Shown: positions 1-64,000 of the stretch, one piece after another
How the letters are laid out: each line of letters begins with the position of its first letter
Numbering within the stretch: the first letter of the stretch is position 1
Source: Devosia sp. Leaf420
GTDB taxonomy: Bacteria; Pseudomonadota; Alphaproteobacteria; Rhizobiales; Devosiaceae
Reading direction: 5' to 3'
NCBI RefSeq assembly: GCF_001425445.1
Contig: NZ_LMQU01000011.1
Coordinates: 62,326 to 126,325 of the forward strand
DNA: 64,000 bases
Notes under the pieces: model-generated
Databases searched by the model: none
The model's input: the letters and a program-made list of their open reading frames with translations, nothing else
What the model was told of the DNA's origin: nothing
Made by a program: the position numbers and the translations under genes

Positions 1-1
1 C

Positions 2-2152
2 GTTATCCTCTGGATCGCGATCTCCGCGGTCGTCATCACGCTGGTGACGATCCCGGTAAGCTTGCAGACCCACCTCGTGATGGGCGCCGTACTGCTCCTT
101 GCCATGATGGTGATCAAGCTCCTGAAGCTTGAAGGGAATTGGCGGCTGCTGCTGCTGACATTCGGCACCATCATCGTGCTGCGCTACGCCTATTGGCGCA
201 CGACGAGCACCCTGCCCCCGATCGATCAGTGGATGGATTTCATCCCCGGGCTGATCCTTTATCTCGCTGAGATGTACTGCATTCTGATGCTGTTCCTCAG
301 CTTGTTCGTCGTGGTGCGGCCGATGCCGAGCCACAAGTCGATCCGTTTGCCCGACGACGAACCCGTGCCTTTGGTCGATGTCTTCATCCCGACCTATAAC
401 GAAGATTATGAACTGCTTGCCGGCACACTCGCCGCTGCCAAGGGCATGGACTATCCCGAAGACCGCTTCACCGTCTGGCTGCTCGACGACGGCTCGACCG
501 ATGCCAAGCGCAACAATCCCGATCCCGAGCAGGCCGCCGACGCCCAGGAGCGGCACGAGCAGCTCAAAAAGCTCTGTGAAGACCTCGGCTGCCGCTATCT
601 GACCCGCGCCCGCAACGAACACGCCAAGGCCGGCAATCTCAATAATGGTCTTGCCAATTCGACCGGCGAATTCATCGCCGTCTTCGACGCCGACCACGCC
701 CCGGCCCGCGATTTCCTTCAGGAAACCGTTCCTTTCTTCGGTCGGGACAATCGTCTCTTCCTCGTGCAGACGCCGCACTTCTTTCTCAATCCCGATCCGT
801 TGGAGCGCAATCTTCGCACGTTCGAAGTCATGCCGTCGGAGAACGAGATGTTCTATGGCGTGATCCAGCGCGGGCTCGACCGCTGGAACGCCGCTTTCTT
901 CTGCGGCTCGGCAGCGCTGTTGCGCCGCGAAGCGCTCGTTACCACCAATGGGTTTTCCGGCCGCTCGATCACCGAGGACTGCGAAACCGCTATCGAACTG
1001 CATAGCCGCGGCTGGAATTCGATCTATGTCGACAAGCCCCTCGTGGCAGGCCTGCAGCCGGTGACCTTTGCCAGCTTCATCGGCCAGCGCACGCGTTGGG
1101 CGCAGGGGATGATGCAGATTCTCCTCTTCAGCTTCCCGCTCTTCAAGGCCGGGCTCAACCTGCCCCAGCGGCTTTGCTATCTCTCGAGCACCTTCTTCTG
1201 GCTTTTCCCCATCCCGCGCATGATCTTCCTTTTTGCGCCGTTCTTTTATCTCTTCTTCGATCTGCAGGTGTTCACCGCATCGGGCGGGGAATTTGCCGCC
1301 TATACACTGACCTATGTGGTGGTGAACCTCGTCATGCAGAATTCGCTCTTTGGGCGCTGGCGATGGCCGTGGATTTCCGAGCTCTACGAGTATATCCAGT
1401 CCGTCCACCTGCTCGGCGCATTGTTTTCCGTGGCCCGCAATCCCTATAAGCCGAGCTTCACCGTGACGGCGAAGGACGAGAGCGTTGAATCCTCGCGCCT
1501 GTCCGAACTTGCACGTCCCTTTTATCTGATCTTCCTGCTGCTGGTGATCGCTGTCGGCATGACGATCTGGAAGATCGGCGCCCAGCCCTATCAAGCCGAA
1601 GTCACCATGGTGGTGGGCGGCTGGAACATCTTCAATCTGATCCTTGCAGGCTGTGCCCTTGGCGTCGTTTCCGAGCGTCGCGAAGGCTGGGGCAGCCGGC
1701 GCGTTGCCGTGGAACGGCGCTGCGAAATCCGTGGGGCCGATGGCGAATGGATGCGCGGCATGATGGTCAATGTGTCGAGCGGCGGCGTCGCCGTGCGTCT
1801 GCCGACCGGGGCCGCCGGTCTTGGGCGCGGGATGCCGACGGGGCTGCGATTTACCCCGCTCTCCAATATCTATGGCACCGACCTTCCCGTGACCATTCAG
1901 TCAGTCACCCAGGAAGGCAAGGGCGTCATCTTCGGCTGCCGCTACGCGCCTGATCGCGGCTATCACTATCGCCTGATCGCGGATCTCATCTATGCCAATT
2001 CGGGCAATTGGCAGATGCGCCAGAGCGCCCGCCAGGTCAATATCGGCATTCTGCGCGGCACCGCGCGGTTCCTCGGCATCGCGCTATATCAGACGGGCCG
2101 CGGGCTGGGTTATCTTCTGCGGTTCGGCTCGGGGAAGGTGCTCGGCAAATGA
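2..2152 (+). CDS. bcsA: Cellulose synthase catalytic subunit BcsA (5' end outside the window)
   Basis: Inner-membrane glycosyltransferase that polymerises UDP-glucose into cellulose and threads the chain through the membrane. A GTG at 44 could start a 702-residue protein, but the frame stays open to the window edge and encodes more hydrophobic membrane sequence, so the true start probably lies upstream. Counting from 44, the GT2 motifs are complete: DDG at 148-150, DAD at 215-217, TED at 310-312 and QRTRW at 348-352. Membrane helices flank this domain. The C-terminus is a PilZ domain (about 544-650) with NVSSGG at 576-581, so c-di-GMP activation is expected from the family, although the RxxxR part of the site is not clean. 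Its TGA overlaps the ATG of bcsB. Confidence 0.96.
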   Translation, partial: VILWIAISAVVITLVTIPVSLQTHLVMGAVLLLAMMVIKLLKLEGNWRLLLLTFGTIIVLRYAYWRTTSTLPPIDQWMDFIPGLILYLAEMYCILMLFLSLFVVVRPMPSHKSIRLPDDEPVPLVDVFIPTYNEDYELLAGTLAAAKGMDYPEDRFTVWLLDDGSTDAKRNNPDPEQAADAQERHEQLKKLCEDLGCRYLTRARNEHAKAGNLNNGLANSTGEFIAVFDADHAPARDFLQETVPFFGRDNRLFLVQTPHFFLNPDPLERNLRTFEVMPSENEMFYGVIQRGLDRWNAAFFCGSAALLRREALVTTNGFSGRSITEDCETAIELHSRGWNSIYVDKPLVAGLQPVTFASFIGQRTRWAQGMMQILLFSFPLFKAGLNLPQRLCYLSSTFFWLFPIPRMIFLFAPFFYLFFDLQVFTASGGEFAAYTLTYVVVNLVMQNSLFGRWRWPWISELYEYIQSVHLLGALFSVARNPYKPSFTVTAKDESVESSRLSELARPFYLIFLLLVIAVGMTIWKIGAQPYQAEVTMVVGGWNIFNLILAGCALGVVSERREGWGSRRVAVERRCEIRGADGEWMRGMMVNVSSGGVAVRLPTGAAGLGRGMPTGLRFTPLSNIYGTDLPVTIQSVTQEGKGVIFGCRYAPDRGYHYRLIADLIYANSGNWQMRQSARQVNIGILRGTARFLGIALYQTGRGLGYLLRFGSGKVLGK

Positions 2153-4398
2153 TGATGCGCGCACTTTTGTCTTCCGCTGCCGTGATTGCGGCTCTATCGC
2201 CAGCCTGGGCGCAGCCTGTGCCATTCGACATGACGCCGGAGAACGACCTCGTGGTGCAGCCAGCGCCGCAAGCTGTCCCCGGCACGCCAACTGTGACTCC
2301 CGCCCCTGTCGCCGCCCCGGCTGCCTTCGAGAGGCCAATCCTGCCGTTCGACAGCCTTAGGCTGACAGGCGAAGAGGACAAGCACGGGATCGTTGTCTAT
2401 CTGACCGAGGCGCAGGCCGCGGCGCCGGCAACGCTCGATTTTTCCTTTATCAACGCCCTCGTCGTTGCGCCGGAAATTTCGAGCCTGCGCGTGCGCATCA
2501 ACAATACCGAGATTTCCAACACCGCGATCGCCTCGTCCTCGGCCGCAACACCCGTGAGCCTGCCTGTGCCCGCGGGGGTTTTGCGGGCCGGACCGAACAT
2601 GATCGAATTCCGCGCGAGCCAGCGGCACCGCACCGATTGCACGGTGGATTCGACCTATCAACTCTGGACGGAGATCAAGAGCACCGACGCCAAACTGGTC
2701 CTCGCCGGAGCCGGGCTGGCGCCGATCCAGCAATTGACCGATCTTGCAGCAGTGGGCGTCGATGCCCAGGGCGATACGGCGCTGCGCTTGATCACGGCAA
2801 ACGGGCTTGCGGATGCGCAAGCGCAGAGCGCCGCCATGCGGATTGCCCAGCAGATCGGGCTTTCGATGCGCGTGCCCAAGCTCGACATTTCCTTTGCGGA
2901 CGCGCCTTCCGAGGCGGCGACGCCAGGTGTGCTGGATGTCGCCATTATGCCGGCGGCAGAACTGCCAGCCGAATTGGAGGCCGCACGGGCCCAAGCGAGC
3001 GCCGGGCCAATCGCGGCCATGGTTCCGGTCGCGACAGGCGCCTACACCCTCGTGATTTCCGGGCCGAATTGGGAATCCATAGCGCGCGCCGGGGACGCCA
3101 TCCTCACAGCCGCACCGGCTAGCAACGATCGGCCACGGCTCGACCTGCCCTATCCTCTGCCGATGATGGAAGAGGGGACGAACGCCAGCATGGCCAGCCT
3201 CGGCGTCGACCGGCTCGAATTCAACGGGCGGCGCTTTACGACAACCATGCAGTTCGAACTGCCATCCGATTTCTATGCTTATCGCTATGGCGAACTCGAA
3301 CTGGTGCTCGAGGCGGCCTATTCGCGTGATGTGCTGCCGGGCAGCGAGATCGATATCTACACCAACGGGCAGATCGCTTCGGCGACCCCGATGCTGCGCA
3401 CCGAGGGCGGGCTGCTCAAGGATACGCGGATCCGCATTCCGATGACCAATCTGCGGCCAGGGCGCAACGAAGCGACGTTTGCCGTGAACCTGCAGACGCG
3501 CTCGGACGTGGCCTGTGGCGCAGGCTGGACCGGTTCGGCGCCGACGCGGTTCGTGCTCTCGAACAATAGCTACTTCCACATGCCTGACTATGCGCGGGCA
3601 ACGACGGTACCCGACCTGCAGGTGCTGACCGGCTCGTCCTGGCCCTATGTCGACGAAGCCAATGTGCCGGCCGCGATCGGCCAGGGGCGCGACACGGTAC
3701 TCTCGGCTCTGATGTTCGCGACCCGTTTGGCGACCGCCTCGAACAGAATGATCAATTTCACCATCATCCCGGAGGCCGATTTATCGCCCGAGCAGGATGC
3801 GGTGCTGATCATGCCGACGGGCGCTGTATCGCAGACCAATATCGGCCGCACTGGCGTGGCCGCGGCAGGCCAGCCCGGCGCGCAGGGCGGCGACGATTCC
3901 TTGCTCGATCAATTCGCGGGCGGGGAAACCAGTAGCCCTTTGACCAATGTCGAATCCTGGTTGCGCGAGCATCTGGGCGTGGACACCGCCGACCTCAGGC
4001 TTATACCGCCGCCCGACACGCCCTATATGCCCGGCGCCGAGGCAGTGGTCGTTTCCCAGACGCATCAACCCGAGGGCGGGGTCTGGACCTTTCTGACCTC
4101 AACGAGCCCAGCGACCTTGCGCGCCGGGACAGAACGGCTGATCGACACCGTTATGTGGCGCGAAATTGCTGGCCGGGTCAGCGCCCTTGCGCCGGGAGAC
4201 AATGAAGTGACTTCCGTGCCGGCCGAGATGGTCAGCATCGTGGTGCCCGAGCCATTCTCGCCGACAAATCTGCGTCGGATCGCAGCTAACTGGTTCTCAG
4301 GCAACATTTTATACTTTACCTTTGCGATCGTTCTGGGCGCAGTTTTGCTGATGCTCATGACCTCGCGCATGTTGACCAGAATTGGACGGCCATCATGA
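2149..4398 (+). CDS. bcsB: Cellulose synthase periplasmic subunit BcsB
   Basis: Periplasmic partner of BcsA that guides the emerging glucan and anchors to the inner membrane. The 749-residue product starts at the first of three consecutive ATG codons, overlapping the bcsA stop as ATGA. It has a signal peptide ending near AWA-Q (about residue 21), a large periplasmic region with the jellyroll/flavodoxin-like repeats expected of the family (inferred from general resemblance), and one hydrophobic helix near the C-terminus (about 719-741) that would pack against BcsA. Length fits the family. Earlier in-frame codons exist inside bcsA, but only the 2149 start gives a proper signal peptide. Position between bcsA and bcsZ supports the call. 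Confidence 0.94.
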   Translation: MMMRALLSSAAVIAALSPAWAQPVPFDMTPENDLVVQPAPQAVPGTPTVTPAPVAAPAAFERPILPFDSLRLTGEEDKHGIVVYLTEAQAAAPATLDFSFINALVVAPEISSLRVRINNTEISNTAIASSSAATPVSLPVPAGVLRAGPNMIEFRASQRHRTDCTVDSTYQLWTEIKSTDAKLVLAGAGLAPIQQLTDLAAVGVDAQGDTALRLITANGLADAQAQSAAMRIAQQIGLSMRVPKLDISFADAPSEAATPGVLDVAIMPAAELPAELEAARAQASAGPIAAMVPVATGAYTLVISGPNWESIARAGDAILTAAPASNDRPRLDLPYPLPMMEEGTNASMASLGVDRLEFNGRRFTTTMQFELPSDFYAYRYGELELVLEAAYSRDVLPGSEIDIYTNGQIASATPMLRTEGGLLKDTRIRIPMTNLRPGRNEATFAVNLQTRSDVACGAGWTGSAPTRFVLSNNSYFHMPDYARATTVPDLQVLTGSSWPYVDEANVPAAIGQGRDTVLSALMFATRLATASNRMINFTIIPEADLSPEQDAVLIMPTGAVSQTNIGRTGVAAAGQPGAQGGDDSLLDQFAGGETSSPLTNVESWLREHLGVDTADLRLIPPPDTPYMPGAEAVVVSQTHQPEGGVWTFLTSTSPATLRAGTERLIDTVMWREIAGRVSALAPGDNEVTSVPAEMVSIVVPEPFSPTNLRRIAANWFSGNILYFTFAIVLGAVLLMLMTSRMLTRIGRPS

Positions 4399-5441
4399 AA
4401 AGGCTCATCGCTCTCGCTCTGGGAGGCCTCATGACCCTGCCAGCGCAGGCTGCTTCGGTGATCGAGCCGCAGGAATGGCAAGCCTATCTCGATGGTTTCG
4501 TCGCCGAGAACGGCCGCGTCATCGACACAGGTAACGGCAATATCAGCCACAGCGAGGGCCAGGGCTATGGACTGATTCTGGCAGCGCTTGCCGAAGACCG
4601 CCCGAGTTTTGAGCGCATCCTGAGTTTTACCCGCACCGACCTGATGATCCGCGACGACGGCCTTGCCGCCTGGCGTTGGGAACCGGATGCGGATCCGCAT
4701 GTGACCGACCCGAACAATGCGACGGACGGCGATATGCTGATCGCCTATGGCCTGGTGCTCGCCGGACAGGTCTGGAACGAGCCATCGTACACGGCCGAGG
4801 CCAAGGCCATTGTCGAGACCATTGGGCGCGATCTGCTCGCTTATGCCGATGGCCTTCTTGCGATCCTTCCCGGCAGCAATGGTTTTGCCGGCAGCGATGC
4901 AACGAGCGGCCAGCCCATCCTCAATCCGTCATACTGGATTTACGAGGCACTGCCGGTCTTCAAGGAACTCGATCCTTCAGCTGATTGGGAATCAGTTGGC
5001 GCGACGGGGCTTGAACTGCTGAAGCGCGCGCAAAGCACGCCCGCCGGCATTCCGGGCGATTGGGTGGTTATGGCCGCGGGCCAGCTTGGCCCGGCGCCTG
5101 ATTTTCCGGCCGAGTTCGGCTACAATGGCATCCGCATCCCGCTGTATCTGATGCGGGGCGGCGCCGATCCATCCTATCTTGAACCGTTCCGCGCCAAGGC
5201 GTCTTCGGTTGGGCTCTTCAAGATCGACCTCAATACCGGGCAGGCGGTGGAGCCAATCTCCGAACCAGGCTATCGGCTGATCCAGGCGAGCATGGAATGC
5301 ATCGCCAACGGTCAGGTGGTCCCCGAAGACCTGCGCAGCCTTTCGGCCACGAGCTATTATGCGGCGACCCTTCAGCTTCTGATGCTGGACTATCTGCGCC
5401 GCAGCCGCCCTGATTGTCTTGGTCAGGGGGCTGGCTCATGA
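4395..5441 (+). CDS. bcsZ: Periplasmic endoglucanase BcsZ, glycoside hydrolase family 8
   Basis: Beta-1,4-endoglucanase that trims or edits nascent cellulose in the periplasm. The 348-residue protein begins with a signal peptide ending at about AQAA (residue 20). The GH8 hallmarks are visible: SEGQGYG around Glu54, the predicted general acid, and NNATDGD around Asp111, the conserved substrate-site element. The ATG overlaps the bcsB stop by four bases, so it is translated as part of the bcsABZ operon. The order A-B-Z matches many alphaproteobacterial cellulose operons. Confidence 0.94.
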   Translation: MKRLIALALGGLMTLPAQAASVIEPQEWQAYLDGFVAENGRVIDTGNGNISHSEGQGYGLILAALAEDRPSFERILSFTRTDLMIRDDGLAAWRWEPDADPHVTDPNNATDGDMLIAYGLVLAGQVWNEPSYTAEAKAIVETIGRDLLAYADGLLAILPGSNGFAGSDATSGQPILNPSYWIYEALPVFKELDPSADWESVGATGLELLKRAQSTPAGIPGDWVVMAAGQLGPAPDFPAEFGYNGIRIPLYLMRGGADPSYLEPFRAKASSVGLFKIDLNTGQAVEPISEPGYRLIQASMECIANGQVVPEDLRSLSATSYYAATLQLLMLDYLRRSRPDCLGQGAGS

Positions 5442-7696
5442 AATATTGGACCTGGGCCTTCTTTGCCCTGAGCGTATCGGCCATCGGCCTGGCCGCTGGG
5501 CTGAACACGACATGGAATGCGCCTGCCGTCGCACAGACGCCGGCCGCCGTGCCCCAAGAGCCCGCGGCTGCAAGTACTCCGGTTGATCCGATCACCACCG
5601 CACGCACCGGAACCATCCCGTTTGCCATAGTCCCGCCGACCGGTGCGCCGGCGACCGCAATTGAAGCCCAGCCCGCGACCACATTGGCGCAAACTGCTGC
5701 GCCCGTTGCCCCACAAACGCCGGTCATTGCGCAAGCAGTGCCGCAGACAGCCCCGTCCGGCCAGCCAGACGAAACCGCCTTGCGCTATTTTGCTCAACAA
5801 GGCGATACGCAGCGCCTGCAGCGGGAAATCGAACGGCTGCAGGCGCTTTATCCAAATTGGCAACCTCCGGCCGATCCGCTGACAACGGATTTTGTGCCCG
5901 ACCAAACCATCGTGCGGATTTGGGAATTGGTGACGGCAGGCGATTTTGCCGGTGCGCGGGCAGCAATTGCGGAAAAGCAGCAGGCCGATCCAGGCTTTGT
6001 GCCCACTGTCGACCTCCTCGACACCATCAAGCGCGGCGAAGCCGGAACGCGGTTCCGCGCGGCATCTGACGCCGGGCAGTTCGAGGCGGTGATTTCGATC
6101 GCGGCAAATGCGCCGCAGCTTCTAACCTGCGCCAGCGTCGATAATCTCTGGCGGCTGGCGGAAGCTTTCATCAAGACCGATGCCAAGCAGCGCGGCATCG
6201 ACGCGTATTCCTACATCCTCAACAATTGCACTGACACGGCCGAACGCTTCGCGACCATACAGAAAGCCATGGCCCTGCTGAGCCGAGCCGAGCTCGATCC
6301 GCTGCTGGCGCTTGAAAAGCCGGGGACCGATGGCGCGCCGGAATTCACTGCGCTCCGGCTCGACCTGGCGCGAAGCGCCGTGGCTGCGGCACTTGATGAG
6401 AAAGGCGACCAGCCAGAAGAAGCGGACGTCGAACTGCTGGCCAAAGAAGCGACCAGGTCGAAAAACGCGGAAGACCTGCGGCTCCTTGGTTATTTCGAAC
6501 TGGCGCGCAGCGAGCCTGAGGATGCACGCCGCTATTTCGAAGATGCCGTTGATGCCGATCCCTCCGCCGCATCGGCCGAGGGGCTTGGGGTTGCCTTGAT
6601 GCAGCTCGACGATCCTGCGGCCGCCGAAAAGGCCATGGCGGAATTCTACGACGACAACGACACCATTGAAGGCGTCTATCGTGATGCAGCGGCGGCAATG
6701 ATCGCCATCGAGCCGCGCCTGACCATCCCCGACGACACGCTTTCGCGGATCGTCCGAGTAGCGCTCAAGGCGCGCGATGCCGACATCGCCCAGCAACTCG
6801 GCTGGTATGCCTATGCGTTCAACCAGCCGCAGACGGCCTATGAGTGGTTCCAGACAGCGCTTGGCTGGCAATCGGATCTCGAGCCTGCGGCCTATGGCAT
6901 GATGGTTGCGGCCAATGCCCTTGGAAACACAACCCAGGTGGAAGAAATCCGGCGCAGTTGGGGCGGGCGCTCGGCACGCATCGCCCAGTTTGGTTCTGTG
7001 ACGACGACGGGGTTCAACGTCCCCCTGCCGAAGCCAAGGCCGCAGCATGTGACGCTCTTCCCCGCACAGGTGCAGGCCGTGCGGGCGACGACGACCCAGG
7101 CGCGGCAGGATTATGCCGCAGCGCCTGCGCAGGAGGATGTGGTCCCCAGCGGTGGAGGTGGCGGCAGCAGCGGCGGTGGCAGTTGCCGAAGTTACATTCC
7201 GCCTGCCAGCCTTTCTCCGGGTAGCGCGCTCTCCCATGCCTGGTGTCTGATGGATCTCAACCGCCCCGCCCAGGCGGTTGATCATTTCGGACGGGCGCTT
7301 GATTCGGCCAGCCAATCGATCCGCAGCGATGCCGCCTATGGGCGCGCCCTCGCCTATGTGCGGCTTGGCTTGCCTGATGAAGCCGCCGTTGCTGCCGCTG
7401 CAGCCCCGATCTCGGACAAACGCGCCATCGAACTTGAAATTTCAATCCTGACGCTCAAGGCCACGAGCGCCTATGGGATTGGCGATTATCGGCTCGCCTT
7501 GGCCATGCTCGATGCCCGCTCGCGCTACGCGGCAGAACGCAACGATCTGCTGACCCTACGGGCCTGGAGCTATTATCAGCTCAAGCGCTATCGCGAAGCC
7601 GAGCGAATTTTCGAGGCTGTGGCTGCTACGGGTTACGGCGACGCTTTGGCAGGGCTCGAGGCGGCTCAGTCGCAGCTACGAGCTTCACAGTATTAG
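5438..7696 (+). CDS. TPR-repeat protein in the bcsC position of the cellulose operon
   Basis: Probably the periplasmic scaffold of cellulose export. I chose ATG 5438, which overlaps the bcsZ TGA as ATGA; an earlier in-frame start lies inside bcsZ. The 752-residue product has an N-terminal signal or anchor helix, a Pro/Ala-rich stretch, then many tetratricopeptide-like helix pairs, a Gly/Ser-rich linker (about residues 570-582) and a final TPR block. Canonical BcsC is about 1,150 residues and ends in an outer-membrane beta-barrel; this protein ends soon after the last TPR and shows no barrel. It may work with a separate porin or perform only the peptidoglycan-facing role. The operon assignment is firm; the exact function is inferred. 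Confidence 0.75.
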   Translation: MKYWTWAFFALSVSAIGLAAGLNTTWNAPAVAQTPAAVPQEPAAASTPVDPITTARTGTIPFAIVPPTGAPATAIEAQPATTLAQTAAPVAPQTPVIAQAVPQTAPSGQPDETALRYFAQQGDTQRLQREIERLQALYPNWQPPADPLTTDFVPDQTIVRIWELVTAGDFAGARAAIAEKQQADPGFVPTVDLLDTIKRGEAGTRFRAASDAGQFEAVISIAANAPQLLTCASVDNLWRLAEAFIKTDAKQRGIDAYSYILNNCTDTAERFATIQKAMALLSRAELDPLLALEKPGTDGAPEFTALRLDLARSAVAAALDEKGDQPEEADVELLAKEATRSKNAEDLRLLGYFELARSEPEDARRYFEDAVDADPSAASAEGLGVALMQLDDPAAAEKAMAEFYDDNDTIEGVYRDAAAAMIAIEPRLTIPDDTLSRIVRVALKARDADIAQQLGWYAYAFNQPQTAYEWFQTALGWQSDLEPAAYGMMVAANALGNTTQVEEIRRSWGGRSARIAQFGSVTTTGFNVPLPKPRPQHVTLFPAQVQAVRATTTQARQDYAAAPAQEDVVPSGGGGGSSGGGSCRSYIPPASLSPGSALSHAWCLMDLNRPAQAVDHFGRALDSASQSIRSDAAYGRALAYVRLGLPDEAAVAAAAAPISDKRAIELEISILTLKATSAYGIGDYRLALAMLDARSRYAAERNDLLTLRAWSYYQLKRYREAERIFEAVAATGYGDALAGLEAAQSQLRASQY

Positions 7697-7720
7697 GCCG
7701 ACAAATCTCACCCCATGACC

Positions 7721-7752
7721 GCTTCAACCTCACCGCAAGGGGAGGTTGAAGC
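7721..7752. promoter_or_regulatory. 11-bp-arm inverted repeat resembling a CueR/MerR-type operator, between convergent genes
   Basis: GCTTCAACCTC (7721-7731) and GAGGTTGAAGC (7742-7752) pair perfectly around a 10-base spacer. Read on the minus strand, the core contains CCCCTTGC flanked by ACCT and AGGTT, close to the Escherichia coli copA CueR box as I recall it. It lies next to copper genes, but past their 3' end and without a downstream ORF, so it could be a vestigial metal operator. The alternative is a simple bidirectional terminator; there is no T-run on either side. Confidence 0.4.
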
Positions 7753-7773
7753 ATGCATAGCTCTTGAAGACGC

Positions 7774-8367
7774 TCAGCTTTGGGCCAGTAATTTCCGCAG
7801 CTTGCCCAGAGCCGTCGCCGTGTCCTCCCGATAGGCGATCGTTCCTTCGAAATTTCCGTCCTTGTCGAGGAGGAAGATCGAAGCCGTATGGTCCATGGTA
7901 TAGTCGCCGTCTTCGAGCGGCACCTTCTGATAGTAGATGGCCCAAGCCTTGGCGGCCTTGGCGATCTCTTCCGGCGTGCCGGTGACGCCGGTAACATGGC
8001 CGGTCCAGGCAACATAGTCTTTGATGACCGCTTCCGTGTCGCGTTCGGGATCGACGGTGACGAAGTAGGCCTTTAGCTCCTTGGCTTCATCGCCGAGGGT
8101 TTCGTACCAGGAGGTCATTTCCGCAAGCGTCGTGGGGCACACTTCCGGGCAATGGGCAAAGCCGAAGAACAGCATCGAGGGGCTGCCATCGAAGCTGGCT
8201 CGGGTGAAGGGTTGGCCTTCGGCGGTGATCAATTGATAATCGCCATTGCCAAGGGTCTGCGCTTGGGCGGGCCGCGTGGCCGTATAAGCATAGAGGCCGG
8301 TAGCCGTCAGGCCGGCAGCGACGACGAGTCCCCAAAGGACGGTGCGGACGAGCGTGATCTGGCGCAT
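7774..8367 (-). CDS. SCO1/SenC/PrrC-family copper protein
   Basis: Membrane-anchored thioredoxin-fold protein that delivers copper to, or reduces, the CuA site of cytochrome c oxidase. The 197-residue product has an N-terminal membrane helix (about 8-30). The copper ligands are in place: CPEVC with Cys73 and Cys77, and His160 in DHTASIF. I start it at ATG 8367, which shares one base with the stop of the PCuAC gene (TGATG), rather than at the TTG one codon earlier. It is third in a DUF2946-PCuAC-SCO operon, a common copper-delivery arrangement. Confidence 0.93.
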   Translation of the reverse strand: MRQITLVRTVLWGLVVAAGLTATGLYAYTATRPAQAQTLGNGDYQLITAEGQPFTRASFDGSPSMLFFGFAHCPEVCPTTLAEMTSWYETLGDEAKELKAYFVTVDPERDTEAVIKDYVAWTGHVTGVTGTPEEIAKAAKAWAIYYQKVPLEDGDYTMDHTASIFLLDKDGNFEGTIAYREDTATALGKLRKLLAQS

Positions 8368-8885
8368 CAATGGTGACCTGCTGCCGGAGCATCGGCAGCC
8401 GTGCCGGCAGCCGCAAGATCAAGAGTCACTTCCCCTGCCTTTTCAAAGGTCAGGGTAACAGGAACAGTTTCGCCTTCGGTGATGGTGCCGGTGAGGCCCA
8501 TCATCATGAGATGCTTACCACCGGGCTCGAGCACGACGGTTTCGCCAGCGGGAATGACGAGCCCGTCATCGAGTTCGCGCATCTTCATGACATCGCCTTC
8601 CATGGCCATTTCATGGATCTGCGTTACCTTGGCGATGGGCGTGCTGGCCGACACCAGGCGATCGTCTTCGCTGCCGCCATTATGGATGGTGAAGAACCCA
8701 CCGCCGACGGGAGCATTTGGAAGGGTTGCGCGGGTAAAGGCGCCGGAGATTTCAAGCGAGCCGACAGTGACGACATCGCCGGCTGGAGCGGCGGTGTGGC
8801 TATGGGCATCCTGCGCAAAGGCAAGCGTTGCGGGGCCGGCCAGAAGTATGGCCGCGAGGGCGAAAATGGAGAGATGACGGGTCAT
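8367..8885 (-). CDS. Periplasmic copper chaperone PCu(A)C
   Basis: Periplasmic Cu(I) carrier that supplies the CuA centre together with SCO. The 172-residue protein has a signal peptide ending at LAFA-Q (about residue 24). The family metal motif is visible as His91, Met102, His125 and Met127, with a Met-rich surround (KHLMMMG). The C-terminus ends in AGHH and the mature N-terminus has a short His-containing stretch (DAHSH), both possible extra copper sites. A GAGG ribosome-binding site lies six bases before ATG. It is translationally coupled to the SCO gene. Confidence 0.92.
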   Translation of the reverse strand: MTRHLSIFALAAILLAGPATLAFAQDAHSHTAAPAGDVVTVGSLEISGAFTRATLPNAPVGGGFFTIHNGGSEDDRLVSASTPIAKVTQIHEMAMEGDVMKMRELDDGLVIPAGETVVLEPGGKHLMMMGLTGTITEGETVPVTLTFEKAGEVTLDLAAAGTAADAPAAGHH

Positions 8886-8950
8886 GAAAACCTCGAATGA
8901 TCACGCGCCCGAGTAACCGGCGCAAAAATAGGGAAAAGTTTTACTTCAGC

Positions 8951-9334
8951 TCAGGCGTGCGCGGGTGGCGCGCGAGGCTGGCCGGGATGATCGGCAGCAC
9001 GATAGGCCAGCGTGAGCGAAGCGCTGTCATAAACGACTCGCGATGCCAGCCGCTCGATCTCGGCGACGAGTGCGACAGGCGTCGGCCCGAGCGGATCGGA
9101 CTTGCCGATGCCCGCGGCCGGGCACTTGGCGAGAAGCGGCGAACTTGGGTCACCGTGATCGGCGAGCGAAGCGCAGACGGACCAGGAAACGCTTGATTCA
9201 AAGCCGAGCCGCGCCAGATCTCGCTGAAGGCCTGCGGCCTGATGGAGCGGGGCCAGCAGCACGAGCAAATAGAGGGCGAGCACCGCGAAGGCGGTGCCGA
9301 AATCTCTTGCTATGTGGCGCATGCGAAAGGGCAT
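8951..9334 (-). CDS. DUF2946-like small membrane-anchored protein of the copper operon
   Basis: The 127-residue product has a hydrophobic segment near the N-terminus (ALYLLVLLAPLH) and a Pro/Ala-rich tail. I chose ATG 9334 because AGGAG lies five bases before it; upstream in-frame codons lack such a site. It resembles DUF2946 proteins often found beside PCuAC and SCO genes; their role is unknown but probably metal-related. Two Cys residues follow the helix, in WSVCASLADHG and LAKCPAAG. It is first in the minus-strand copper operon, 65 bases before the PCuAC gene. Family assignment is from pattern recognition only. Confidence 0.6.
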   Translation of the reverse strand: MPFRMRHIARDFGTAFAVLALYLLVLLAPLHQAAGLQRDLARLGFESSVSWSVCASLADHGDPSSPLLAKCPAAGIGKSDPLGPTPVALVAEIERLASRVVYDSASLTLAYRAADHPGQPRAPPAHA

Positions 9335-9489
9335 TGCGGCTCCTCGAACGCCTTGATCGCTAGCGCCTCTGAAGGGCATGCGCAAGGCGCGCGGTGTCGC
9401 ATGGTGGCATCGGCATTGGGATTCTTGACGGTTGACCGCAATGGTTAACGCACTAGGGTGCCCTCCCCTTCCAGCCAGAGCGCGTAGTC

Positions 9490-11181
9490 ATGACGAAAGA
9501 CGACTGGACGACAATCGGGCCGGCCCTCAGTTCGATTTATCTGCAGTTTTGGCGCCACTCCCGGCTGATGCTGGCGGGAATCGCTGTGATCGTGGCGATC
9601 AATGCGATGCTTGGTATCGCGACGCCCTACCTCTTTTCGCGGCTGATCGATGGCCTCACCACGGGCGATCTCACGAGCACAATGGCGCTGGCTTTTGTCG
9701 GCTATGCGGTCATGCGCGGGCTTGAAACGCTCTTTTCCTATTCGCAGAACTACCTGTCGCTGATGACGTCGGAGGACTTGAAGTTCATCGCGGCGACCGA
9801 GTTTTTCGCGCGTCTCCTCAAGAAGCCGGGCACGTTTTTCATCGAGCACAATCCCGTGGCGATCCAGACGGCGCGGTCGCAGGGCGAAGGCGCGGTGCAG
9901 ATGCTGGTGCAGCTTGTGCTGATTGTCTTCATACCCGGCGCGGCACAGATCAGCCTTGGAATCGCACTTCTCGGCGCAACGATCAGCGTTGATATCATCG
10001 CTATCGTCACCATCTACGGCGGGATCTTCATCACGCTCACCTATTTCGCAAACCAGTGGACGCGGCCGCTGCTTGATCAGGCGATCGAAGCGACGCAGGA
10101 CAATGCCCGTTTTGTCGGCAATGCCGTCAACGGCATGGAGGCGATCCGCTATTTCAACGGCGATCGCTGGATCAGCGAGAAGTTTGCGGAAAAGGCCGAT
10201 CTCGCGCGGGCGTCGTGGATCGGCTGGTCCTGGCGACGGATTGCGCTTTCGGGGATTTTTGGGCTCGCGCTCGGGGCGCAACTAGCCGTCACCTATCTCC
10301 TGATGCTGCCGCGGTTTGAAGCCGGCGAAATGACGGTGGGCGATATCGTCCTCATCAACCTCATCCTTGTCCAGCTCAACCGGCCATTCGAGATGATCGG
10401 CATGGCGATAGACGATGTGATGCGGTCGGTCTCACGCTTCCTGCCGTTTGCGCGCATGTGGCAGGAGCCGGAAGATCGTGCGGGGCATGGAGATCGGGCG
10501 ATCGGCGCGATCAGAGGCAATATTGCTTTTGAGGGCGTCGCCTTTCGCTATGGCGAGCGGCAGACCCTGATGCCGCTCTCCTTCACCGTACCGGGTGGCA
10601 GCATTGCCTTCATTACCGGCCCGACGGGTTCGGGCAAGACGACGCTCTTCCGGCTGGCGCTCAAATCGTTGGAGCCAAGCGAGGGGCGCATTCTGATCGA
10701 TGGCGTCGATCTCGCCGCGATCAAGCGCGAAAGTTGGTATGACGCGGTCGGCGTTGTGCCGCAGGACGTCATGCTGCTCAATGACACGCTCGCGGCCAAT
10801 ATCGTTCTCGGTCGCGACTTCGATCAGGAGCGCATGCGGCGGGCGGCGGCGCGAGCCTCGATCCTTGGTTTCATCGAAAAACTCGACGATGGCTTTGAGA
10901 CGACGGTCGGCGAGCGCGGGCTTAAGCTGTCAGGTGGCGAGCGGCAGCGTGTCTCGATCGCGCGGGCGCTCTATGGCGATCCGAAGGTGCTGTTCCTCGA
11001 CGAGGCGAGTTCGGCGCTCGACGAGACGACCGAGAGCCAGATCATGGATGAACTGCGCCAGTTGGAGGACGTGACGATCCTCGCCATCACTCACCGGCGC
11101 AGCATCATCCGGCCGGGCGATCAGGTGGTGACCCTTAATGCAACCGCAGCGCCCTTGGAAGCCTACCAGACCACCGAGTGA
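9490..11181 (+). CDS. ABC exporter half-transporter (permease fused to ATPase)
   Basis: Type I ABC exporter of 563 residues: about six membrane helices (30-320) followed by a nucleotide-binding domain. The ATPase is complete: Walker A GPTGSGKTT from residue 377, signature LSGGE from 480 and Walker B VLFLDEA from 500, followed by the switch His in AITHRR. The substrate cannot be read from sequence; lipid, peptide or drug exporters share this build. It is monocistronic, and its last 19 bases overlap the end of the convergent adenine-deaminase-like gene. A TTGACG/TTGACC stretch at 9425-9437 may hold its -35 element. Confidence 0.88.
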   Translation: MTKDDWTTIGPALSSIYLQFWRHSRLMLAGIAVIVAINAMLGIATPYLFSRLIDGLTTGDLTSTMALAFVGYAVMRGLETLFSYSQNYLSLMTSEDLKFIAATEFFARLLKKPGTFFIEHNPVAIQTARSQGEGAVQMLVQLVLIVFIPGAAQISLGIALLGATISVDIIAIVTIYGGIFITLTYFANQWTRPLLDQAIEATQDNARFVGNAVNGMEAIRYFNGDRWISEKFAEKADLARASWIGWSWRRIALSGIFGLALGAQLAVTYLLMLPRFEAGEMTVGDIVLINLILVQLNRPFEMIGMAIDDVMRSVSRFLPFARMWQEPEDRAGHGDRAIGAIRGNIAFEGVAFRYGERQTLMPLSFTVPGGSIAFITGPTGSGKTTLFRLALKSLEPSEGRILIDGVDLAAIKRESWYDAVGVVPQDVMLLNDTLAANIVLGRDFDQERMRRAAARASILGFIEKLDDGFETTVGERGLKLSGGERQRVSIARALYGDPKVLFLDEASSALDETTESQIMDELRQLEDVTILAITHRRSIIRPGDQVVTLNATAAPLEAYQTTE

Positions 11182-13004
11182 GTTTTTCCGGTCTGGACAT
11201 TGACGAAGCCCTGAGGTGCGAGCGGGCCCGGCGCGACGAGCACCCAGCGCCAGGGCGAGCAGGTGAGTGTCGCGAATGACAGGCGCTCGGGGAAGCCGGG
11301 AGACCAGCGCGGGCTGAAGGTCGGCTCATACATCCACTCGATGGCCTTGGCCTCCTCATAAAGGTTCTGCATGTCGGCATCGAGATCTTCGGCCGAACGG
11401 CAGGACATGAGACCGGCAACTTCGTAACGAACAGTGGCGACGACCTTATTGTCGCGCACCAGCGCCCATCCACCATTGATATCGCGCAGCGCATTGACCG
11501 CCATCGCCATGGCTTCATCGGACGAGCCTGCGCACCAGATATTATGCTTGTCGTGGCCGAGCGAACTGGCGACGGCACAATCGGGCGTCTTGGGCCCCGT
11601 GCCAATCCAGAACATTTTGGAGACTGACTTCTTATCCGAGAAGCGATCAACGATGGCGAATTTGGTGATGTTGCGGCTTTCGTCGCGCTGCACCTGACCA
11701 TCCCGAACCGGCAGATCATAGATCAGGAAATCGTCCGCCCAGTGGAACGGACGAATGACAGCTGCGGTCATGCTGTCGCGGCCGGGTTCAGCGGGAATCG
11801 CAAAATCCTCGGCGGTAAGTGCGCCGCCGGTCTTGACTGTGTCGGTCGCCCATTGCGGCCAAGCGATGGTGGGGACCGGTTCGATATAGGTCTTACCCTT
11901 GGAGACCTGACGGCCATCGGCCCAGACTTCCGCGATGGCGAAGCTTCTGACATCCGAGAGCAGGACGATATCGGCAAAGCGGCCTGGGGCGATCGAGCCG
12001 ACCCACGGGGTCAGGCGCATGTGGCGCGCGGGATTGATGGTGACGCACTGGATGGCGATTTCGGGCTTGAGGCCAGCTTCGATGGCCGTCCGGACATTGT
12101 AGTCTGTCGCGCCTTTTTGGAGAGTTTCGCTGGCGCTGCGGTCATCGGTGGCGAAAGCGATTTGCGACCAGTCTTCGAGCCCACGCTCGAGAAGACCCTT
12201 GAGCACATCGGGCATCGAATGGACGCGCAATTCCATGAATAGGCCGTGACGGAGCTTGTCCCAGAACTCCTCGGCGGTCCAGGCTTCGTGGTCGGACGCA
12301 AGTCCCGCGGCGGCAAAGGCATTGATACCAGGCAGATCGCGGATACCCGCCGCATGGCCTTCGACGACACCACGCTGGGCAAACGTCGCCTCGATCATCC
12401 CCCAGAGCCGCTTATGCGAGCCATTGGTGGCGTCCCAGACGGCGGGCCAATCCATGACCTCATCGAGACCGGCTACCATCAGGCTCTCACTCATGAAGCC
12501 GGCCTGCTCATCATGGCCGAGATAACCACCGCCATGCTCATAGGCCGTGGGCGGCACGGCAGAGCCGGGCAGTGGGAAAATCTTGAGTGGGGAGCCGTGC
12601 TGGCGCGCCGTCATCCAGAATTCGACAGTCTTGGCGCCGTTGACGTTGGAGAATTCGTGGCTCGCTTCGCAAGTCCAGGTATTGCCGCGCGGCAGCACAA
12701 GCGCTGCCTCCCATTCGGGCGTCAGGTGCGAGCTTTCGATATGCTTGTGGATTTCCCCAAGGCCCGGAATGGCCCAGAGATCAGGCCGGTCTTCGCGCTG
12801 GCCAACTTCGCCGGTATAGCTGCCAGCGGGCCCCACATAGGCGATACGATCGCCCTTGATGATGATGTCCTGGTCGTCGAGCCAGGTGCGGGTCGCGACA
12901 TCGAGCAGATGGCCAACGCTCAAAGCCCGATCGGCCGGCGCCTTTCCGAGAGCCACCAGGGTCAGGTGCTGGCGGATGGCGACTTCGGACTTGGCGTTGA
13001 TCAT
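11163..13004 (-). CDS. Adenine-deaminase-like amidohydrolase
   Basis: Amidohydrolase-superfamily protein of 613 residues with the domain order of adenine deaminase (adenine to hypoxanthine plus ammonia): N-terminal composite domain, metal-dependent barrel, and Ade C-terminal domain. The metal motif is HKHIES (His86, His88, Glu90); GHAAG, SDHEA and FATDD follow. In classical Ade the motif is GFIDTHVHIESS; here the preceding residues are PGLGEIHKH, so this is a divergent paralogue and its substrate may differ. ATG 13004 is used; the frame continues upstream to 13649 but runs antisense through tatD. The 3' end overlaps the ABC exporter gene. Confidence 0.8.
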   Translation of the reverse strand: MINAKSEVAIRQHLTLVALGKAPADRALSVGHLLDVATRTWLDDQDIIIKGDRIAYVGPAGSYTGEVGQREDRPDLWAIPGLGEIHKHIESSHLTPEWEAALVLPRGNTWTCEASHEFSNVNGAKTVEFWMTARQHGSPLKIFPLPGSAVPPTAYEHGGGYLGHDEQAGFMSESLMVAGLDEVMDWPAVWDATNGSHKRLWGMIEATFAQRGVVEGHAAGIRDLPGINAFAAAGLASDHEAWTAEEFWDKLRHGLFMELRVHSMPDVLKGLLERGLEDWSQIAFATDDRSASETLQKGATDYNVRTAIEAGLKPEIAIQCVTINPARHMRLTPWVGSIAPGRFADIVLLSDVRSFAIAEVWADGRQVSKGKTYIEPVPTIAWPQWATDTVKTGGALTAEDFAIPAEPGRDSMTAAVIRPFHWADDFLIYDLPVRDGQVQRDESRNITKFAIVDRFSDKKSVSKMFWIGTGPKTPDCAVASSLGHDKHNIWCAGSSDEAMAMAVNALRDINGGWALVRDNKVVATVRYEVAGLMSCRSAEDLDADMQNLYEEAKAIEWMYEPTFSPRWSPGFPERLSFATLTCSPWRWVLVAPGPLAPQGFVNVQTGKTHSVVW

Positions 13005-13187
13005 TGGAAAACCGGGGGTCGTTGTAACAGGGCAAGCCGGAGGGACCTGCAGGGACAGTTGATGAGGAAACTGCGCCGCGCTGTCAAAGTCGAAATTCTC
13101 ATCGACTGCGAATGAACCGATCCTGGGTATTTTCCGTAAGGAAACCCACGTGCTAGCTATTGCCGCCCTGCCGTTCCGAGGTTCGCC

Positions 13188-13967
13188 GTGTTTGTCGATA
13201 GCCACCTGCATCTTGATTTCGATGACTTTGCTGAAGACCGCGAGGCGGTTATGGCGCGGGCAAAAGCGGCCGGGATCGACGCCTATGTGAATATTGGCAT
13301 TCGCGTTCGAAGTGCGGCGCGCGTGATCGCCATAGCCGAGCGCTACCCCAATGTCTTTTGCACCGTCGGTACGCTGCCCCATATGGCCGATGAGGAAGCG
13401 GATGTTACTGCCGAAGAGATCATAACGCTGACACGGCATCCAAAGGTGATCGGCATAGGCGAGGCTGGCCTTGATCGCCTTTACGGCAATGCGGATTGGA
13501 ACACACAGAAGCGCGTCTTCGCTGCCCATATAGAAGCGGCTCAACAGACCGGTTTGCCGCTCGTCATTCACTCGGTGCGCGAGGACGACACCATGTCGGA
13601 AATGCTCCGTGCAGCCATGTCGAAAAAGCCCTTTGCCTTCGTCGTTCATGCCTTTTCGGGCGGACCATTGCTCCTCGAAACAACGCTCGACCTTGGGGGG
13701 TATTTCGGCTTTGGCGGTTTACTCACCTACAGGGATAACGAGCACATTCGGCACGCTGCCCAGCGCGTACCCATGGAAAGAATACTTCTTGAGACCGACT
13801 CGCCCTCGATGGTACCCGCGCCGCTTGAAGGCGACCGCAACGAGCCGGCAAATCTTCTAACCACCGCCACACTTCTCGCAGCGCTTCGCGGGATTGAAAT
13901 TGATGTGCTTGCAAAGGCGAGCACTGACAATTTCTATCGCTTTTTTTCCAAAGCAGGGCGTATGTAA
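13188..13967 (+). CDS. TatD-family metal-dependent hydrolase
   Basis: TIM-barrel metallohydrolase of the TatD DNase family, 259 residues. All expected metal ligands are visible: His6 and His8 (DSHLHLD), Glu92 (GEAGLD), His128, His154 and Asp204 (LETDSP). Members act as 3'-5' DNases or in D-aminoacyl hydrolysis; the exact role here is open. The start is GTG 13188, directly giving the conserved MFVDSHLH opening. The stop is five bases before the histidine kinase ATG, so the two are probably co-transcribed. It diverges from the amidohydrolase gene across 183 bases. Confidence 0.9.
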   Translation: MFVDSHLHLDFDDFAEDREAVMARAKAAGIDAYVNIGIRVRSAARVIAIAERYPNVFCTVGTLPHMADEEADVTAEEIITLTRHPKVIGIGEAGLDRLYGNADWNTQKRVFAAHIEAAQQTGLPLVIHSVREDDTMSEMLRAAMSKKPFAFVVHAFSGGPLLLETTLDLGGYFGFGGLLTYRDNEHIRHAAQRVPMERILLETDSPSMVPAPLEGDRNEPANLLTTATLLAALRGIEIDVLAKASTDNFYRFFSKAGRM

Positions 13968-13972
13968 GGACT

Positions 13973-16621
13973 ATGACCAACGCACCATCCCGCACCCTCG
14001 CCCTGCCCGCCGATCTGGAGGCCTTTGTATCGAGCCAATTGGCCGAGGGGCGCTATAGTTCCGAGGGCGACCTTCTCGCTGCGGCCCTGCGGCAGTTGCG
14101 TGTGGGATCGAGCACGGTTTCCACGGTCAACTGGCCTGTTGATGGCGGCGCCTGTGGCGCGCTGATCCGCGGGATCGATTGGACGAAAACCTCGCTCGGC
14201 CCGGTCGACACATGGCCCCACGCGCTTCGAGCTACAGTAGTCAATATCGTCAATTCCCCCGTCGCCAAGGTGCTGATGTGGGGCCCGGAACATTTGATGT
14301 TCTATAATGACGCCTATGCGCCCATCATCGACCAGCGGCATCCCATCGCCTTGGGACAGTCCGTGGCGACCGCTCTGCCCGAGGTTTGGGACTTCAATCG
14401 CGGCATCATCGAGCGGACGCGAACGGGCGAGCGTATTTCGCACAGCAGCGTTCCAATCACCCTCAACAATGCAGCGGGTGCCGAAACCTATACGTTCGAC
14501 CTCCACTACACCCCGGTCTACGACGACTTTGGCACGGTCAATGGCGTCATGTGTACCGTGATCGACCAGACCGAGCAGGTTGCTTTGCAGCGCAATCTGG
14601 CTGCGAGCGTCGGTCGCTTCCGCGCGGCCATGGATGCCGTCCACGGCGTGCTCTGGACCAATAGTGCCGATGGCCGGATGCTGGGCGAGCAGCCGGGCTG
14701 GGCCAAGCTCACCGGGCAGAGCTTTGACGACTATCAAAATTTCGGCTGGTCAAACGCCGTGCATCCCGACGATCAGGATAGCTCGGTGCAAACCTGGAAC
14801 GACGCCGTTGCGGCCAAGTCCATGTATGTCCACGAGCACAGGGTGCGCGAGAAGAGCGGGGTCTGGCGCACCTTTGCGATCCGCGCCGTGCCAATTCTAG
14901 ATGCCGGCGGCGAGATCATCGAATGGATCGGCGTTCACACCGATATCACCCATCGCCGCGCAGCAGAGAATGCCCTGCGCCAGCTCAACGAAGATCTCGA
15001 AGCGCGCGTCATTTCTGAAATCGACGAGCGTCGCCGAGCGGAAGCAAAACTGGCGCAATCTCAGAAAATGGAAACCGTCGGCAAATTGACCGGTGGCGTC
15101 GCGCACGATTTCAATAATCTGCTGCAGGTCGTTTCGGGCAATCTTCAGCTTCTCGCCAAAGATATTGCGGGCAATGAACGCGCCGAACGGCGTATCGCCA
15201 ATGCAATGGCAGGTGTGTCACGCGGATCAAAACTCGCCTCGCAACTCCTGGCTTTTGGCCGACGGCAGGCGCTTGAGCCAAAGGTCACCAATATCAGCCG
15301 CCTCGTGCGCGATATGGACGACATGCTGCGCCGCGCCATCGGCGAAGCGATCGAAGTCGAGACCGTCGTCAGCGGCGGGCTCTGGAACACTTTCATCGAC
15401 CCTGTTCAGGTCGAAAATGCCCTCCTCAACCTTGCCATCAATGCGCGCGACGCCATGGATGGACAGGGCCAGCTCACCATCGAGCTTGGCAATGCTCACC
15501 TCGACGATGATTATGCGCGCTCCCATGATGAAGTGACGCCGGGGCAATATGTGATGCTGGCCGTCAGCGACACCGGCTCGGGCATGTCTCCCGACATCAT
15601 CGATAAGGTGTTCGAGCCGTTTTTCTCGACCAAGGGCGAAGGCAAGGGCTCAGGGCTCGGGCTCTCCATGGTCTACGGGTTCACCAAGCAATCCGGCGGC
15701 CATGTAAAGATTTATTCCGAGGTTGGCCTCGGCACGACCATCAAGCTCTACCTCCCCCGTGCGCTCGAAAGCGAAGACGTGGAAGTGGTGGCGAGCACCG
15801 GACCGATCATCGGTGGTACTGAAACCGTGCTCGTGGTCGAGGACGATCATGAAGTGCGCGCGACGGTCGTCGAAATGCTGACCGATCTCGGCTATCGCGT
15901 GCTCAAGGCCGTGGACGCAGCGAGCGCTCTCAATGTCATTGAGAGTGGCATGCCGATTGATATTCTTTTCACCGACGTCGTGATGCCCGGCACGCTCAAG
16001 AGCCCGGAACTGGCGCGCAAGGCGCGCGAGCGGCTGCCCGATATCGCGGTGCTCTTTACCTCAGGCTATACCGAGAACTCGATCGTCCATGGTGGCCGGC
16101 TCGATGCAGGCGTCGACCTCCTTTCAAAGCCGTACACGCGCGAAGCCCTGGCCTGGAAATTCCGTCAGGTTCTCGGCAAAGGAGAAAAGGGCAAACCACT
16201 CTCTGATTTGAAGGCGGAAAATCCTATCCCGACTGAGGGAGGGCGTCCTGTCGTCACGACCAAACGCACGGTACTTTTGGTTGAAGACGATGCACTCATC
16301 CGCTTCTCAACGGCGGATTTGCTTGAAGAGGCCGGCTATCTCGTGGTTGCAGCGGGAAGCGCTGAAGAAGCGGTGGCCGCACTGGACACCGCGCCGGTCG
16401 ATATTCTCGTGACTGATATCAACTTGCCCGGCATTTCAGGTGTTGAACTGGCGCGGCAGGCCAAGGCGAAACGGCCCGACTTGAAGCTGGTTTTTGCGAC
16501 CGGAGATACATCTGCGATCAAGGATCAGCCCGACGCACAGGTGCTGATCAAGCCCTATTCACAAAGTGAACTGGTTCGCGCCCTGGCCGCTTCCGGCAAG
16601 GTGCCGGCCACGGCGAAATAA
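13973..16621 (+). CDS. Hybrid histidine kinase with N-terminal ParD-like domain and two receivers
   Basis: Predicted soluble sensor of 882 residues; no membrane helix is seen. Domains in order: a ribbon-helix-helix segment like ParD antitoxins (about 7-44, with EGRYSSEGDLLAAALRQL), a PAS domain of the WGPE/YNDAY type (about 55-195), a second PAS (about 205-330), a HisKA dimerisation helix with His378 in GGVAHDFNN, a HATPase (NARDAM, DTGSGM, FEPFFSTK, GSGLGLS), then receivers with Asp668 and Asp815. ATG 13973 follows TAAGGA closely. A GTG at 14102 could start a protein without the ParD part but has no ribosome-binding site. Signal and output are unknown; co-transcription with tatD is likely. 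Confidence 0.88.
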   Translation: MTNAPSRTLALPADLEAFVSSQLAEGRYSSEGDLLAAALRQLRVGSSTVSTVNWPVDGGACGALIRGIDWTKTSLGPVDTWPHALRATVVNIVNSPVAKVLMWGPEHLMFYNDAYAPIIDQRHPIALGQSVATALPEVWDFNRGIIERTRTGERISHSSVPITLNNAAGAETYTFDLHYTPVYDDFGTVNGVMCTVIDQTEQVALQRNLAASVGRFRAAMDAVHGVLWTNSADGRMLGEQPGWAKLTGQSFDDYQNFGWSNAVHPDDQDSSVQTWNDAVAAKSMYVHEHRVREKSGVWRTFAIRAVPILDAGGEIIEWIGVHTDITHRRAAENALRQLNEDLEARVISEIDERRRAEAKLAQSQKMETVGKLTGGVAHDFNNLLQVVSGNLQLLAKDIAGNERAERRIANAMAGVSRGSKLASQLLAFGRRQALEPKVTNISRLVRDMDDMLRRAIGEAIEVETVVSGGLWNTFIDPVQVENALLNLAINARDAMDGQGQLTIELGNAHLDDDYARSHDEVTPGQYVMLAVSDTGSGMSPDIIDKVFEPFFSTKGEGKGSGLGLSMVYGFTKQSGGHVKIYSEVGLGTTIKLYLPRALESEDVEVVASTGPIIGGTETVLVVEDDHEVRATVVEMLTDLGYRVLKAVDAASALNVIESGMPIDILFTDVVMPGTLKSPELARKARERLPDIAVLFTSGYTENSIVHGGRLDAGVDLLSKPYTREALAWKFRQVLGKGEKGKPLSDLKAENPIPTEGGRPVVTTKRTVLLVEDDALIRFSTADLLEEAGYLVVAAGSAEEAVAALDTAPVDILVTDINLPGISGVELARQAKAKRPDLKLVFATGDTSAIKDQPDAQVLIKPYSQSELVRALAASGKVPATAK

Positions 16622-16630
16622 TCCTGGCGG

Positions 16631-16650
16631 CCGGCCCTCGGGGGCCGGTT
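16631..16650 (+). terminator. GC-rich hairpin after the histidine kinase gene
   Basis: CCGGCC (16631-16636) pairs with GGCCGG (16643-16648), followed only by TT. It sits ten bases after the stop codon. The weak T-tail makes it a modest terminator candidate. Confidence 0.35.
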
Positions 16651-16753
16651 CACCACGGCACGAATGCATGCGTTGACAGACGCTGTCGAAGAGCGCATTT
16701 GAGCAGCGAGACGCCCGGCGTCTTCTTTGAAAGAGAAAGATCATGAACCCCGA

Positions 16754-16845
16754 CAGTCGAAGTCGAATTCGACACTGCCGCAGGGCCTGAAGGATCTGAC
16801 GAGGTCAGTTCCCGCGGGCCCATGAGCCTGCATTGAGGAACTGCC
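16754..16845 (+). promoter_or_regulatory. Structured 5' leader of corA with a possible ribosome-site sequester
   Basis: Three inverted repeats precede corA. GTCGAATTCGAC (16762-16773) is a perfect palindrome inside outer arms CAGT/ACTG. CTGAC/GTCAG (16796-16800 with 16804-16808) forms a small hairpin. CAGTTCC (16806-16812) pairs with GGAACTG (16837-16843), which contains part of the GAGGA ribosome-binding site at 16835-16839. The last two helices share bases 16806-16808 and so exclude each other, as in a translational riboswitch or RNA sensor. It matches no riboswitch family I recognise. Confidence 0.4.
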
Positions 16846-17823
16846 ATGCTGCGCATCTACACGCGTACCGACGATAAACTTGTGCCATTCGACATGGACA
16901 AGAGCACCAGCCTGCCCATTTGGCTGGACCTGATTTCGCCAACCGCCGACGAAGTGAACCAGGTCGAGAACATGCTAGACGTGGAAGTGCCAAGCCGCGC
17001 CGAAATGGAAGAGATCGAGCTTTCGGCCCGGCTCTATGCCGAGAACGGCGCGCTCTTCATGACGCTGACCGCCCTTGCCAAGCTCGACACCGATGAGCCG
17101 ATCAAGACCCCGATCACCTTCATCCTCAAGGATCAGACGCTGGTCACGGTGCGCTATGCCGAGCCAAAGCCATTCCTTGCCTATATGAACCGCGCGCAGC
17201 GGCCCAAAGGCGCCCCGCACAAGTCGGGCGAGGAAATCATGCTGGGCCTGATCGAAGCCATGATCGATCGCACCGCGGATGCGCTGGAGCGGATCGGCAA
17301 CGAGACCGACGGTTTGTCGCGCAGCATCTTCAAGACGGCGCAGGCCAAGACCAAAGCCAATGTAAAGACGCATGACCTCGAGAACGTCATCTCGCTGATC
17401 GGACACAAAGCCGAACTGCTCACTATGGTGCAGGAGAGCCTCGTCAGTATTGCGCGGCTCACGGCCTACTATGCGGCTGCGGACGAGACCAATGACGACA
17501 GGGAAAGCCGGCACCTCGTGCGGCTGATCCAGCGCGATGCGCTCTCGCTCGGTGAGCATGCGCGGGCGCTGTCGGCACGCCTCGGGTTTCTGCTCGATGC
17601 AACGCTAGGCGCCATCAATCTCGAGCAGAACCAGATCATCAAGATCTTCTCGGTCGCAGCCGTCGTCTTCCTGCCGCCAACGCTGGTCGCATCCATTTAC
17701 GGCATGAACTTTGCGATCATGCCTGAGCTTAATTGGACCCTCGGCTATCCTTGGGCAATCGGGCTCATGGCGCTTTCAGCGCTGGTGCCGTTCCTCTATT
17801 TCAAGCGCAAAGGCTGGCTGTAG
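16846..17823 (+). CDS. corA: CorA-family magnesium/divalent cation transporter
   Basis: Pentameric inner-membrane channel for Mg2+ (and often Co2+ or Ni2+). The 325-residue protein has the usual long alpha/beta cytoplasmic N-terminal domain, an extended stalk helix, and two C-terminal membrane helices. The selectivity signature GMN is at 286-288 (YGMNF), directly after the first helix. A GAGGA ribosome-binding site precedes ATG 16846 and may be masked by the leader structure. The last residues are basic (FKRKGWL), typical of CorA tails. It stands alone, converging on a flavin reductase gene. Confidence 0.93.
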   Translation: MLRIYTRTDDKLVPFDMDKSTSLPIWLDLISPTADEVNQVENMLDVEVPSRAEMEEIELSARLYAENGALFMTLTALAKLDTDEPIKTPITFILKDQTLVTVRYAEPKPFLAYMNRAQRPKGAPHKSGEEIMLGLIEAMIDRTADALERIGNETDGLSRSIFKTAQAKTKANVKTHDLENVISLIGHKAELLTMVQESLVSIARLTAYYAAADETNDDRESRHLVRLIQRDALSLGEHARALSARLGFLLDATLGAINLEQNQIIKIFSVAAVVFLPPTLVASIYGMNFAIMPELNWTLGYPWAIGLMALSALVPFLYFKRKGWL

Positions 17824-17857
17824 AGCAAGAGGCTGCCAGGATCAAACAGGCATCGAA

Positions 17858-17881
17858 CCCGCGTCCTTGTCAGGGCGCGGG
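17858..17881. terminator. Hairpin between convergent corA and flavin reductase genes
   Basis: CCCGCG (17858-17863) and CGCGGG (17876-17881) form the base of a stem, with inner CCT/AGG pairs. It lies in the 79-base convergent gap and could end transcripts from both sides. There is no T-run. Confidence 0.4.
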
Positions 17882-17902
17882 CATCGGAATTAGGCGTAAC
17901 GC

Positions 17903-18469
17903 TTAGCTTCTGAACGGATCGAAATTAGGCAGAAGCTGCTGATATTGGCCACGCCAATAGAGGAGCGGCTGCTCCGAGGTCGTCACCTCGACATGGCGTA
18001 CGCGCCCAAAGACCAGCGCATGCGTATGACGTTCGATAATCTCGTCAACGTCGCAATCGAGCACAGCCAATGCCGACTGGAGACCCAGAACGCCACTCTC
18101 GAGCCGGTCCCACTCCCAGCCAACGTAACGATCATTGCCCTTGATGCCACCCTTGCCCGCAAAGCGATCGGCGACGGGGCTCTGACCGTCGCTGAGAATA
18201 TTGCAGGCAAACGATGCGGCATCGCGCAGGATGGGCCAGGAGGACGACGTTTTGTTGAGGCTGACGAGTATGGTCGGCGGTTCAGCGGAAAATGAAGAGA
18301 CAGACGTTGCGGTAAAACCGGTGCGATTGCTTCCCGTGCCGACGGTTATGACGCTGACGGCCCCGGCCAGATTGCGCATGGCCAATTTGAAAGCGCTGTC
18401 TTCCACTTCAGCCCTTTGAGCCGGCCGGAAGCTTGCAATATCGATGATCGACAAAGGGCCTCTCCCCAT
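17903..18469 (-). CDS. Flavin reductase-like FMN-binding protein
   Basis: Split-barrel flavoprotein of 188 residues, similar to the NAD(P)H:flavin oxidoreductases (HpaC, RutF type) that feed reduced FMN or FAD to monooxygenases. The family pattern is visible: AVSVITVG, then TGFTATSVSSFSAEPP and ILVSLN. No monooxygenase partner is adjacent, so its client is unknown. ATG 18469 is the first reasonable start; a later Met falls inside the domain. The upstream ribosome-binding site is weak. Confidence 0.85.
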   Translation of the reverse strand: MGRGPLSIIDIASFRPAQRAEVEDSAFKLAMRNLAGAVSVITVGTGSNRTGFTATSVSSFSAEPPTILVSLNKTSSSWPILRDAASFACNILSDGQSPVADRFAGKGGIKGNDRYVGWEWDRLESGVLGLQSALAVLDCDVDEIIERHTHALVFGRVRHVEVTTSEQPLLYWRGQYQQLLPNFDPFRS

Positions 18470-18741
18470 CTGACGCGCCCATATGACGCTTGTCCCCTAC
18501 CCTAGCCCGCTCCCGGACCGCGCACGATATCGCCAGGGAGCACAGTTTGCCGGTTGGAGACGGCAGAAAGAAATTTATATCTACAAACTTTATAGACTAA
18601 AAGAGTTCTCGGAGGCGTGGTGCCGATGTGTCCCGATGTGTCCCGTGGCAAAAGCATCACTGTCGGCATTTACCAAGAGCGCCTGGTTGCAGTTCCGCCC
18701 CGGCCGGCGTTAGCTTTGTCCCAATCTTTAGGGAGATCAGA
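18470..18741. other. Intergenic region with AT-rich patch and 10-bp tandem repeat
   Basis: This gap lies between divergent genes. It has an AT-rich stretch at 18568-18604 (TTATAT, TATAGA) that is the likeliest promoter site, and a 10-base unit CCGATGTGTC repeated in tandem at 18623-18642. A 76-codon frame from 18483 has no convincing ribosome-binding site and no family resemblance, so I do not call it a gene. Confidence 0.4.
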
Positions 18742-18849
18742 ATGAAAACCGTCATGTCCGACACATTCGCACTTCGTCTGCAACAGGACATGACCGTTCA
18801 TGCATTCCCAATCTCCCAACGGGGCCAAGCGCGCGCAAAAAGCCACTAG
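18742..18849 (+). CDS. Possible 35-residue leader ORF overlapping the ABC exporter start
   Basis: ATG 18742 has a good ribosome-binding site (GGGAGAT, about eight bases upstream). The frame encodes a 35-residue peptide opening MKTVMSDTF and ending at TAG 18847-18849, which is 50 bases inside the exporter gene in another frame. The exporter ATG 18800 has only AGGA at a long distance, so translation of this ORF could influence exporter initiation. It could equally be chance; no family is recognised. Confidence 0.3.
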   Translation: MKTVMSDTFALRLQQDMTVHAFPISQRGQARAKSH

Positions 18850-20647
18850 CCGCGGCCTTTTTTCATTTCTCAAATCAAGCGCTGAACAGACTATCGCGCG
18901 GGACAAAGCCCGTTCTCGGTTTCGGCGCTTCACGTCATACTATCGGCCTCATCTGCCACTGTTCTCGGCGGTCGTCGGCGCGGCCGTGCTGGTCGCTGCC
19001 GCTGCAGTTGCGCTGCCGGTGACAACAAACGTCATCATTCTCCGCCTACCCGAATTGCTCCAGTCCCAAGATGCCTTCGGGCAACTGGCCGGCTTCGGCG
19101 CCATCATGTTGGCCGCCTTCCTGTTACAGATCCTCGCCGTCTATTTCGTCGACTATAAAGGTCACGTCATGGGCGCGCGTATCGAAGCGCAAGTGCGTCG
19201 GGATCTGTTCGAGCACTGCCAGAACCTGTCGTTCAGCTTTTACGATCGTCAGCGGACCGGCCAATTGATGAGCCGGATCACCAATGACTCGCTCTGGCTC
19301 GGTGAGCTTTTTCACCATGGGCCGGAAGACGCTTTGATCGGCGTCCTGAAGCTTGCCGGCGCTATGGCGGTTTTGATCTGGATCGACCCGCTGATTGCAG
19401 CCGTTGTTGCCGCAATCGTCCCTTTTGCGCTCGTTTATGCCCTCTATTTCAATGGACGGATGAAGCATGCGCTTGTGGTCAGCAAGGAGCAGATAGCGAG
19501 CGTCAATGAGCGCGTCGAAGACGTCCTGGGCGGTATTCGCGTCGTCCAGTCCTTCGGCAATGAAAGGGACGAGTTGCGCCGTTTCGATACCGAGAACCAG
19601 TTGTTTTTGGAGAGTCGGCGGGACGGTTACCGGAGTGAGGCTATGCTGTGGTCAGGGATGGAGGGGTTCAACCAGTTCCTGACTGTTGTCGTCATTCTCC
19701 TCGGCGCCATGCGGGTCGTTACCGGAGAACTTGTTGCTGGAAATCTTTTGGTCCTGCTGCTGACCCTGGGCGTGTTGACCGATCCGCTGCGGCGGATGGA
19801 TAATTTCACCCGGCTTTGGCAGGAGGGATATACCGGCTTCAACAGGGCCATGGAATTGCTCGAGGAAGAGCCGGCGATTGCTGACCGCCCAGGGGCTCAA
19901 CCGGTAGGCACCCTAAAGGGACGGATCAGCTTCGAGGCTGTCGGTTTCCGCTATGAGGGATCAGGCGAACCGGTGCTTCGCGACCTGTCCCTGACCATAG
20001 AGCCAGGCGAGTTCGTCGCCTTGGTCGGACCCTCGGGCGTAGGCAAAAGTACTTTGTGCAGCTTGGTGCCGCGCTTTTACGATGTCGAACAGGGGCAGGT
20101 AACCCTGGACGGGCGAGATGTGCGCGATATCCGACTTGCCGACCTCAGGCGCAACATTGGCCTCGTGCAGCAAGATGTCTACCTCTTCGGCGGCACGATT
20201 TGGGATAACCTGCTTTATGGGCGGCCTAAATCGTCCCAGGCGGAGGTCGTCATGGCAGCCAAGGCAGCCAATGCGCACGATTTCATCATGGCACTCCCCC
20301 AGGGCTATGAGACCGACGTAGGGCAAAGAGGGGTAAAACTGTCGGGCGGGCAAAAGCAGCGGCTGACCATCGCCCGCGCCTTCCTCAAAAATCCTTCAGT
20401 GCTGATCTTCGACGAGGCCACGTCAGCACTCGACAATGAAAGCGAGCGTGCCGTGCAGCAGGCCCTTCTTGGACTTTCGAAGGGCAGAACCATGCTGGTC
20501 ATTGCCCATAGACTTTCTACTGTCCGCCACGCCGACCGTATTCTGGTCCTGACGGAAGACGGCATCGTTGAAGACGGCACCCATGATACACTCATGGCCG
20601 CTGAAGGCGTTTATGCAAGATTGCACTCGGTTCAGGGTAGTATCTAG
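18800..20647 (+). CDS. ABC exporter half-transporter, MsbA-like
   Basis: Type I ABC exporter of 615 residues: a basic cytoplasmic N-terminus (about 1-50), six membrane helices (50-330) and a C-terminal ATPase. Walker A GPSGVGKST starts at 410, LSGGQ at 514, Walker B LIFDEA at 535, and the switch region is VIAHRLS. Architecture resembles lipid A flippases and multidrug exporters; the substrate is not determinable. ATG 18800 is chosen because it gives the full basic leader, but its ribosome-binding site is poor and a short ORF overlaps it. A strong terminator follows. Confidence 0.87.
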   Translation: MHSQSPNGAKRAQKATSRGLFSFLKSSAEQTIARDKARSRFRRFTSYYRPHLPLFSAVVGAAVLVAAAAVALPVTTNVIILRLPELLQSQDAFGQLAGFGAIMLAAFLLQILAVYFVDYKGHVMGARIEAQVRRDLFEHCQNLSFSFYDRQRTGQLMSRITNDSLWLGELFHHGPEDALIGVLKLAGAMAVLIWIDPLIAAVVAAIVPFALVYALYFNGRMKHALVVSKEQIASVNERVEDVLGGIRVVQSFGNERDELRRFDTENQLFLESRRDGYRSEAMLWSGMEGFNQFLTVVVILLGAMRVVTGELVAGNLLVLLLTLGVLTDPLRRMDNFTRLWQEGYTGFNRAMELLEEEPAIADRPGAQPVGTLKGRISFEAVGFRYEGSGEPVLRDLSLTIEPGEFVALVGPSGVGKSTLCSLVPRFYDVEQGQVTLDGRDVRDIRLADLRRNIGLVQQDVYLFGGTIWDNLLYGRPKSSQAEVVMAAKAANAHDFIMALPQGYETDVGQRGVKLSGGQKQRLTIARAFLKNPSVLIFDEATSALDNESERAVQQALLGLSKGRTMLVIAHRLSTVRHADRILVLTEDGIVEDGTHDTLMAAEGVYARLHSVQGSI

Positions 20648-20654
20648 CAAACAC

Positions 20655-20681
20655 AAGCCCAGCGTCACCGCTGGGCTTATT
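20655..20681 (+). terminator. Intrinsic terminator after the ABC exporter gene
   Basis: AAGCCCAGCG (20655-20664) pairs perfectly with CGCTGGGCTT (20669-20678) around loop TCAC, followed by ATT. It begins eight bases after the stop codon. Confidence 0.75.
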
Positions 20682-20749
20682 CCCCGCGCAAACCGGACAC
20701 AGGTTTATGTATAGACGTCAGCTACAGGTGAATGATGATTGGGGTGTTC

Positions 20750-20826
20750 TGGTAGCGGAGGAGGGATTTGAACCCCCGACACGCGGATTATGATTCCGCT
20801 GCTCTAACCAACTGAGCTACTCCGCC
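20750..20826 (-). tRNA. tRNA-Met (anticodon CAT), probably elongator
   Basis: Reading the minus strand, the 77-base gene starts GGCGGAGTAGCTC, has a GCGGA/TCCGC anticodon stem with loop ATCATAA (anticodon CAT), a GGTTCAAAT T-loop, and an encoded CCA. The acceptor has a terminal G-T pair. It lacks the initiator feature of three G-C pairs in the anticodon stem, so elongator Met is favoured; an Ile2 with modified C34 cannot be fully excluded. Confidence 0.93.
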
Positions 20827-20961
20827 ACAACGCAGCGACCGAAGTCACGCTTGCGGGGTCGTACTAGACGGGGAACGGAACAGTGTCAAGTGCTCCGCAG
20901 AGGTTTGGTTGGGTTGTGGATTTGGGCGCCTGAAGACAACGCAAATCGCTCATCTGGGGCT

Positions 20962-20994
20962 GGCTCTGACGGCGACTTCAGTGTCGCCAGAGCC
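20962..20994 (-). terminator. Hairpin downstream of the minus-strand catabolic operon
   Basis: GGCTCT (20962-20967) and GGCGAC (20971-20976) pair with GTCGCC (20983-20988) and AGAGCC (20989-20994), leaving a three-base bulge. It lies 11 bases past the stop of the dehydrogenase gene. There is no clear T-run. Confidence 0.5.
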
Positions 20995-21005
20995 GAGACC
21001 TGCCC

Positions 21006-22472
21006 TCAAATTCCTGCAAGGCAAACGTACTTGATTTCAAGGTAGCCCTCGATGCCGTATCTTGAGCCCTCGCGGCCAAGGCCGGATTGCTTGACGCCGC
21101 CGAAGGGGGCCATTTCGTTGGCGAGGGCGCCCGTATTGACCCCGACCATGCCGGCTTCGAGGCCTTCGGCGACGCGCATGATGCGGCCCATATCGCGGGC
21201 GTAGAAATAGGAGGCGAGGCCGAATTCGCTGTCATTGGCCTTGGCGATGACGTCGGCTTCGTCCTTGAAGGTGATGATCGGCGCGAGGGGCGCAAAGGTT
21301 TCTTCCTTGGCGACGAGCATGGACTGGGTGACGTCGGCGATGACGGTCGGCTCGAAGAAGGTGCTGCCGAGCGCACTACGCTTGCCGCCGAGAAGCAAAC
21401 GCCCGCCCTTTTCAAGAGCATCGGCGACGTGTTGCTCGACCTTCTCGACAGCCTTGCCATCAATCAGTGGACCTTGGGTGACGCCGGGCTCGGTGCCGTG
21501 GCCGAGTTGGAGAGCGCGGGCCTTGGCGACGAGTTTTTCGGCGAAGGCCCCGGCGACGCTTTCCTGCACATAGATGCGGTTGGCGCAGACGCAGGTCTGG
21601 CCGGCATTGCGGAACTTTGAAAGCATGGCGCCATCGACCGCAGCATCGAGATCGGCGTCGTCGAAGACGATGAATGGGGCATTGCCGCCGAGTTCGAGCG
21701 ACAGACGCTTGATGCCACCAGCCGCCTCGCGCATCAGCCAGCGGCCGACTTCGGTCGAACCGGTGAAGGTGACTTTCGCGATCTTTGGATTGGTGCAGAA
21801 TTCCTGGCCGAAGGGCTTTGCAGAGCCGGTGACCACGGAGAAGACGCCCGCAGGCACGCCGGCGCGTTCGGCCAGCACGGCGAGGGCGAGGGCCGAGAGC
21901 GGGGTCTGCGAGGCTGGCTTGAGGATCATCGTGCAGCCGGCGGCGAGCGCCGGGCCGGCCTTGCGGGTGATCATGCCGTTCGGGAAATTCCAGGGCGTGA
22001 TGGCAGCACAGACGCCGACCGGTTGCTTGAGCACCAGGATGCGCTGGTTGGGACTGGCGCCAGGAATGATGTCGCCGTCAATGCGCTTGGCCTCTTCGGC
22101 GAACCACTCGATATAGCCGGCATTGCTTATGATCTCGCCCTTGGCCTCGGCCAGCGGCTTGCCCTGTTCGCTGGTGAGGATCAGGGCGAGATCATCGGCA
22201 TTGGCGATGATGAGATCGAACCAGCGCCGCAGGATTTGTGCACGCTCCTTGGCGGTCTTGGCGGCCCAGGCGGGCTGGGCCTCATGCGCGGCATCGATCG
22301 CCTGACGCAGAACATCGACGCCAAGGCTCGGGACGGTGCCGATGACAGCGCCATCGAATGGGTCGGTGACGTCGATCTTGGCGCCATCGGGCGCGGCCAC
22401 CCATTTGCCGCCAACGAGGGCTTTGTCGACGAGGAGCGACTGGTCCTTGAGGGCGAGCGAACGGGTGGTCAT
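21006..22472 (-). CDS. gabD: NAD(P)-dependent succinate-semialdehyde-type aldehyde dehydrogenase
   Basis: Oxidises a semialdehyde, by family most likely succinate semialdehyde to succinate. The 488-residue protein shows a complete ALDH active site: Asn162 (PWNFP), Glu260 (LELGG) and catalytic Cys294 (GQTCVCANR); FTGSTEVGR marks the cofactor site. A second Cys two residues after the nucleophile is typical of the GabD class. ATG 22472 has AGGA seven bases upstream; a TTG two codons earlier is too close to it. It is last in the minus-strand operon, 15 bases after the 3-hydroxyacyl-CoA-dehydrogenase-like gene, so it probably finishes an aldehyde from the island pathway. Confidence 0.88.
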   Translation of the reverse strand: MTTRSLALKDQSLLVDKALVGGKWVAAPDGAKIDVTDPFDGAVIGTVPSLGVDVLRQAIDAAHEAQPAWAAKTAKERAQILRRWFDLIIANADDLALILTSEQGKPLAEAKGEIISNAGYIEWFAEEAKRIDGDIIPGASPNQRILVLKQPVGVCAAITPWNFPNGMITRKAGPALAAGCTMILKPASQTPLSALALAVLAERAGVPAGVFSVVTGSAKPFGQEFCTNPKIAKVTFTGSTEVGRWLMREAAGGIKRLSLELGGNAPFIVFDDADLDAAVDGAMLSKFRNAGQTCVCANRIYVQESVAGAFAEKLVAKARALQLGHGTEPGVTQGPLIDGKAVEKVEQHVADALEKGGRLLLGGKRSALGSTFFEPTVIADVTQSMLVAKEETFAPLAPIITFKDEADVIAKANDSEFGLASYFYARDMGRIMRVAEGLEAGMVGVNTGALANEMAPFGGVKQSGLGREGSRYGIEGYLEIKYVCLAGI

Positions 22473-22487
22473 GATCAAATCCTAAAT

Positions 22488-23417
22488 CTACTGCTTCTGC
22501 TTGAGCTGGCGGAGCGCCAGGATTTGCCGATCGCGCCAGGCCTGGCGATCGGCAATGGAGTCAATCGGTACGCGCTCGGCAAGTTCCGCATGCGCTGATG
22601 CGATCTGCTCCGGCGTCCAATCGTAATCGGTTCGCGCCGCTTCGCCCATGCGGCGCATCATCGGGCCGAGGCGGTCAATGAAGCCCTGAAAACCGTCAGG
22701 GGCATTGAGGTGGGCGACCTCGAAGGGGCCGATGGAGGCCCAGCGGAGCGCGAGGCCAACAGTGAGGACCGCGTCGACATCTTCAGGGGTGCAGTAGCCC
22801 TCGCCAACAAGATGCAGCGCCTCGGCAACGAGGGTGAACTGCAGGCGATTGAGGATGAAGCCGTCGATTTCTTTCTTGAGCACGATCGGCCGCATGCCGG
22901 CTTCGGTCATGAGGGCCCGGGCTTTGGCGACGGTTTCGGGCGCCGTCCATTGCGTGCCGCAGAGTTCGACCAGCGGGATGAGGGATGGTGGATTGACCGG
23001 ATGGACGACGAGGGCGCGTTCGGGATGGGCAAAGTGACCCAGAAAATCCGAGCCGGGGATTGCCGAGGTCGAGGAGGCGAGAATGGCGTCGGCCGGAGCA
23101 TGGGCGGCGATCTCGGCAAAAACCTCCCGCTTGACGGCGACGTCCTCCCGTACGCTTTCCTGGACGAAGACGACATCGGCTACCGCTTCGGCAATCGAGC
23201 TGGCGGCGCTGATGCGGCTGACCACCGTGTCGACGTCTTCTTTGAGAAGCCCGTTCTCCGATAGAAGCTCAAGCGTGCGGCGCGCACCAGGGATGGCGGT
23301 GCGCGCGACTTCGCCGCCTATGGCGTCATAGAGCCTGACATCGTAACCGGCCCGGGCGAAGACCACGGCCCAGGCGCGGCCGACCGTGCCGGCACCGATA
23401 CAGGCGACGGTGCTCAT
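22488..23417 (-). CDS. 3-hydroxyacyl-CoA dehydrogenase-family oxidoreductase
   Basis: NAD-dependent 2-domain dehydrogenase of 309 residues: Rossmann motif GAGTVG at 8-13 and a C-terminal helical dimerisation domain (about 185-300). The order resembles stand-alone 3-hydroxyacyl-CoA dehydrogenases and their L-gulonate or lambda-crystallin-type relatives. Active-site elements SSTSA, HPVNPP and the Asn in FILNRL are present. With no thiolase or hydratase of beta-oxidation nearby, a non-CoA 3-hydroxy acid is a real alternative substrate. Its ATG overlaps the stop of the lyase gene as ATGA. Confidence 0.8.
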   Translation of the reverse strand: MSTVACIGAGTVGRAWAVVFARAGYDVRLYDAIGGEVARTAIPGARRTLELLSENGLLKEDVDTVVSRISAASSIAEAVADVVFVQESVREDVAVKREVFAEIAAHAPADAILASSTSAIPGSDFLGHFAHPERALVVHPVNPPSLIPLVELCGTQWTAPETVAKARALMTEAGMRPIVLKKEIDGFILNRLQFTLVAEALHLVGEGYCTPEDVDAVLTVGLALRWASIGPFEVAHLNAPDGFQGFIDRLGPMMRRMGEAARTDYDWTPEQIASAHAELAERVPIDSIADRQAWRDRQILALRQLKQKQ

Positions 23418-24295
23418 TCGGCAGCCGTCGTGTTGGGGCGGGCCCAGCGACGCTCGAAGTCCCAGACTTCTTCAAACCCAATCAGCGTGTTGAATTCGCC
23501 GAAATTGAATAGTTTTGAGTTCGGCGAATTGGACGTGCCTTCGTTCTTGAGAACCTGCAGCGCGTTTTCGGCAGCGGCGGCGGCGGCAAGGCCGGTGGCC
23601 GAGGGGAAGATCGCGAGCTTATAGCCGATATCGGCGAGTTCGGCCTTGGAGCGGATCGGCGTCTTGCCGCCATCGGCCATATTGGCCATCATCGGCTTAC
23701 TGACACGGGCGCAGGCATCGCGCATTTCCTGTTCGCTTTCAAGCGCTTCGAGGAAGACAATATCGGCACCGGCTTCGCCATAGGCAATGCCGCGCTTGAG
23801 CGCGCCTTCAAAGCCATCGGTCTGGCGGGAGTCGGTGCGGGCAATGATCAGGGTCTCCGGATTGCGACGCGCTTCGACGGCAACCTTGACCTTTTCCACC
23901 ATGTCGATCATCGGCACGACGCGCTTGAACGGCGTGTGGCCGCACTTTTTGGGGAATTCCTGATCTTCGATCTGAATGGCGGTGACGCCGGCCTCTTCAA
24001 AGCCGCGCACGGTGTGGTGCACATTGAGAAGCCCGCCATAGCCGGTATCGGCATCGGCGATGACCGCAGCATTGGCGGTGCGGCAGAGGGTAGCGACGCG
24101 GTCGAGCATCTGGGTGTAGCTGGCAATGCCAGCATCGGGCAAACCATAGGCCGAGGCTGTCATCCAATAGCCCGAGGCATAGACGAAATCGAAGCCGACC
24201 TTATTGCTGACCACGGCGGTGATCATGTCGTGGATACCGGGGGCGACCACAAACTGACCGGAGGCCAGAGCGGCCTTGAGGGAGGGCTTGCTCAT
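23414..24295 (-). CDS. Isocitrate lyase/PEP mutase-family carbon-carbon lyase
   Basis: TIM-barrel enzyme of the ICL/PEPM superfamily, 293 residues. DADTGYG at 81-87 supplies the metal site, and KKCGH at 116-120 is the catalytic loop typical of lyases (isocitrate, 2-methylisocitrate, 2,3-dimethylmalate) rather than phosphonate mutases. It is much shorter than classical isocitrate lyase and matches the methylisocitrate/dimethylmalate lyase size. Next to aconitase-type subunits, cleavage of a substituted malate into a 2-oxo acid plus a carboxylate is the best inference. It overlaps both neighbours by four bases. Confidence 0.83.
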   Translation of the reverse strand: MSKPSLKAALASGQFVVAPGIHDMITAVVSNKVGFDFVYASGYWMTASAYGLPDAGIASYTQMLDRVATLCRTANAAVIADADTGYGGLLNVHHTVRGFEEAGVTAIQIEDQEFPKKCGHTPFKRVVPMIDMVEKVKVAVEARRNPETLIIARTDSRQTDGFEGALKRGIAYGEAGADIVFLEALESEQEMRDACARVSKPMMANMADGGKTPIRSKAELADIGYKLAIFPSATGLAAAAAAENALQVLKNEGTSNSPNSKLFNFGEFNTLIGFEEVWDFERRWARPNTTAAE

Positions 24296-24930
24296 AAATT
24301 TCGTCCTAGATTTCTGAGATATGAAATGGTTTCGGCTTCGGAGACGACGTCGCCATATTTGGCGTCCATGTCGAACAGGTTGGCTTCGTGCGGGGCCGGA
24401 TGACGATCACCCACAGCCTCGCGCACGATGATCGGAATGAAGCCGTGTGAATTGCAGTCGACACAGGTGGCGCGGATGCAGCCACTGGTCGACACGCCGG
24501 TATGAATGAGGGTGTCGACCCCAAGCGAGGTCAGCGTCGAGGCGAGCGAGGTGCCGAAGAAGGCGCTGGCATATTGCTTGGAGATGACGAGCTCATCTTC
24601 GCCCGGCACAAGCCCCTTCGGCCAGGCGCCCATGGGGCTGCCTTCCAGGAAATGATGGAGCGTCATCGACTTCTGATAGAAGCGGCCGCCATTGAGCGCC
24701 GTCTTGTTGTAGACGACGTTGGTATAGATCACCGGCACGCCGACTTCGCGCGCTACGGCCTGGAGGCGTAAACCGCTTTCGAGGGCACTTTCGGTGCCGG
24801 CATAGAGCGAGCAGCTGGGGTCGAAATAGGCCTCGACGAAATCGATCATGATCAGCGCCGGCTTCTTGCCGAAACCGATGCGCTTGCCGAAGGCGCCCTT
24901 ATAATTCTGTGACAGGTCTTGCTCGGTCAT
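24292..24930 (-). CDS. Isochorismatase-family amidohydrolase
   Basis: Cysteine hydrolase of 212 residues with the triad Asp30 (MIDF), Lys118 (ISKQY) and Cys151 (VSTSGCIRAT). The GVSTSGC signature and N-terminal extension resemble N-carbamoylsarcosine amidase and maleamate amidohydrolase more than true isochorismatase. Expected reaction: hydrolysis of an amide or carbamoyl group, releasing ammonia. ATG 24930 overlaps the leuD-like stop (ATGA), which fixes the start; an upstream in-frame extension lies inside leuD. Beside ATP-dependent hydantoinase genes, it probably acts on the ring-opened amide. Confidence 0.85.
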   Translation of the reverse strand: MTEQDLSQNYKGAFGKRIGFGKKPALIMIDFVEAYFDPSCSLYAGTESALESGLRLQAVAREVGVPVIYTNVVYNKTALNGGRFYQKSMTLHHFLEGSPMGAWPKGLVPGEDELVISKQYASAFFGTSLASTLTSLGVDTLIHTGVSTSGCIRATCVDCNSHGFIPIIVREAVGDRHPAPHEANLFDMDAKYGDVVSEAETISYLRNLGRNL

Positions 24931-25577
24931 GCTTTGTCCGTCTGGCTGAAGAGAGAGTCGAGTCGGCCATCGTCGAGGAACAGCCAAGGCTGAGAGGCGC
25001 GATGGCGCTTTTCGAAGGCGGCGATGTCATCGGCATCCTGCGCGAGGATTTCGCCGATCTCGTCGAGACCGAGCATCAGCGCCGCCTTCCGGTATGGATC
25101 GATCTCGAAAGACAGTGAGGGGCCATTGGGAAGGGTGACCGTCTGCCGCTCGAGATCTATCGAGAACGGCTCGCCGCTAGCAGCCGCTGCCAATGCATTG
25201 GCATGGGCCTCGCCAGTGATGACGATGGGAAGAACGCCGTTCTTGAAGCAATTGGAATAGAAGATTTCGCCAAAGCTTGGGGCGATGACGCAGCGAATGC
25301 CGAAATCGGCCAGCGCCCACACAGCCTGTTCGCGGCTCGATCCCGAACCGAAATTGGCATCCGCCACGAGGATCTTGGCCTCGTTGAACAGAGGAACGTT
25401 GAGGACGAAATCCGTGCTCGTGCCGTCCGGCCGGTGCCGACGCTCGTGGAAGAGATGCTTGCCGAGGCCAGCCTTGTCGAGCAGCAGGAGGAAGCGGGCG
25501 GGAAAGATGATATCGGTATCGACATCGGCTTCGGGCAAAGGGGCCGCGACGCTGGTGAGGGTAACGAATTTTTCCAT
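24927..25577 (-). CDS. LeuD-like aconitase-family small subunit (hydro-lyase)
   Basis: Swivelling-domain subunit of 216 residues from the isopropylmalate isomerase family. DVDTDIIFPARF and NFGSGSSREQA are classic LeuD signatures. It would pair with the adjacent large subunit to (de)hydrate an organic acid. Leucine biosynthesis is possible, but the partners here (amidohydrolase, lyase, dehydrogenases) and continuous stop/start overlaps point to a catabolic paralogue such as a maleate, citraconate or dimethylmaleate hydratase. Translation is coupled to leuC through TGATG. Confidence 0.87.
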   Translation of the reverse strand: MEKFVTLTSVAAPLPEADVDTDIIFPARFLLLLDKAGLGKHLFHERRHRPDGTSTDFVLNVPLFNEAKILVADANFGSGSSREQAVWALADFGIRCVIAPSFGEIFYSNCFKNGVLPIVITGEAHANALAAAASGEPFSIDLERQTVTLPNGPSLSFEIDPYRKAALMLGLDEIGEILAQDADDIAAFEKRHRASQPWLFLDDGRLDSLFSQTDKA

Positions 25578-26989
25578 CAGGCTGATTTCCCCAGCGTGCG
25601 CACATCGACGAGATGGCCCGAGATCGCGGCAGCGGCGGCCATGACCGGGCTCATCAGGTGGGTCCGACCACCCTGCCCTTGCCGCCCCTCAAAATTCCGG
25701 TTCGAGGTCGACGCGCACCGCTCGCCGGGCGCGAGGCGGTCATCGTTCATGGCGACGCACATCGAGCAACCTGAATCGCGCCATTCGAAACCGGCATCCT
25801 TGAAGATGCGGTCGAGCCCTTCCGCTTCGGCTTGAATCCGCACGGTGGCGGAACCCGGCACGACAATGCCGGCGACCGTGGACGCCACATGCCGGCCCTC
25901 GACCACCTTAGCGGCAAGACGAAGATCCTCGATGCGGCCATTGGTGCAGGAGCCGATAAAAACGCGATCAATGGCGATTTCGTCGAGCTTCATTCCCGGT
26001 TCGAGCGCCATGTATTTTAGGCTTCGCTCCATCTTGGCGCGACGCACCGGATCGGCCTCGAGCGCTGGATCGGGAATGCGGTCGGAAACGGGCGCCGTTT
26101 CGCCGGGATTTGTGCCCCAGGAGACGTGCGGCACGAGCGCGGAAACATCGAGCTCGACTTCACGATCGAACCTAGCATCGGCATCGCTGCGGAGGCTCAG
26201 CCAGTGCGCTTCAGCTGCGGCCTGCATGTCCGGCGTCGGCGCCAGCTTGCGGCCGCGCACATAGTTGAGTGTCGTCTGGTCTGGCGCGACCATGCCAACG
26301 CGGCTGCCCGCCTCGATCGACATGTTGCACAGTGTCATGCGCGCTTCCATGGAAAGCGTCGCAATTGCCGGCCCGGCATATTCGATGGCGTGGCCGACGC
26401 CGCCATTGGTACCGATCTTGGCGATCAGCGCCAAGATGATATCCTTGACGGCGACACCCGGCTGCAGCGCGCCATTGAGCGTCACGCGCATGGTCTTTTG
26501 TTTCTTCTGCCGCAGGGTCTGCGTTGCGAATACGCATTCACACTCGCTGGCGCCGATGCCGAAGGCAATGGCGCCGAAGGCCCCGTGGGTCGAGGTGTGA
26601 CTATCGCCACAAACCAGCGTCATGCCGGGTAGCGTAAAGCCCAGCTCCGGCCCGATGACATGGACGATACCATGCCGGTTGTCGTTCATGCCAATATAGT
26701 GGACACCGAAGCGCTCGCAGTTGGCTTCAAGCCGCGAAACCTGGCGCGAGGCCAGGCCATCAGGCAGCGGCAGATGGCGCAACCGGGTCGGGACCGCATG
26801 GTCCGCAACGGCGATATGAGCCGCAGGACGCACGAGATTCCGGCCTTCCGCCACAAGGCCAGCAAAGGCCTGCGGGCTCGAAACCTCCTGCACGAGATGT
26901 CGATCGATGTAAAGCAGACTGGTGCCGTCGTCATAGTCCTTGACGACGTGCTGCTGCCAAACCTTGTCATAGAGAGTGAGTGCGCTCAT
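25577..26989 (-). CDS. LeuC-like aconitase-family large subunit (Fe-S hydro-lyase)
   Basis: The 470-residue product carries the 4Fe-4S ligands Cys348 (GSCTNGR), Cys408 and Cys411 (GCSMC) and the [14 protein letters not shown] substrate loop of LeuC. It is the first gene of a six-gene minus-strand operon transcribed away from hyuA. Full-length and intact. By sequence alone it would be called 3-isopropylmalate dehydratase large subunit; by context I favour hydration of an alkylmaleate-type intermediate. No leuA or leuB is in the window. Confidence 0.87.
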
Positions 26990-27120
26990 AGCCCCGCCGA
27001 GACCAGGAAACCCTATTCATGAAGTGTAGTGGTGCAGCCTCTGCAGGCCAGTCCAAGAATCTGGAGAGGCCCGCAATCTTTGCACTTGCGAAGATGTCGA
27101 ACCCCAATCTATGCTGGTGT

Positions 27121-27162
27121 GAATGCGCATGCAATATCCAATTGGATGAGGGTGCATGCGTG
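27121..27162. promoter_or_regulatory. Divergent control region with a candidate LacI-family operator
   Basis: GAATGCGCATGC (27121-27132) is identical to the core of the site upstream of the lacI-type gene in this island. TGCATGCGTG (27153-27162) is a related sequence in inverted orientation. Both lie in the 202-base gap between leuC-like (minus) and hyuA (plus), and so could control both directions. Confidence 0.55.
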
Positions 27163-27191
27163 ACGGGGAAGACTAAGACAAGGGATGAATT

Positions 27192-29249
27192 ATGAGATTG
27201 GGCGTAGACGTTGGCGGTACTTTCACCGACCTGCTCCTTCACGATGAGAAAGGCCGGCGAACTTTTCAGGCCAAGACCCCTTCAACGCCCGAAGATCAGT
27301 CGATCGGCGTCGTCGAAGGCGTGAAGCTGATCTGCGAGAAGGCCGGTATTTCGCCCGCCGATATCGACCTGATCCTGCACGGCACAACTGTCGCCACCAA
27401 TGCGGTGCTCGAAGGCAAGGGCTCGCGCGTCGGGCTCCTCGTCACCGAGGGCTTTGAATATACGCTCCATCTCGCCAAGGCCTGGACCCCGGGTCCGCTC
27501 TTTGGCTGGATCAATATGGAAAAGCCTGATCCATTGGCCTCGCTTGCCGATACCCGCGGCATTCCCGAGCGCATGAATGCGCGCGGCGAAGTTGTCCGCG
27601 AACTCGATGTGGCGGCGGCCACCGCGCTCATCGACGATCTCTGCTCCTCGGGCATCGAGGCGCTGACCATCTCGCTGATGCACTCCTATGCCAATGCCGC
27701 CCATGAGCGCCAATTGCGCGATATCGTAGCCCAGCGTTTCCCCGATATCCCGGTCTCGCTTTCGTCGGAAATCCTCCCCGAATTCCGCGAATATGACCGC
27801 GCCATCACCACGGTGATGAACGACTATGTCCGCCCGATCATGAAGCGTTACCTTTCGCGCATCGAAGATCGCCTGGCCGACAATGGCGTCACCGCGCGCC
27901 TTCATATCGTCCGCTCGGATGGCGGTTTGATGAGCGCCGCGGCAGCCTCGGAACGTCCGGTGCATACCGTGCTGTCCGGCCCTGCCGGTGGCGTTACATC
28001 GACCATGATGCTGTCGCGCCGCTCGGGCTTCCCGAAACTGCTCGCCTTCGACATGGGCGGCACGTCGACCGACGTTGCCGTCATCATTGACGGTGAAGCC
28101 ACCATTTCGCGCTCGACCGAAGTCGGCATGTTCCCGGCCAAGGTGCCGACGCTCGACGTGCGCAGCGTTGGCGCGGGCGGCGGTTCGATCGCCGACGTTT
28201 CCGAACTGACCGGCTCGCTCCGCGTCGGCCCACGCAGTGCTGGCGCTCGTCCAGGTCCGGTCTCCTACGGGCGTGGCGGCACGGAACCGGCCGTGAGCGA
28301 CGCCAATGTGGTGCTCGGCTATCTGCCGCCCGTGCTGCTCGGTGGCGAAATGAAGCTCGACGTCGAAGGCGCCCGCAAGGCCGTTGCCAATGTCGGCCAG
28401 CAGATCGGCCTTTCGCCCGAAGACGCGGCCAAGGGCATCATCGATATCGCCAATGAAGTCATGCTCGGCGCGCTCCGCGTCATCACGGTGCAGCGCGGTC
28501 TCGACCCGCGTGAATTCGGCCTCGTCGCTTTTGGCGGCGCCGGCCCGCTTCACGGCAATGCCATGGCCGAACTTTTGGGCTGCTATCCTGTGCTAGTGCC
28601 GCCGAATCCAGGCGTGCTCTGTGCACTCGGCTTCCTCGAAGCTGATTTCCGCAACGAATTCGTGCAGACCTATATCCGCTCGACCGTGGGCCTTGACCCA
28701 GCCGAAGTCTGGAGCCGTTTCGCCGAACTCGAAGCCAAGGCGCAGACTTGGCTGACCGAGCAGGAAGTGACAGAGGCCGATGCCTCGATCACCTATTCAC
28801 TCGATCTTCGCTATGAGCAGCAGGGCTTTGAAGTGGCGGTGCCGGTCAGCGCTGCAGACGTCCATAACAAGGGCGCGCTGACGCAGACGCTCGCTGATTT
28901 CCACGATATCCACGAACGCCTCTATGGCGTGCGCTTCACCGTTCCGGTCGAACTCGTCGCCATGCGCGTCGTTGCCCGCGGCGCCACGGAGCCCGTGGAA
29001 GAGTCCTTCGCCGAAGCCGCCTCGACCGACGTGAAAGCCGCGATCATCGAGACGCGCCCGGGCTATTTCAACGGCGCCTGGCAGGACACGGTCCATTATG
29101 ACCGCAACAGGCTTGGCGTCGGCTCGCGCGTCGAAGGCCCGGCAATCATCCGGCAATATGACACCACGACCGTGCTTCTCCCGGCGCACTATGCCGAGAT
29201 CGATGCGCACGGCAATATCCTGATCTGGCCCGTTTCGAAGGGGAATTGA
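27192..29249 (+). CDS. hyuA: Hydantoinase/oxoprolinase family protein, HyuA-type subunit
   Basis: ATP-binding subunit of an ATP-dependent cyclic-amide hydrolase (N-methylhydantoinase, 5-oxoprolinase or caprolactamase type), or of an acetone-carboxylase-like enzyme. The 685-residue protein opens with the actin-fold phosphate motif GVDVGGTFTD (4-13), then HGTTVATNAVLE, SGPAGGV and DMGGTSTDVA, all hallmarks of this family. The next gene encodes the HyuB partner. Ring opening of a hydantoin, imide or lactam is the family reaction; which ring is unknown. It heads the plus-strand transcript from the divergent promoter. Confidence 0.9.
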   Translation: MRLGVDVGGTFTDLLLHDEKGRRTFQAKTPSTPEDQSIGVVEGVKLICEKAGISPADIDLILHGTTVATNAVLEGKGSRVGLLVTEGFEYTLHLAKAWTPGPLFGWINMEKPDPLASLADTRGIPERMNARGEVVRELDVAAATALIDDLCSSGIEALTISLMHSYANAAHERQLRDIVAQRFPDIPVSLSSEILPEFREYDRAITTVMNDYVRPIMKRYLSRIEDRLADNGVTARLHIVRSDGGLMSAAAASERPVHTVLSGPAGGVTSTMMLSRRSGFPKLLAFDMGGTSTDVAVIIDGEATISRSTEVGMFPAKVPTLDVRSVGAGGGSIADVSELTGSLRVGPRSAGARPGPVSYGRGGTEPAVSDANVVLGYLPPVLLGGEMKLDVEGARKAVANVGQQIGLSPEDAAKGIIDIANEVMLGALRVITVQRGLDPREFGLVAFGGAGPLHGNAMAELLGCYPVLVPPNPGVLCALGFLEADFRNEFVQTYIRSTVGLDPAEVWSRFAELEAKAQTWLTEQEVTEADASITYSLDLRYEQQGFEVAVPVSAADVHNKGALTQTLADFHDIHERLYGVRFTVPVELVAMRVVARGATEPVEESFAEAASTDVKAAIIETRPGYFNGAWQDTVHYDRNRLGVGSRVEGPAIIRQYDTTTVLLPAHYAEIDAHGNILIWPVSKGN

Positions 29250-29254
29250 GCGCC

Positions 29255-31048
29255 ATGACCAACGCAACCGACACAACCACCGTCGATCCGATCACCCTCG
29301 ACATCATCGAGAACGCCCTCAAGAACGCCCGTTATGAAATGGACGGCGTCGTCGTACGCATCTCGCTCTCGCCGGTGATCCGCGAGCAGCACGACGAATT
29401 CCCGATGATCTGCAACGAACGCGGCCAGATGATCGTCGGCCAGTTCGGCTCCTACATTCCCTCCGTCGTCGAAAAGTTCGGCGGCGACGTGAACGAAGGC
29501 GATATCTTCGTCTGGAACGACCCCTATGCCTCGAAGGGCTCGATCTCGCACAACAATGACTGGTGCGTGATGCTGCCCATCTTCCACGAGAAGGTTCTCG
29601 TGGGCTTCTCCTCGATCTTCGGCCACATGGTCGATGTCGGCGGCACCGTACCGGGCTCGATGCCCGCCAATGCCCGAACCATCTGGGAAGAAGGCCTTCG
29701 CGTCCCACCGGTCAAGATCTACTCCAAGGGCGAATTGAACCAGGGTGTCCTCGACATCATGCTCAACAATTCGCGCACGCCGGACATGAACCGGGCCGAC
29801 CTCATGGCGCTGATCGCCGGCTGTCGGACGGCCGGCACCCGCGTCAAGGAACTCTGCGACCGTTTTGGCCGCGAGACCTATATGACCGCTTGCGACATGC
29901 TTTTGGCCCGCACCCGCGAAGCCATGCGCGTCGTCATTCGGAAGTACATTCCGGAAGAGCCGGTAAGCTTCACCGACTATGTCGATGACGATGGCCTCGG
30001 CAATGGCCCGTTCAAGATGACGCTGACCATTTCCCGTCGCGGCGATGTGGCCGTGTTCGACTGGACCGGGACGGATGCGCAGGCGGAAGGCCCGATCAAC
30101 TTCCATATCCATGAAGGGCTCTGCAAGCTCTTCTTCGGCGTCTATATGATCATGTCGTTCGACCCTTCGGTGCTGTTCAACGAAGGTTTTTATGACCTGT
30201 TCGAGATCGTGTTGCCGGAAGGAAGCCTGCTAAATCCGCGCTTCCCGGCAGCCCTTTCGAACCGCCTCAACACCCATACGCGCTTCTTCGACTGCCAGGC
30301 CGGCGCGCTCGGCAAGTTCGTGCCGCAGCTTTCAATGGCTGCCGGCTATGGCACGAGCCCGCACTTCATCTTCTCGGGCACCGACAAGGACAACAAGTAC
30401 TTCCAGCTCATGGAATTGCTGTTCGGCGGGGTGCCGGGACGACCAAAGGGTGATGGCTTCGACGGTCACGCCTGGTGGCCGCTCTTTTCGGCGACCCCCA
30501 TCGAATATATCGAGAACTACTATCCCGTTCTCATCGAGCGCTATCAGCCGATCCAGGATTCCGGTGGTCCCGGCCTTCATCGAGGTGGCGCCGGGATCGA
30601 AAAGGTCTATCGCCTGCTCGAAAGGGGCCAGGTCTCGATCCATGACGACCGCGAAGTCGTGCCACCCTGGGGCATCAATGGCGGCCTTCACGGCGGCACA
30701 TCGAGCAAATGGGTGATCAAGAACGGCGAAACCGAACCGACCCGCATCCCGTCCAAGATCGACAATCTCAAGGTCAATCCCGGCGACCGCGTCGTGTTCA
30801 AGACCGCCGGTTCCGGTGGCTGGGGCGATCCGCTGGAACGCGCCGCCGAGATCGTCGCCCGCGACGTGCGCTATGGCCTCGTCTCTCGCGAACAGGCGGA
30901 GAAATCCTATGGCGTCATCCTGACCGAGGACAATGAGGCAGACCTCGCAGCCACGGCCAAGCTGCGCGACGCCACCAAGAAAGAGCGCGGCGAGCCGCCA
31001 GCTTTCGACTTCGGCTACACGCCGCCGGAACGCCAAGCAGCGGAATAA
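29255..31048 (+). CDS. hyuB: Hydantoinase B/oxoprolinase family protein, HyuB-type subunit
   Basis: Catalytic partner of HyuA, 597 residues. Features of the family include NALKNARYEMDGVV near the start, FVWNDPYASKGSISHNND, GHMVDVGG and the C-terminal SGGPGLHRGGAG and GSGGWGDP. I start at ATG 29255; a TTG three codons earlier (29246) overlaps the hyuA stop and is possible. The extra residues after GWGDP form a charged tail. The pair HyuA-HyuB followed by a strong terminator forms one transcription unit. Confidence 0.9.
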   Translation: MTNATDTTTVDPITLDIIENALKNARYEMDGVVVRISLSPVIREQHDEFPMICNERGQMIVGQFGSYIPSVVEKFGGDVNEGDIFVWNDPYASKGSISHNNDWCVMLPIFHEKVLVGFSSIFGHMVDVGGTVPGSMPANARTIWEEGLRVPPVKIYSKGELNQGVLDIMLNNSRTPDMNRADLMALIAGCRTAGTRVKELCDRFGRETYMTACDMLLARTREAMRVVIRKYIPEEPVSFTDYVDDDGLGNGPFKMTLTISRRGDVAVFDWTGTDAQAEGPINFHIHEGLCKLFFGVYMIMSFDPSVLFNEGFYDLFEIVLPEGSLLNPRFPAALSNRLNTHTRFFDCQAGALGKFVPQLSMAAGYGTSPHFIFSGTDKDNKYFQLMELLFGGVPGRPKGDGFDGHAWWPLFSATPIEYIENYYPVLIERYQPIQDSGGPGLHRGGAGIEKVYRLLERGQVSIHDDREVVPPWGINGGLHGGTSSKWVIKNGETEPTRIPSKIDNLKVNPGDRVVFKTAGSGGWGDPLERAAEIVARDVRYGLVSREQAEKSYGVILTEDNEADLAATAKLRDATKKERGEPPAFDFGYTPPERQAAE

Positions 31049-31052
31049 GCGA

Positions 31053-31075
31053 ACGGGGCCGAAAGGCCCCGTTTT
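31053..31075 (+). terminator. Intrinsic terminator after hyuB
   Basis: ACGGGGCC (31053-31060) and GGCCCCGT (31065-31072) pair around a GAAA tetraloop, followed by TTT. It starts five bases after hyuB, and the stop codon of the convergent lacI-type gene lies in its T-tail. Confidence 0.85.
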
Positions 31076-32148
31076 CATCTCTCGTCTTCGTTTTTCGCGG
31101 CATCCGCTTCGCCCCGATAGGCTGGTGGCACGGGGATCGAACTACGCCAGATCAGACGCCCCTTGATCGGCCGGTCAATGCCACGCGGAATTGGCTCGGT
31201 CGGATCGTCGAGATGGAGGATGGACAGGGTTTCATCGACCATCTGCTCGATCGGCTGTCTCACGGTGGTCAGCTGATAGGGCGCGCGGCGGCCTTCGGGG
31301 ATATCGTCGAAGCCGCCGACCATCAGATCTTCCGGCACGCGCAGACCCAGGCGATGGCGCAAAGCATCGATGGCGCCCATGGCCATGATGTCGTTAACCC
31401 CGAACAAAGCGTCGGGGCGCACGCGGCTTTTGTCGCGGATCAGCTTGATCGTCGCGTTGAAGGCCCCCTCATAGGAGGAATGCCCATGCACCTCGACGAT
31501 CTGGGAGCGCTTTACGCCACCATCGAGCAGGCGCTCAACGAAACCGCGCACACGATCGCCACTTGTCGTGCCCTTCAAATCGCCGGTGATCAGTGCAAAA
31601 TTCTGCGCGCCCGCAGCCAAAAAGGCTTCGGCGATCAAGGCGCCGCCCGCGACATTGTCGCAGCGCACGCCGGACGCATCGGAGCCCGGAATGTAGCGAT
31701 TGAACAGCACGATCGGGATGCCGCGATCATGGCAGAGACTGATCATGCGGGTCGAAAGTTGCGCCGCGGTCAAGACCACGCCGTCCACCTGATATTTGAG
31801 GAGATGCATGATTGCCTCGTCGCTTTCCGAATTCGGCTCGACGGTGAAGATCAGCACCTGCCGCCCCTGCGCCTGGAGGCGCCGGCTAAAGGTGTGGAGG
31901 ACGTGGACGTAAAAGGGATTGTCGAGATTGCCGATGATCAGCGCAACGATATTGGTGCGTTTCGTCGTCAGGCTGCTGGCAATGGAGTTCGGGACGTAGT
32001 TAAGCTTGAGCGCAGCTTCGAGCACTTTGGTGCGGGTTTCGTCCGCTATGCGCGAGCCGGGCGTAAAGGCCCGCGAGACCACCGATTGAGAAACGCCGGC
32101 TAAAGCGGCGACATCGAACGAAGTTGACCTGGAGCTTTTCCGCGCCAT
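31075..32148 (-). CDS. LacI-family transcriptional regulator of the catabolic island
   Basis: The 357-residue protein has an N-terminal LacI helix-turn-helix (FDVAALAGVSQSVVSRAF, about 10-27), the hinge, and a periplasmic-binding-protein-like sensor domain (ALIIGNLDNPFY onward to IWRSS). I use ATG 32148, preceded by GGAAAG; an ATG at 32190 falls inside the operator-like palindrome and is unlikely. It sits between hyuAB and the ABC importer and is probably autoregulated. The effector would be the imported substrate or an intermediate. Confidence 0.9.
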   Translation of the reverse strand: MARKSSRSTSFDVAALAGVSQSVVSRAFTPGSRIADETRTKVLEAALKLNYVPNSIASSLTTKRTNIVALIIGNLDNPFYVHVLHTFSRRLQAQGRQVLIFTVEPNSESDEAIMHLLKYQVDGVVLTAAQLSTRMISLCHDRGIPIVLFNRYIPGSDASGVRCDNVAGGALIAEAFLAAGAQNFALITGDLKGTTSGDRVRGFVERLLDGGVKRSQIVEVHGHSSYEGAFNATIKLIRDKSRVRPDALFGVNDIMAMGAIDALRHRLGLRVPEDLMVGGFDDIPEGRRAPYQLTTVRQPIEQMVDETLSILHLDDPTEPIPRGIDRPIKGRLIWRSSIPVPPAYRGEADAAKNEDER

Positions 32149-32176
32149 CAATTTTCTTTCCGGGGGCCTGCCGTCA

Positions 32177-32192
32177 GAATGCGCATGCATTC
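32177..32192. promoter_or_regulatory. Candidate LacI-family operator before the regulator gene
   Basis: GAATGC-GCAT-GCATTC: two perfect inverted hexamers around a four-base spacer, 29 bases upstream of the regulator ATG. The first 12 bases match the site before hyuA exactly. Confidence 0.6.
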
Positions 32193-32352
32193 CTCGCCCT
32201 TCCCCTATCGATAATCCCAGCCGCGCTGGGTTTCAATGTAAACCTGCACGCTTGCTGTGCATCTCGCCTGCAAAAACCGCTCGCCGCTACAAGAATTCTC
32301 GCCAAAGATTTTTAGAACGGGAATTGACTTGGGTAATGAGTTGCGCTCCTAT

Positions 32353-32364
32353 GAATACGCATTC
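32353..32364. promoter_or_regulatory. Candidate LacI-family operator before the ABC importer operon
   Basis: GAATACGCATTC is palindromic except for one pair and shares GAAT-CGCAT-C with the other two sites in the island. It lies about 50 bases before the binding-protein start codon, a suitable position for repression. Confidence 0.55.
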
Positions 32365-32413
32365 ACCGTCATAGCCCGAGGGGGGTTCGATGGCCGGATA
32401 CAGGGAGACTCTC

Positions 32414-33532
32414 ATGAACAAACGCGCGCTGCTCGCGTCGGTTGGCGCCTTGACCATGCTTGTTGGCTTTGCAGGGGCTGCCTCTGCAGACGAGGCGAGC
32501 GACGGCTTGGCTCGGGCCAAGGAAAATATCGCCAAATATACCTCGAAGCCTGAATTCGTTGCCCCGGGTGACGCCTTCGATGCCAAGGCCTGCTCGGCCG
32601 GCAAGAAGATGATGTCGATCCCGAACAATAGCGGCAATCCCTTTCTCAAGGGCATCATCGATCGCATGAAGGCGGCCGGCGCCGAAGTTGGCCTCGAAGT
32701 GCGCGAATGGGAAAACCAGGGCCAGCCGAGCCAGTGGGTCCAGGGCATCGAACTCGCAACGCGCGAAAAATACGACATCATCGACCTGATCTCGGGTATC
32801 GATCCGGGCACCGTCGCCCCGCAGCTCCAGGCTGCCAGCGATGCCGGCGTCAAGGTCATGACCTCGCACTTCTACGACCCAAGCTTCGAACAGCACCCGG
32901 TGGTGTCGAGCTCGCTGACCATCGGCTTCGGTGAAATCGGCACGATCCTCGCTGACTGGTCGACTGTCGCGACCGAAGGCAAGGCAAATGTCGCTCTGGT
33001 CATCTCGACCGACGTGCCGCCGACCATTCCTCTGGTCGAAAACTTCAAGAAGCAGCTCGCCGAGAATTGCCCGAACTGCAAGATCGTCACCGAGATCAAT
33101 GTCGGCGTGACCGAATGGGGCACCAAGATCCAGCCAGCCGTGCAGACTGCCGTCCAGGCCAATCCCGACATCAATGTCGTGATCCCGATCTATGACTCCA
33201 TGAGCCAGTTCGTCGTCCCCGCGCTGCGCCTTGCCGGCAAGACCGGCGAAGTCAAGCTCGCGACCTTCAATGGCACGCCTTTCGTGCTCGACTATATCGC
33301 CCAGGGTCTGGCCGATATGGACATAGGGGAAAGCCTCGACTGGATCGCCTATGCCACGGTCGACGGCCACCTCCGCGACGCCTGCGGCCTTCCGACCCCG
33401 ACCGCGCTCAACGTGCCCTTCTATATCTTCGACAAGAACAACATTGCCGAAGCTGGCACCCCGGCCCAGTTCGATACCGGCTATGGCGATGCCTACAAGT
33501 CTGGCTTCCGCAAGCTCTGGGGCCTCGAATAA
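32414..33532 (+). CDS. Substrate-binding protein of a sugar-type (CUT2) ABC importer
   Basis: Periplasmic receptor of 372 residues. ATG 32414 has AGGGAG seven bases upstream and gives a clean signal peptide ending at GAASA-D (about residue 24). The mature part has the ribose-binding fold pattern: MMSIPNNSGNPFLKG, IIDLISGIDP, and an interdomain crossover near SMSQFV. It carries extra Cys residues (KACSAG, NCPNC) that may form disulfides. Members import sugars, polyols, autoinducers or purine-like compounds; the ligand is unknown but probably the island substrate. Confidence 0.88.
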   Translation: MNKRALLASVGALTMLVGFAGAASADEASDGLARAKENIAKYTSKPEFVAPGDAFDAKACSAGKKMMSIPNNSGNPFLKGIIDRMKAAGAEVGLEVREWENQGQPSQWVQGIELATREKYDIIDLISGIDPGTVAPQLQAASDAGVKVMTSHFYDPSFEQHPVVSSSLTIGFGEIGTILADWSTVATEGKANVALVISTDVPPTIPLVENFKKQLAENCPNCKIVTEINVGVTEWGTKIQPAVQTAVQANPDINVVIPIYDSMSQFVVPALRLAGKTGEVKLATFNGTPFVLDYIAQGLADMDIGESLDWIAYATVDGHLRDACGLPTPTALNVPFYIFDKNNIAEAGTPAQFDTGYGDAYKSGFRKLWGLE

Positions 33533-35163
33533 TGACCGCACTGTCGGATCACGCACTCCCCGATCCGACCAACCATCCGGGGGCGCCTCAGGCGCTCCCG
33601 GTGCTGTCGGTGTCCAATATTTCCAAGACCTTTGGCGGCGCCAAGGCGCTGCAGAACGTTTCGTTCAAGGTCATGCCCGGCGAGGTCCATGGACTTCTCG
33701 GCAAGAATGGTTCCGGCAAATCGACGCTCGTCAAAATCCTCGCTGGCTTCCACGCGCCCGATGAAGGCGGCACGCTGGAATTCAACGGTGAACGCGTGAG
33801 CCTGCCTCTGAAGCCGGGCGATTATCGCCGGCTCGGCATGGCTTTCGTGCATCAAAATCTCGGTCTCATCCCGTCGCTGACGGTGATGGAAAATCTGCGC
33901 CTCGTGCCACTGACCGCGGCCAAGTCCGCCTATATCAATTGGTCTGCTGAAGAACGCGCCACCCGGCAGGCGCTGGCCCGCTTTGGCCTCGATATCGACC
34001 CCAGTGAGCGCGTCGATCGCCTGACTCCGGTGCAGCGCGCTTTGCTCGCCATCGTCCGCGCCTTCGAAGAAATCGAAGCTTCGCGCGCCGTCACCGGCCG
34101 CCCCGGCCTTGTGCTCCTCGACGAACCGACGCCCTTTCTCCCGGCGGCCGGCGTGGCCCAGCTCTTTGATATGGTGCGCTCGATCACCCGCTCTGGCTCG
34201 AGCGTTATCTTCATCTCCCATGACATCGACGAGGTCATGGAAATCACTGATTCAATCACGGTCCTCCGCGACGGCGTCATGGCTGGCGAATTGAAGCGCG
34301 CCGACGCCACGCACGAGACCATCGTCAAGATGATCGTCGGCCGCAGCCTCACCAAGGCTGAGCGGCCCGCCGGTCCCGCCATCAGCCGCCCGGTCTATGC
34401 GCGCATTTCTGGTCTCGCCGGCAAGATGCTGCAGCCTTCCGACATCGATGTGGGCAAGGGCGAAATCCTCGGGCTTACCGGCCTCATCGGTTCGGGCTAT
34501 GCCGAAGTGCCCTATCTCGTCTTTGGCGCACATCCTGCGCGTTCCGGCACGATCGCCATCGAAGGCGGCAACGCGTTCGACCAGAAGACGCTCTCGCCCA
34601 AGGCTGCCATCGACATGGGTTTTGCCCTTTTGCCTGGTGACCGCCAGGGCGCGAGCGGCGTCGATAGTCTGCCCATCGTCGACAACATGTTCCTGCCCGA
34701 TGTCTCCCGCTTTTTCCGCGGCGGGTTCCTGCGCAACGGCGCCATGGTCCGCGAGGCCAAATCGCTGGGCACGACATTTGAAGTGCGCCCCAATGATCCA
34801 GGCCTCAAACTTTCGGCGCTCTCGGGCGGTAATGCCCAAAAGGTGCTGATCGCGCGCTGGATGAACCGCTCGCCCAGCCTCCTGCTTCTCGACGAACCGA
34901 CCCAGGGCGTCGATGTCGGCACCCGCCAGCAGATCTTTGCCGCGCTCCGCGCCGCTGCAGCCAAGGGCATGTCGGTTATCTGCGCCAGCTCGGAGGCCGA
35001 ACAGCTGGCCGAGATCTGCGATCGTGTTCTGGTCTTTTCCAAGGGCAGCATCTGCACCGAAATCTCGGGCGATGCCGTCACCAAGGATGGCATTTCCGAA
35101 GCCTGCTACGCCACAGCCGCGCCCCTTTCCACCCCATCCCAATCTTCGCGGGTTGCATCATGA
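33532..35163 (+). CDS. ATP-binding protein of the CUT2 ABC importer (two fused ATPase domains)
   Basis: RbsA/MglA-type protein of 543 residues. Domain 1 has Walker A GKNGSGKST at 57-65, Walker B LVLLDEP and switch ISHD, but its signature reads LTPVQRALLAI instead of LSxGxxQ. Domain 2 has the usual degenerate P-loop (TGLIGSGYAE) yet an intact signature (LSGGNAQKV) and LLLLDEPTQGVD. Such asymmetry is normal for the family, one composite site being active. The ATG shares one base with the upstream TAA (TAATG). Confidence 0.9.
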   Translation: MTALSDHALPDPTNHPGAPQALPVLSVSNISKTFGGAKALQNVSFKVMPGEVHGLLGKNGSGKSTLVKILAGFHAPDEGGTLEFNGERVSLPLKPGDYRRLGMAFVHQNLGLIPSLTVMENLRLVPLTAAKSAYINWSAEERATRQALARFGLDIDPSERVDRLTPVQRALLAIVRAFEEIEASRAVTGRPGLVLLDEPTPFLPAAGVAQLFDMVRSITRSGSSVIFISHDIDEVMEITDSITVLRDGVMAGELKRADATHETIVKMIVGRSLTKAERPAGPAISRPVYARISGLAGKMLQPSDIDVGKGEILGLTGLIGSGYAEVPYLVFGAHPARSGTIAIEGGNAFDQKTLSPKAAIDMGFALLPGDRQGASGVDSLPIVDNMFLPDVSRFFRGGFLRNGAMVREAKSLGTTFEVRPNDPGLKLSALSGGNAQKVLIARWMNRSPSLLLLDEPTQGVDVGTRQQIFAALRAAAAKGMSVICASSEAEQLAEICDRVLVFSKGSICTEISGDAVTKDGISEACYATAAPLSTPSQSSRVAS

Positions 35164-36158
35164 CCGACGCCCTCTCCACCCCGTCCGCCGCCAAGCCCGC
35201 AGTCAATCTCACGCGCCAGTTCGAGCGCATCGCCTTGCTGCTGGTCTGGGTTGTTATCATCGGCCTCTTCAGCGCCGCGATGCCCTCGGCCTTCTTTAAC
35301 TGGGGCAATTTTTCGATCATGTTCGCCTCCTATGCCCCGGCAGCCTTGCTGGCATTGGCGATCATCATTCCGCTGACGGCAGGCGACTATGACCTCTCCG
35401 TCGGCGCGACGCTGACGCTCTCCGCCTCGACTATCGGCGTCCTCAATGTCTGGCACCAGATGCCGATCGGCCTCGTGCTTTGCATCGTTCTGGCCATGGG
35501 TGTGCTGGTTGGGCTCTTCCACGCGCTCTTCATCATCTATTTCCGCGTGCCCTCGCTGGTCGTCACCCTTGGCTCTACCTCGCTGATGAGTGGCGCCGTG
35601 CAATGGATGACCAACTCCTCGACCATTGGCGGCATCGACAACAACCTGATCATGGCCGCAGTCGGATATCGCCTCTTCTGCATTCCCTACGCTTTCTACT
35701 ACGCTTTGGCCGCCGCGCTGATCATGTGGTACATTTTCGATTACACCCCCCTCGGGCGAAAGCTGCTCTTCGTCGGGCGCGGGCGTGAAGTTGCCCGGCT
35801 CAACGGCATCGCCGTCAATCGCGTGCGCGTCGGCGCCCTGGTCATGTCGGGCGTTCTCGCCTCGGCTGCCGGCATTCTCTATGCAGGCGTGCTGGGTTCG
35901 GCCGATCCCTATTCGGGCCTGAATTTCCTGCTCCCCGCCTTTGCCGCCGCATTCCTCGGCGCCACCACCATCCAGCCGGGACGCTTCAATCCCTGGGGCA
36001 CGCTGGTCGCCGTCTATTTCCTCGCGACCGGCATTACCGGCCTTTCCATGCTCGGCATTCCGCTCTGGGTCACCAATGTCTTCAATGGCGGCGCGCTGAT
36101 CCTGGCAATCACCATCTCCCAAATCACCCGCGGTCGCGAAGCCTCAGACCTCGGCTAA
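35160..36158 (+). CDS. Permease of the CUT2 ABC importer
   Basis: Inner-membrane permease of 332 residues with about eight to ten helices and the RbsC-type hallmark stretches [17 protein letters not shown] and [20 protein letters not shown]. It would homodimerise. The ATG overlaps the ATPase stop by four bases. The next gene follows after 32 bases with its own ribosome-binding site, so transporter and dehydrogenases appear to share one transcript. Confidence 0.9.
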
Positions 36159-36190
36159 ATTCAAGGCGCGACAAGCGCAGGAGGACCATC

Positions 36191-37498
36191 TTGGCCACCC
36201 ATCTCAAAACTGCCGAGGCCGCCGCCGGGCGTGCCGAGGCGGATAGCAAAGTTCGCTCTACGGTTGAAGGCATTCTGGCCGACATCGAGGCACGTGGCGA
36301 CACCGCTGTGCGCGCACTCTCGGCCAAATTCGATAATTGGTCGCCCGAAAATTTCAGACTCTCAGAGCAGGATATCGAAGCCGCAATGTCGAAGGTTTCG
36401 GCGCGCGACCTCGAAGATATCCGCTTTGCCCAGGCCAATGTCCGTCGCTTTGCCGAACACCAAAAGGCTGCGCTGCAGGACGTCGAGATCGAAACAGAGC
36501 CCGGCGTGACCCTTGGTCACAAGAACATCCCGGTCGATGCCGTGGGCTGCTACGTCCCCGGCGGCAAATACCCCATGGTTGCCTCGGCGCATATGAGCGT
36601 CCTGACGGCCAAGGTGGCCGGCGTCAAGCGCGTCGTCGCTGCCGCGCCCCCATTCAAGGGTGGGGCGCATCCGGCCATCGTCGCCGCCATGCACCTCGCC
36701 GGCGCCGATGAAATCCTCGTTCTCGGCGGCGTGCAGGCCATCGGCGCCATGGCACTTGGCACCGAAACCATTGCGCCAGTCGACATGCTCGTCGGTCCCG
36801 GCAATGCTTTCGTCGCCGAAGCCAAACGCCAGCTTTATGGCCGCGTCGGTATCGACCTTTTTGCCGGCCCAACCGAAACCCTCGTCATCGCCGATGATAC
36901 GGTCGACGCCGAAATCTGCGCCACCGATCTTCTGGGCCAGGCCGAGCACGGCCCGACTTCACCGGCCATTTTGCTCACCACTTCGGAAAAGCTCGCCCGC
37001 GAAACCATGGCCGAGGTGGAGCGCCTGCTTTCAATTCTGCCGACGGCCGAAATCGCTCGGGTTTCGTGGCGCGACCATGGCGAAGTCATCCTCTGCGCCG
37101 ATGACGCGGAAATGCTCGCCGTCGCCAACGAACTTGCCTTCGAGCACGTCCAGGTCATGACCCATGACCCCGATTACTTCCTCGACAACATGACCAATTA
37201 TGGTGCGCTGTTCCTCGGCGCCCGCACCAATGTCGCCTTTGGCGACAAGGTCATCGGCACAAACCACACCCTGCCAACCAAGCGCGCTGGCCGCTTCACC
37301 GGCGGGCTCTGGGTCGGCAAGTTCTTGAAGACTTGCACCTATCAGCGGATCACGACGGACGCCGCAAGCGCCAAGATCGGCGCCTATGGCTCCCGGCTAT
37401 CCATGCTGGAGGGTTTTGCCGGGCACGCCGAACAGGCCAATATCCGCGTACGCCGCTTCGGCGGTCGTAACGTCCCCTATGCCAGCGCCGCCGAGTAA
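36191..37498 (+). CDS. Histidinol-dehydrogenase-family enzyme, HpsN-like (not biosynthetic HisD)
   Basis: Zinc- and NAD-dependent alcohol-to-acid dehydrogenase family, 435 residues. HisD-type zinc and catalytic positions are recognisable: Gln250, His253, Glu318-His319, Asp352 ([13 protein letters not shown]) and His412. The overall sequence reads closer to sulfopropanediol 3-dehydrogenase (HpsN) than to HisD of histidine synthesis, from memory of the family. The start is TTG 36191 with AGGAGG six bases upstream, giving MATHLK. It probably performs a two-step oxidation of a primary alcohol in the pathway fed by the importer. Confidence 0.82.
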
Positions 37499-37504
37499 AC
37501 CAGC

Positions 37505-37609
37505 ATGACCCTGCCCCGATCCCACAGTTTCCGTCTCGACGGCAAACGCGCCCTCGTGACCGGGGCTGGTCGGCGTCTGGGCCTGGCCGTTGGCTGGACC
37601 GCAGAGTAG
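37505..37609 (+). pseudogene. Short-chain dehydrogenase remnant with internal deletion
   Basis: A 34-codon frame encodes MTLPRSHSFRLDGKRALVTG, then AGRRLGLAVGWTAE and a stop. The first part is the standard SDR opening with the cofactor motif TGAGRRLG. The last five residues match common SDR C-termini (VDGGWTAE type). This looks like one gene whose middle (roughly 200 or more codons) was deleted in frame. It sits in operon order between the HisD-type and zinc dehydrogenases, where a full SDR would fit. Confidence 0.7.
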
Positions 37610-37620
37610 AGAAATCCCTC

Positions 37621-38751
37621 ATGAAAATTCGCGCTGCCATTCTCGAGCAATCCGGCCTTTCCGCGCCATACGCGATCTCGAAACCCCTGCGGATCGGGGA
37701 GATTGAACTCAGCGGGCCGGGTCAGGGCGAGGTTCTGGTGAAAGTCATGGCGGCGGGGCTTTGCCACTCCGATCTCTCGGTGATCGACGGCAATCGGCCG
37801 CGGCCTTTGCCGATGGTTTTGGGACACGAAGCGGCGGGGATAATTGAAGCGCTGGGGCCGGGGATAGATGATTTTGCGGTTGGCGATCACGTGGTCTTCG
37901 TTTTCGTGCCGAGCTGCGGGTCGTGTGAATGCTGCTCGGATGGGCACCCTGCCCTTTGCATTCCGGGCGCGGCGGCCAATGGCGCCGGGGTGTTGCTGTC
38001 TGGCGAGCGGCGACTGCATGAGCATGACCACGCGCTCAATCATCATCTCGGCGTCTCGGCCTTCGCCGAATATGCGACGGTGTCGCGGCGTTCGCTGGTC
38101 AAGATCGACAAGTCGCTCCCCTTTGAAGAAGCAGCGCTTTTCGGCTGCGCGGTGCTGACCGGCGTCGGCGCCGTCTTCAATGGGGCCAAGGTCGCGCCGG
38201 GCGATAAGGTCGCCGTGATTGGGCTTGGCGGCGTCGGCATGGCGGCGCTGATGGGCGCCAAGGCGGCGGGAGCCGAGCAGATCGTCGCCGTGGACCTATC
38301 CCGCGAAAAGCTCGATCTGGCGCTCAGCATGGGCGCAACGGACGTGTTCCAGGCCACTGCCGAGGGCGTTGTCGACGTCATCAAGGAAGCGACGCATGGC
38401 GGGGTCGATCATGCCATTGAGCTCGCAGGCTCAGTGGCGGCGCTGCAAACTGGCTATCAAATCGTGCGGCGCGGCGGGCAATTGACGACTGGTGGCCTGC
38501 CGGCACCAACGGCGAGCTTTGCTTTCTCGCCCGTCAATCTTGTGGCTGAAGAAAAAACCATACGCGGCAGCTATTTGGGCTCATGCGTTCCGGCGCGGGA
38601 CATTCCGCGCTTCGTGCGGCTCTATAAGCGCCGCATCCTGCCGGTGAATCGCTTGCTGTCCGAGGTCATGCCGCTCAGCGAGATCAATGCCGGCTTTGAC
38701 AAATTGCGGGAGGGAAGCCTGCTGCGCGGCGTTGTCACCATGGGCCATTAA
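37621..38751 (+). CDS. Zinc-dependent alcohol dehydrogenase (medium-chain family)
   Basis: The 376-residue enzyme has the catalytic zinc ligands Cys48 (GLCHSD) and His69-Glu70 (GHEAAG), and the structural zinc set Cys99, Cys102, Cys105 and Cys113. The Rossmann motif GLGGVG follows, and Asp in VAVDLS suggests NAD preference. It resembles class III-type or aryl-alcohol dehydrogenases. Last gene of the importer operon, 11 bases after the SDR remnant. The ribosome-binding site is weak (AGAGAAAT). Substrate unknown. Confidence 0.88.
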   Translation: MKIRAAILEQSGLSAPYAISKPLRIGEIELSGPGQGEVLVKVMAAGLCHSDLSVIDGNRPRPLPMVLGHEAAGIIEALGPGIDDFAVGDHVVFVFVPSCGSCECCSDGHPALCIPGAAANGAGVLLSGERRLHEHDHALNHHLGVSAFAEYATVSRRSLVKIDKSLPFEEAALFGCAVLTGVGAVFNGAKVAPGDKVAVIGLGGVGMAALMGAKAAGAEQIVAVDLSREKLDLALSMGATDVFQATAEGVVDVIKEATHGGVDHAIELAGSVAALQTGYQIVRRGGQLTTGGLPAPTASFAFSPVNLVAEEKTIRGSYLGSCVPARDIPRFVRLYKRRILPVNRLLSEVMPLSEINAGFDKLREGSLLRGVVTMGH

Positions 38752-38758
38752 GCCCTTG

Positions 38759-38782
38759 GCCGGCCGACACTTCTCGGCCGGC
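38759..38782 (+). terminator. Hairpin after the alcohol dehydrogenase gene
   Basis: GCCGGCCGA (38759-38767) pairs perfectly with TCGGCCGGC (38774-38782) around a six-base loop, eight bases after the stop. Only a short ACTT follows, so it may be a weak or Rho-assisted terminator. Confidence 0.55.
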
Positions 38783-38877
38783 ACTTAAAGATTTCCACAG
38801 TCGCTCTTATCGCTTGCACCCAAAAATCACTTACCCTATAAGGCCGATGGCTTGCAGCTCAGCGCTGCGAATACAAT

Positions 38878-38953
38878 GCCCGAGTAGCTCAGTTGGTAGA
38901 GCAGCGGATTGAAAATCCGCGTGTCACTGGTTCGATTCCGGTCTCGGGCACCA
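38878..38953 (+). tRNA. tRNA-Phe (anticodon GAA)
   Basis: The 76-base gene begins GCCCGAGTAGCTCAG, has anticodon stem GCGGA/TCCGC with loop TTGAAAA (anticodon GAA), T-loop GGTTCGATTCC, acceptor partner CTCGGGC, discriminator A and an encoded CCA. Confidence 0.97.
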
Positions 38954-38989
38954 CTCTTTTCCCTTAAATTTTCAACGTTCTAGCCATGC

Positions 38990-40432
38990 TTAGGCTGCGT
39001 GCAGCTTTTCCATGTGGTCGCGGATCAGGGCCAGGTCGGCATCGAACTTGGCGCTTTCCTCCCGCTTTTTCTGTGGGTCAGGAATGCGGAGGAGATAGGA
39101 GGGGTGGTTGGTGATGAAGAGCACGGTGCCATCTTCGAGCGGGATCGGCTGACCGCGCATCCTTGAAATGGAAACCGCTTTGCCAAGAAGGCTTTGGGCC
39201 GCGCTGGCGCCCAAAGCGACGACGATCTTGGGTTTCAGAAAATCGCGTTCAAGATTGAGCCAGAAGCGGCAAGCCTGGATTTCACCGGCATTGGGCTTTT
39301 GGTGGATGCGGCGCTTGCCGCGCGGCTCGAACTTGAAGTGCTTTACCGCATTGGTGACATAGAGCCGGCTGCGGTCGATGCCAGCCTTTTCCATAGCTTC
39401 GTCAAAGACTTGACCGGCAGGCCCGATGAAGGGGCGACCAGCGAGATCTTCCTGGTCGCCGGGCTGCTCGCCAACGAACATGACCTCAGCCTGGGCGGGG
39501 CCTTCGCCGAAGACCGGTTGCGTGGCGTGCTCGTAAAGCGGGCAACGACGGCATCCGCCAATCGCTTCCACAGCGTCACTAAGTGATTGAATATCATTAT
39601 CTTTTTCCTCAACCTCATGTGCTTTTTGGCGCGTGTGGCGAGCGGGCGGCTGGGTTGCGGCGCGGGCGATCATGTCCTGCTCCATTTGCCTGGCATTGCG
39701 GATCAAGGGAGCAATGCGAGCGGCTTCAGGCAGGTTGCGCCAATATTTCATCGGCATTTCCGACTTCATCATCGCGACCTTGAGGCGCGCCGGGTTGAAG
39801 ATGGAATCGTAATAGGTCTGCCAATCATCCTCCACCGCATCCTCGGCCGGGATATCTTTCTTCGAGCCACCGGGACCAAAGCGCAGATTTTCCTTGTCCC
39901 AGAAGGCACTTGAATAGGGTGTGACAATGCCCCAGACCATGCCGGCAAAGCGGCGACTAAAAAATGGTGCCGTGGCTTCGAGGATGTAATGGTCGGGCTC
40001 GAACCAGGCGATGTAGTGCTCTTCATCAGCGTCGGGGATGGCACGGAAACGGACGAATGCCTTCATCTTATGGGCATCTCGACGCACTGCAGAGGCCAGT
40101 TTCGTTAACATTCCGGTATCGGCGTCAGCAGCGTTAGCGAGAATTCGTGAATCCTGCTGCAGGCGCCAGAGCATCCGATAGAGCAGCGCGAAGCGTTCTG
40201 GCTCGGAATGCTGGATGACCGACCCTGCAAGCTCCATGAACTGGCGAGGGACGGAACCGATCGGACCATCGGTCTGCGGCAGCATGTCGTCGCCCGCTTC
40301 GAAGAGCCCGTTCTCTTCCGCCCCAACCCGCCAGACGACTTGCGAAGGTTTTAAGCCAGCCGCGAGCAGGCGGCGCGCCTTGCTGCGCCACTCATCGAGA
40401 TCATTAAGATGGTCGAGCCGGACGGACAGCAT
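38990..40432 (-). CDS. UdgX-family uracil-DNA-binding protein with N-terminal SAM-associated domain
   Basis: Two-part protein of 480 residues. Residues 1-270 match the domain found next to a DNA-repair-type radical SAM protein. Residues 285-480 are a family-4-like uracil-DNA glycosylase: Cys294/Cys297 for the Fe-S cluster, GEQPG at 321-325, and HPS at 443-445. The UdgX-specific insertion GKRRIHQKP is present, with His377 at the position that in Mycobacterium UdgX forms a covalent bond with the abasic sugar. ATG 40432 is fixed by the TGATG overlap with the radical SAM gene. Likely role: capturing uracil in DNA. Confidence 0.9.
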   Translation of the reverse strand: MLSVRLDHLNDLDEWRSKARRLLAAGLKPSQVVWRVGAEENGLFEAGDDMLPQTDGPIGSVPRQFMELAGSVIQHSEPERFALLYRMLWRLQQDSRILANAADADTGMLTKLASAVRRDAHKMKAFVRFRAIPDADEEHYIAWFEPDHYILEATAPFFSRRFAGMVWGIVTPYSSAFWDKENLRFGPGGSKKDIPAEDAVEDDWQTYYDSIFNPARLKVAMMKSEMPMKYWRNLPEAARIAPLIRNARQMEQDMIARAATQPPARHTRQKAHEVEEKDNDIQSLSDAVEAIGGCRRCPLYEHATQPVFGEGPAQAEVMFVGEQPGDQEDLAGRPFIGPAGQVFDEAMEKAGIDRSRLYVTNAVKHFKFEPRGKRRIHQKPNAGEIQACRFWLNLERDFLKPKIVVALGASAAQSLLGKAVSISRMRGQPIPLEDGTVLFITNHPSYLLRIPDPQKKREESAKFDADLALIRDHMEKLHAA

Positions 40433-41670
40433 CAGAAAAGCTCGAGCTGTTTGGGCTGGGGCGTGAGCTTTTGCTTGAGCTTGATGTCGTCGGTGAGACC
40501 GCCGGGGGTCCAATCGGCTGCCGAGATGAAGGGACGCACCTTGTCGATCGAGGCGGTGAGGCGCGAGACGTCGGCAAGCGTCAGGCGATGATGGCGGCGC
40601 GAGGTGATGACGCGATCGACGGCACGGACGCCGAGGCCTGGAACGCGCAGCAGCATTTCGCGGTCGGCGCGATTGACGTCGACTGGGAAACTCTGGCGGG
40701 TTTTGAGCGCCCAGGCGAGCTTTGGATCGATATTGAGATCGAGATGACCGCCCTCCCCGCCCGCCACGATTTCGGGGACGTCGAAGCCATAAAAGCGAAT
40801 GAGCCAATCGGCTTGGTAAAGGCGATGCTCGCGCATCAGCGGGGGTGGGGCGAGCGGCAGGCGCGATGAGGCGTCGGGGATGGGCGAGAAGGCGGAGTAA
40901 TAAACGCGCTTGAGCCGATAGCCGGAGTAGAGGCCGGCGGCGCGCGTGAGGATGGCGCTGTCATCGGCCTTATCGGCGCCGACGATCATCTGGGTCGATT
41001 GTCCGGCGGGGGCAAACTTTTCGGGTTTGGCTTTTGACGGCTTATTGTCGGGTGTCGCTTCATCGAGCTTGCCACGCAGCCGTGCCATGGCGGTGCGGAT
41101 TTCCGATGGACGCTTTTCCGGCGCGAAATGCTCGAGCGCGGAATCGGTCGGCAATTCGATATTGGTCGAGAGACGATCGGCCCATCGGCCAGCTTCGGCA
41201 AGAAGCTCGGGCGCTGCATTGGGGATGACTTTGAGGTGGATATAGCCGGCAAAAAGATGGACCTCGCGCAGAGTGCGTGCGACGCGGACCATTTCCTCCA
41301 TCGTATAATCCGGAGAGCGGATGATGCCGGAGGAGAGGAAAAGTCCCTCGATGTAATTGCGCTTGTAAAAATCGAGGGTGAGGCGAACGACCTCATCGAC
41401 CGAGAAGCGGGCGCGGGCGACGTTGGAAGACGAGCGATTGATGCAATAGGCGCAATCGTAGACGCAGAAATTGGTCAGCAGCAGTTTGAGAAGCGAAATG
41501 CAGCGACCATCGGGCGCATAGGAATGGCAGATACCGCTGCCTTCGGTCGAGCCGATGCCGCCGGTTTTGGAACTATTGCGCTTCTCCGTGCCGCTCGAGG
41601 CGCAGGACGCATCGTATTTAGCGGCATCGGCAAGAATGGCGAGTTTTCGCGAGAGCGTCAGAGCAACCAT
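40432..41670 (-). CDS. Putative DNA modification/repair radical SAM protein
   Basis: The 412-residue protein has the radical SAM cluster motif with Cys69, Cys73 and Cys76 (FCVYDCAYC) and a C-terminal helix-hairpin-helix (RVPGLGVRAVDRVITSRR) that suggests DNA binding. It belongs with the family co-encoded with UdgX proteins; its reaction is not established. Start ATG 41670 gives a normal N-terminus. The stop overlaps the udgX-type start by one base, so both are made together. Confidence 0.87.
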   Translation of the reverse strand: MVALTLSRKLAILADAAKYDASCASSGTEKRNSSKTGGIGSTEGSGICHSYAPDGRCISLLKLLLTNFCVYDCAYCINRSSSNVARARFSVDEVVRLTLDFYKRNYIEGLFLSSGIIRSPDYTMEEMVRVARTLREVHLFAGYIHLKVIPNAAPELLAEAGRWADRLSTNIELPTDSALEHFAPEKRPSEIRTAMARLRGKLDEATPDNKPSKAKPEKFAPAGQSTQMIVGADKADDSAILTRAAGLYSGYRLKRVYYSAFSPIPDASSRLPLAPPPLMREHRLYQADWLIRFYGFDVPEIVAGGEGGHLDLNIDPKLAWALKTRQSFPVDVNRADREMLLRVPGLGVRAVDRVITSRRHHRLTLADVSRLTASIDKVRPFISAADWTPGGLTDDIKLKQKLTPQPKQLELF

Positions 41671-41767
41671 TGTTCTTCCTTTGTTCTAAAAGTAGCGAGA
41701 GTCCGGCGCGGGTGCATGTGAAAAAGACATGTCTGAGGAAATTGTGATGAGGGGACGGCTCGGGAGA

Positions 41768-41785
41768 TTCCCGCTTCCGCGGGAA
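41768..41785. repeat. Short palindromic intergenic element
   Basis: TTCCCGC and GCGGGAA (41768-41774, 41779-41785) form a hairpin followed by TGACG. This wording is common as a dispersed intergenic repeat in many proteobacteria. It lies in the 165-base gap between divergent genes. Confidence 0.4.
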
Positions 41786-41835
41786 TGACGCGGTGGTAAA
41801 ACGTGTCGCAGGCGATTGGCCCTGGAGACCGCATA

Positions 41836-42156
41836 ATGGATATATTGAACAAACTGCCTGCCAACGACCCGGTGTCGCTGATTGCCGAATTTACTGCGCG
41901 GGAGGGCAAGGCGGACGAGGTAGCCGAATTGCTCGCTGGGCTGGCCACCGATGTGCGCCCCGAGCCGGGCAATGTGGTGTTCGACACCTATCGTCGTTTC
42001 GATGCTCGGCAAAAATTCGTGGTCTATGAAATCTACAAAGACCGGGCGGCATTCGAGGCGCATATTTCGGCGGAGTATGGCGCCGTGTTCAACGCCAAAT
42101 TGCGGACGCTGATCGAAGAGCCCAATTCGGTGTTGACGTTTCTGAGCGCGGTCTGA
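41836..42156 (+). CDS. Antibiotic biosynthesis monooxygenase (ABM)-domain protein, YgiN-like
   Basis: Small ferredoxin-like dimeric protein of 106 residues. ABM features: LIAEFTAREGKADEVAELL near the start, EPGNVVFDTYRRFD, and FVVYEIYKDRAAFEAHISAEYG. Relatives are quinol monooxygenases or heme-degrading or simply ligand-binding enzymes, so the reaction is open. ATG 41836 with GGAG upstream is preferred over an earlier in-frame codon at 41803. It stands upstream of two other small plus-strand genes. Confidence 0.8.
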   Translation: MDILNKLPANDPVSLIAEFTAREGKADEVAELLAGLATDVRPEPGNVVFDTYRRFDARQKFVVYEIYKDRAAFEAHISAEYGAVFNAKLRTLIEEPNSVLTFLSAV

Positions 42157-42215
42157 TCTTCAGGTGGCACTTGGAAGGGTCTGTGCTATGCCCGGGGCAA
42201 CCAGAGGGGCTGATC

Positions 42216-42449
42216 ATGCCGACGCTTTATTTCGTTCAGGGTTTTAGACAAAAGGGCCGCAAGCTCGAGCCGGATATGCCGACGGCGCACAAGTCCGCCG
42301 AGGCTGCGATTGCTTCGGCCGAGCGCATTGCGCCATCGCGCGCCGGCATCTGGGCCTATTCGGCCGATGTCGATGTCGAAGCCGACACCTATGACGAGCC
42401 CAAAGTGCTGTTCAAGGCGGGGACGCTGCCCGCGGGCGTCGCCGACTAA
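42216..42449 (+). CDS. Small conserved-looking hypothetical protein
   Basis: A 77-residue cytosolic protein starting MPTLYFVQGF with no signal or membrane helix. ATG 42216 has GAGGGG about seven bases upstream, a convincing start. The sequence is acidic at the C-terminal half (SADVDVEADTYDEP). I do not recognise a named family. It follows the ABM gene by 59 bases and precedes the VOC dioxygenase gene, so may share their transcript. Confidence 0.65.
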   Translation: MPTLYFVQGFRQKGRKLEPDMPTAHKSAEAAIASAERIAPSRAGIWAYSADVDVEADTYDEPKVLFKAGTLPAGVAD

Positions 42450-42565
42450 TCGTTCGAAAATCGACACCAGTGCGTTGCAATTGTCTTTCTTTGCCTAACG
42501 CGCCGTCTGCCATACATTCATGAGCGAAGACGGCGACTGGCGCCGCGTGAATTGGGAGACATCAC

Positions 42566-43516
42566 ATGACCCTCGAACTTGGCGGCATCCACCACCTGAC
42601 AGCAGTGACCGCCGACGCACCGCGCAACCTCCAATTTTACACCCAGACGCTCGGCATGCGCCTCATCAAGAAGACGGTGAACCAGGACGACACCACGGCC
42701 TATCACCTCTTTTATGGCGATGGTGTCGCCTCGCCCGGCGCAGACCTGACCTTCTTCGATTTTCCCACCCTGCGCGAACAGCGCGGCAACCATACGGTGG
42801 GCCGCACGGGTCTGCGCGTCGACAGCGAAGAAACGCTGAAATGGTGGAAGGAGCATCTTGAAGCCAATCAGGTTTCGACGAGCGGGATCAAGGAACGTCT
42901 GGGCCACGTCTCGATGGATTTCGAGGATTTCGAAGGCCAGCGCTTCCGTCTTGTCGTCGATGGGCGAAACAAGGTGATCCCCTGGGCCAAATCGCCCGTG
43001 CCGGAAGACAAGCAGATCATCGGGCTCGGCCCGATGACGCTTTCGGTGCCGAAACTCGAGCCGACCGATGCCATGCTGACGCGCGTGATGAATATGCGCC
43101 AGGTGCGGCACTATGCGGCCCGCGAACGCGGCGGCGAAGTGTTCGTCTATGAAATGGGTCCGGGGGGCCCGGCTGCGGAACTGCATGTTTCGGTCGACCC
43201 GAGCCTGCCGCGGGCGCGGCCTGGTGCTGGCGGCGTGCACCATGTCGCCTTCCGCACGCCGGATCAGAATTCGCTCCATGAATGGATCGAACGCGTGAAC
43301 AGCTTTGGCATTCGGTCTTCGGGCGAAGTCGAGCGGTTCTATTTCACCTCGCTCTATTTCCGCGAGCCCAACGGCATTCTGTTCGAGATCGCGACGGATG
43401 TGCCCGGATTTGCGGCGGACGAACCGATGGAAACGCTGGGCGAAAAACTGTCGCTGCCACCGTTCCTCGAAGGGCGTCGGGCGCAGATCGAGGCGGGGTT
43501 GAAACCGCTGGTCTAG
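42566..43516 (+). CDS. VOC-family ring-cleaving dioxygenase-like protein (MhqO type)
   Basis: Glyoxalase/dioxygenase-fold protein of 316 residues made of two VOC modules. Probable metal ligands are His in GGIHHLTA (residues 9-10), His in GGVHHVAF (about 225) and Glu in ILFEIATD (about 275). It resembles the hydroquinone-responsive ring-cleaving dioxygenases MhqO/MhqA. Function in quinone or hydroquinone detoxification is inferred from relatives. A strong intrinsic terminator follows. Confidence 0.82.
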   Translation: MTLELGGIHHLTAVTADAPRNLQFYTQTLGMRLIKKTVNQDDTTAYHLFYGDGVASPGADLTFFDFPTLREQRGNHTVGRTGLRVDSEETLKWWKEHLEANQVSTSGIKERLGHVSMDFEDFEGQRFRLVVDGRNKVIPWAKSPVPEDKQIIGLGPMTLSVPKLEPTDAMLTRVMNMRQVRHYAARERGGEVFVYEMGPGGPAAELHVSVDPSLPRARPGAGGVHHVAFRTPDQNSLHEWIERVNSFGIRSSGEVERFYFTSLYFREPNGILFEIATDVPGFAADEPMETLGEKLSLPPFLEGRRAQIEAGLKPLV

Positions 43517-43525
43517 TCGAAAATG

Positions 43526-43555
43526 AAAATCCCCGCGAGAGCGGGGATTTTGTTT
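43526..43555 (+). terminator. Intrinsic terminator after the VOC dioxygenase gene
   Basis: AAAATCCCCGC pairs with GCGGGGATTTT around GAGA (43526-43551), followed by GTTT. It starts ten bases after the stop. Confidence 0.88.
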
Positions 43556-43565
43556 GGGAGTGGCG

Positions 43566-43678
43566 AGCCCCCCACCTAGCCTCCCCCTGGTAGGGGGAGG
43601 GATCTGCTGGTGGTGCCCATCCTTCTCGGCAAGAGCCGGGGCATTCCTCCCCCTTCAGGGGGAGGTTAGGTGGGGGCT
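43566..43678. repeat. Paired palindromic (REP-like) element
   Basis: Two hairpins, CCTCCCCCT-GGT-AGGGGGAGG (43580-43600) and CCTCCCCCT-TC-AGGGGGAGG (43646-43665), are embedded in a larger inverted repeat whose outer arms read AGCCCCCCACCTAG (43566-43579) and TTAGGTGGGGGCT (43666-43678). About 45 bases separate the units. The right arm ends within the stop codon of the VWA gene. This looks like a bacterial interspersed mosaic element. Confidence 0.7.
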
Positions 43679-45656
43679 ACTCCGCGTCCGGCTCAAGCAT
43701 CGCGGCATCTCTCACCAACCTGACGAACTCAGCCCGATAGCCGCCTTCGTCCATGCCGCGGGCGGATCGGGCCAAGGCTTCGATTTCGGCCCAGGTCATG
43801 TCACTGCCATAAGCGCTGCCGCGCAGTTTTTGGCCGAAGGCGGCAACGGCGGTGGCGAATTGGGCATCGATCCCGGCGACGGCGATGTCGTCATAGGCGA
43901 CCGATGGGGTCACCGGCTGTTCGATAAGTTGGCTGACGCTTTCGCCGGGCAGCTTATAGCGGATTTTGAGGAAGGCGAGTTCATCGCCGCTAGCGGCGGG
44001 TTGCGTCGTTTCACTGCCATAGCGCAAGGGATCGACCTGGCCTTCGCCGGCAGGCGTGATTTCGTAAAGCGCGGTGACCGTGTGGCCGGCGCCGATATCG
44101 CCGGCATCCACCGCGTCATTGTTAAAATCCTCACGGTTGAGATGACGGGTTTCGTAGCCGATGAGGCGGTATTCCGAGACGAGCGCAGGATTGAACTCGA
44201 CCTGAACCTTGACGTCCTGGGCAATGGTGTGGAGCGTGCCGCCGACTTCTTCGACGAGCACCTTCTTGGCTTCGGCGAAGTTGGAAAGGTAGCTGGCATT
44301 GCCATTGCCGTTCTGCGCCAGCGCCTGCATGGTCGCATCGTCGAGATTGCCGCGGCCGAAGCCGAGCACCGAAAGGCTGATGCCGGATTGACGCTTTTTG
44401 GTGATGAACTGTTCGAGGGCCTTGGGGTCATCGATCCCGACATTGAAATCGCCATCGGTGGCGAGGATCACCCGATTGGTGCCGTCAACCTTGCCCTGTT
44501 CGGCAAGGCGATAGGCCAGTTCGATCCCTTCGGCGCCGGCAGTGGAGCCCCCTGCCCCAAGCTCGTCGAGCGCGGAAAGGATCTTTGCCTTGTCGCTGGC
44601 CGAAGTGGGTTCGAGGGCGACACCGGCCGAACCAGCATAGGTGACGATCGAAACCGTATCCTTGTCGCTCAACTGATCGAGCAGCAGCGCAAAGGAGCGC
44701 TTGAGGAGCGGCAGCTTGTCGGGTTCGTCCATCGAGCCAGAGGTGTCGATGAGGAAGACGAGATTGCTCGGCGGAATGGCTTCGGCGGGCGGGGCATAGC
44801 CGCGAATGCCGATGGCCATGATCTCGGTTTTGTCGTTCCAGGGCGTCGGGAAGACTTTGACCGTCGGCTTGAACGGCATGTCGGCGCTGGGGGCGGCCGG
44901 GTAGTCATAGGGGAAATAGTTGATCAGCTCTTCGATGCGCACGGCATCGGGCTCGGGGACAAAACCGTCCTCGAGCTGGCGGCGGACATAGGAATAGCTC
45001 GCCGTATCGACATCGAGCGAGAAAGTTGAAACCGGCTCTTCGGCGGCAATCTTGAGGCGCTGCTCGTCAAAGCTGGTAAATTCGTCGCCGCTCGGTTCGG
45101 TGGCGGACGTGCCGATATAGGCCGGGCTCATGGCGCTGTCCTGCGCGAGCGTTATCGGCGCGGCCGGTGGCGGCGGGACGGCGGACGGAATGCGCATCAT
45201 CGACGGCGCGGCTTCGCTTTCGAGCATCGGCTCTGGCGCAACCGGCATGGTTGTCACGGGCGGCGCCACGGCCGGCGCTTCGCTCCGCGTATCGACCGGC
45301 GCGGGCTCAGCCTCTTCGACGGGCTGCGGGGCTGGAGCCGGACGGCTGACCGACTGCGTCGGCGAAAGAGCGGTCGAGGAATAAAGCTGCCAGCCGAGCG
45401 GCAGGACGAGGAGGGCAATGGCGGCAGTGCCGATGGGAACGCGCATATCCATGATCGAAATCCTTTTGAAGGAAGCGAAGATGGACATGAGACGGCGGGC
45501 CGCGGGATTTCCTTTGGCCGGGATTTTGGATTTTTCGGTCTCGGCTTCGAATGCGGCGCGGGCGGCGGCGAGCGCAGCGGCTTTAGCCGCATCGCGCGGC
45601 CGCGGAGCCGGCGCATTGCGGAGCTGGTCGAAGGGATCGGGGCGATGATCGGTCAT
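43677..45656 (-). CDS. Membrane-anchored von Willebrand factor A protein (YfbK-like)
   Basis: The 659-residue protein has a charged cytoplasmic N-terminus (1-70), one membrane helix (about 74-93), a Pro-rich linker, a YfbK-type N-terminal region (about 160-280), a VWA domain with intact MIDAS (Asp304-x-Ser306-x-Ser308 in DTSGSM, and ATDGD), and a C-terminal domain like DUF3520. ATG 45656 overlaps the ECF sigma stop (ATGA). The cytoplasmic tail plus helix is the layout of an anti-sigma factor, although no zinc-binding HxxxCxxC is seen, so it may sense an envelope ligand for the sigma factor. Confidence 0.83.
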   Translation of the reverse strand: MTDHRPDPFDQLRNAPAPRPRDAAKAAALAAARAAFEAETEKSKIPAKGNPAARRLMSIFASFKRISIMDMRVPIGTAAIALLVLPLGWQLYSSTALSPTQSVSRPAPAPQPVEEAEPAPVDTRSEAPAVAPPVTTMPVAPEPMLESEAAPSMMRIPSAVPPPPAAPITLAQDSAMSPAYIGTSATEPSGDEFTSFDEQRLKIAAEEPVSTFSLDVDTASYSYVRRQLEDGFVPEPDAVRIEELINYFPYDYPAAPSADMPFKPTVKVFPTPWNDKTEIMAIGIRGYAPPAEAIPPSNLVFLIDTSGSMDEPDKLPLLKRSFALLLDQLSDKDTVSIVTYAGSAGVALEPTSASDKAKILSALDELGAGGSTAGAEGIELAYRLAEQGKVDGTNRVILATDGDFNVGIDDPKALEQFITKKRQSGISLSVLGFGRGNLDDATMQALAQNGNGNASYLSNFAEAKKVLVEEVGGTLHTIAQDVKVQVEFNPALVSEYRLIGYETRHLNREDFNNDAVDAGDIGAGHTVTALYEITPAGEGQVDPLRYGSETTQPAASGDELAFLKIRYKLPGESVSQLIEQPVTPSVAYDDIAVAGIDAQFATAVAAFGQKLRGSAYGSDMTWAEIEALARSARGMDEGGYRAEFVRLVRDAAMLEPDAE

Positions 45657-46222
45657 AGGAGCCCCCTCAAGGTCTTGCGGGCTTCGTGGACGTGAAAAGA
45701 GACTGTGGCTTCCTTGATGCCCATGATCTCGGCGGCGCGGGCATGAGAAAGGTCTTCGGCATAAACGAGGAGCACGGCATCGCGCTGCTTTTCCGGCAGG
45801 CGGCGCACCGCATCCCAAAGCTGGCTGCTGGTCGCCGCATCTTCCTGCGAGGGCGCTTCTTCGGTTGGGGCGATCTCGGCATAGGCATCGACATGGGCGC
45901 CGCGGCGGCGGCCGGCGCGCTGAAAATCGCGCACCATATTGATGGTGATCCGATAGACCCAACTCGAGAAGGCGCTGCGGCCGTCAAAACTTTTGAGCGC
46001 TGCACCGAGCCGCACGCAGACATCCTGCGCGATGTCCTCGGCGTCGGGCGCATTGCCGCACCAGCGCCAGGCCGTACGGAAAATGCGGTCGTATTGGTCT
46101 TCTATCAATTCGGCAAAAGCCTCGGCATCGCCATTTTGGGCGCGCCGCACCAAGGCCTCGGAATAGGCATGGGTCGGATCGGGGATGGATGCGGCAGTCA
46201 GTCCCACCAAGCTTGCCTGCAC
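45653..46222 (-). CDS. ECF-type RNA polymerase sigma factor
   Basis: Extracytoplasmic-function sigma-70 of 189 residues. Region 2 (LIEDQYDRIFRTAWRWCGNAPDAEDIAQDVCVRL, in part about 40-73) and region 4 (RLPEKQRDAVLLVYAEDLSHARAAEIMG, in part about 140-170) are both complete. Start is GTG 46222 with GAGG six bases before it; an ATG two bases upstream is in another frame. Co-translated with the VWA membrane protein, its probable regulator. The target promoter is unknown. Confidence 0.9.
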   Translation of the reverse strand: MQASLVGLTAASIPDPTHAYSEALVRRAQNGDAEAFAELIEDQYDRIFRTAWRWCGNAPDAEDIAQDVCVRLGAALKSFDGRSAFSSWVYRITINMVRDFQRAGRRRGAHVDAYAEIAPTEEAPSQEDAATSSQLWDAVRRLPEKQRDAVLLVYAEDLSHARAAEIMGIKEATVSFHVHEARKTLRGLL

Positions 46223-46315
46223 ATGGAGCCTCTTTGGCGCTAGTTTAGCGTAAGACGTTCGGCGGCCGACGGTCCTTTGGTCGCTTTTCAGATTTTTTGC
46301 GGGAAAACTTTTGCC

Positions 46316-46489
46316 ATGACCGACAGCCCCTTCAAGCTCAACCGCACGCGGGTCTTCCTCCTCGCCATGGGCGCGCTGATCCTGCTCATTACGATATCGA
46401 TGATGATGGGTGGGCTCGGCTCGTATCAGGCACTGCGCGATGCGGCGAGCGCGGGCGTGCAGCCGACAGCGGAGCAGACTGCAAACTAA
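46316..46489 (+). CDS. Small single-helix membrane protein
   Basis: A 57-residue protein starting MTDSPFKLNRTR, with one hydrophobic helix (about 13-31, LLAMGALILLITISMMMG) and a short Ala/Gln-rich tail. ATG 46316 is preferred over an upstream in-frame start at 46277; the ribosome-binding site (GGGAAAA) is mediocre. It diverges from the sigma factor gene across 93 bases. No family recognised. Confidence 0.5.
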   Translation: MTDSPFKLNRTRVFLLAMGALILLITISMMMGGLGSYQALRDAASAGVQPTAEQTAN

Positions 46490-46547
46490 GAGTTCTGCCT
46501 TTTCGAAACCCGCGGCACCTTGGCGCCGCGGGAAGAGTGGTGGTGAC

Positions 46548-48065
46548 TTACTTTGCGGCGGTGCCGGTGCGGATGCCTTCGAAGGCCTCGTTCAGAGCCG
46601 TGGCGGCGTCGGCCAGTTCCTTGCGCTCGCCGGCGAGCCAGGCCGTGTCGCCCTCGATAGTCGCATGCTGTCCGGCAATCATGCGCGCCACTTCTGCCGG
46701 CTGCGGACCGCCGAGGCCCAGGCTGGCATTGACCATGCCTTGTGGGCTTAGCGCCTCGCGGAACCGTTCTTCGGTGAGCGGGAAGGCAATATCGGCGAGA
46801 TCATATTCCGCGGCTGCTTCGGCAAATATCTTCTCGGCTTCTGCAAATGGCAGGTCGGCCGGCTTGAGCGCATTGGCGCGGCCATAAGTGACCAGCATCG
46901 AGGCGAAGTGGTGCCCGACGCGGAACGGAACGTCGGCCTCGCGCTGCAGCACGTCCGCCAATTCGGTCGAAGTTGAATAGTCGGCATTGACTTCGGCCAG
47001 CGCCACGGCTTCGCGGAATTCGAGATCGCCGAGAAGGCTTTCAAGCGAAGCGAGCATTTTGGTTGCCGCTTCCAGGGTTTCGGTGGCTGAATTGCCCTGA
47101 TCACGGAGGCCATGAGGCAGATTGTGGGCGCCGAAATAGAACCCGGTGGACTTGGCGAGGACCGCGCTGGCATTGCCACGCACGGTATTGACCGAGTTCG
47201 GATTGCGCTTTTGCGGCATGATGCTGCTGCTGCCGGTGGTGCCATCCTTGAGGATCAGCCAGGGCGACGTGAACCGATATTGCGCTTCGATATCGGAGAG
47301 GAGCGTGCCGACGGTCAGCGCCATTGAATTGGCAACCCCGACCGCAACGCCACCGGTATCGATGCGCGACAGCTGGTTGGCATCGAGCGAGTTTTCGAGG
47401 GCGCCGCCGAAGCCAAGGAGTTCGGCCAGCCGTTCGCGATCAACCGGGAAGCTGGACGTGCCAAGGGCTGCTGAGCCCAAGGGCGACATGTTGACCTCGT
47501 CATAGAGGACTTTGACGCGCTCGGCGGCTCGGTCAAGCGCCTGCACATAGCCGGTGACGTAGTGGCCGAGCGTAATCGGCTGCGCCTGGACGCCGACCGT
47601 ATAGGCGGGGACGATGGCGTCTGGATTGGTTTCGGCCAAAGTCAACAGCGCGGTGCGCGTGTCGATCAGCGCCTGTAGCAATTGCAGCACGGCTTCGCGC
47701 TGGAACAGGCGTTCGCTGGTCGAACCGATATCCTGGCGGCTACGGCCCGAATGCATGCGAGTGACGTCAGGGCCCCCGATTTCGATCAGGAGCGGTTCGA
47801 CCTGCAGATAATCGCCCGAGCGCGCGGCGCCGTCGACGGATTGATCCTCGATCACCTGCGCCACGGCATCGGCGATGGTTGCGCCGAGATCAGCCGGCAC
47901 GATGCCGGTTTCGACCACCATGACAGTCGATGCCTTGTTCATCTCCGAGAGCCAATAGAAGGAATCTTGTGGAGCGTCCTGCGCCTGCAGGGACGGGCTG
48001 GTGAGCATTGCAATGGTCAAGGCAGCGCAGAACCCGGCTTTGCCGGGGCGAATTGGGGCAATCAT
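46548..48065 (-). CDS. Argininosuccinate-lyase-superfamily protein with a signal peptide
   Basis: The 505-residue protein belongs to the fumarase/aspartase/ArgH superfamily: HSGRSRQD (105-112), TLGHYV with His168, and the loop signature GSSSIMPQKRNP (278-289). Unlike cytoplasmic ArgH, it begins with a Sec-type signal (basic MIAPIRPGK, hydrophobic core, LQAQ near 29). That predicts a periplasmic C-N lyase acting on an amino-dicarboxylate such as an N-substituted aspartate; EDDS lyase is a known relative outside arginine synthesis. It diverges from a LysR gene that probably controls it. Confidence 0.8.
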   Translation of the reverse strand: MIAPIRPGKAGFCAALTIAMLTSPSLQAQDAPQDSFYWLSEMNKASTVMVVETGIVPADLGATIADAVAQVIEDQSVDGAARSGDYLQVEPLLIEIGGPDVTRMHSGRSRQDIGSTSERLFQREAVLQLLQALIDTRTALLTLAETNPDAIVPAYTVGVQAQPITLGHYVTGYVQALDRAAERVKVLYDEVNMSPLGSAALGTSSFPVDRERLAELLGFGGALENSLDANQLSRIDTGGVAVGVANSMALTVGTLLSDIEAQYRFTSPWLILKDGTTGSSSIMPQKRNPNSVNTVRGNASAVLAKSTGFYFGAHNLPHGLRDQGNSATETLEAATKMLASLESLLGDLEFREAVALAEVNADYSTSTELADVLQREADVPFRVGHHFASMLVTYGRANALKPADLPFAEAEKIFAEAAAEYDLADIAFPLTEERFREALSPQGMVNASLGLGGPQPAEVARMIAGQHATIEGDTAWLAGERKELADAATALNEAFEGIRTGTAAK

Positions 48066-48221
48066 GCTTTATCCTCCGAGGTGCCAGCCTTCTCTTCGGA
48101 AGATCGAGGCACCGTGTGTGATTCTGCGGCCGTATTTCGGTCCGCAATGACGAAACACTTCCACACTGACCAAACGTAGAATAATGCATAGTTCGACCAA
48201 AACCATGCGTGAGGCGCATAT

Positions 48222-49106
48222 ATGGATTTGTGGGCACTACGCGTTCTCGACGCGGTCGTGACGGCCGGAACCATCAGCGGAGCCGCGGAAATCGTGCGCC
48301 GCACGCAGCCGCAGATCAGCCGTATCGTGCGCGATCTCGAGGCAAAACTCGGCTTCGAACTGTTCTTTCGGATCGGCCGCAGGCTGTCGCCTACGCCTAA
48401 TTGCTTAGTCTATCTCGAAGAGAGCCGGGACATTCTCGACCGGGTAGCGGCACTCGACATCACCGCGCGGCAATTGCGCGCCCAGCAGCAGCCAGACCTC
48501 CATATTGTTGCGCCGCCCTATGCCTTTCATGGACTGCTGCCGCCCGTGGTTGCGCAATTGCGCGCGGAAATGCCCAACGTCCCGCTGACCGTTTCTGGCC
48601 TCCATCGGCAGGACGACGGCAAATGGATGATGCCCTCGGGGTTCAATGTGGGCCTAGCGGTCTTGCCCTTCGATTTGCCCGAAGTCATTCAGCAAAGCGT
48701 CGGGACTTTTGGCGCGGCGGTCATTTTGCCACGAGGGCATGCGCTTTCGGGTCGCGCGGTGCTGACCGTTCGAGATATCGACCAGCATCCCTTTGTCGCG
48801 CTGCGTCAAGCGGCGCCATTGCGGCGGCAACTCGATCGTCTGTTTGAGGCCGAAGGCATAAGGCCCAATATCGCGATGACGGTCCCCGACTCCACCTCGG
48901 CTCTGCGCATGGTGATGGAGGGTGTCGGCCTGACCGTGGGCGATATCTTTAGTGCCCGCTCAATTGGCGGAGCGCAGGTCGAAATCATTCGATTTGAGGG
49001 TCTGCAGCCCGGACAGCTTGGCGTGTTCTGGCCAAACACGTCAGCGAGCCACCCGGCGCGCACGCGCTTCCTGGAAATATGCACTGAGCTTTTGGCGCGA
49101 CAGTGA
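48222..49106 (+). CDS. LysR-family transcriptional regulator
   Basis: The 294-residue protein has an N-terminal winged helix-turn-helix (LDAVVTAGTISGAAEIVRR onward) and a LysR substrate-binding domain (from about 90). A GAGG ribosome-binding site lies seven bases before ATG 48222. Divergent orientation to the exported lyase gene, with a 156-base shared control region, is the classic LysR arrangement and suggests that lyase as its target. Confidence 0.9.
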   Translation: MDLWALRVLDAVVTAGTISGAAEIVRRTQPQISRIVRDLEAKLGFELFFRIGRRLSPTPNCLVYLEESRDILDRVAALDITARQLRAQQQPDLHIVAPPYAFHGLLPPVVAQLRAEMPNVPLTVSGLHRQDDGKWMMPSGFNVGLAVLPFDLPEVIQQSVGTFGAAVILPRGHALSGRAVLTVRDIDQHPFVALRQAAPLRRQLDRLFEAEGIRPNIAMTVPDSTSALRMVMEGVGLTVGDIFSARSIGGAQVEIIRFEGLQPGQLGVFWPNTSASHPARTRFLEICTELLARQ

Positions 49107-49122
49107 GCCGATGCGGCTACAG

Positions 49123-49143
49123 ACCCCGGCGCAAGGCCGGGGT
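49123..49143. terminator. Hairpin between convergent lysR and mnmA
   Basis: ACCCCGGC (49123-49130) pairs with GCCGGGGT (49136-49143). It is located between converging genes and could serve both. T-tracts are absent; the wording also resembles a dispersed intergenic repeat. Confidence 0.5.
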
Positions 49144-49172
49144 GACATTTGGTTGCTAAGGCCGCCGAACGT

Positions 49173-50324
49173 TCAAGCCACCAAGGCCTGCGGCACGGCT
49201 TCGGCGATAAAGCCGCCGCCTAAGACTTCCGAGGTTTGACTGTCGTCGGCGTAAAAGACGCAGGCTTGGCCGGGGGAGATGCCGTATTCGCCCGTGACGA
49301 GGGTGACGTAGACTTCCCCGTCCTGCATCTGGATGACGGCGGGCTGGGGGCCGCGGGTGGAGCGAACTTTCACTTCCACGGGGGCGCCATTGCCGGCGCT
49401 GGCTTCGGCGAGCGGGGTGGCGCCGAGCCAATTGACGTCGCGGAGGCGGACGGTGTGGGTCTTGAGCGCTTCGCGTGGGCCGACGATGACGCGTCCGGTG
49501 CGGTGCTCGAGTTTGACCACATAGAGCGGTTCGGCGGCGGCGACGCCGAGGCCTTTGCGCTGGCCGATCGTGTAGTGAACGATGCCGTCATGCGTGCCGA
49601 GGACGCGGCCGTCGAGATGGACGATCTCGCCCTGGGCCAGCGCTTCGGGGTGCATCTTGGCGATGATATCGGCGTATTTGCCCTGCGGCACGAAGCAGAT
49701 GTCCTGGCTATCGTGCTTCTCGGCGATTTCGAGACCAAATTCGCGCGCGAGTTCGCGCACGGCTGGCTTGCTCATGCCCCCAAGCGGGAAGCGCAGGAAA
49801 TCGAGCTGATCTTGCGTCGTGGCAAAGAGGAAATAGGTCTGGTCTCGATCGCTGTCGACGGGGCGGAAGAGCTGGCGGCGGCCATCTTCGCCGAGACGGG
49901 CCTGGACATAGTGGCCAGTCGCCAGAACGTCAGCGCCGAGATCGCGGGCGACGGTCATCAGGTCGACGAATTTCACCGACTGATTGCAGGCGATGCAGGG
50001 CACCGGGGTTTCGCCCTGCTGATAGGCATTGGCGAAGGGCTCGATCACCGAGGCCTTGAAGCGCTCTTCATAGTCGAGGACGTAGTGCGGGATCCCGAGC
50101 TTGGCGGCAACGCGGCGGGCATCGTGGATGTCCTGGCCGGCGCAGCAGGCGCCCTTGCGATGGGTGGCCTCGCCATGATCGTAAAGCTGCAGGGTAATGC
50201 CGATGACTTCATAGCCCTCTCGGGCGAGCACACCGGCAACGACGGAGGAGTCGACGCCCCCGGACATGGCGACAACAACGCGCGTGTCCTCGGGACGCTT
50301 GGCGATATCAAGCGAATTCAACAT
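49173..50324 (-). CDS. mnmA: tRNA-specific 2-thiouridylase MnmA
   Basis: Thiolates U34 of tRNA-Glu, -Gln and -Lys using ATP and a relayed persulfide. The 383-residue protein has the PP-loop SGGVDSS at 21-27, and the two catalytic cysteines Cys113 (PCIACN) and Cys210 (DICF), 97 residues apart as in the E. coli enzyme. The C-terminal beta-barrel is present to the end. Monocistronic; it diverges from fliK. Confidence 0.96.
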
Positions 50325-50546
50325 GTCTTTCCAATCCGGATGGGGTCAAGGGCCAGCGGATAAGCGTGAGCGGCTTCCATACGCCGAATGATGTTTCTAG
50401 GCAATCGGCGGCCCGGCAGGATTTGCCGGGTGGGGGTCAAACTGTTCCGAAGTAGTGACCGAACGCACAGCTGAGGAGAGCAGACAGCGTGGTTCGACCA
50501 ACGCTAATCATCTGAAACTGATAGCAAAATTTCGAAACGCGCAAAC

Positions 50547-50562
50547 TGGCAAGGCGCTTGCA
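50547..50562 (+). promoter_or_regulatory. Sigma-54 (-24/-12) promoter before fliK
   Basis: TGGCAAGGCGCTTGCA matches the RpoN consensus, with GG and GC elements in exact 10-base spacing (50548-50549 and 50560-50561). It lies 40 bases before the fliK start. FlbD, a sigma-54 activator of flagellar genes, is encoded in this window. Confidence 0.75.
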
Positions 50563-50601
50563 TTGGGTGAAGGGAATTCATTCGTTCGACGGAGCGCAGT
50601 C

Positions 50602-52032
50602 ATGGCTTCAACAGTGGCAAATCTGCTAACCTCGATGGTTGGCAATGTGGTCAAGCCTCAACCGATCATTCCGATCGGTGGGGGCGACGACGGCTTTGCA
50701 CGCATGCTTGACGCTGCCGCGAACACACCGGCACGGCCAGAACAGCCTGCGACGCAACAGACAGCGCCGAGCGATAGCGCGCCAGCGTCGAGTGATGCTG
50801 CGCCCGCAGCGGACGAAAAACCCACCGAAACCACAGAAACGGCCAAGGCCGGTGAAACCACCGAGACCAAATCCGACGACGACAAGGATACCGGAACCGG
50901 CGAAAATAGCCTGGCGGAGAGCCTCCTGGCGGCGCTCGCGGCGCTGGGGCTGAGCACCGAACAGGTCGGCCAGGCGGCCGCGACCAATGACCCGGCAGCC
51001 CTCGGCGAAGTCGAAGGCGCGCTCAACGATCTCGCCAAGCAACTTGGGATGGACCTCAAGACGCTGATGCAGCAATTGGCCGAGCTCGCCAAGGGCGTGG
51101 CGGCGGCAGGCGGTGGCAAGGACGATCTGGCGGCAAAGCTGAAAGCCTTTGTGAGCGATAAGCTCGGCGCCGCCGGTGTCGCTCTCGATCCGGGCATCGA
51201 AGAGAGCTTTGCCAAGCTTTTGGGCGGGCTCGAAAAGCTCGCCAAGGCCATCCCCACAGAGCCGGAACTGGCAACGCCCGAACTCAAGCTGACCGAACCC
51301 GTCCTGACCGGCAAAGCGACTGCGACGGCGGCCGAAGAAAAGCCGGCAGTTGCCGCGGCGGACCTTGAAGCAAAGCCCGAGCGCAAGACCGAAGCCAAGC
51401 CGGCCGATGCCGCGCCAGCCGCACAGGACAAGGCGCCCAACGCTACCCAGTCCACGCGCCAGAATGCGCCTCAGGACAATAATTCGGCTGTGAGCGCAGC
51501 AGGCCCGGCACAAGCGGCGCAGCCCCAGAATGATCCCACGGCTCAACCCGTCAATGCCGCGACGACGCCGCGCATCGTCCAAACCGGCTATCAGACGAGC
51601 CAGCAGCAACTCAACCTGCCGCAGATCGCCTTCGAGCTATCGCGGCAAGTGGAAGGCGGCAATACCCGCTTCCAGATGCGGCTCGATCCGGCCGAACTGG
51701 GCCGTATCGATGTCCGGCTCGATATCGACCACAAGGGCCAGGTGCATGCCAAGCTGACCGTGGAAAAGGCGGAAACGCTGGACCTGATGCAGCGCGACCA
51801 GCGCGCCCTCGAAAAGGCGCTGCAGCAGGCGGGCCTTGATCAGAGCAAGACCAATCTCGAATTCTCGCTGAAGCAAAACCCCTTCGCTGGTGACCAGAAC
51901 CAGCATTCGGGCAGCGAGCAAGGCGGGTTCGGCGGTGGCCAGGATGGCCAGGAAGAGACAGAAGTCGCCGCTCCCCCCATTACCCTTTATCGCGGCGCGC
52001 TTCAGGCGAGCGGCGTCAACATCATCGCTTAA
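50602..52032 (+). CDS. fliK: Flagellar hook-length control protein FliK
   Basis: Controls hook length and switches export specificity. The 476-residue product starts at ATG 50602, with GGAG eight bases upstream and the sigma-54 promoter just before it; an upstream frame extension from 50455 spans that promoter and is rejected. The N-terminal two-thirds are low-complexity (Ala, Glu, Lys, Thr), typical of the ruler part. The C-terminal domain (about 340-430) has the FliK core FQMRLDPAELGRIDVRLDI. The rapidly diverging middle explains why only the end is family-like. Followed 12 bases later by flgD. Confidence 0.88.
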   Translation: MASTVANLLTSMVGNVVKPQPIIPIGGGDDGFARMLDAAANTPARPEQPATQQTAPSDSAPASSDAAPAADEKPTETTETAKAGETTETKSDDDKDTGTGENSLAESLLAALAALGLSTEQVGQAAATNDPAALGEVEGALNDLAKQLGMDLKTLMQQLAELAKGVAAAGGGKDDLAAKLKAFVSDKLGAAGVALDPGIEESFAKLLGGLEKLAKAIPTEPELATPELKLTEPVLTGKATATAAEEKPAVAAADLEAKPERKTEAKPADAAPAAQDKAPNATQSTRQNAPQDNNSAVSAAGPAQAAQPQNDPTAQPVNAATTPRIVQTGYQTSQQQLNLPQIAFELSRQVEGGNTRFQMRLDPAELGRIDVRLDIDHKGQVHAKLTVEKAETLDLMQRDQRALEKALQQAGLDQSKTNLEFSLKQNPFAGDQNQHSGSEQGGFGGGQDGQEETEVAAPPITLYRGALQASGVNIIA

Positions 52033-52044
52033 GGACCCACCACC

Positions 52045-52731
52045 ATGGTTGACGGCGTTTCCGGCTCTTCCAACGTAAGCAATAACAGTGGTCTTGCAGC
52101 TTCGCGCCAGACCATTGCGCAGAACTTTGACACCTTCCTCTCGATCCTGACGACGCAGCTCAAGAACCAGAACCCGCTCGATCCGCTCGACACCAACCAG
52201 TTCACCCAGCAGCTCGTGCAGTTCACCGGCGTCGAGCAGCAGCTCAAGACCAATGAATATCTCGGCAGCCTCCTGTCCTCGACCCAGAATGCGGGCCGCA
52301 TGGACGCCGTCAATTATATCGGCAAGCAGGTGACGATTTCGGGCAAGACGACCCAGCTTTCCGGCACCCACGCGATGTGGAGCTACAATGCCGAAGCGAA
52401 CGTCGCCAATGCCAATATCACCATCAAGAACGACAAGGGCGACACGGTCTATACCCAGGCCGGCTCGCTCAATATGGGCTCGGGCACCTTTGCCTGGGAC
52501 GGCATTGGCAGCAATGGCCAGCCGATGCCCGACGGGCTCTACACACTGACGCTCGAAGGCACCAATGTGTCGGGCAAGAACGTCAAGATCACGACTTCCG
52601 CCATCGGCAAGGTGAGCGCGGTCGATTTCTCGTCGGGCTCCCCGATGGTAACGGTTGGCGCCGCCAAGGTGCCGCTGAGCGATGTCAGCGAAGTCCGCCT
52701 GCCGGACGCGACGACGACACCAGCTTCGTAA
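52045..52731 (+). CDS. flgD: Flagellar hook-capping protein FlgD
   Basis: Scaffold at the tip of the growing hook. The 228-residue protein has the conserved N-terminal FLSILTTQLKNQNPLDPLD and FTQQLVQFTGVEQQ segments (about 32-65) and the FlgD Ig/tudor-like half with FAWDGIGSNGQPMPDGLYT. Transcribed with fliK from the sigma-54 promoter. A terminator follows. Confidence 0.94.
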   Translation: MVDGVSGSSNVSNNSGLAASRQTIAQNFDTFLSILTTQLKNQNPLDPLDTNQFTQQLVQFTGVEQQLKTNEYLGSLLSSTQNAGRMDAVNYIGKQVTISGKTTQLSGTHAMWSYNAEANVANANITIKNDKGDTVYTQAGSLNMGSGTFAWDGIGSNGQPMPDGLYTLTLEGTNVSGKNVKITTSAIGKVSAVDFSSGSPMVTVGAAKVPLSDVSEVRLPDATTTPAS

Positions 52732-52756
52732 AGAGCCAAAGGCTTTTCTTGATTGG

Positions 52757-52788
52757 CACCGCTGTCCGATGGGCAGCGGTGTTTTGGT
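52757..52788 (+). terminator. Intrinsic terminator after flgD
   Basis: CACCGCTG (52757-52764) pairs with CAGCGGTG (52774-52781), followed by TTTTGGTTT. It ends the fliK-flgD unit. Confidence 0.82.
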
Positions 52789-52874
52789 TTCCGCCGCCAC
52801 AAAGCGCTTGAGCCTTGAGCCCTGGCTTGCCATGAGAAGCGGCCCACCTCGCCCGCCGAACCGAGCCCATAGCC

Positions 52875-54014
52875 ATGCAGCCGCACCAGCGCCTCTACTT
52901 CATGCAGTTTGCCTTCGCCATCACCATGGGCGGCATGCTGACGCGCCTGCCGGACCTGCAGGTGAAATTCGGGCTGACCGAAGGCCAGCTCGGGTTGATG
53001 CTGATCACCATGTCGCTCGGCGTCTTATGCGGCATCACCTTCCTTGGCCGCACGGTCGAGCGGCTTGGGGCGCGGACGGGGTCGTTCACCGCCATTTTTG
53101 GAGCCTCGGCGCTCTATGCGCTCGTGCCCTGGATGCCCAGCGCGCTCTGGGTAGCACCGGTGCTGTTTTGCGCAGGCCTCCTTGCCGGTGCCCTCGAAAT
53201 CCTGATCAATGTCGAGGCTGACAGGCACGAGGCTCTGCTGGGCCGCCGGATCATGAGCCGTGTGCATGGCATGTGGAGCTTTGGGTTCTTCGTGACGGCG
53301 CTTGTCGCAGCGGGTCTGCGGCAGGCCGAGGTGTCCGTGGCGATCCATCTCGCGATTGCGTTGGTAGTGGTCGTCGTCTCTGGCGTCTTCATCCTTTCCA
53401 AGGTGGAAAACGCACCAGCGCGAGCGGAAGACCATGGCGGGCAGACGCACGCCTTTGCCTTCCCGACGATCGGGCTCCTGCCATTGTGCCTTCTTGGCGC
53501 CGCGCCGCTCTTTGTGGAGGGCGCCGGGGTCGATTGGTCGGCGATCTATATGCGCGACGTGTTCAGCGTCGAGCCGTTTATCGGCGGGCTCAGCGTGACG
53601 CTCTTTTCGCTTGCCATCGCCATTGGGCGGTTGAGCATGGATCGTGTCATCGATCGGTTCGGGCCACAGGCGGTCGGGCGCACGCTGCTGCTGGTGGCAA
53701 CGCTCGGCGTGGTGATGGTCGCCTCGGCGCCCCATCCGCTCCTGGCGCTACTGGGCTTCATGCTGGCGGGGATCGGCTGCTCGTCGGTTTACCCGCTCGC
53801 TATCTCGGCGGCAGCGCGGCGGACGGACCGCCCATCGGCCGTTAATGTCGCGGCGCTGAGCCAGATGACCTTCGTCGTCTTCTTTGCCGGCCCGCCGCTT
53901 CTGGGGTTCCTGGCCGAGCATTTCGGCATCAGGACATCCTACTGGGTGATCGTCCCGGTCCTGGCCGTCGCGCTCCTTTTGACGGGTGCCCTGGCGCCAG
54001 AAAAGAGAGTCTAA
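52875..54014 (+). CDS. Major facilitator superfamily transporter
   Basis: The 379-residue protein has about 12 hydrophobic helices and the usual central cytoplasmic loop (about 180-197). A motif-A-like sequence follows helix 2 (GRTVERLGAR), and its repeat is GRLSMDRVIDRFG. It resembles the fucose-permease/ybjJ-like group in length, but the substrate is not readable. It sits between flagellar genes, with which it shows no functional link. Confidence 0.8.
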   Translation: MQPHQRLYFMQFAFAITMGGMLTRLPDLQVKFGLTEGQLGLMLITMSLGVLCGITFLGRTVERLGARTGSFTAIFGASALYALVPWMPSALWVAPVLFCAGLLAGALEILINVEADRHEALLGRRIMSRVHGMWSFGFFVTALVAAGLRQAEVSVAIHLAIALVVVVVSGVFILSKVENAPARAEDHGGQTHAFAFPTIGLLPLCLLGAAPLFVEGAGVDWSAIYMRDVFSVEPFIGGLSVTLFSLAIAIGRLSMDRVIDRFGPQAVGRTLLLVATLGVVMVASAPHPLLALLGFMLAGIGCSSVYPLAISAAARRTDRPSAVNVAALSQMTFVVFFAGPPLLGFLAEHFGIRTSYWVIVPVLAVALLLTGALAPEKRV

Positions 54015-54071
54015 AGCGGGTCGTGGCAAGTATCGCAAGCCCCGACAATTGATTGATATTTCTTCGCAATC

Positions 54072-54108
54072 TTAACGGGTTGTAAGTTTCCCTTTAGCGG
54101 TATCTTAA
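54072..54108 (+). promoter_or_regulatory. Two CtrA-like boxes before sciP
   Basis: TTAA-N7-TAAG (54072-54086) and TTAG-N7-TTAA (54094-54108) each resemble the CtrA consensus TTAA-N7-TTAA, with one or two deviations. They lie 53-89 bases before the sciP ATG, consistent with CtrA control of its inhibitor gene as in Caulobacter. Confidence 0.6.
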
Positions 54109-54160
54109 GCTCATCGGCCTACTCTCATCCTCATATGGTCAGGTTTGAGTAGAGAGTAAA

Positions 54161-54439
54161 ATGACCGTACAGATGCGTCCTCGCGTAAAGTACGTTATCG
54201 GTCCGGACGGCAGCCCGCTCACTATTGCGGATCTGCCTCCAGCCAATACCCGCCGTTGGGTTATCCGCCGCAAAGCGGAAGTCGTCGCGGCTGTTCGTGG
54301 TGGTCTCCTGAGTCTCGAAGAGGCTTGTGACCGCTATACGCTCAGTGTCGATGAGTTTCTAAACTGGCAAGCCGCCATCGATAAGCATGGCCTTGCCGGG
54401 TTGCGGACAACCTGGATCCAGCATTACCGCGAAGGCTAA
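54161..54439 (+). CDS. sciP: CtrA inhibitor SciP (DUF1153 family)
   Basis: Small DNA-binding protein of 92 residues that blocks CtrA-activated transcription during the cell cycle. It carries the family features: an N-terminal YVIGPDGSPLTIADLPP stretch, RRWVIRRKAEVVAAV, and a helix-turn-helix EEACDRYTLSVDEFLNW. In Caulobacter, sciP also lies close to fliF, matching the arrangement here. CtrA-like boxes precede it, and two hairpins follow. Confidence 0.92.
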   Translation: MTVQMRPRVKYVIGPDGSPLTIADLPPANTRRWVIRRKAEVVAAVRGGLLSLEEACDRYTLSVDEFLNWQAAIDKHGLAGLRTTWIQHYREG

Positions 54440-54462
54440 TCGCCTTCGTTTGGGATCGCGAC

Positions 54463-54493
54463 AACCCCCAGGCCCACGGGCCTCGGGGGTTTT
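54463..54493 (+). terminator. Intrinsic terminator after sciP
   Basis: AACCCCC-AGGCCC pairs with GGGCCT-CGGGGGTT (with one unpaired C), followed by TT. A smaller hairpin CGAAGG/CCTTCG with TTT overlaps the stop codon region (54430-54452). Confidence 0.82.
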
Positions 54494-54510
54494 GCGCGTT
54501 GGCTAAAGCC

Positions 54511-55131
54511 TCAGGGAATATTATCCGGCATCCATTTGGCGCCGGCAGGGCGCTGGCGCAGACGCTCATAATGCGCCTCGACATGGGGCAGCGCCTTGCG
54601 CTCAAAAGGTGTGCGCAGCCAGCGATGCGTCGAAAGACCCAACGCTATATCGGCGATCGAAAAGTCCTCGCCGGCAATGAAGGGCGCCCCCTTCGCCAAT
54701 TCGGCGTCGAGGATGTCCATCTGTCCGTTCCAGCGGCTGACTGATTCGGCAATTTTTGCCGGGTCGTCATAGCCGGGTGTCTTCCGGGCGATCGCATGAT
54801 GGGCATATCCCCAGGCCGGGTTGAGCTCGGTTGCCTGCCAGATCAGCCACTGAAGCGCGCGGCCATAGGCGTGAATGTCCACGGGGAGCAGGGCAGAGCG
54901 GGTCTTGGCAAGGTAAAGCAGGATGGCATTGCTCTCCCAAAGCGTCAGTCCGTCATCGTCAATGAAGACCGGGATCTGGGCATTGGGGTTAAGAGCCAGG
55001 AATTCTGGGACTTTGGGGTCGCGGATGGGCAATCCCCAATCCTCCCGATCATAGATTTCACCCAATTCGTCCAGTGCCCACAACACTTTGCGCACATTGA
55101 TCGAGGTGACGCGCCCCAAAACTCGAACCAT
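54511..55131 (-). CDS. Glutathione S-transferase family protein
   Basis: The 206-residue protein has the two-domain GST form: thioredoxin-like N-terminus with NVRKVLWALDELG, the cis-Pro segment AQIPVF and the ESNAILLYLA glutathione contact, then an all-helical C-terminal domain (from about 88) with the FSIADIALG folding motif. Ser/Thr near residues 9-10 may be catalytic. Substrate unknown. It is the only gene of its kind between sciP and fliF. Confidence 0.88.
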   Translation of the reverse strand: MVRVLGRVTSINVRKVLWALDELGEIYDREDWGLPIRDPKVPEFLALNPNAQIPVFIDDDGLTLWESNAILLYLAKTRSALLPVDIHAYGRALQWLIWQATELNPAWGYAHHAIARKTPGYDDPAKIAESVSRWNGQMDILDAELAKGAPFIAGEDFSIADIALGLSTHRWLRTPFERKALPHVEAHYERLRQRPAGAKWMPDNIP

Positions 55132-55190
55132 GGAAATCCTCGTTGTCTACCCGGCAAATCTTGCCTGATTTTGCGTTTCGCATCGAGTGG

Positions 55191-55205
55191 TTAAGACATT
55201 GTTTA
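55191..55205 (+). promoter_or_regulatory. CtrA-like box before the fliF operon
   Basis: TTAA-GACATTG-TTTA differs from TTAA-N7-TTAA at one base and is followed by CC, as in many CtrA sites. It lies 77 bases before the predicted fliF start. The Caulobacter fliF operon is CtrA-controlled. Confidence 0.55.
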
Positions 55206-55281
55206 CCATCTGGTGGGTAATTTTTGCCCAGCGGTCGACGGGGGCTCCCACGACGGCACTAGAACAAACTCGAGTGGCAGC

Positions 55282-56934
55282 GTGGATAGTCTCACTACTC
55301 TCATCAACCGCATCGGCATTGCACGTCTCGCTGCGATGGCGACTGTGGCCGTGCTCATCCTGGGTTTCTTCGTCTTCCTGATGATGCGCTCCCAAACCCC
55401 AAATCTCGCGCCGCTCTATAGTGGTCTGAGCCTTGAGGACTCCTCGGCCATCATCACCCAGCTTGAAGCCTCGAGCGTTCCCTACGAACTGCGCGGCGAC
55501 GGCGACACCATTCTCGTGCCGCGCGACCAGATCACGACCGTCCGCATGAACCTTGCCGGTGAAGGTCTGCCGAGCAAGGGCCAGGTCGGCTACGAAATCT
55601 TCGACCAGCAATCGACGCTGGGTGCGACGAGCTTTGTTCAAAACATCAACAATGTCCGCGCCCTCGAAGGCGAATTGGCCCGCACCATCTCGTCGCTGAC
55701 GCGCATCAAGGGCGCTCGCGTCCACCTCGTCCTGCCCGAGCGCGAACTGTTCCGCCGCGAACGCAAGGACCCCTCGGCATCGATCGTTCTTTCCGTGCGC
55801 GGTGCGCTGTCGAATGGCGAAATCCAGGCCATCCAGCACCTCGTTGCCTCCGCCATCGAAGGCCTGACCCCGCAGCGCGTGTCGATCGTCGACGATGCCG
55901 GCAATCTGCTTGCTTCGGGTACCGAAGACGATGGCCTCGGCGCCATGGCCGGCCAGGCCGAAGAACGCGTGCTCGGCTTTGAAAACCGCATGCGTACCCG
56001 CATCGAAGACATGCTCGCCAATGTCGTCGGACCGGGCCGGGCCCGCGTCGAAGTGTCGGCCGAACTCGACTTCAACCGCTCGACGACAACCGAAGAAACA
56101 TTCAACCCCGATGGCCAGGTCGTTCGCTCGACCCAGACCCGTGAAGCCCAGAACCAGTCGGGCGCCGCTGCCGGTCAGGCCACCGTTGCCAATGAACTGC
56201 CGGGCGCCAGCGCCAATAATGGCAGCGACGGCAGCACCGAACAGGGCAATTCGACCGAAGAAGTCGTCAACTACGAGATCTCCAAGAAGACCGCGACAGC
56301 CGTGACCGAAGCCGGTGCGCTCAAGCGTCTCTCGGTGGCCGTGGTGGTCGATGGCACCTACACCGACGACGGCCAGGGCAACATGACCTATGCCCCTCGC
56401 TCGGCCGACGAAATCACTCAGATCCAGACCCTGGTTCGCTCGGCAGTTGGGTATTCGATCGATCGCGGCGACACCGTCGATGTCGTCAACATGCAGTTCG
56501 CCGAACGTCCGGACCTCGCTCCGGCGGGCACCGATCAGCAGGGTGGCCTCCTCGACTTCACCCGCGACGACATCATGAACGGCGCCGAAATGGCGGTGAC
56601 CCTCCTCATCGCCCTGGCCCTGATGTTCTTCGTGCTCCGTCCGCTGCTCAAGAAGGTCATGAGCCCCGAGCCAACGACGCTGGCTCTGCCGGCTGCCGTC
56701 GAACTGGGCCAGGGCACGACGCTCGATGCCGAAGGCAATGTCATCCCGACGCTGGCCGAAGACCCGATGACCGACCAGGCGCGCGCCGCACTCGCCAATC
56801 ACGACTGGATCGAAGACGCCAAGGCCCTGGGCGAAGCCCAGCTCCAGCAGCTCAAGTCGGTCGGCTCGCTGGTCGAAGAAAATCCCAAGCAGGCAGCGCT
56901 CATCGTGCGCGGCTGGCTCTCTAACGCAGCGTGA
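55282..56934 (+). CDS. fliF: Flagellar MS-ring protein FliF
   Basis: Builds the MS-ring in the inner membrane. The 550-residue protein begins at GTG 55282 by homology of the N-terminus (VDSLTTLINRIGIARLAAM); an upstream frame extension has a poor start. Membrane helix 1 is at about 20-40 and helix 2 near 440-460, flanking the periplasmic ring-building domains, with LPERELFRRERKDPSASIVL conserved. The short C-terminal cytoplasmic tail (from about 475) would bind FliG. First gene of fliF-fliG-fliH-fliN-flbD. Confidence 0.93.
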   Translation: MDSLTTLINRIGIARLAAMATVAVLILGFFVFLMMRSQTPNLAPLYSGLSLEDSSAIITQLEASSVPYELRGDGDTILVPRDQITTVRMNLAGEGLPSKGQVGYEIFDQQSTLGATSFVQNINNVRALEGELARTISSLTRIKGARVHLVLPERELFRRERKDPSASIVLSVRGALSNGEIQAIQHLVASAIEGLTPQRVSIVDDAGNLLASGTEDDGLGAMAGQAEERVLGFENRMRTRIEDMLANVVGPGRARVEVSAELDFNRSTTTEETFNPDGQVVRSTQTREAQNQSGAAAGQATVANELPGASANNGSDGSTEQGNSTEEVVNYEISKKTATAVTEAGALKRLSVAVVVDGTYTDDGQGNMTYAPRSADEITQIQTLVRSAVGYSIDRGDTVDVVNMQFAERPDLAPAGTDQQGGLLDFTRDDIMNGAEMAVTLLIALALMFFVLRPLLKKVMSPEPTTLALPAAVELGQGTTLDAEGNVIPTLAEDPMTDQARAALANHDWIEDAKALGEAQLQQLKSVGSLVEENPKQAALIVRGWLSNAA

Positions 56935-56940
56935 TCTGAC

Positions 56941-58017
56941 ATGGCCCTTGTTTCCCAGTCTGTCGAGAGTGATAGCCGCTCCGGCGGTCCCCAGCTCAGG
57001 ATCGGCGGCGCTTCGAGCTACCGCGCCCTCAAGGGCGACGAGAAGGCCGCAGCGCTCCTCCTCGCGCTTGGTCCCGATCACGGCAAGCCGATCTTTGAAG
57101 AACTCGACGAGCACGAGATCAAGACGCTCTCGCGTGCCATGGTCAAGCTTGGCCCGATTACCCCAGCCATGCTCGATGAGCTGATGGCCGAATTCGTCAC
57201 CAACATTGCTTCCAACGGCAATGTGGCCGGCAATTCTGACTCGACCGAACGCCTCCTCCTGTCGTTCCTGCCGCAGGAACGCGTCGATTCCATCATGGAA
57301 GAAATCCGCGGTCCGGCCGGCCGCAACATGTGGGAAAAGCTTTCCAACGTTCAGGCTGACGTGCTCGCCGCTTACCTCAAGAACGAATACCCCCAAACCG
57401 TCGCCGTGATCCTCTCCAAGATCGCGCCGGAACACGCTTCGGATGTGCTCGCTTCGCTTCCGGCGGAACTCGCCATGGAAGTCGTGCAGCGTATGCTCGG
57501 TCTCGATGTGGTGCAGAAGGACATTCTCGAAAAGATCGAGCAGACCCTCCGCACCGAATTCATCTCGACGCTCAATACCTCGAAGCGCCGCGACAGCCAT
57601 GAACTGATGGCCGAAATCTTCAACTCCTTCGATCGCCAGACCGAAGCGCGTTTCATCACGAGCCTTGAAGAACGCAATCGCGAAGATGCCGAGCGCATCA
57701 AGTCGCTGATGTTCACCTTCGAAGATCTCGCCAAGCTCGACATGACCGCAGTGCAGACGCTGCTGAGCCGTGTCGACAAGCGCGAACTGGCGCTCTGCCT
57801 CAAGGGCGCCAATGACGAGGTCAAGGACTTCTTCCTCAAGAACATGTCGACACGCGCTGCCAAGCTGATGCAGGACGATATGATGGCCATGGGTCCGGTG
57901 CGTCTCAAGGACGTCGACGAAGCTCAGAGCCGTATGGTTTCAACCGCCAAGGACATGGCCGCGAAGGGGGAAATCCTCATCGTCAAGTCCAAGGGCGACG
58001 ACCAGATGGTCGGCTAA
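56941..58017 (+). CDS. fliG: Flagellar motor switch protein FliG
   Basis: Rotor protein that meets the stator. The 358-residue product has N, middle ([14 protein letters not shown], an EHPQT-type segment) and C domains with [10 protein letters not shown] and the charged motor helix region [23 protein letters not shown] 56941 follows fliF by six bases. An extra ~20 residue polar N-terminus is common in alphaproteobacteria. Confidence 0.96.
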
Positions 58018-58020
58018 ACC

Positions 58021-58704
58021 ATGGCCGCCCTCGCCCGCTTTACTTTCGACCTCGACCTCGCGGACCGCCCGGTCCATGCGGCGACTGCCATGCCGGACCT
58101 GCCGCCCGAGCCAGTCGGCATTCCCGAGGACGTCGTGGCCCGTCTTGTGCGCGAGGCGCGGGAAGAAGGCTATGCGGAAGGTCTCATGGCCGGCGAAGGC
58201 AATTCCACCTCCATGGCCAGCCAGACCGTTGCAGCGGCCGCTGGCATGCTTGCCGCCCATGCTGCAAGCATGACGGCCGCACTCGACGATGCGCGCATGG
58301 AAAACCATGTCGCCGCCGTAGACCTCGCCGTCAGCGTCGGCCGTAAGCTTGCCTTCCACCTCATCAACCGCGAGCCAGCCGGCGAACTCGAAGCGCTGAT
58401 CGCCGAATGCATGCCGAGCCTTTCGGGCGTGCCGCATCTCGTCATCCGCTGCCACCCCGATCTCGCCGACCAGATCCGCGACATCGCCACTGCCCAGATC
58501 GCGACCTCCGGTTATGCCGGGCGTCTCGTCGTGATGGGCGAGCCTGACATCCGCCTCGGCGACGGGCGCCTCGAATGGGTCGATGGCGGCCTCATCCGCG
58601 ATACCGGCGCCCTTGGAACCGACATCGACGAAACCATTGCCAACTATCTCGCCGCCAAGGCGAATAAGACCGGCAGCCACCACAACAAGGAGAGCGGTGA
58701 ATGA
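58021..58704 (+). CDS. fliH: Flagellar assembly protein FliH (FlbE-like)
   Basis: Regulator of the export ATPase FliI. The 227-residue protein has a Gly/Ala-rich middle, VSVGRKLAFHLINREPAGELEAL and the C-terminal IRLGDGRLEWVDGGLIRD typical of FliH/FlbE. It starts three bases after fliG and overlaps fliN by four bases. Position equals flbE of the Caulobacter fliF operon. fliI is not in the window. Confidence 0.87.
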   Translation: MAALARFTFDLDLADRPVHAATAMPDLPPEPVGIPEDVVARLVREAREEGYAEGLMAGEGNSTSMASQTVAAAAGMLAAHAASMTAALDDARMENHVAAVDLAVSVGRKLAFHLINREPAGELEALIAECMPSLSGVPHLVIRCHPDLADQIRDIATAQIATSGYAGRLVVMGEPDIRLGDGRLEWVDGGLIRDTGALGTDIDETIANYLAAKANKTGSHHNKESGE

Positions 58705-59051
58705 ATCCGACCGATCCCGAACTCGATACCAATGACATGGGCGAACTCGGCCTCGACGAAATGCCGACGCCCGAGCGTGGCGATCGCATGGAAGCCTATG
58801 TGGAGCGCACCGCCGACGACCTCGAAGCTGTCTTCGACGTGCCGGTGCGCGTGTCGGTCGTGCTTGGCCGCACCAAGATGCCGGTCTCGCACCTTCTCAA
58901 GCTCGACACCGGCACAGTGGTGGAACTCGACCGCCAGGTCGGCGAAGCCGTCGAAATCTACGTCAATGACCGCCTCGTGGCGCGTGGCGAAATCGTGCTG
59001 GTCGAAAATCGGCTCGGCGTCACCATGACCGAGATCATCAAGCCGCAATAA
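58701..59051 (+). CDS. fliN: Flagellar motor switch protein FliN
   Basis: C-ring protein of 116 residues. The C-terminal SpoA domain is clear (VPVRVSVVLGRTKMPVSHLL, then VELDRQVGEAVEIYVNDRLVARGEIVLVENRLGVTMTEII in order, about 45-115). The acidic N-terminal 30 residues are the variable part. Coupled to fliH by an ATGA overlap. Confidence 0.95.
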   Translation: MNPTDPELDTNDMGELGLDEMPTPERGDRMEAYVERTADDLEAVFDVPVRVSVVLGRTKMPVSHLLKLDTGTVVELDRQVGEAVEIYVNDRLVARGEIVLVENRLGVTMTEIIKPQ

Positions 59052-59072
59052 TAAGAAACGGGAGTGAATGGT

Positions 59073-60440
59073 ATGCGTCTCCTCATCGTCGGAACCCTTG
59101 AAGGTCAACTGAGCCAGGCCACCAAAATGGCCATGGATGGCGGGGCCAAGGTCGCTCACGCGCCGGGCATCGAAATCGCCATGGCAGCGCTCCGCACCGG
59201 GCGTGGCGCCGACCTGCTGCTCGTCGATGTGATGATGGACATTGCCGGCCTCATCGCCGCGCTCGAAGCCGAACGCATCGCCATTCCCGTCGTCGCCTGC
59301 GGCGTCGAAACCAATGCCGCTGCCGCCGTCAACGCCATCCGCGCCGGCGCCAAGGAATACATCCCCCTGCCCCCCGATGCCGCGCTGATCGCAGCCGTGA
59401 TCCAGGCAGTATCGCGCGACAGCGAAGATTTCCTCTTCCGCGATCCCGCCATGCAGCGCGTCGTCAAGATGGCCGAGCAGGTCGCAGGCTCGGAAGCCTC
59501 GATCCTCATCACCGGCGAAAGCGGCACCGGCAAGGAAGTCATCGCGCGCTATGTCCATTCGCGTTCGAAGCGCGCCGCCAAGCCGTTCATCTCGGTCAAC
59601 TGCGCCGCCATTCCCGAAGCGCTCCTTGAATCCGAACTGTTCGGCCACGAGAAGGGCGCCTTTACCGGCGCTATCGCGCGCCGCGTCGGCAAGTTCGAGG
59701 AAGCCTCGGGCGGCACGTTGCTGCTCGACGAAATCTCGGAAATGGATGTTCGCCTGCAGGCTAAGCTCCTCCGCGCCATTCAGGAGCGGGTGATCGATCG
59801 CGTCGGCGGCAACAAGCCCGTCCCGGTCGATATCCGCATCCTCGCCACCTCGAACCGCAACCTCGTCGAGGCTGTCCGCGAAGGCTCGTTCCGCGAAGAT
59901 CTTCTCTTCCGCCTCAACGTCGTCAATCTTAAGCTCCCGGCGCTGCGCGAGCGTCCGGGCGATATCGTGGCGCTGGCCGACCATTTCGTCACCAAATATG
60001 CCAAGGCCAATGGTTTGCCGAAGCGCGAGCTTTCGGACGATGCGCGCACCGCGCTCCTCCATGCGCCATGGCCGGGCAATGTCCGCGAACTCGAAAACAC
60101 GCTGCACCGCGCCGTACTGCTCGCCACTGGCACGATGATCGGCTCCGAAGCCATCGTCCTGCCCGACGGCATGGGCCTCAATGAAGCCGCACGCGCCAAT
60201 TCGCCGGCCCAGCAGCTCGCCGAAACCGCCGAAGCCATGTCCCGCGCCCTTGTCGGCCGCACCGTGGCCGATGTGGAGCGCGAGCTGATCCTCGATACGC
60301 TCGACCATACCTGGGGCAACCGCACGCATGCGGCCAATATCCTCGGTATCTCGATCCGGACGCTGCGGAACAAGCTCAACCAATATTCGGACGAGGGAAT
60401 GAACATTCCCGACCCCGGCGAGCGGCGCAACGTCGCTTAA
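59073..60440 (+). CDS. flbD: Sigma-54-dependent flagellar transcription factor FlbD
   Basis: Activator of late flagellar promoters and repressor of fliF in Caulobacter. The 455-residue protein has a degenerate receiver (1-115; Asp52 is present but the acidic pocket near residues 7-10 is not), an AAA+ domain with Walker A GESGTGKE (148-155), the sigma-54 loop GAFTGA (195-200) and LLLDE, and a Fis-type helix-turn-helix (NRTHAANILGISIRTLRNKL). ATG 59073 has GGGAG nine bases upstream; GTG 59064 is too close to it. Confidence 0.93.
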   Translation: MRLLIVGTLEGQLSQATKMAMDGGAKVAHAPGIEIAMAALRTGRGADLLLVDVMMDIAGLIAALEAERIAIPVVACGVETNAAAAVNAIRAGAKEYIPLPPDAALIAAVIQAVSRDSEDFLFRDPAMQRVVKMAEQVAGSEASILITGESGTGKEVIARYVHSRSKRAAKPFISVNCAAIPEALLESELFGHEKGAFTGAIARRVGKFEEASGGTLLLDEISEMDVRLQAKLLRAIQERVIDRVGGNKPVPVDIRILATSNRNLVEAVREGSFREDLLFRLNVVNLKLPALRERPGDIVALADHFVTKYAKANGLPKRELSDDARTALLHAPWPGNVRELENTLHRAVLLATGTMIGSEAIVLPDGMGLNEAARANSPAQQLAETAEAMSRALVGRTVADVERELILDTLDHTWGNRTHAANILGISIRTLRNKLNQYSDEGMNIPDPGERRNVA

Positions 60441-60453
60441 ATCCAAATTTGGC

Positions 60454-60487
60454 GGGAGGACGGCGAAATCGCCGCCCTCCTTTCCCG
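60454..60487 (+). terminator. Hairpin between flbD and flhA
   Basis: GGGAGG-ACGGCG pairs with CGCCG-CCCTCC around AAAT, followed by TTTCCCG. It could terminate or attenuate read-through from the fliF operon into flhA. Confidence 0.6.
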
Positions 60488-60510
60488 TTTCTCCCCGGTA
60501 GCCCGATCAC

Positions 60511-62673
60511 ATGACCGATCTTTCAGCCTCGAATTCCCGCTTCAGCTTCAAGCCACCGTCAGTCAAGACGGTGCTCGATACGCTGCGTTCGGGCGATATC
60601 GCCCTCGCCTCCGGCGTCATGGGTCTGATCGTCATCCTGATCGTGCCGCTGCCGGCGCTTATGGTTGACGGTCTCCTCGCCATCTCGATCGTCTTCTCGG
60701 TCATGATCCTGATGACGGCTCTCTTCATCCAGAAGCCGCTCGAATTCTCGTCCTTCCCGACGGTGCTGCTGATCGCCACCATGCTGCGTCTAGGCATGAA
60801 CCTGGCAACGACACGCCTCATCCTCTCGGAAGGTCATAATGGCTCGGCGGCGGCTGGTCACGTCATCGAGGCCTTCGGCAACTTCGTGACGCGCGGCAAC
60901 TTCGTCATCGGGATCGTGATCTTCATTATTCTCGTGATCGTGAACTTCATCGTCATCACCAAGGGTTCTGGCCGTATCGCTGAAGTCGCGGCGCGTTTCT
61001 CCCTGGACGCCATGCCCGGCAAGCAGATGGCCATCGACGCCGACCTTTCGGCGGGCCTGATCGATGAAGACACCGCCAAAAAGCGCCGCGCCGAACTCGA
61101 AGGCGAAAGTGCCTTCTTCGGTAACATGGACGGTGCGTCCAAATTCGTGCGCGGCGACGCCATTGCCGGCCTCATCATCACCTTCATCAACGTCTCGGCC
61201 GGCATGGCCATCGGCATCTTCCAGGAAGGGCTCTCGGCCGGTGAAGCCGGGCAGGTCTACACGCTCCTGACCATCGGCGACGGCCTTGTCTCGCAGATCC
61301 CCGCGCTGATCGTTTCGACCGCTGCTGGTATTCTCGTGTCGAAGTCGGGTGTGACCGGTTCGGCCGACAAGGCCCTGACCAGCCAATTCGGCGGCTATCC
61401 CAAGGCGCTCGGCATGGCGTCGGCCGTCATGGCCGCTCTCGCCCTTCTGCCGGGCATGCCCCTCATCCCGTTCATGGCCCTTTCCGGCGGTGTTGGTTAT
61501 GCCGCCTACCGCGCCTCGAAGAGCAAGACCGTTCGCGATGTCGCTGAACGCGCCAAGGCTGTGGCTGATGCTGCGACCAAGGCTGCGGGTGGTACGCCGG
61601 GCCAGCCTGCCGCTGGTGGTGCGCCGGCCGGCGAACCGCCGATCAGCGAAAGCCTCAAGATCGACGATCTCAAGCTCGAACTCGGCTATGGCCTCCTCGG
61701 CCTCGTCAAGGAAGACGACAGCGGCACTGATCGCCTCACCGAGCAGATCAAGGCGCTCCGCCGCCAGCTCGCGCTCGAACTCGGCTTCGTCATGCCGCCG
61801 GTCCGCATTCTCGACAACATGCAGCTCGAGCCCAACGATTATAAGGTTCGGATCAAGGAAGTGGAATCGGCGCACGGCCAGATCCACGCCAACCTCCTCA
61901 TGGTTATGGACCCCTATGGCAATCCAATCGACCTGCCGGGCCACCAGACGACCGAGCCGACCTTCGGCCTGCCCGCAACCTGGATCGATCCGGCGCTGCG
62001 CGACGAAGCTGAGCTCCGTGGTCTCTCGATTATCGACCCATCGACCGTTATCTCGACCCACCTGACAGAAGTCTTGAAGGCAAACGTGGCTGAACTCCTC
62101 AGCTATGCCAATGTGCAGAGCCTGCTCTCGGGTCTGCCGAAGGACCAGCAGAAGCTGGTCGAAGACATCATCCCGAGCCAGATTTCGGTTTCGGGTGTGC
62201 AGCGTGTGCTGCAGGCGCTTCTAACCGAACGCATCTCGATCCGCGATCTGTCGACCATTCTCGAAGGCATTGCCGAAGTCGCGGGCCCCGGCCGCTCGAT
62301 CCAGTCGATCACCGAACATGTGCGCTCGCGCTTGGCGCGCCAGATCTGCGCCGCCAATCTCGGCCAGGACGGCAACCTGCCGCTCCTGACACTCTCGCCG
62401 CAATGGGAACGCGACTTTGCCGAAGCCATGGTTGGCGAAGGCGAATACCGTCACCTCGCCATGGCACCGAGCCGCCTGCAGCAGTTCATCGCGGCGGTCG
62501 GCCAGGGCTTTGAGCGCGCCGCTCAGCAGGGCGAATTGCCGGTAATGATCACCTCGCCTTCGATCCGGCCACATGTCCGCGCCATCATCGAGCGCTTCCG
62601 CCCGCAGACGGTGGTGATGAGCCAGAACGAGGTTCACCCGCGCGTGCGCCTCAAGACGGTGGGCAGCGTTTAA
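60511..62673 (+). CDS. flhA: Flagellar type III export gate protein FlhA
   Basis: Large membrane component of the flagellar export apparatus, 720 residues. About eight N-terminal helices (30-340) include the hallmark loop GSGRIAEVAARFSLDAMPGK near 150-170 and the GMNLATTRL segment. The cytoplasmic substrate-docking domain (about 370-720) is complete. ATG 60511 is 70 bases after flbD, past a hairpin; flhA also follows flbD in Caulobacter. Confidence 0.96.
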   Translation: MTDLSASNSRFSFKPPSVKTVLDTLRSGDIALASGVMGLIVILIVPLPALMVDGLLAISIVFSVMILMTALFIQKPLEFSSFPTVLLIATMLRLGMNLATTRLILSEGHNGSAAAGHVIEAFGNFVTRGNFVIGIVIFIILVIVNFIVITKGSGRIAEVAARFSLDAMPGKQMAIDADLSAGLIDEDTAKKRRAELEGESAFFGNMDGASKFVRGDAIAGLIITFINVSAGMAIGIFQEGLSAGEAGQVYTLLTIGDGLVSQIPALIVSTAAGILVSKSGVTGSADKALTSQFGGYPKALGMASAVMAALALLPGMPLIPFMALSGGVGYAAYRASKSKTVRDVAERAKAVADAATKAAGGTPGQPAAGGAPAGEPPISESLKIDDLKLELGYGLLGLVKEDDSGTDRLTEQIKALRRQLALELGFVMPPVRILDNMQLEPNDYKVRIKEVESAHGQIHANLLMVMDPYGNPIDLPGHQTTEPTFGLPATWIDPALRDEAELRGLSIIDPSTVISTHLTEVLKANVAELLSYANVQSLLSGLPKDQQKLVEDIIPSQISVSGVQRVLQALLTERISIRDLSTILEGIAEVAGPGRSIQSITEHVRSRLARQICAANLGQDGNLPLLTLSPQWERDFAEAMVGEGEYRHLAMAPSRLQQFIAAVGQGFERAAQQGELPVMITSPSIRPHVRAIIERFRPQTVVMSQNEVHPRVRLKTVGSV

Positions 62674-62690
62674 GAGCTAAGGCAGAGTTG

Positions 62691-62720
62691 GAAACAAAAA
62701 GGGCGACCCCAGGGTCGCCC
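62691..62720. terminator. Bidirectional terminator between flhA and the DUF2934 gene
   Basis: GGGCGACC (62701-62708) pairs with GGTCGCCC (62713-62720). On the minus strand it is followed by TTTTTGTTT; on the plus strand by TAATT. It lies between convergent genes. Confidence 0.85.
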
Positions 62721-62724
62721 TAAT

Positions 62725-62922
62725 TCATTTGGTCATGCCGCCCGGAATGATGGGAGGTAGGTCGAGAACCGAAGCTTCCTTGGAGGTATCGACCTCGATC
62801 TCTTCGGCGAGCTCGCGCTCTGCCTGATACCAAAAATCCTGCTCCTGGCCCTCGGGCTGACCGGCCAGATCCCAAAGCTGGTAGGCCCGGTCGCGAATTT
62901 TGTTTTCCTCGTGATGTGCCAT
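62725..62922 (-). CDS. Small DUF2934-type protein
   Basis: A 65-residue protein (starting MAHHEENKIRDRAYQLWDLA) of the DUF2934 type, recognised by the RAYQLWDLAGQPEGQEQDFW pattern. ATG 62922 has a strong AGGAGG ribosome-binding site five bases away. Function unknown; short acidic C-terminus ending GGMTK. A paralogue lies about 800 bases to the right on the same strand, with the LysE gene between. Confidence 0.82.
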   Translation of the reverse strand: MAHHEENKIRDRAYQLWDLAGQPEGQEQDFWYQAERELAEEIEVDTSKEASVLDLPPIIPGGMTK

Positions 62923-62984
62923 GCATTCCTCCTCGTCTTGACGACGTTGGTTAACGCCCGGCAGAGACGAGAGTTGCTGACCGC

Positions 62985-63596
62985 TCAGCGTTGGGTCAGT
63001 GCGAGCTTTGCGCCCAAGGCGACAAAGGCGGCAGCAAAGGACCGGCGCATCCAGACCATGATTGCCGGTCGCGAGACCACCTGATTGCGTATCGCAGCGG
63101 CAAAGAGCCCATAAAGCGCGAAGACCACGAAGGTCATTATCATGAAAACTCCGCTCAATTGCAGCATCTGTGGCACGGCGCCGGGTGCATCGGCCGGAAC
63201 GAATTGCGGCAGGAAAGCAAAAAAGAAGATCGAGAGTTTTGGATTGAGCAGGTTCATGAGGATGATCTCGGTCGCCATGTCCTTGAGTGGCTTCCTCGCC
63301 TCATCCGCCTTGACGGCAAGCGAGCCGGTTTCGCGCAAAGTCGCCCAGGCCATGTAGAGGAGATAGGCGACGCCGAGATATTTGATGATCTCAAAGGCCA
63401 TGGCGCTGGCGTGAAGGATGGCGGCGAGACCGGTGATGGCGGCAATCATGTGCGGGACGATGCCGAGCGTGCAGAAGAACGCGGCCCAGAGACTGGCGCG
63501 TGCCCCGCGGCCAAGGCCGGCCGCGATGGTGTAAAGCGCGCCGGCGCCGGGCGAAACGACGACGATCAAGGTGGTGATCAGGAATTCAACGGTCAT
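62985..63596 (-). CDS. LysE/RhtB-family amino-acid exporter
   Basis: Inner-membrane protein of 203 residues with five to six helices. The N-terminus holds the LysE-type SPGAGALYTIAAGLGRG segment near residues 15-32, and NLLNPKLSIFFFAFLPQF marks the conserved Asn-Pro. Exported compound (basic amino acids, threonine, homoserine lactone) cannot be told. ATG 63596 is used. It lies between the two DUF2934 genes. Confidence 0.88.
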   Translation of the reverse strand: MTVEFLITTLIVVVSPGAGALYTIAAGLGRGARASLWAAFFCTLGIVPHMIAAITGLAAILHASAMAFEIIKYLGVAYLLYMAWATLRETGSLAVKADEARKPLKDMATEIILMNLLNPKLSIFFFAFLPQFVPADAPGAVPQMLQLSGVFMIMTFVVFALYGLFAAAIRNQVVSRPAIMVWMRRSFAAAFVALGAKLALTQR

Positions 63597-63689
63597 GCAT
63601 CGGCCTCCTTGGGCGCTGCGACCATCTCGCCTGCGCCGCCCGGGGGCAAGACCCCGGCAGATTTATCCACCGAGGCCTTGGGATCTGGT

Positions 63690-63902
63690 TCAGCTCTGCG
63701 TGCCGAATGGAGTGGGGGAATAGGCGTTGGGATTGGAATTGTGCTCCTCGCCTTCACTGGCGCGGAAATTGCCGTCGCTACCCTCGGCGCGGAGGCTGTT
63801 TTCCGCATCGAGCCAGAACTCGACATCGCGGCCTTCGGGCTTTCCGGCTTGCTTCCAGAGCCAGCGGGCACGTTCACGGATGCTGTTTTCGTTGATGTCC
63901 AT
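63690..63902 (-). CDS. Small DUF2934-type protein, paralogue
   Basis: A 70-residue protein starting MDINENSIRERARWLWKQAG. It shares the R-R-A-x-x-LW-x-x-AG-x-PEG-x-x-x-x-FW pattern with the 62725 gene. The C-terminal half is Ser/Asn/Gly-rich and likely disordered. ATG 63902 has AGGAGG seven bases upstream, which decides against a longer overlapping frame on this strand (63593-63949) with a biased Ser/Pro composition. Function unknown. Confidence 0.8.
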   Translation of the reverse strand: MDINENSIRERARWLWKQAGKPEGRDVEFWLDAENSLRAEGSDGNFRASEGEEHNSNPNAYSPTPFGTQS

Positions 63903-63938
63903 GTCAAATCCTCCTGAAATGGCTTTGGTCTAGACAAG

Positions 63939-63957
63939 TCACGCGGCAACCGCGTGA
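63939..63957. other. Perfect palindromic hairpin upstream of the last gene
   Basis: TCACGCGG and CCGCGTGA pair around CAA. It lies 37 bases beyond the DUF2934 start codon. It may be part of a terminator for a gene to the right, or an operator; no T-run is visible. The last 43 bases of the window show no feature. Confidence 0.35.
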
Positions 63958-64000
63958 CAGCGCGGCCGGCAACGAGAATTTTGCACGGACCGGAACGGGC

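Follow-up and report, generated by a model that had tools for sequence, protein, structure and literature searches.

Two enzyme families of the cluster described here are known from the creatinine route, in which N-methylhydantoinase acts before N-carbamoylsarcosine amidohydrolase, the same order as we propose for the HyuA-like protein and the amidase of the window (the whole stretch of 64,000 nucleotides from Devosia sp. Leaf420 that was analysed). In nicotinate fermentation, an aconitase-like dimethylmaleate hydratase is followed by a 2,3-dimethylmalate lyase of the ICL/PEPM type, which parallels the LeuC/LeuD-like pair (LeuCD) and the ICL/PEPM enzyme (ICL) of the window, but the ring-opening enzymes of that pathway are different. 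Aerobic nicotinate breakdown involves the maleamate amidase NicF, whose superfamily is shared with the window amidase, and the maleate isomerase NicE; no such isomerase is named among the window genes, and LeuCD stands in its place. In the fungal nicotinate route of HxnV, HxnW, HxnM, and HxnN (PMC9304392), the PuuE-related cyclic imidase HxnM precedes the amidase, and a cyclic imide is converted to a half-amide and then to a dicarboxylate, as proposed for the window. Genes for an FAD monooxygenase, an SDR, a PuuE-like protein, and an amidase are likewise found in relatives of the window cluster. However, HxnN is FAAH-like, whereas the window encodes an ATP-dependent HyuAB and an isochorismatase-type amidase, followed by LeuCD and ICL.

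The locus differs from the creatinine route in that HyuAB and the amidase are tied to LeuCD and ICL. We grouped 93 neighbourhoods into ORF clusters, each named from one or two representatives, and 47 of these clusters occurred in at least four neighbourhoods. Among the 43 of the 47 whose representative was scanned with profiles, no creatinine- or sarcosine-degrading family was named, and no aminotransferase was found. The sequence-only reading knew of no described pathway that joins all of these families, and none was found in the literature searched; the pathway seems to be undescribed and to be assembled from known enzyme families.

Organization and conservation of the gene cluster

The genes for LeuC, LeuD, the amidase, ICL, HAD, and GabD diverge from hyuA-hyuB, and the lacI gene, the CUT2 importer, and the HisD-like and zinc dehydrogenase genes lie 3' of hyuB. 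The features are as follows.

20750..20826, minus strand: tRNA-Met, left edge of the inserted segment (ARAGORN)
21006..22478, minus strand: GabD-like aldehyde dehydrogenase, accessory (TIGR01780 SSADH, 708 bits, above the cut-off of 646)
22488..23417, minus strand: 3-hydroxyacyl-CoA-dehydrogenase-like (lambda-crystallin type) NAD dehydrogenase, HAD (NF004783, 361.8 bits, above the cut-off of 347)
23414..24295, minus strand: ICL/PEPM-family C-C lyase with KKCGH (solved-structure matches 4iqd, 1zlp, 3eoo, 3fa3)
24292..24930, minus strand: isochorismatase-superfamily amidase, ISO (best solved matches 26st, 1nba)
24927..25577, minus strand: LeuD-like hydro-lyase small subunit (TIGR00171, 189.7 bits, above the cut-off of 116)
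25577..26989, minus strand: LeuC-like hydro-lyase large subunit (TIGR00170, 701 bits, cut-off 560)
27119..27134, plus strand: putative LacI-type operator in the leuC/hyuA divergent promoter (shared palindrome)
27192..29249, plus strand: HyuA-like ATP-dependent cyclic-amide hydrolase subunit (N-methylhydantoinase 7hk5, 497 bits)
29246..31048, plus strand: HyuB-like subunit (CapB model, 246 bits, cut-off 1000)
31075..32190, minus strand: LacI-family regulator (profile match and shared operator)
32351..32366, plus strand: putative LacI-type operator in the lacI/importer divergent promoter (shared palindrome)
32390..33532, plus strand: CUT2 periplasmic binding protein (its ORF cluster in 26 of 93 neighbourhoods)
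33532..35163, plus strand: CUT2 ATPase (profile match)
35160..36158, plus strand: CUT2 permease (profile match)
36191..37498, plus strand: HisD-like 4-electron alcohol dehydrogenase, accessory (best solved match HpsN 8v35)
37621..38751, plus strand: zinc-dependent alcohol dehydrogenase, accessory (its ORF cluster in 8 of 93 neighbourhoods)
38878..38953, plus strand: tRNA-Phe, right edge of the inserted segment (ARAGORN)

The ORFs of the window place every gene where the sequence-only reading had put it, and its family names were correct at the superfamily level according to profile and solved-structure comparisons. The overlaps it had claimed are also present: 4 bases each for HAD/ICL, ICL/amidase, and amidase/LeuD, and 1 base for LeuD/LeuC, with a gap of 9 bases between GabD and HAD. 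HyuA and HyuB also overlap by 4 bases. The amidase starts at an ATG, and its listed ORF at a TTG (24987).

Among 80 named loci compared, 22 encode a HyuA at least 70% identical to that of the window and form the window-type set. LeuC, LeuD, and the amidase are present in all 22, HyuB, HAD, and LacI in 21 each, and ICL and the CUT2 genes in 20 each; the two loci that have no ICL beside the cluster are L088 and L094. GabD occurs in two (in one at just 38% identity), HisD in six, and the zinc dehydrogenase in at least one, as the flanks of many loci end before its position. By these counts the three dehydrogenases, listed with the cluster in the sequence-only reading, look accessory and not core. 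In a HyuA-anchored search of 397 genomes of the order, seven (this one included) had a HyuA at least 74% identical; its divergent neighbour is LeuC in six and ICL in the seventh, where a MmgE/PrpD gene lies nearby in the place expected for LeuCD. In a wider sample of the class, 29 HyuA loci (43 to 55% identical, the window's own excluded) had an amidase within 1.5 kb in three cases, at 32 to 34% identity, and LeuC beside none, so HyuAB alone does not imply the proposed route.

One LacI palindrome occurs in both divergent promoters of the cluster. With up to two mismatches, it was found in 45 of 50 promoter regions (35 of 40 when identical regions are counted once), the same regions from which the consensus was derived, compared with 24 of 2,000 random stretches. 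In six of the 12 genomes scanned, the palindrome occurs at exactly two places, each of them within the cluster; at one mismatch three have no operator and two have one solely outside the cluster, and a control pattern gave no site in any of the 12. The co-occurrence in the 22 loci, the HyuA-anchored search, and the single LacI operator uphold the suggestion that HyuAB, the amidase, LeuCD, and ICL form one unit. Loci with this gene set are also present in other bacterial families; because of this recurrence and the shared operator, a chance assembly of genes is excluded. Judged by these comparisons, the cluster is a jointly switched import-and-breakdown unit, common to many soil and water bacteria.

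The same operator also precedes an iron-type dehydrogenase gene in Rhizobium alvei and is found, elsewhere in the Devosia genome, with a HisD-SDR-LacI module adjoining an Amidase-family gene. Together with the CUT2 importer and the LacI regulator, these sites would suit a polyol or sugar-acid route, in which HyuAB and the amidase do no more than unmask a branched hydroxy acid from a lactam, and its breakdown is the work of the importer, the HisD-like and other dehydrogenases, LeuCD, and ICL. We consider this quite unlikely, as HyuAB, the amidase, and LeuCD are constant and HisD and the zinc dehydrogenase are variable.

Enzyme families and the LeuD loop

Read by eye, the SCTNGR and GCSMC motifs of the LeuC-like protein have their cysteines. 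A LeuD match was found in 26 of 26 genomes in the search of relatives, and the Devosia genome carries a second leuC and a second leuD on contig C10, 59 and 53% identical to the cluster proteins. The reservation that the pair might be the only leucine-biosynthetic copy is thus excluded. In 27 of 28 non-cluster LeuD sequences, the housekeeping loop reads PKQ(Y/F/H)LKTI; in the window it reads PARFLLLL, PARFLL replacing PKQYLKT. PARFLL is found in all 22 window-type loci and in 43 of 55 cluster LeuD sequences overall, and this loop position presumably sets specificity. As other copies exist and the PKQ loop is absent, we rejected the cluster LeuCD as the sole leucine isopropylmalate isomerase. 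That these are ordinary genes with no common task, in which an extra leucine isomerase happens to lie next to unrelated hydrolases, would agree with the family models, which by themselves name the pair LeuC/LeuD, but this is contradicted by the conserved clustering, by an operator found mostly within the cluster, and by the distinct LeuD loop, and is extremely improbable.

HyuAB was rejected as the caprolactamase CapAB, since HyuA reached 516 bits against the CapA model and HyuB 246 against CapB, both with NCBIfam curated cut-offs of 1000. After the two N-carbamoylsarcosine amidohydrolases (26st and 1nba), the next solved matches of the amidase are 3ot4/3uao. Asp30, Lys118, and Cys151, which we take to be the catalytic triad, are invariant in 11 sequences, as expected for the Asp-Lys-Cys of the isochorismatase superfamily. 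ICL carries the KKCGH active-site motif and has near full-length matches to lyases, namely, the petal death protein (1zlp), methylisocitrate lyase (3eoo), and 2,3-dimethylmalate lyase (3fa3), which places it in the ICL/PEPM lyase family; its identity as the 2-methylisocitrate lyase PrpB was rejected (261 bits, TIGR02317 cut-off 354). Lambda-crystallin (3ado) is the best solved match of HAD. The GabD-like protein scored 766 bits against PRK11241, under the cut-off of 828. Among solved structures, the HisD-like protein is closest to HpsN (400.9 bits), a sulfopropanediol 3-dehydrogenase for which His126 is diagnostic (PMC11382572). This position is Met in the window and either Met or Leu in each of the 16 aligned HisD-like sequences (L034 and L075 being the same contig), and the HpsN identity was rejected because the diagnostic His126 is missing.

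Predicted route and candidate substrates

The cluster probably opens a nitrogen ring and cuts the carbon skeleton into ordinary metabolites. The balance tips slightly toward a scavenging system under LacI control, for which a small cyclic imide carrying a hydroxyl group, or a cyclic amide much like it, would be the substrate. All reactions and their order are predicted from the encoded families. The CUT2 importer would take up the cyclic imide, and HyuAB would open the ring with ATP to give a half-amide, from which the amidase would release the remaining nitrogen as ammonia, leaving a nitrogen-free dicarboxylate of the alkylmaleate or alkylmalate type. LeuCD, as an iron-sulfur enzyme, may then add water or shift a hydroxyl group, ICL may cleave the product in a retro-Claisen reaction to a 2-oxo acid and a carboxylate, and HAD could oxidize an alcohol group, either on the side chain or on a product. 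GabD, the iron-type dehydrogenase, the HisD-like protein with the SDR, and the zinc dehydrogenase would be accessory oxidation helpers that vary by genome.

Gene replacements in relatives fit the order of ring opening, deamidation, hydration or dehydration, and C-C cleavage. The route proposed by the sequence-only reading, from imide or hydantoin through half-amide and dicarboxylate to cleavage, is thereby partly supported. PuuE-like and RutA-like clusters occur in 9 of the 93 neighbourhoods each, CoA-transferase III and HMG-CoA-lyase-like clusters in 23 each, and an HspB-like FAD monooxygenase cluster in 18; genes of the AMDase type adjoin the amidase in 17 plus 7. For the representative of the PuuE-like cluster, the closest matches are 1z7a and the allantoinase PuuE (129.5 bits); its resemblance to HpPgdA is weak (32.8 bits), and it stays under the allantoinase cut-off (156.5 versus 424.6). 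Through their PuuE kinship, these genes may be counterparts of HxnM.

An imide is favoured over a ring that yields an amino acid because of the missing aminotransferase among the scanned clusters. This reading is weakened by the two window-type loci lacking an adjacent ICL and by the closest solved relatives, N-methylhydantoinase (7hk5) and N-carbamoylsarcosine amidohydrolase (26st, 1nba), which point equally to a hydantoin. HyuAB would then act on a hydantoin that is 5-substituted or N-methylated and yield an N-carbamoyl acid, from which the amidase would strip the carbamoyl group, and LeuCD and ICL would handle the remaining skeleton; the Asp/Glu/hydantoin-racemase-like cluster in 9 of 93 neighbourhoods and the allantoinase-family PuuE-like cluster also suit this. 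However, a carbamoyl acid normally leaves an amine, and the scanned clusters gave neither an aminotransferase nor a named sarcosine or creatinine family; we know of no role for LeuCD or ICL in creatinine breakdown. The AMDase-like and HspB-like neighbours, which we take to be tied to maleamate chemistry, suit that chemistry better, and we regard the hydantoin route as rather unlikely.

A pyrimidine-like ring is conceivable because of the RutA cluster, whose representative (628.9 bits) exceeds the curated cut-off of 498.3 and which also occurs in the window-type loci L077 and L078. In such a route, HyuAB in the window and RutA in relatives would open a uracil-like ring with a carboxyl-bearing side chain, and the amidase would play the part of RutB. 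We judge it very unlikely, as L077 and L078 retain HyuAB and the amidase matches RutB (8bkd) weakly, at 35.8 bits compared with 151 for 26st. No RutA match was found among the 18 window proteins scanned, and membership of the Rut pathway was rejected for the window.

Within the cyclic imide reading, an alkylmaleimide as the substrate is a guess, and a plain one is disfavoured because it leaves the sugar-type importer and the HisD-like, SDR, and zinc dehydrogenases unexplained. More broadly, we raise as a speculative and unlikely extension that Alpha- and Gammaproteobacteria share a widespread route for hydroxyalkyl-substituted maleimides or succinimides, for example, the monopyrrole imides from chlorophyll or haem, in which ATP-driven opening would lead to an aconitase-type isomerase and an alkylmalate lyase. 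Openers (HyuAB, PuuE-like, RutA) and C-C cleavers (ICL, or CoA-transferase with the HMG-CoA-lyase-like enzyme) would be interchangeable at one half-amide node. If the imide proposal is true, genes that family models label as leucine biosynthesis, hydantoinase, and histidinol dehydrogenase would belong to one pathway, through which the nitrogen and carbon of ring imides re-enter the food webs of soil and water. HyuAB would then gain a new physiological role, the LeuCD and ICL/PEPM families would be seen to work together on a task new to them, and what becomes of maleimide-type breakdown products could be tested. The binding protein and the two-site regulon in several species provide a handy system for finding the substrate.

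Genomic setting

The cluster sits between tRNA-Met and tRNA-Phe, and the label of island given to it is a fair one, although no integrase is among the ORFs listed for the window. At 14 of 17 other UdgX loci of the genus, the UdgX gene is followed immediately on its 3' side by tRNA-Met; in the window, the UdgX gene is found downstream of the cluster. In 11 other genomes of the genus that were sampled, neither the amidase, at E values up to 1e-40, nor HyuA, at E values up to 1e-180, was found. The cluster is present in three records named Devosia (L067, L068, and L072).

Conservation of the cluster as a unit

The contig that carries the window (C11) belongs to a 4.2-Mb genome. All of the genes that a sequence-only reading had assigned to a catabolic island at 21006-38751 are present where it placed them, and their broad family labels were upheld by profile and solved-structure searches with the window proteins. 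The families it had joined, HyuAB, LeuCD, the isochorismatase-like amidase and the ICL/PEPM lyase (ICL), recur together in neighbourhoods anchored on either the amidase or HyuA, and the cluster is a genuine unit.

The amidase search (E up to 1e-40) matched 32 of 397 genomes of the order, Devosia sp. Leaf420 included, and none of 11 other same-genus genomes sampled. HyuAB, LeuCD, amidase, ICL, LacI and the CUT2 importer were found together in five of the 32 (L034-L038), four of which also had the 3-hydroxyacyl-CoA-dehydrogenase-like (HAD-like) gene. The named loci were the best 80 of 479 public-genome relatives, a set biased to close relatives, and in 22 of these (window-type loci) HyuA was at least 70% identical. 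LeuC, LeuD and amidase each occur in 22/22 window-type loci, HyuB, HAD and LacI each in 21/22, ICL in 20/22 (not beside the cluster in L088 and L094), and one or more CUT2 genes in 20/22, the two loci lacking them being short contigs. GabD adjoins two of the 22 (86% identity in L068, 38% in L076), whereas HisD lies beside six and a zinc dehydrogenase beside one, counts in which the 10-kb flank cuts many loci. A flavin reductase at 17903-18469 was rejected as a member, being matched only in L076 (36%) among the 80 named loci. The closest amidases among the best 80 of 479 are Devosia records, and three of the 22 window-type loci (L067, L068, and L072) come from Devosia; that the 11 sampled genomes gave no match therefore reflects patchiness and not absence from the wider group.

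Because these sets were anchored on the amidase, the linkage test was repeated from HyuA. This search (E up to 1e-180) matched 10 of 397 genomes of the order, seven of them, Devosia sp. Leaf420 included, at 74% identity or more. The divergent neighbour of HyuA was LeuC in six of the seven and ICL in the seventh (L224). In the remaining three, with 46-48% identity, LeuC adjoins HyuA in L223, and the genomes of L221 and L222 have HyuAB, amidase and CUT2 together. Among 29 HyuA loci of 43-55% identity from a wider class sample, amidase was present within 1.5 kb in three and LeuC in none, which indicates that the linkage is restricted to this HyuA subgroup.

A shared operator and the genomic setting

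A LacI-type palindrome, approximately TTGAATRCGYATTCAA, is common to the leuC/hyuA and lacI/importer divergent promoters, the window copies being at 27119-27134 and 32351-32366. With up to two mismatches it occurs in 45/50 promoter regions (35/40 after removal of duplicates) versus 24/2000 random stretches of the same loci, although the consensus was drawn from the same regions that were counted. A genome-wide scan of 12 genomes is the cleaner test. At up to one mismatch, six had exactly two sites, both matched by coordinate to the cluster promoters, one had a single site, in the cluster, two had one site elsewhere, and the operator was not found in three; a reversed control pattern gave no site in any of the 12. 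In Rhizobium alvei, the out-of-cluster site stands upstream of the gene for an iron-type alcohol dehydrogenase, 60% identical to that in the cluster region of L085. At up to two mismatches, the Leaf420 genome has five sites (control, two): two are those of the cluster, a third falls within a kinase-like gene, and the others are on another contig (C16), one in the upstream region of a second HisD-SDR-LacI module and one beside a third HisD. This part of C16 (L152:2357-16409) is a second catabolic region, which contains, besides that operator-bearing module and the third HisD, an ABC importer, an Amidase-family gene, a cupin, and MetE-like and RraA-like genes.

The cluster is flanked by tRNA-Met and tRNA-Phe. 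UdgX, the gene to its right, has a match in 17 of the 30 other same-genus genomes searched, with tRNA-Met directly 3′ in 14 of the 17; in the same-genus genome G305, tRNA-Phe and tRNA-Pro lie 3′ of UdgX, and two of the 17 have no tRNA within the stretch examined. The GC content is 60-64% in the cluster, 58-60% just to its left, and 58-63% to its right, and no integrase was seen among the ORFs listed. This setting is consistent with horizontal acquisition at a tRNA site. G305, the closest relative by UdgX (loci L244/L261), carries tRNA-Phe, tRNA-Pro and a distant LacI-like gene at the corresponding spot, an arrangement that suggests a recurrent insertion site. Directly right of tRNA-Phe, the window holds the UdgX-type uracil-DNA-binding gene and a radical-SAM partner (38990-41670). 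Judged by eye, genes at 44-7696 resemble a cellulose synthase (bcs) operon, and a run at 50455-62673 is flagellar-like (hook-length control, FliF, FliG, and FlhA).

Enzyme families and the proposed route

The nearest solved relative of HyuA is N-methylhydantoinase, and the scores of HyuA and HyuB fall far under the caprolactamase cut-offs. The amidase had no NCBIfam match (E up to 1e-10), and its nearest solved structures are N-carbamoylsarcosine amidohydrolases. Those nearest to ICL are 4iqd and the petal death protein, followed by methylisocitrate and 2,3-dimethylmalate lyases; an assignment of its specificity from residues near IFPSAT was dropped because the residue numbering was uncertain. 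For the HAD-like protein, the nearest solved relative is lambda-crystallin, and GabD scores above the SSADH cut-off. The HisD-like protein has HpsN as its closest solved match, but the position of HpsN His126 (PMC11382572) is Met in the window protein and Met or Leu in 16/16 aligned sequences. It was therefore ruled out as an HpsN, and sulfopropanediol (DHPS) breakdown, which HisD and the zinc dehydrogenase had brought to mind, was rejected.

Both LeuC and LeuD pass leucine-biosynthesis profiles, and the sequence-only reading would have been abandoned had they been the only leucine-biosynthetic copy in the genome. However, a separate leuC (59%) and leuD (53%) are present elsewhere in Leaf420. 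The small-subunit loop of LeuD, which we take to face the substrate side chain, reads PKQ, then Y, F or H, then LKTI in 27/28 non-cluster LeuD of relatives, but PARFLL in the window, in 22/22 window-type loci, and in 43/55 cluster-associated LeuD overall. We thus reject a leucine-pathway duplicate; from the separate genes and the different loop, the cluster pair is most likely a hydro-lyase acting on a substrate other than that of the leucine pathway.

The most economical reading of the cluster is that the substrate would be imported, a cyclic imide opened in an ATP-dependent reaction, and ammonia then removed, after which an alkylmaleate or alkylmalate would be hydrated or isomerised and the product split by retro-Claisen cleavage, with an alcohol group presumably oxidised by the dehydrogenases. 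A hydantoin-type ring in place of the imide is rather unlikely, although HyuA and the amidase are both most like the hydantoin/carbamoylsarcosine pair, which counts against the imide. Two points favour the imide: its two-step hydrolysis would yield a dicarboxylate free of nitrogen, and none of the 43 recurrent ORF clusters of the relatives scanned through representatives (all of the 47 except 16, 32, 40, and 42) is an aminotransferase. Riboflavin or thiamine breakdown, pantothenate breakdown, and showdomycin-type C-nucleosides were also weighed as conceivable sources of the substrate. We found no description of this combination of enzymes in the open literature, most subscription papers being outside the scope of the search; known enzyme families and reaction types are joined here in a conserved, jointly regulated pathway that is apparently undescribed.

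The amidase in the neighbourhoods of relatives

Ninety-three neighbourhoods were compared, L034, L036, and L038 being dropped as the same contigs, judged by length, as L075, L084, and L092. ORFs from a simple picker were clustered by single linkage, which merged LeuC with LeuD, and clusters were named from one or two representatives each; that of cluster 43 had no Pfam match. Amidase was present in all 93, ICL-type genes in 57, LeuC/LeuD in 54, HyuA in 51, HyuB in 46, CoA-transferase III and HMG-CoA-lyase-like genes in 23 each, FAD monooxygenase in 18, AMDase/EutA-like genes in 17 (a second such cluster in seven), GabD and SDR in 13 each, HisD in 11, PuuE-like, RutA and Asp/Glu/hydantoin-racemase-like genes in nine each, and zinc and iron-type dehydrogenases in eight each. 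In one HyuAB-ICL locus, LeuCD is lacking and an MmgE/PrpD gene is present. The RutA neighbours leave room for a pyrimidine-like ring as the substrate, which we regard as improbable beside the imide.

For one FAD monooxygenase representative, PnpA was the best match and HspB (6-hydroxy-3-succinoylpyridine monooxygenase) the next, and the PuuE-like representative is nearest to 1z7a and PuuE, with a weak likeness to HpPgdA. According to PMC9304392, fungal nicotinate breakdown proceeds through an FAD monooxygenase and an SDR, then the cyclic imidase HxnM and an amide hydrolase, and its authors relate HxnM to HpPgdA and the allantoinase PuuE. From the replacement of one gene by another, half-amides from different ring-opening enzymes appear to converge on the amidase, whose product would pass into dicarboxylate chemistry.

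RutA lies beside the amidase in L042 (13202-14281), L043, L044, L077, L078, L087, L109, L127, and L128; the L042 representative scored 628.9 bits (cut-off, 498.3), and L077 and L078 also carry the window-type enzyme set. Sphingomonad loci (L095, L099, L105, L107, L110, and others) share a recurrent set of TonB receptor, amidase, HyuAB, CoA-transferase III, HMG-CoA-lyase-like and hydantoin-racemase-like genes, and the five named have neither LeuCD nor ICL within the stretch examined. In L081 and L104, urocanase, histidase-family and amidohydrolase genes adjoin the amidase and ICL, probably a hut operon in one shared arrangement.
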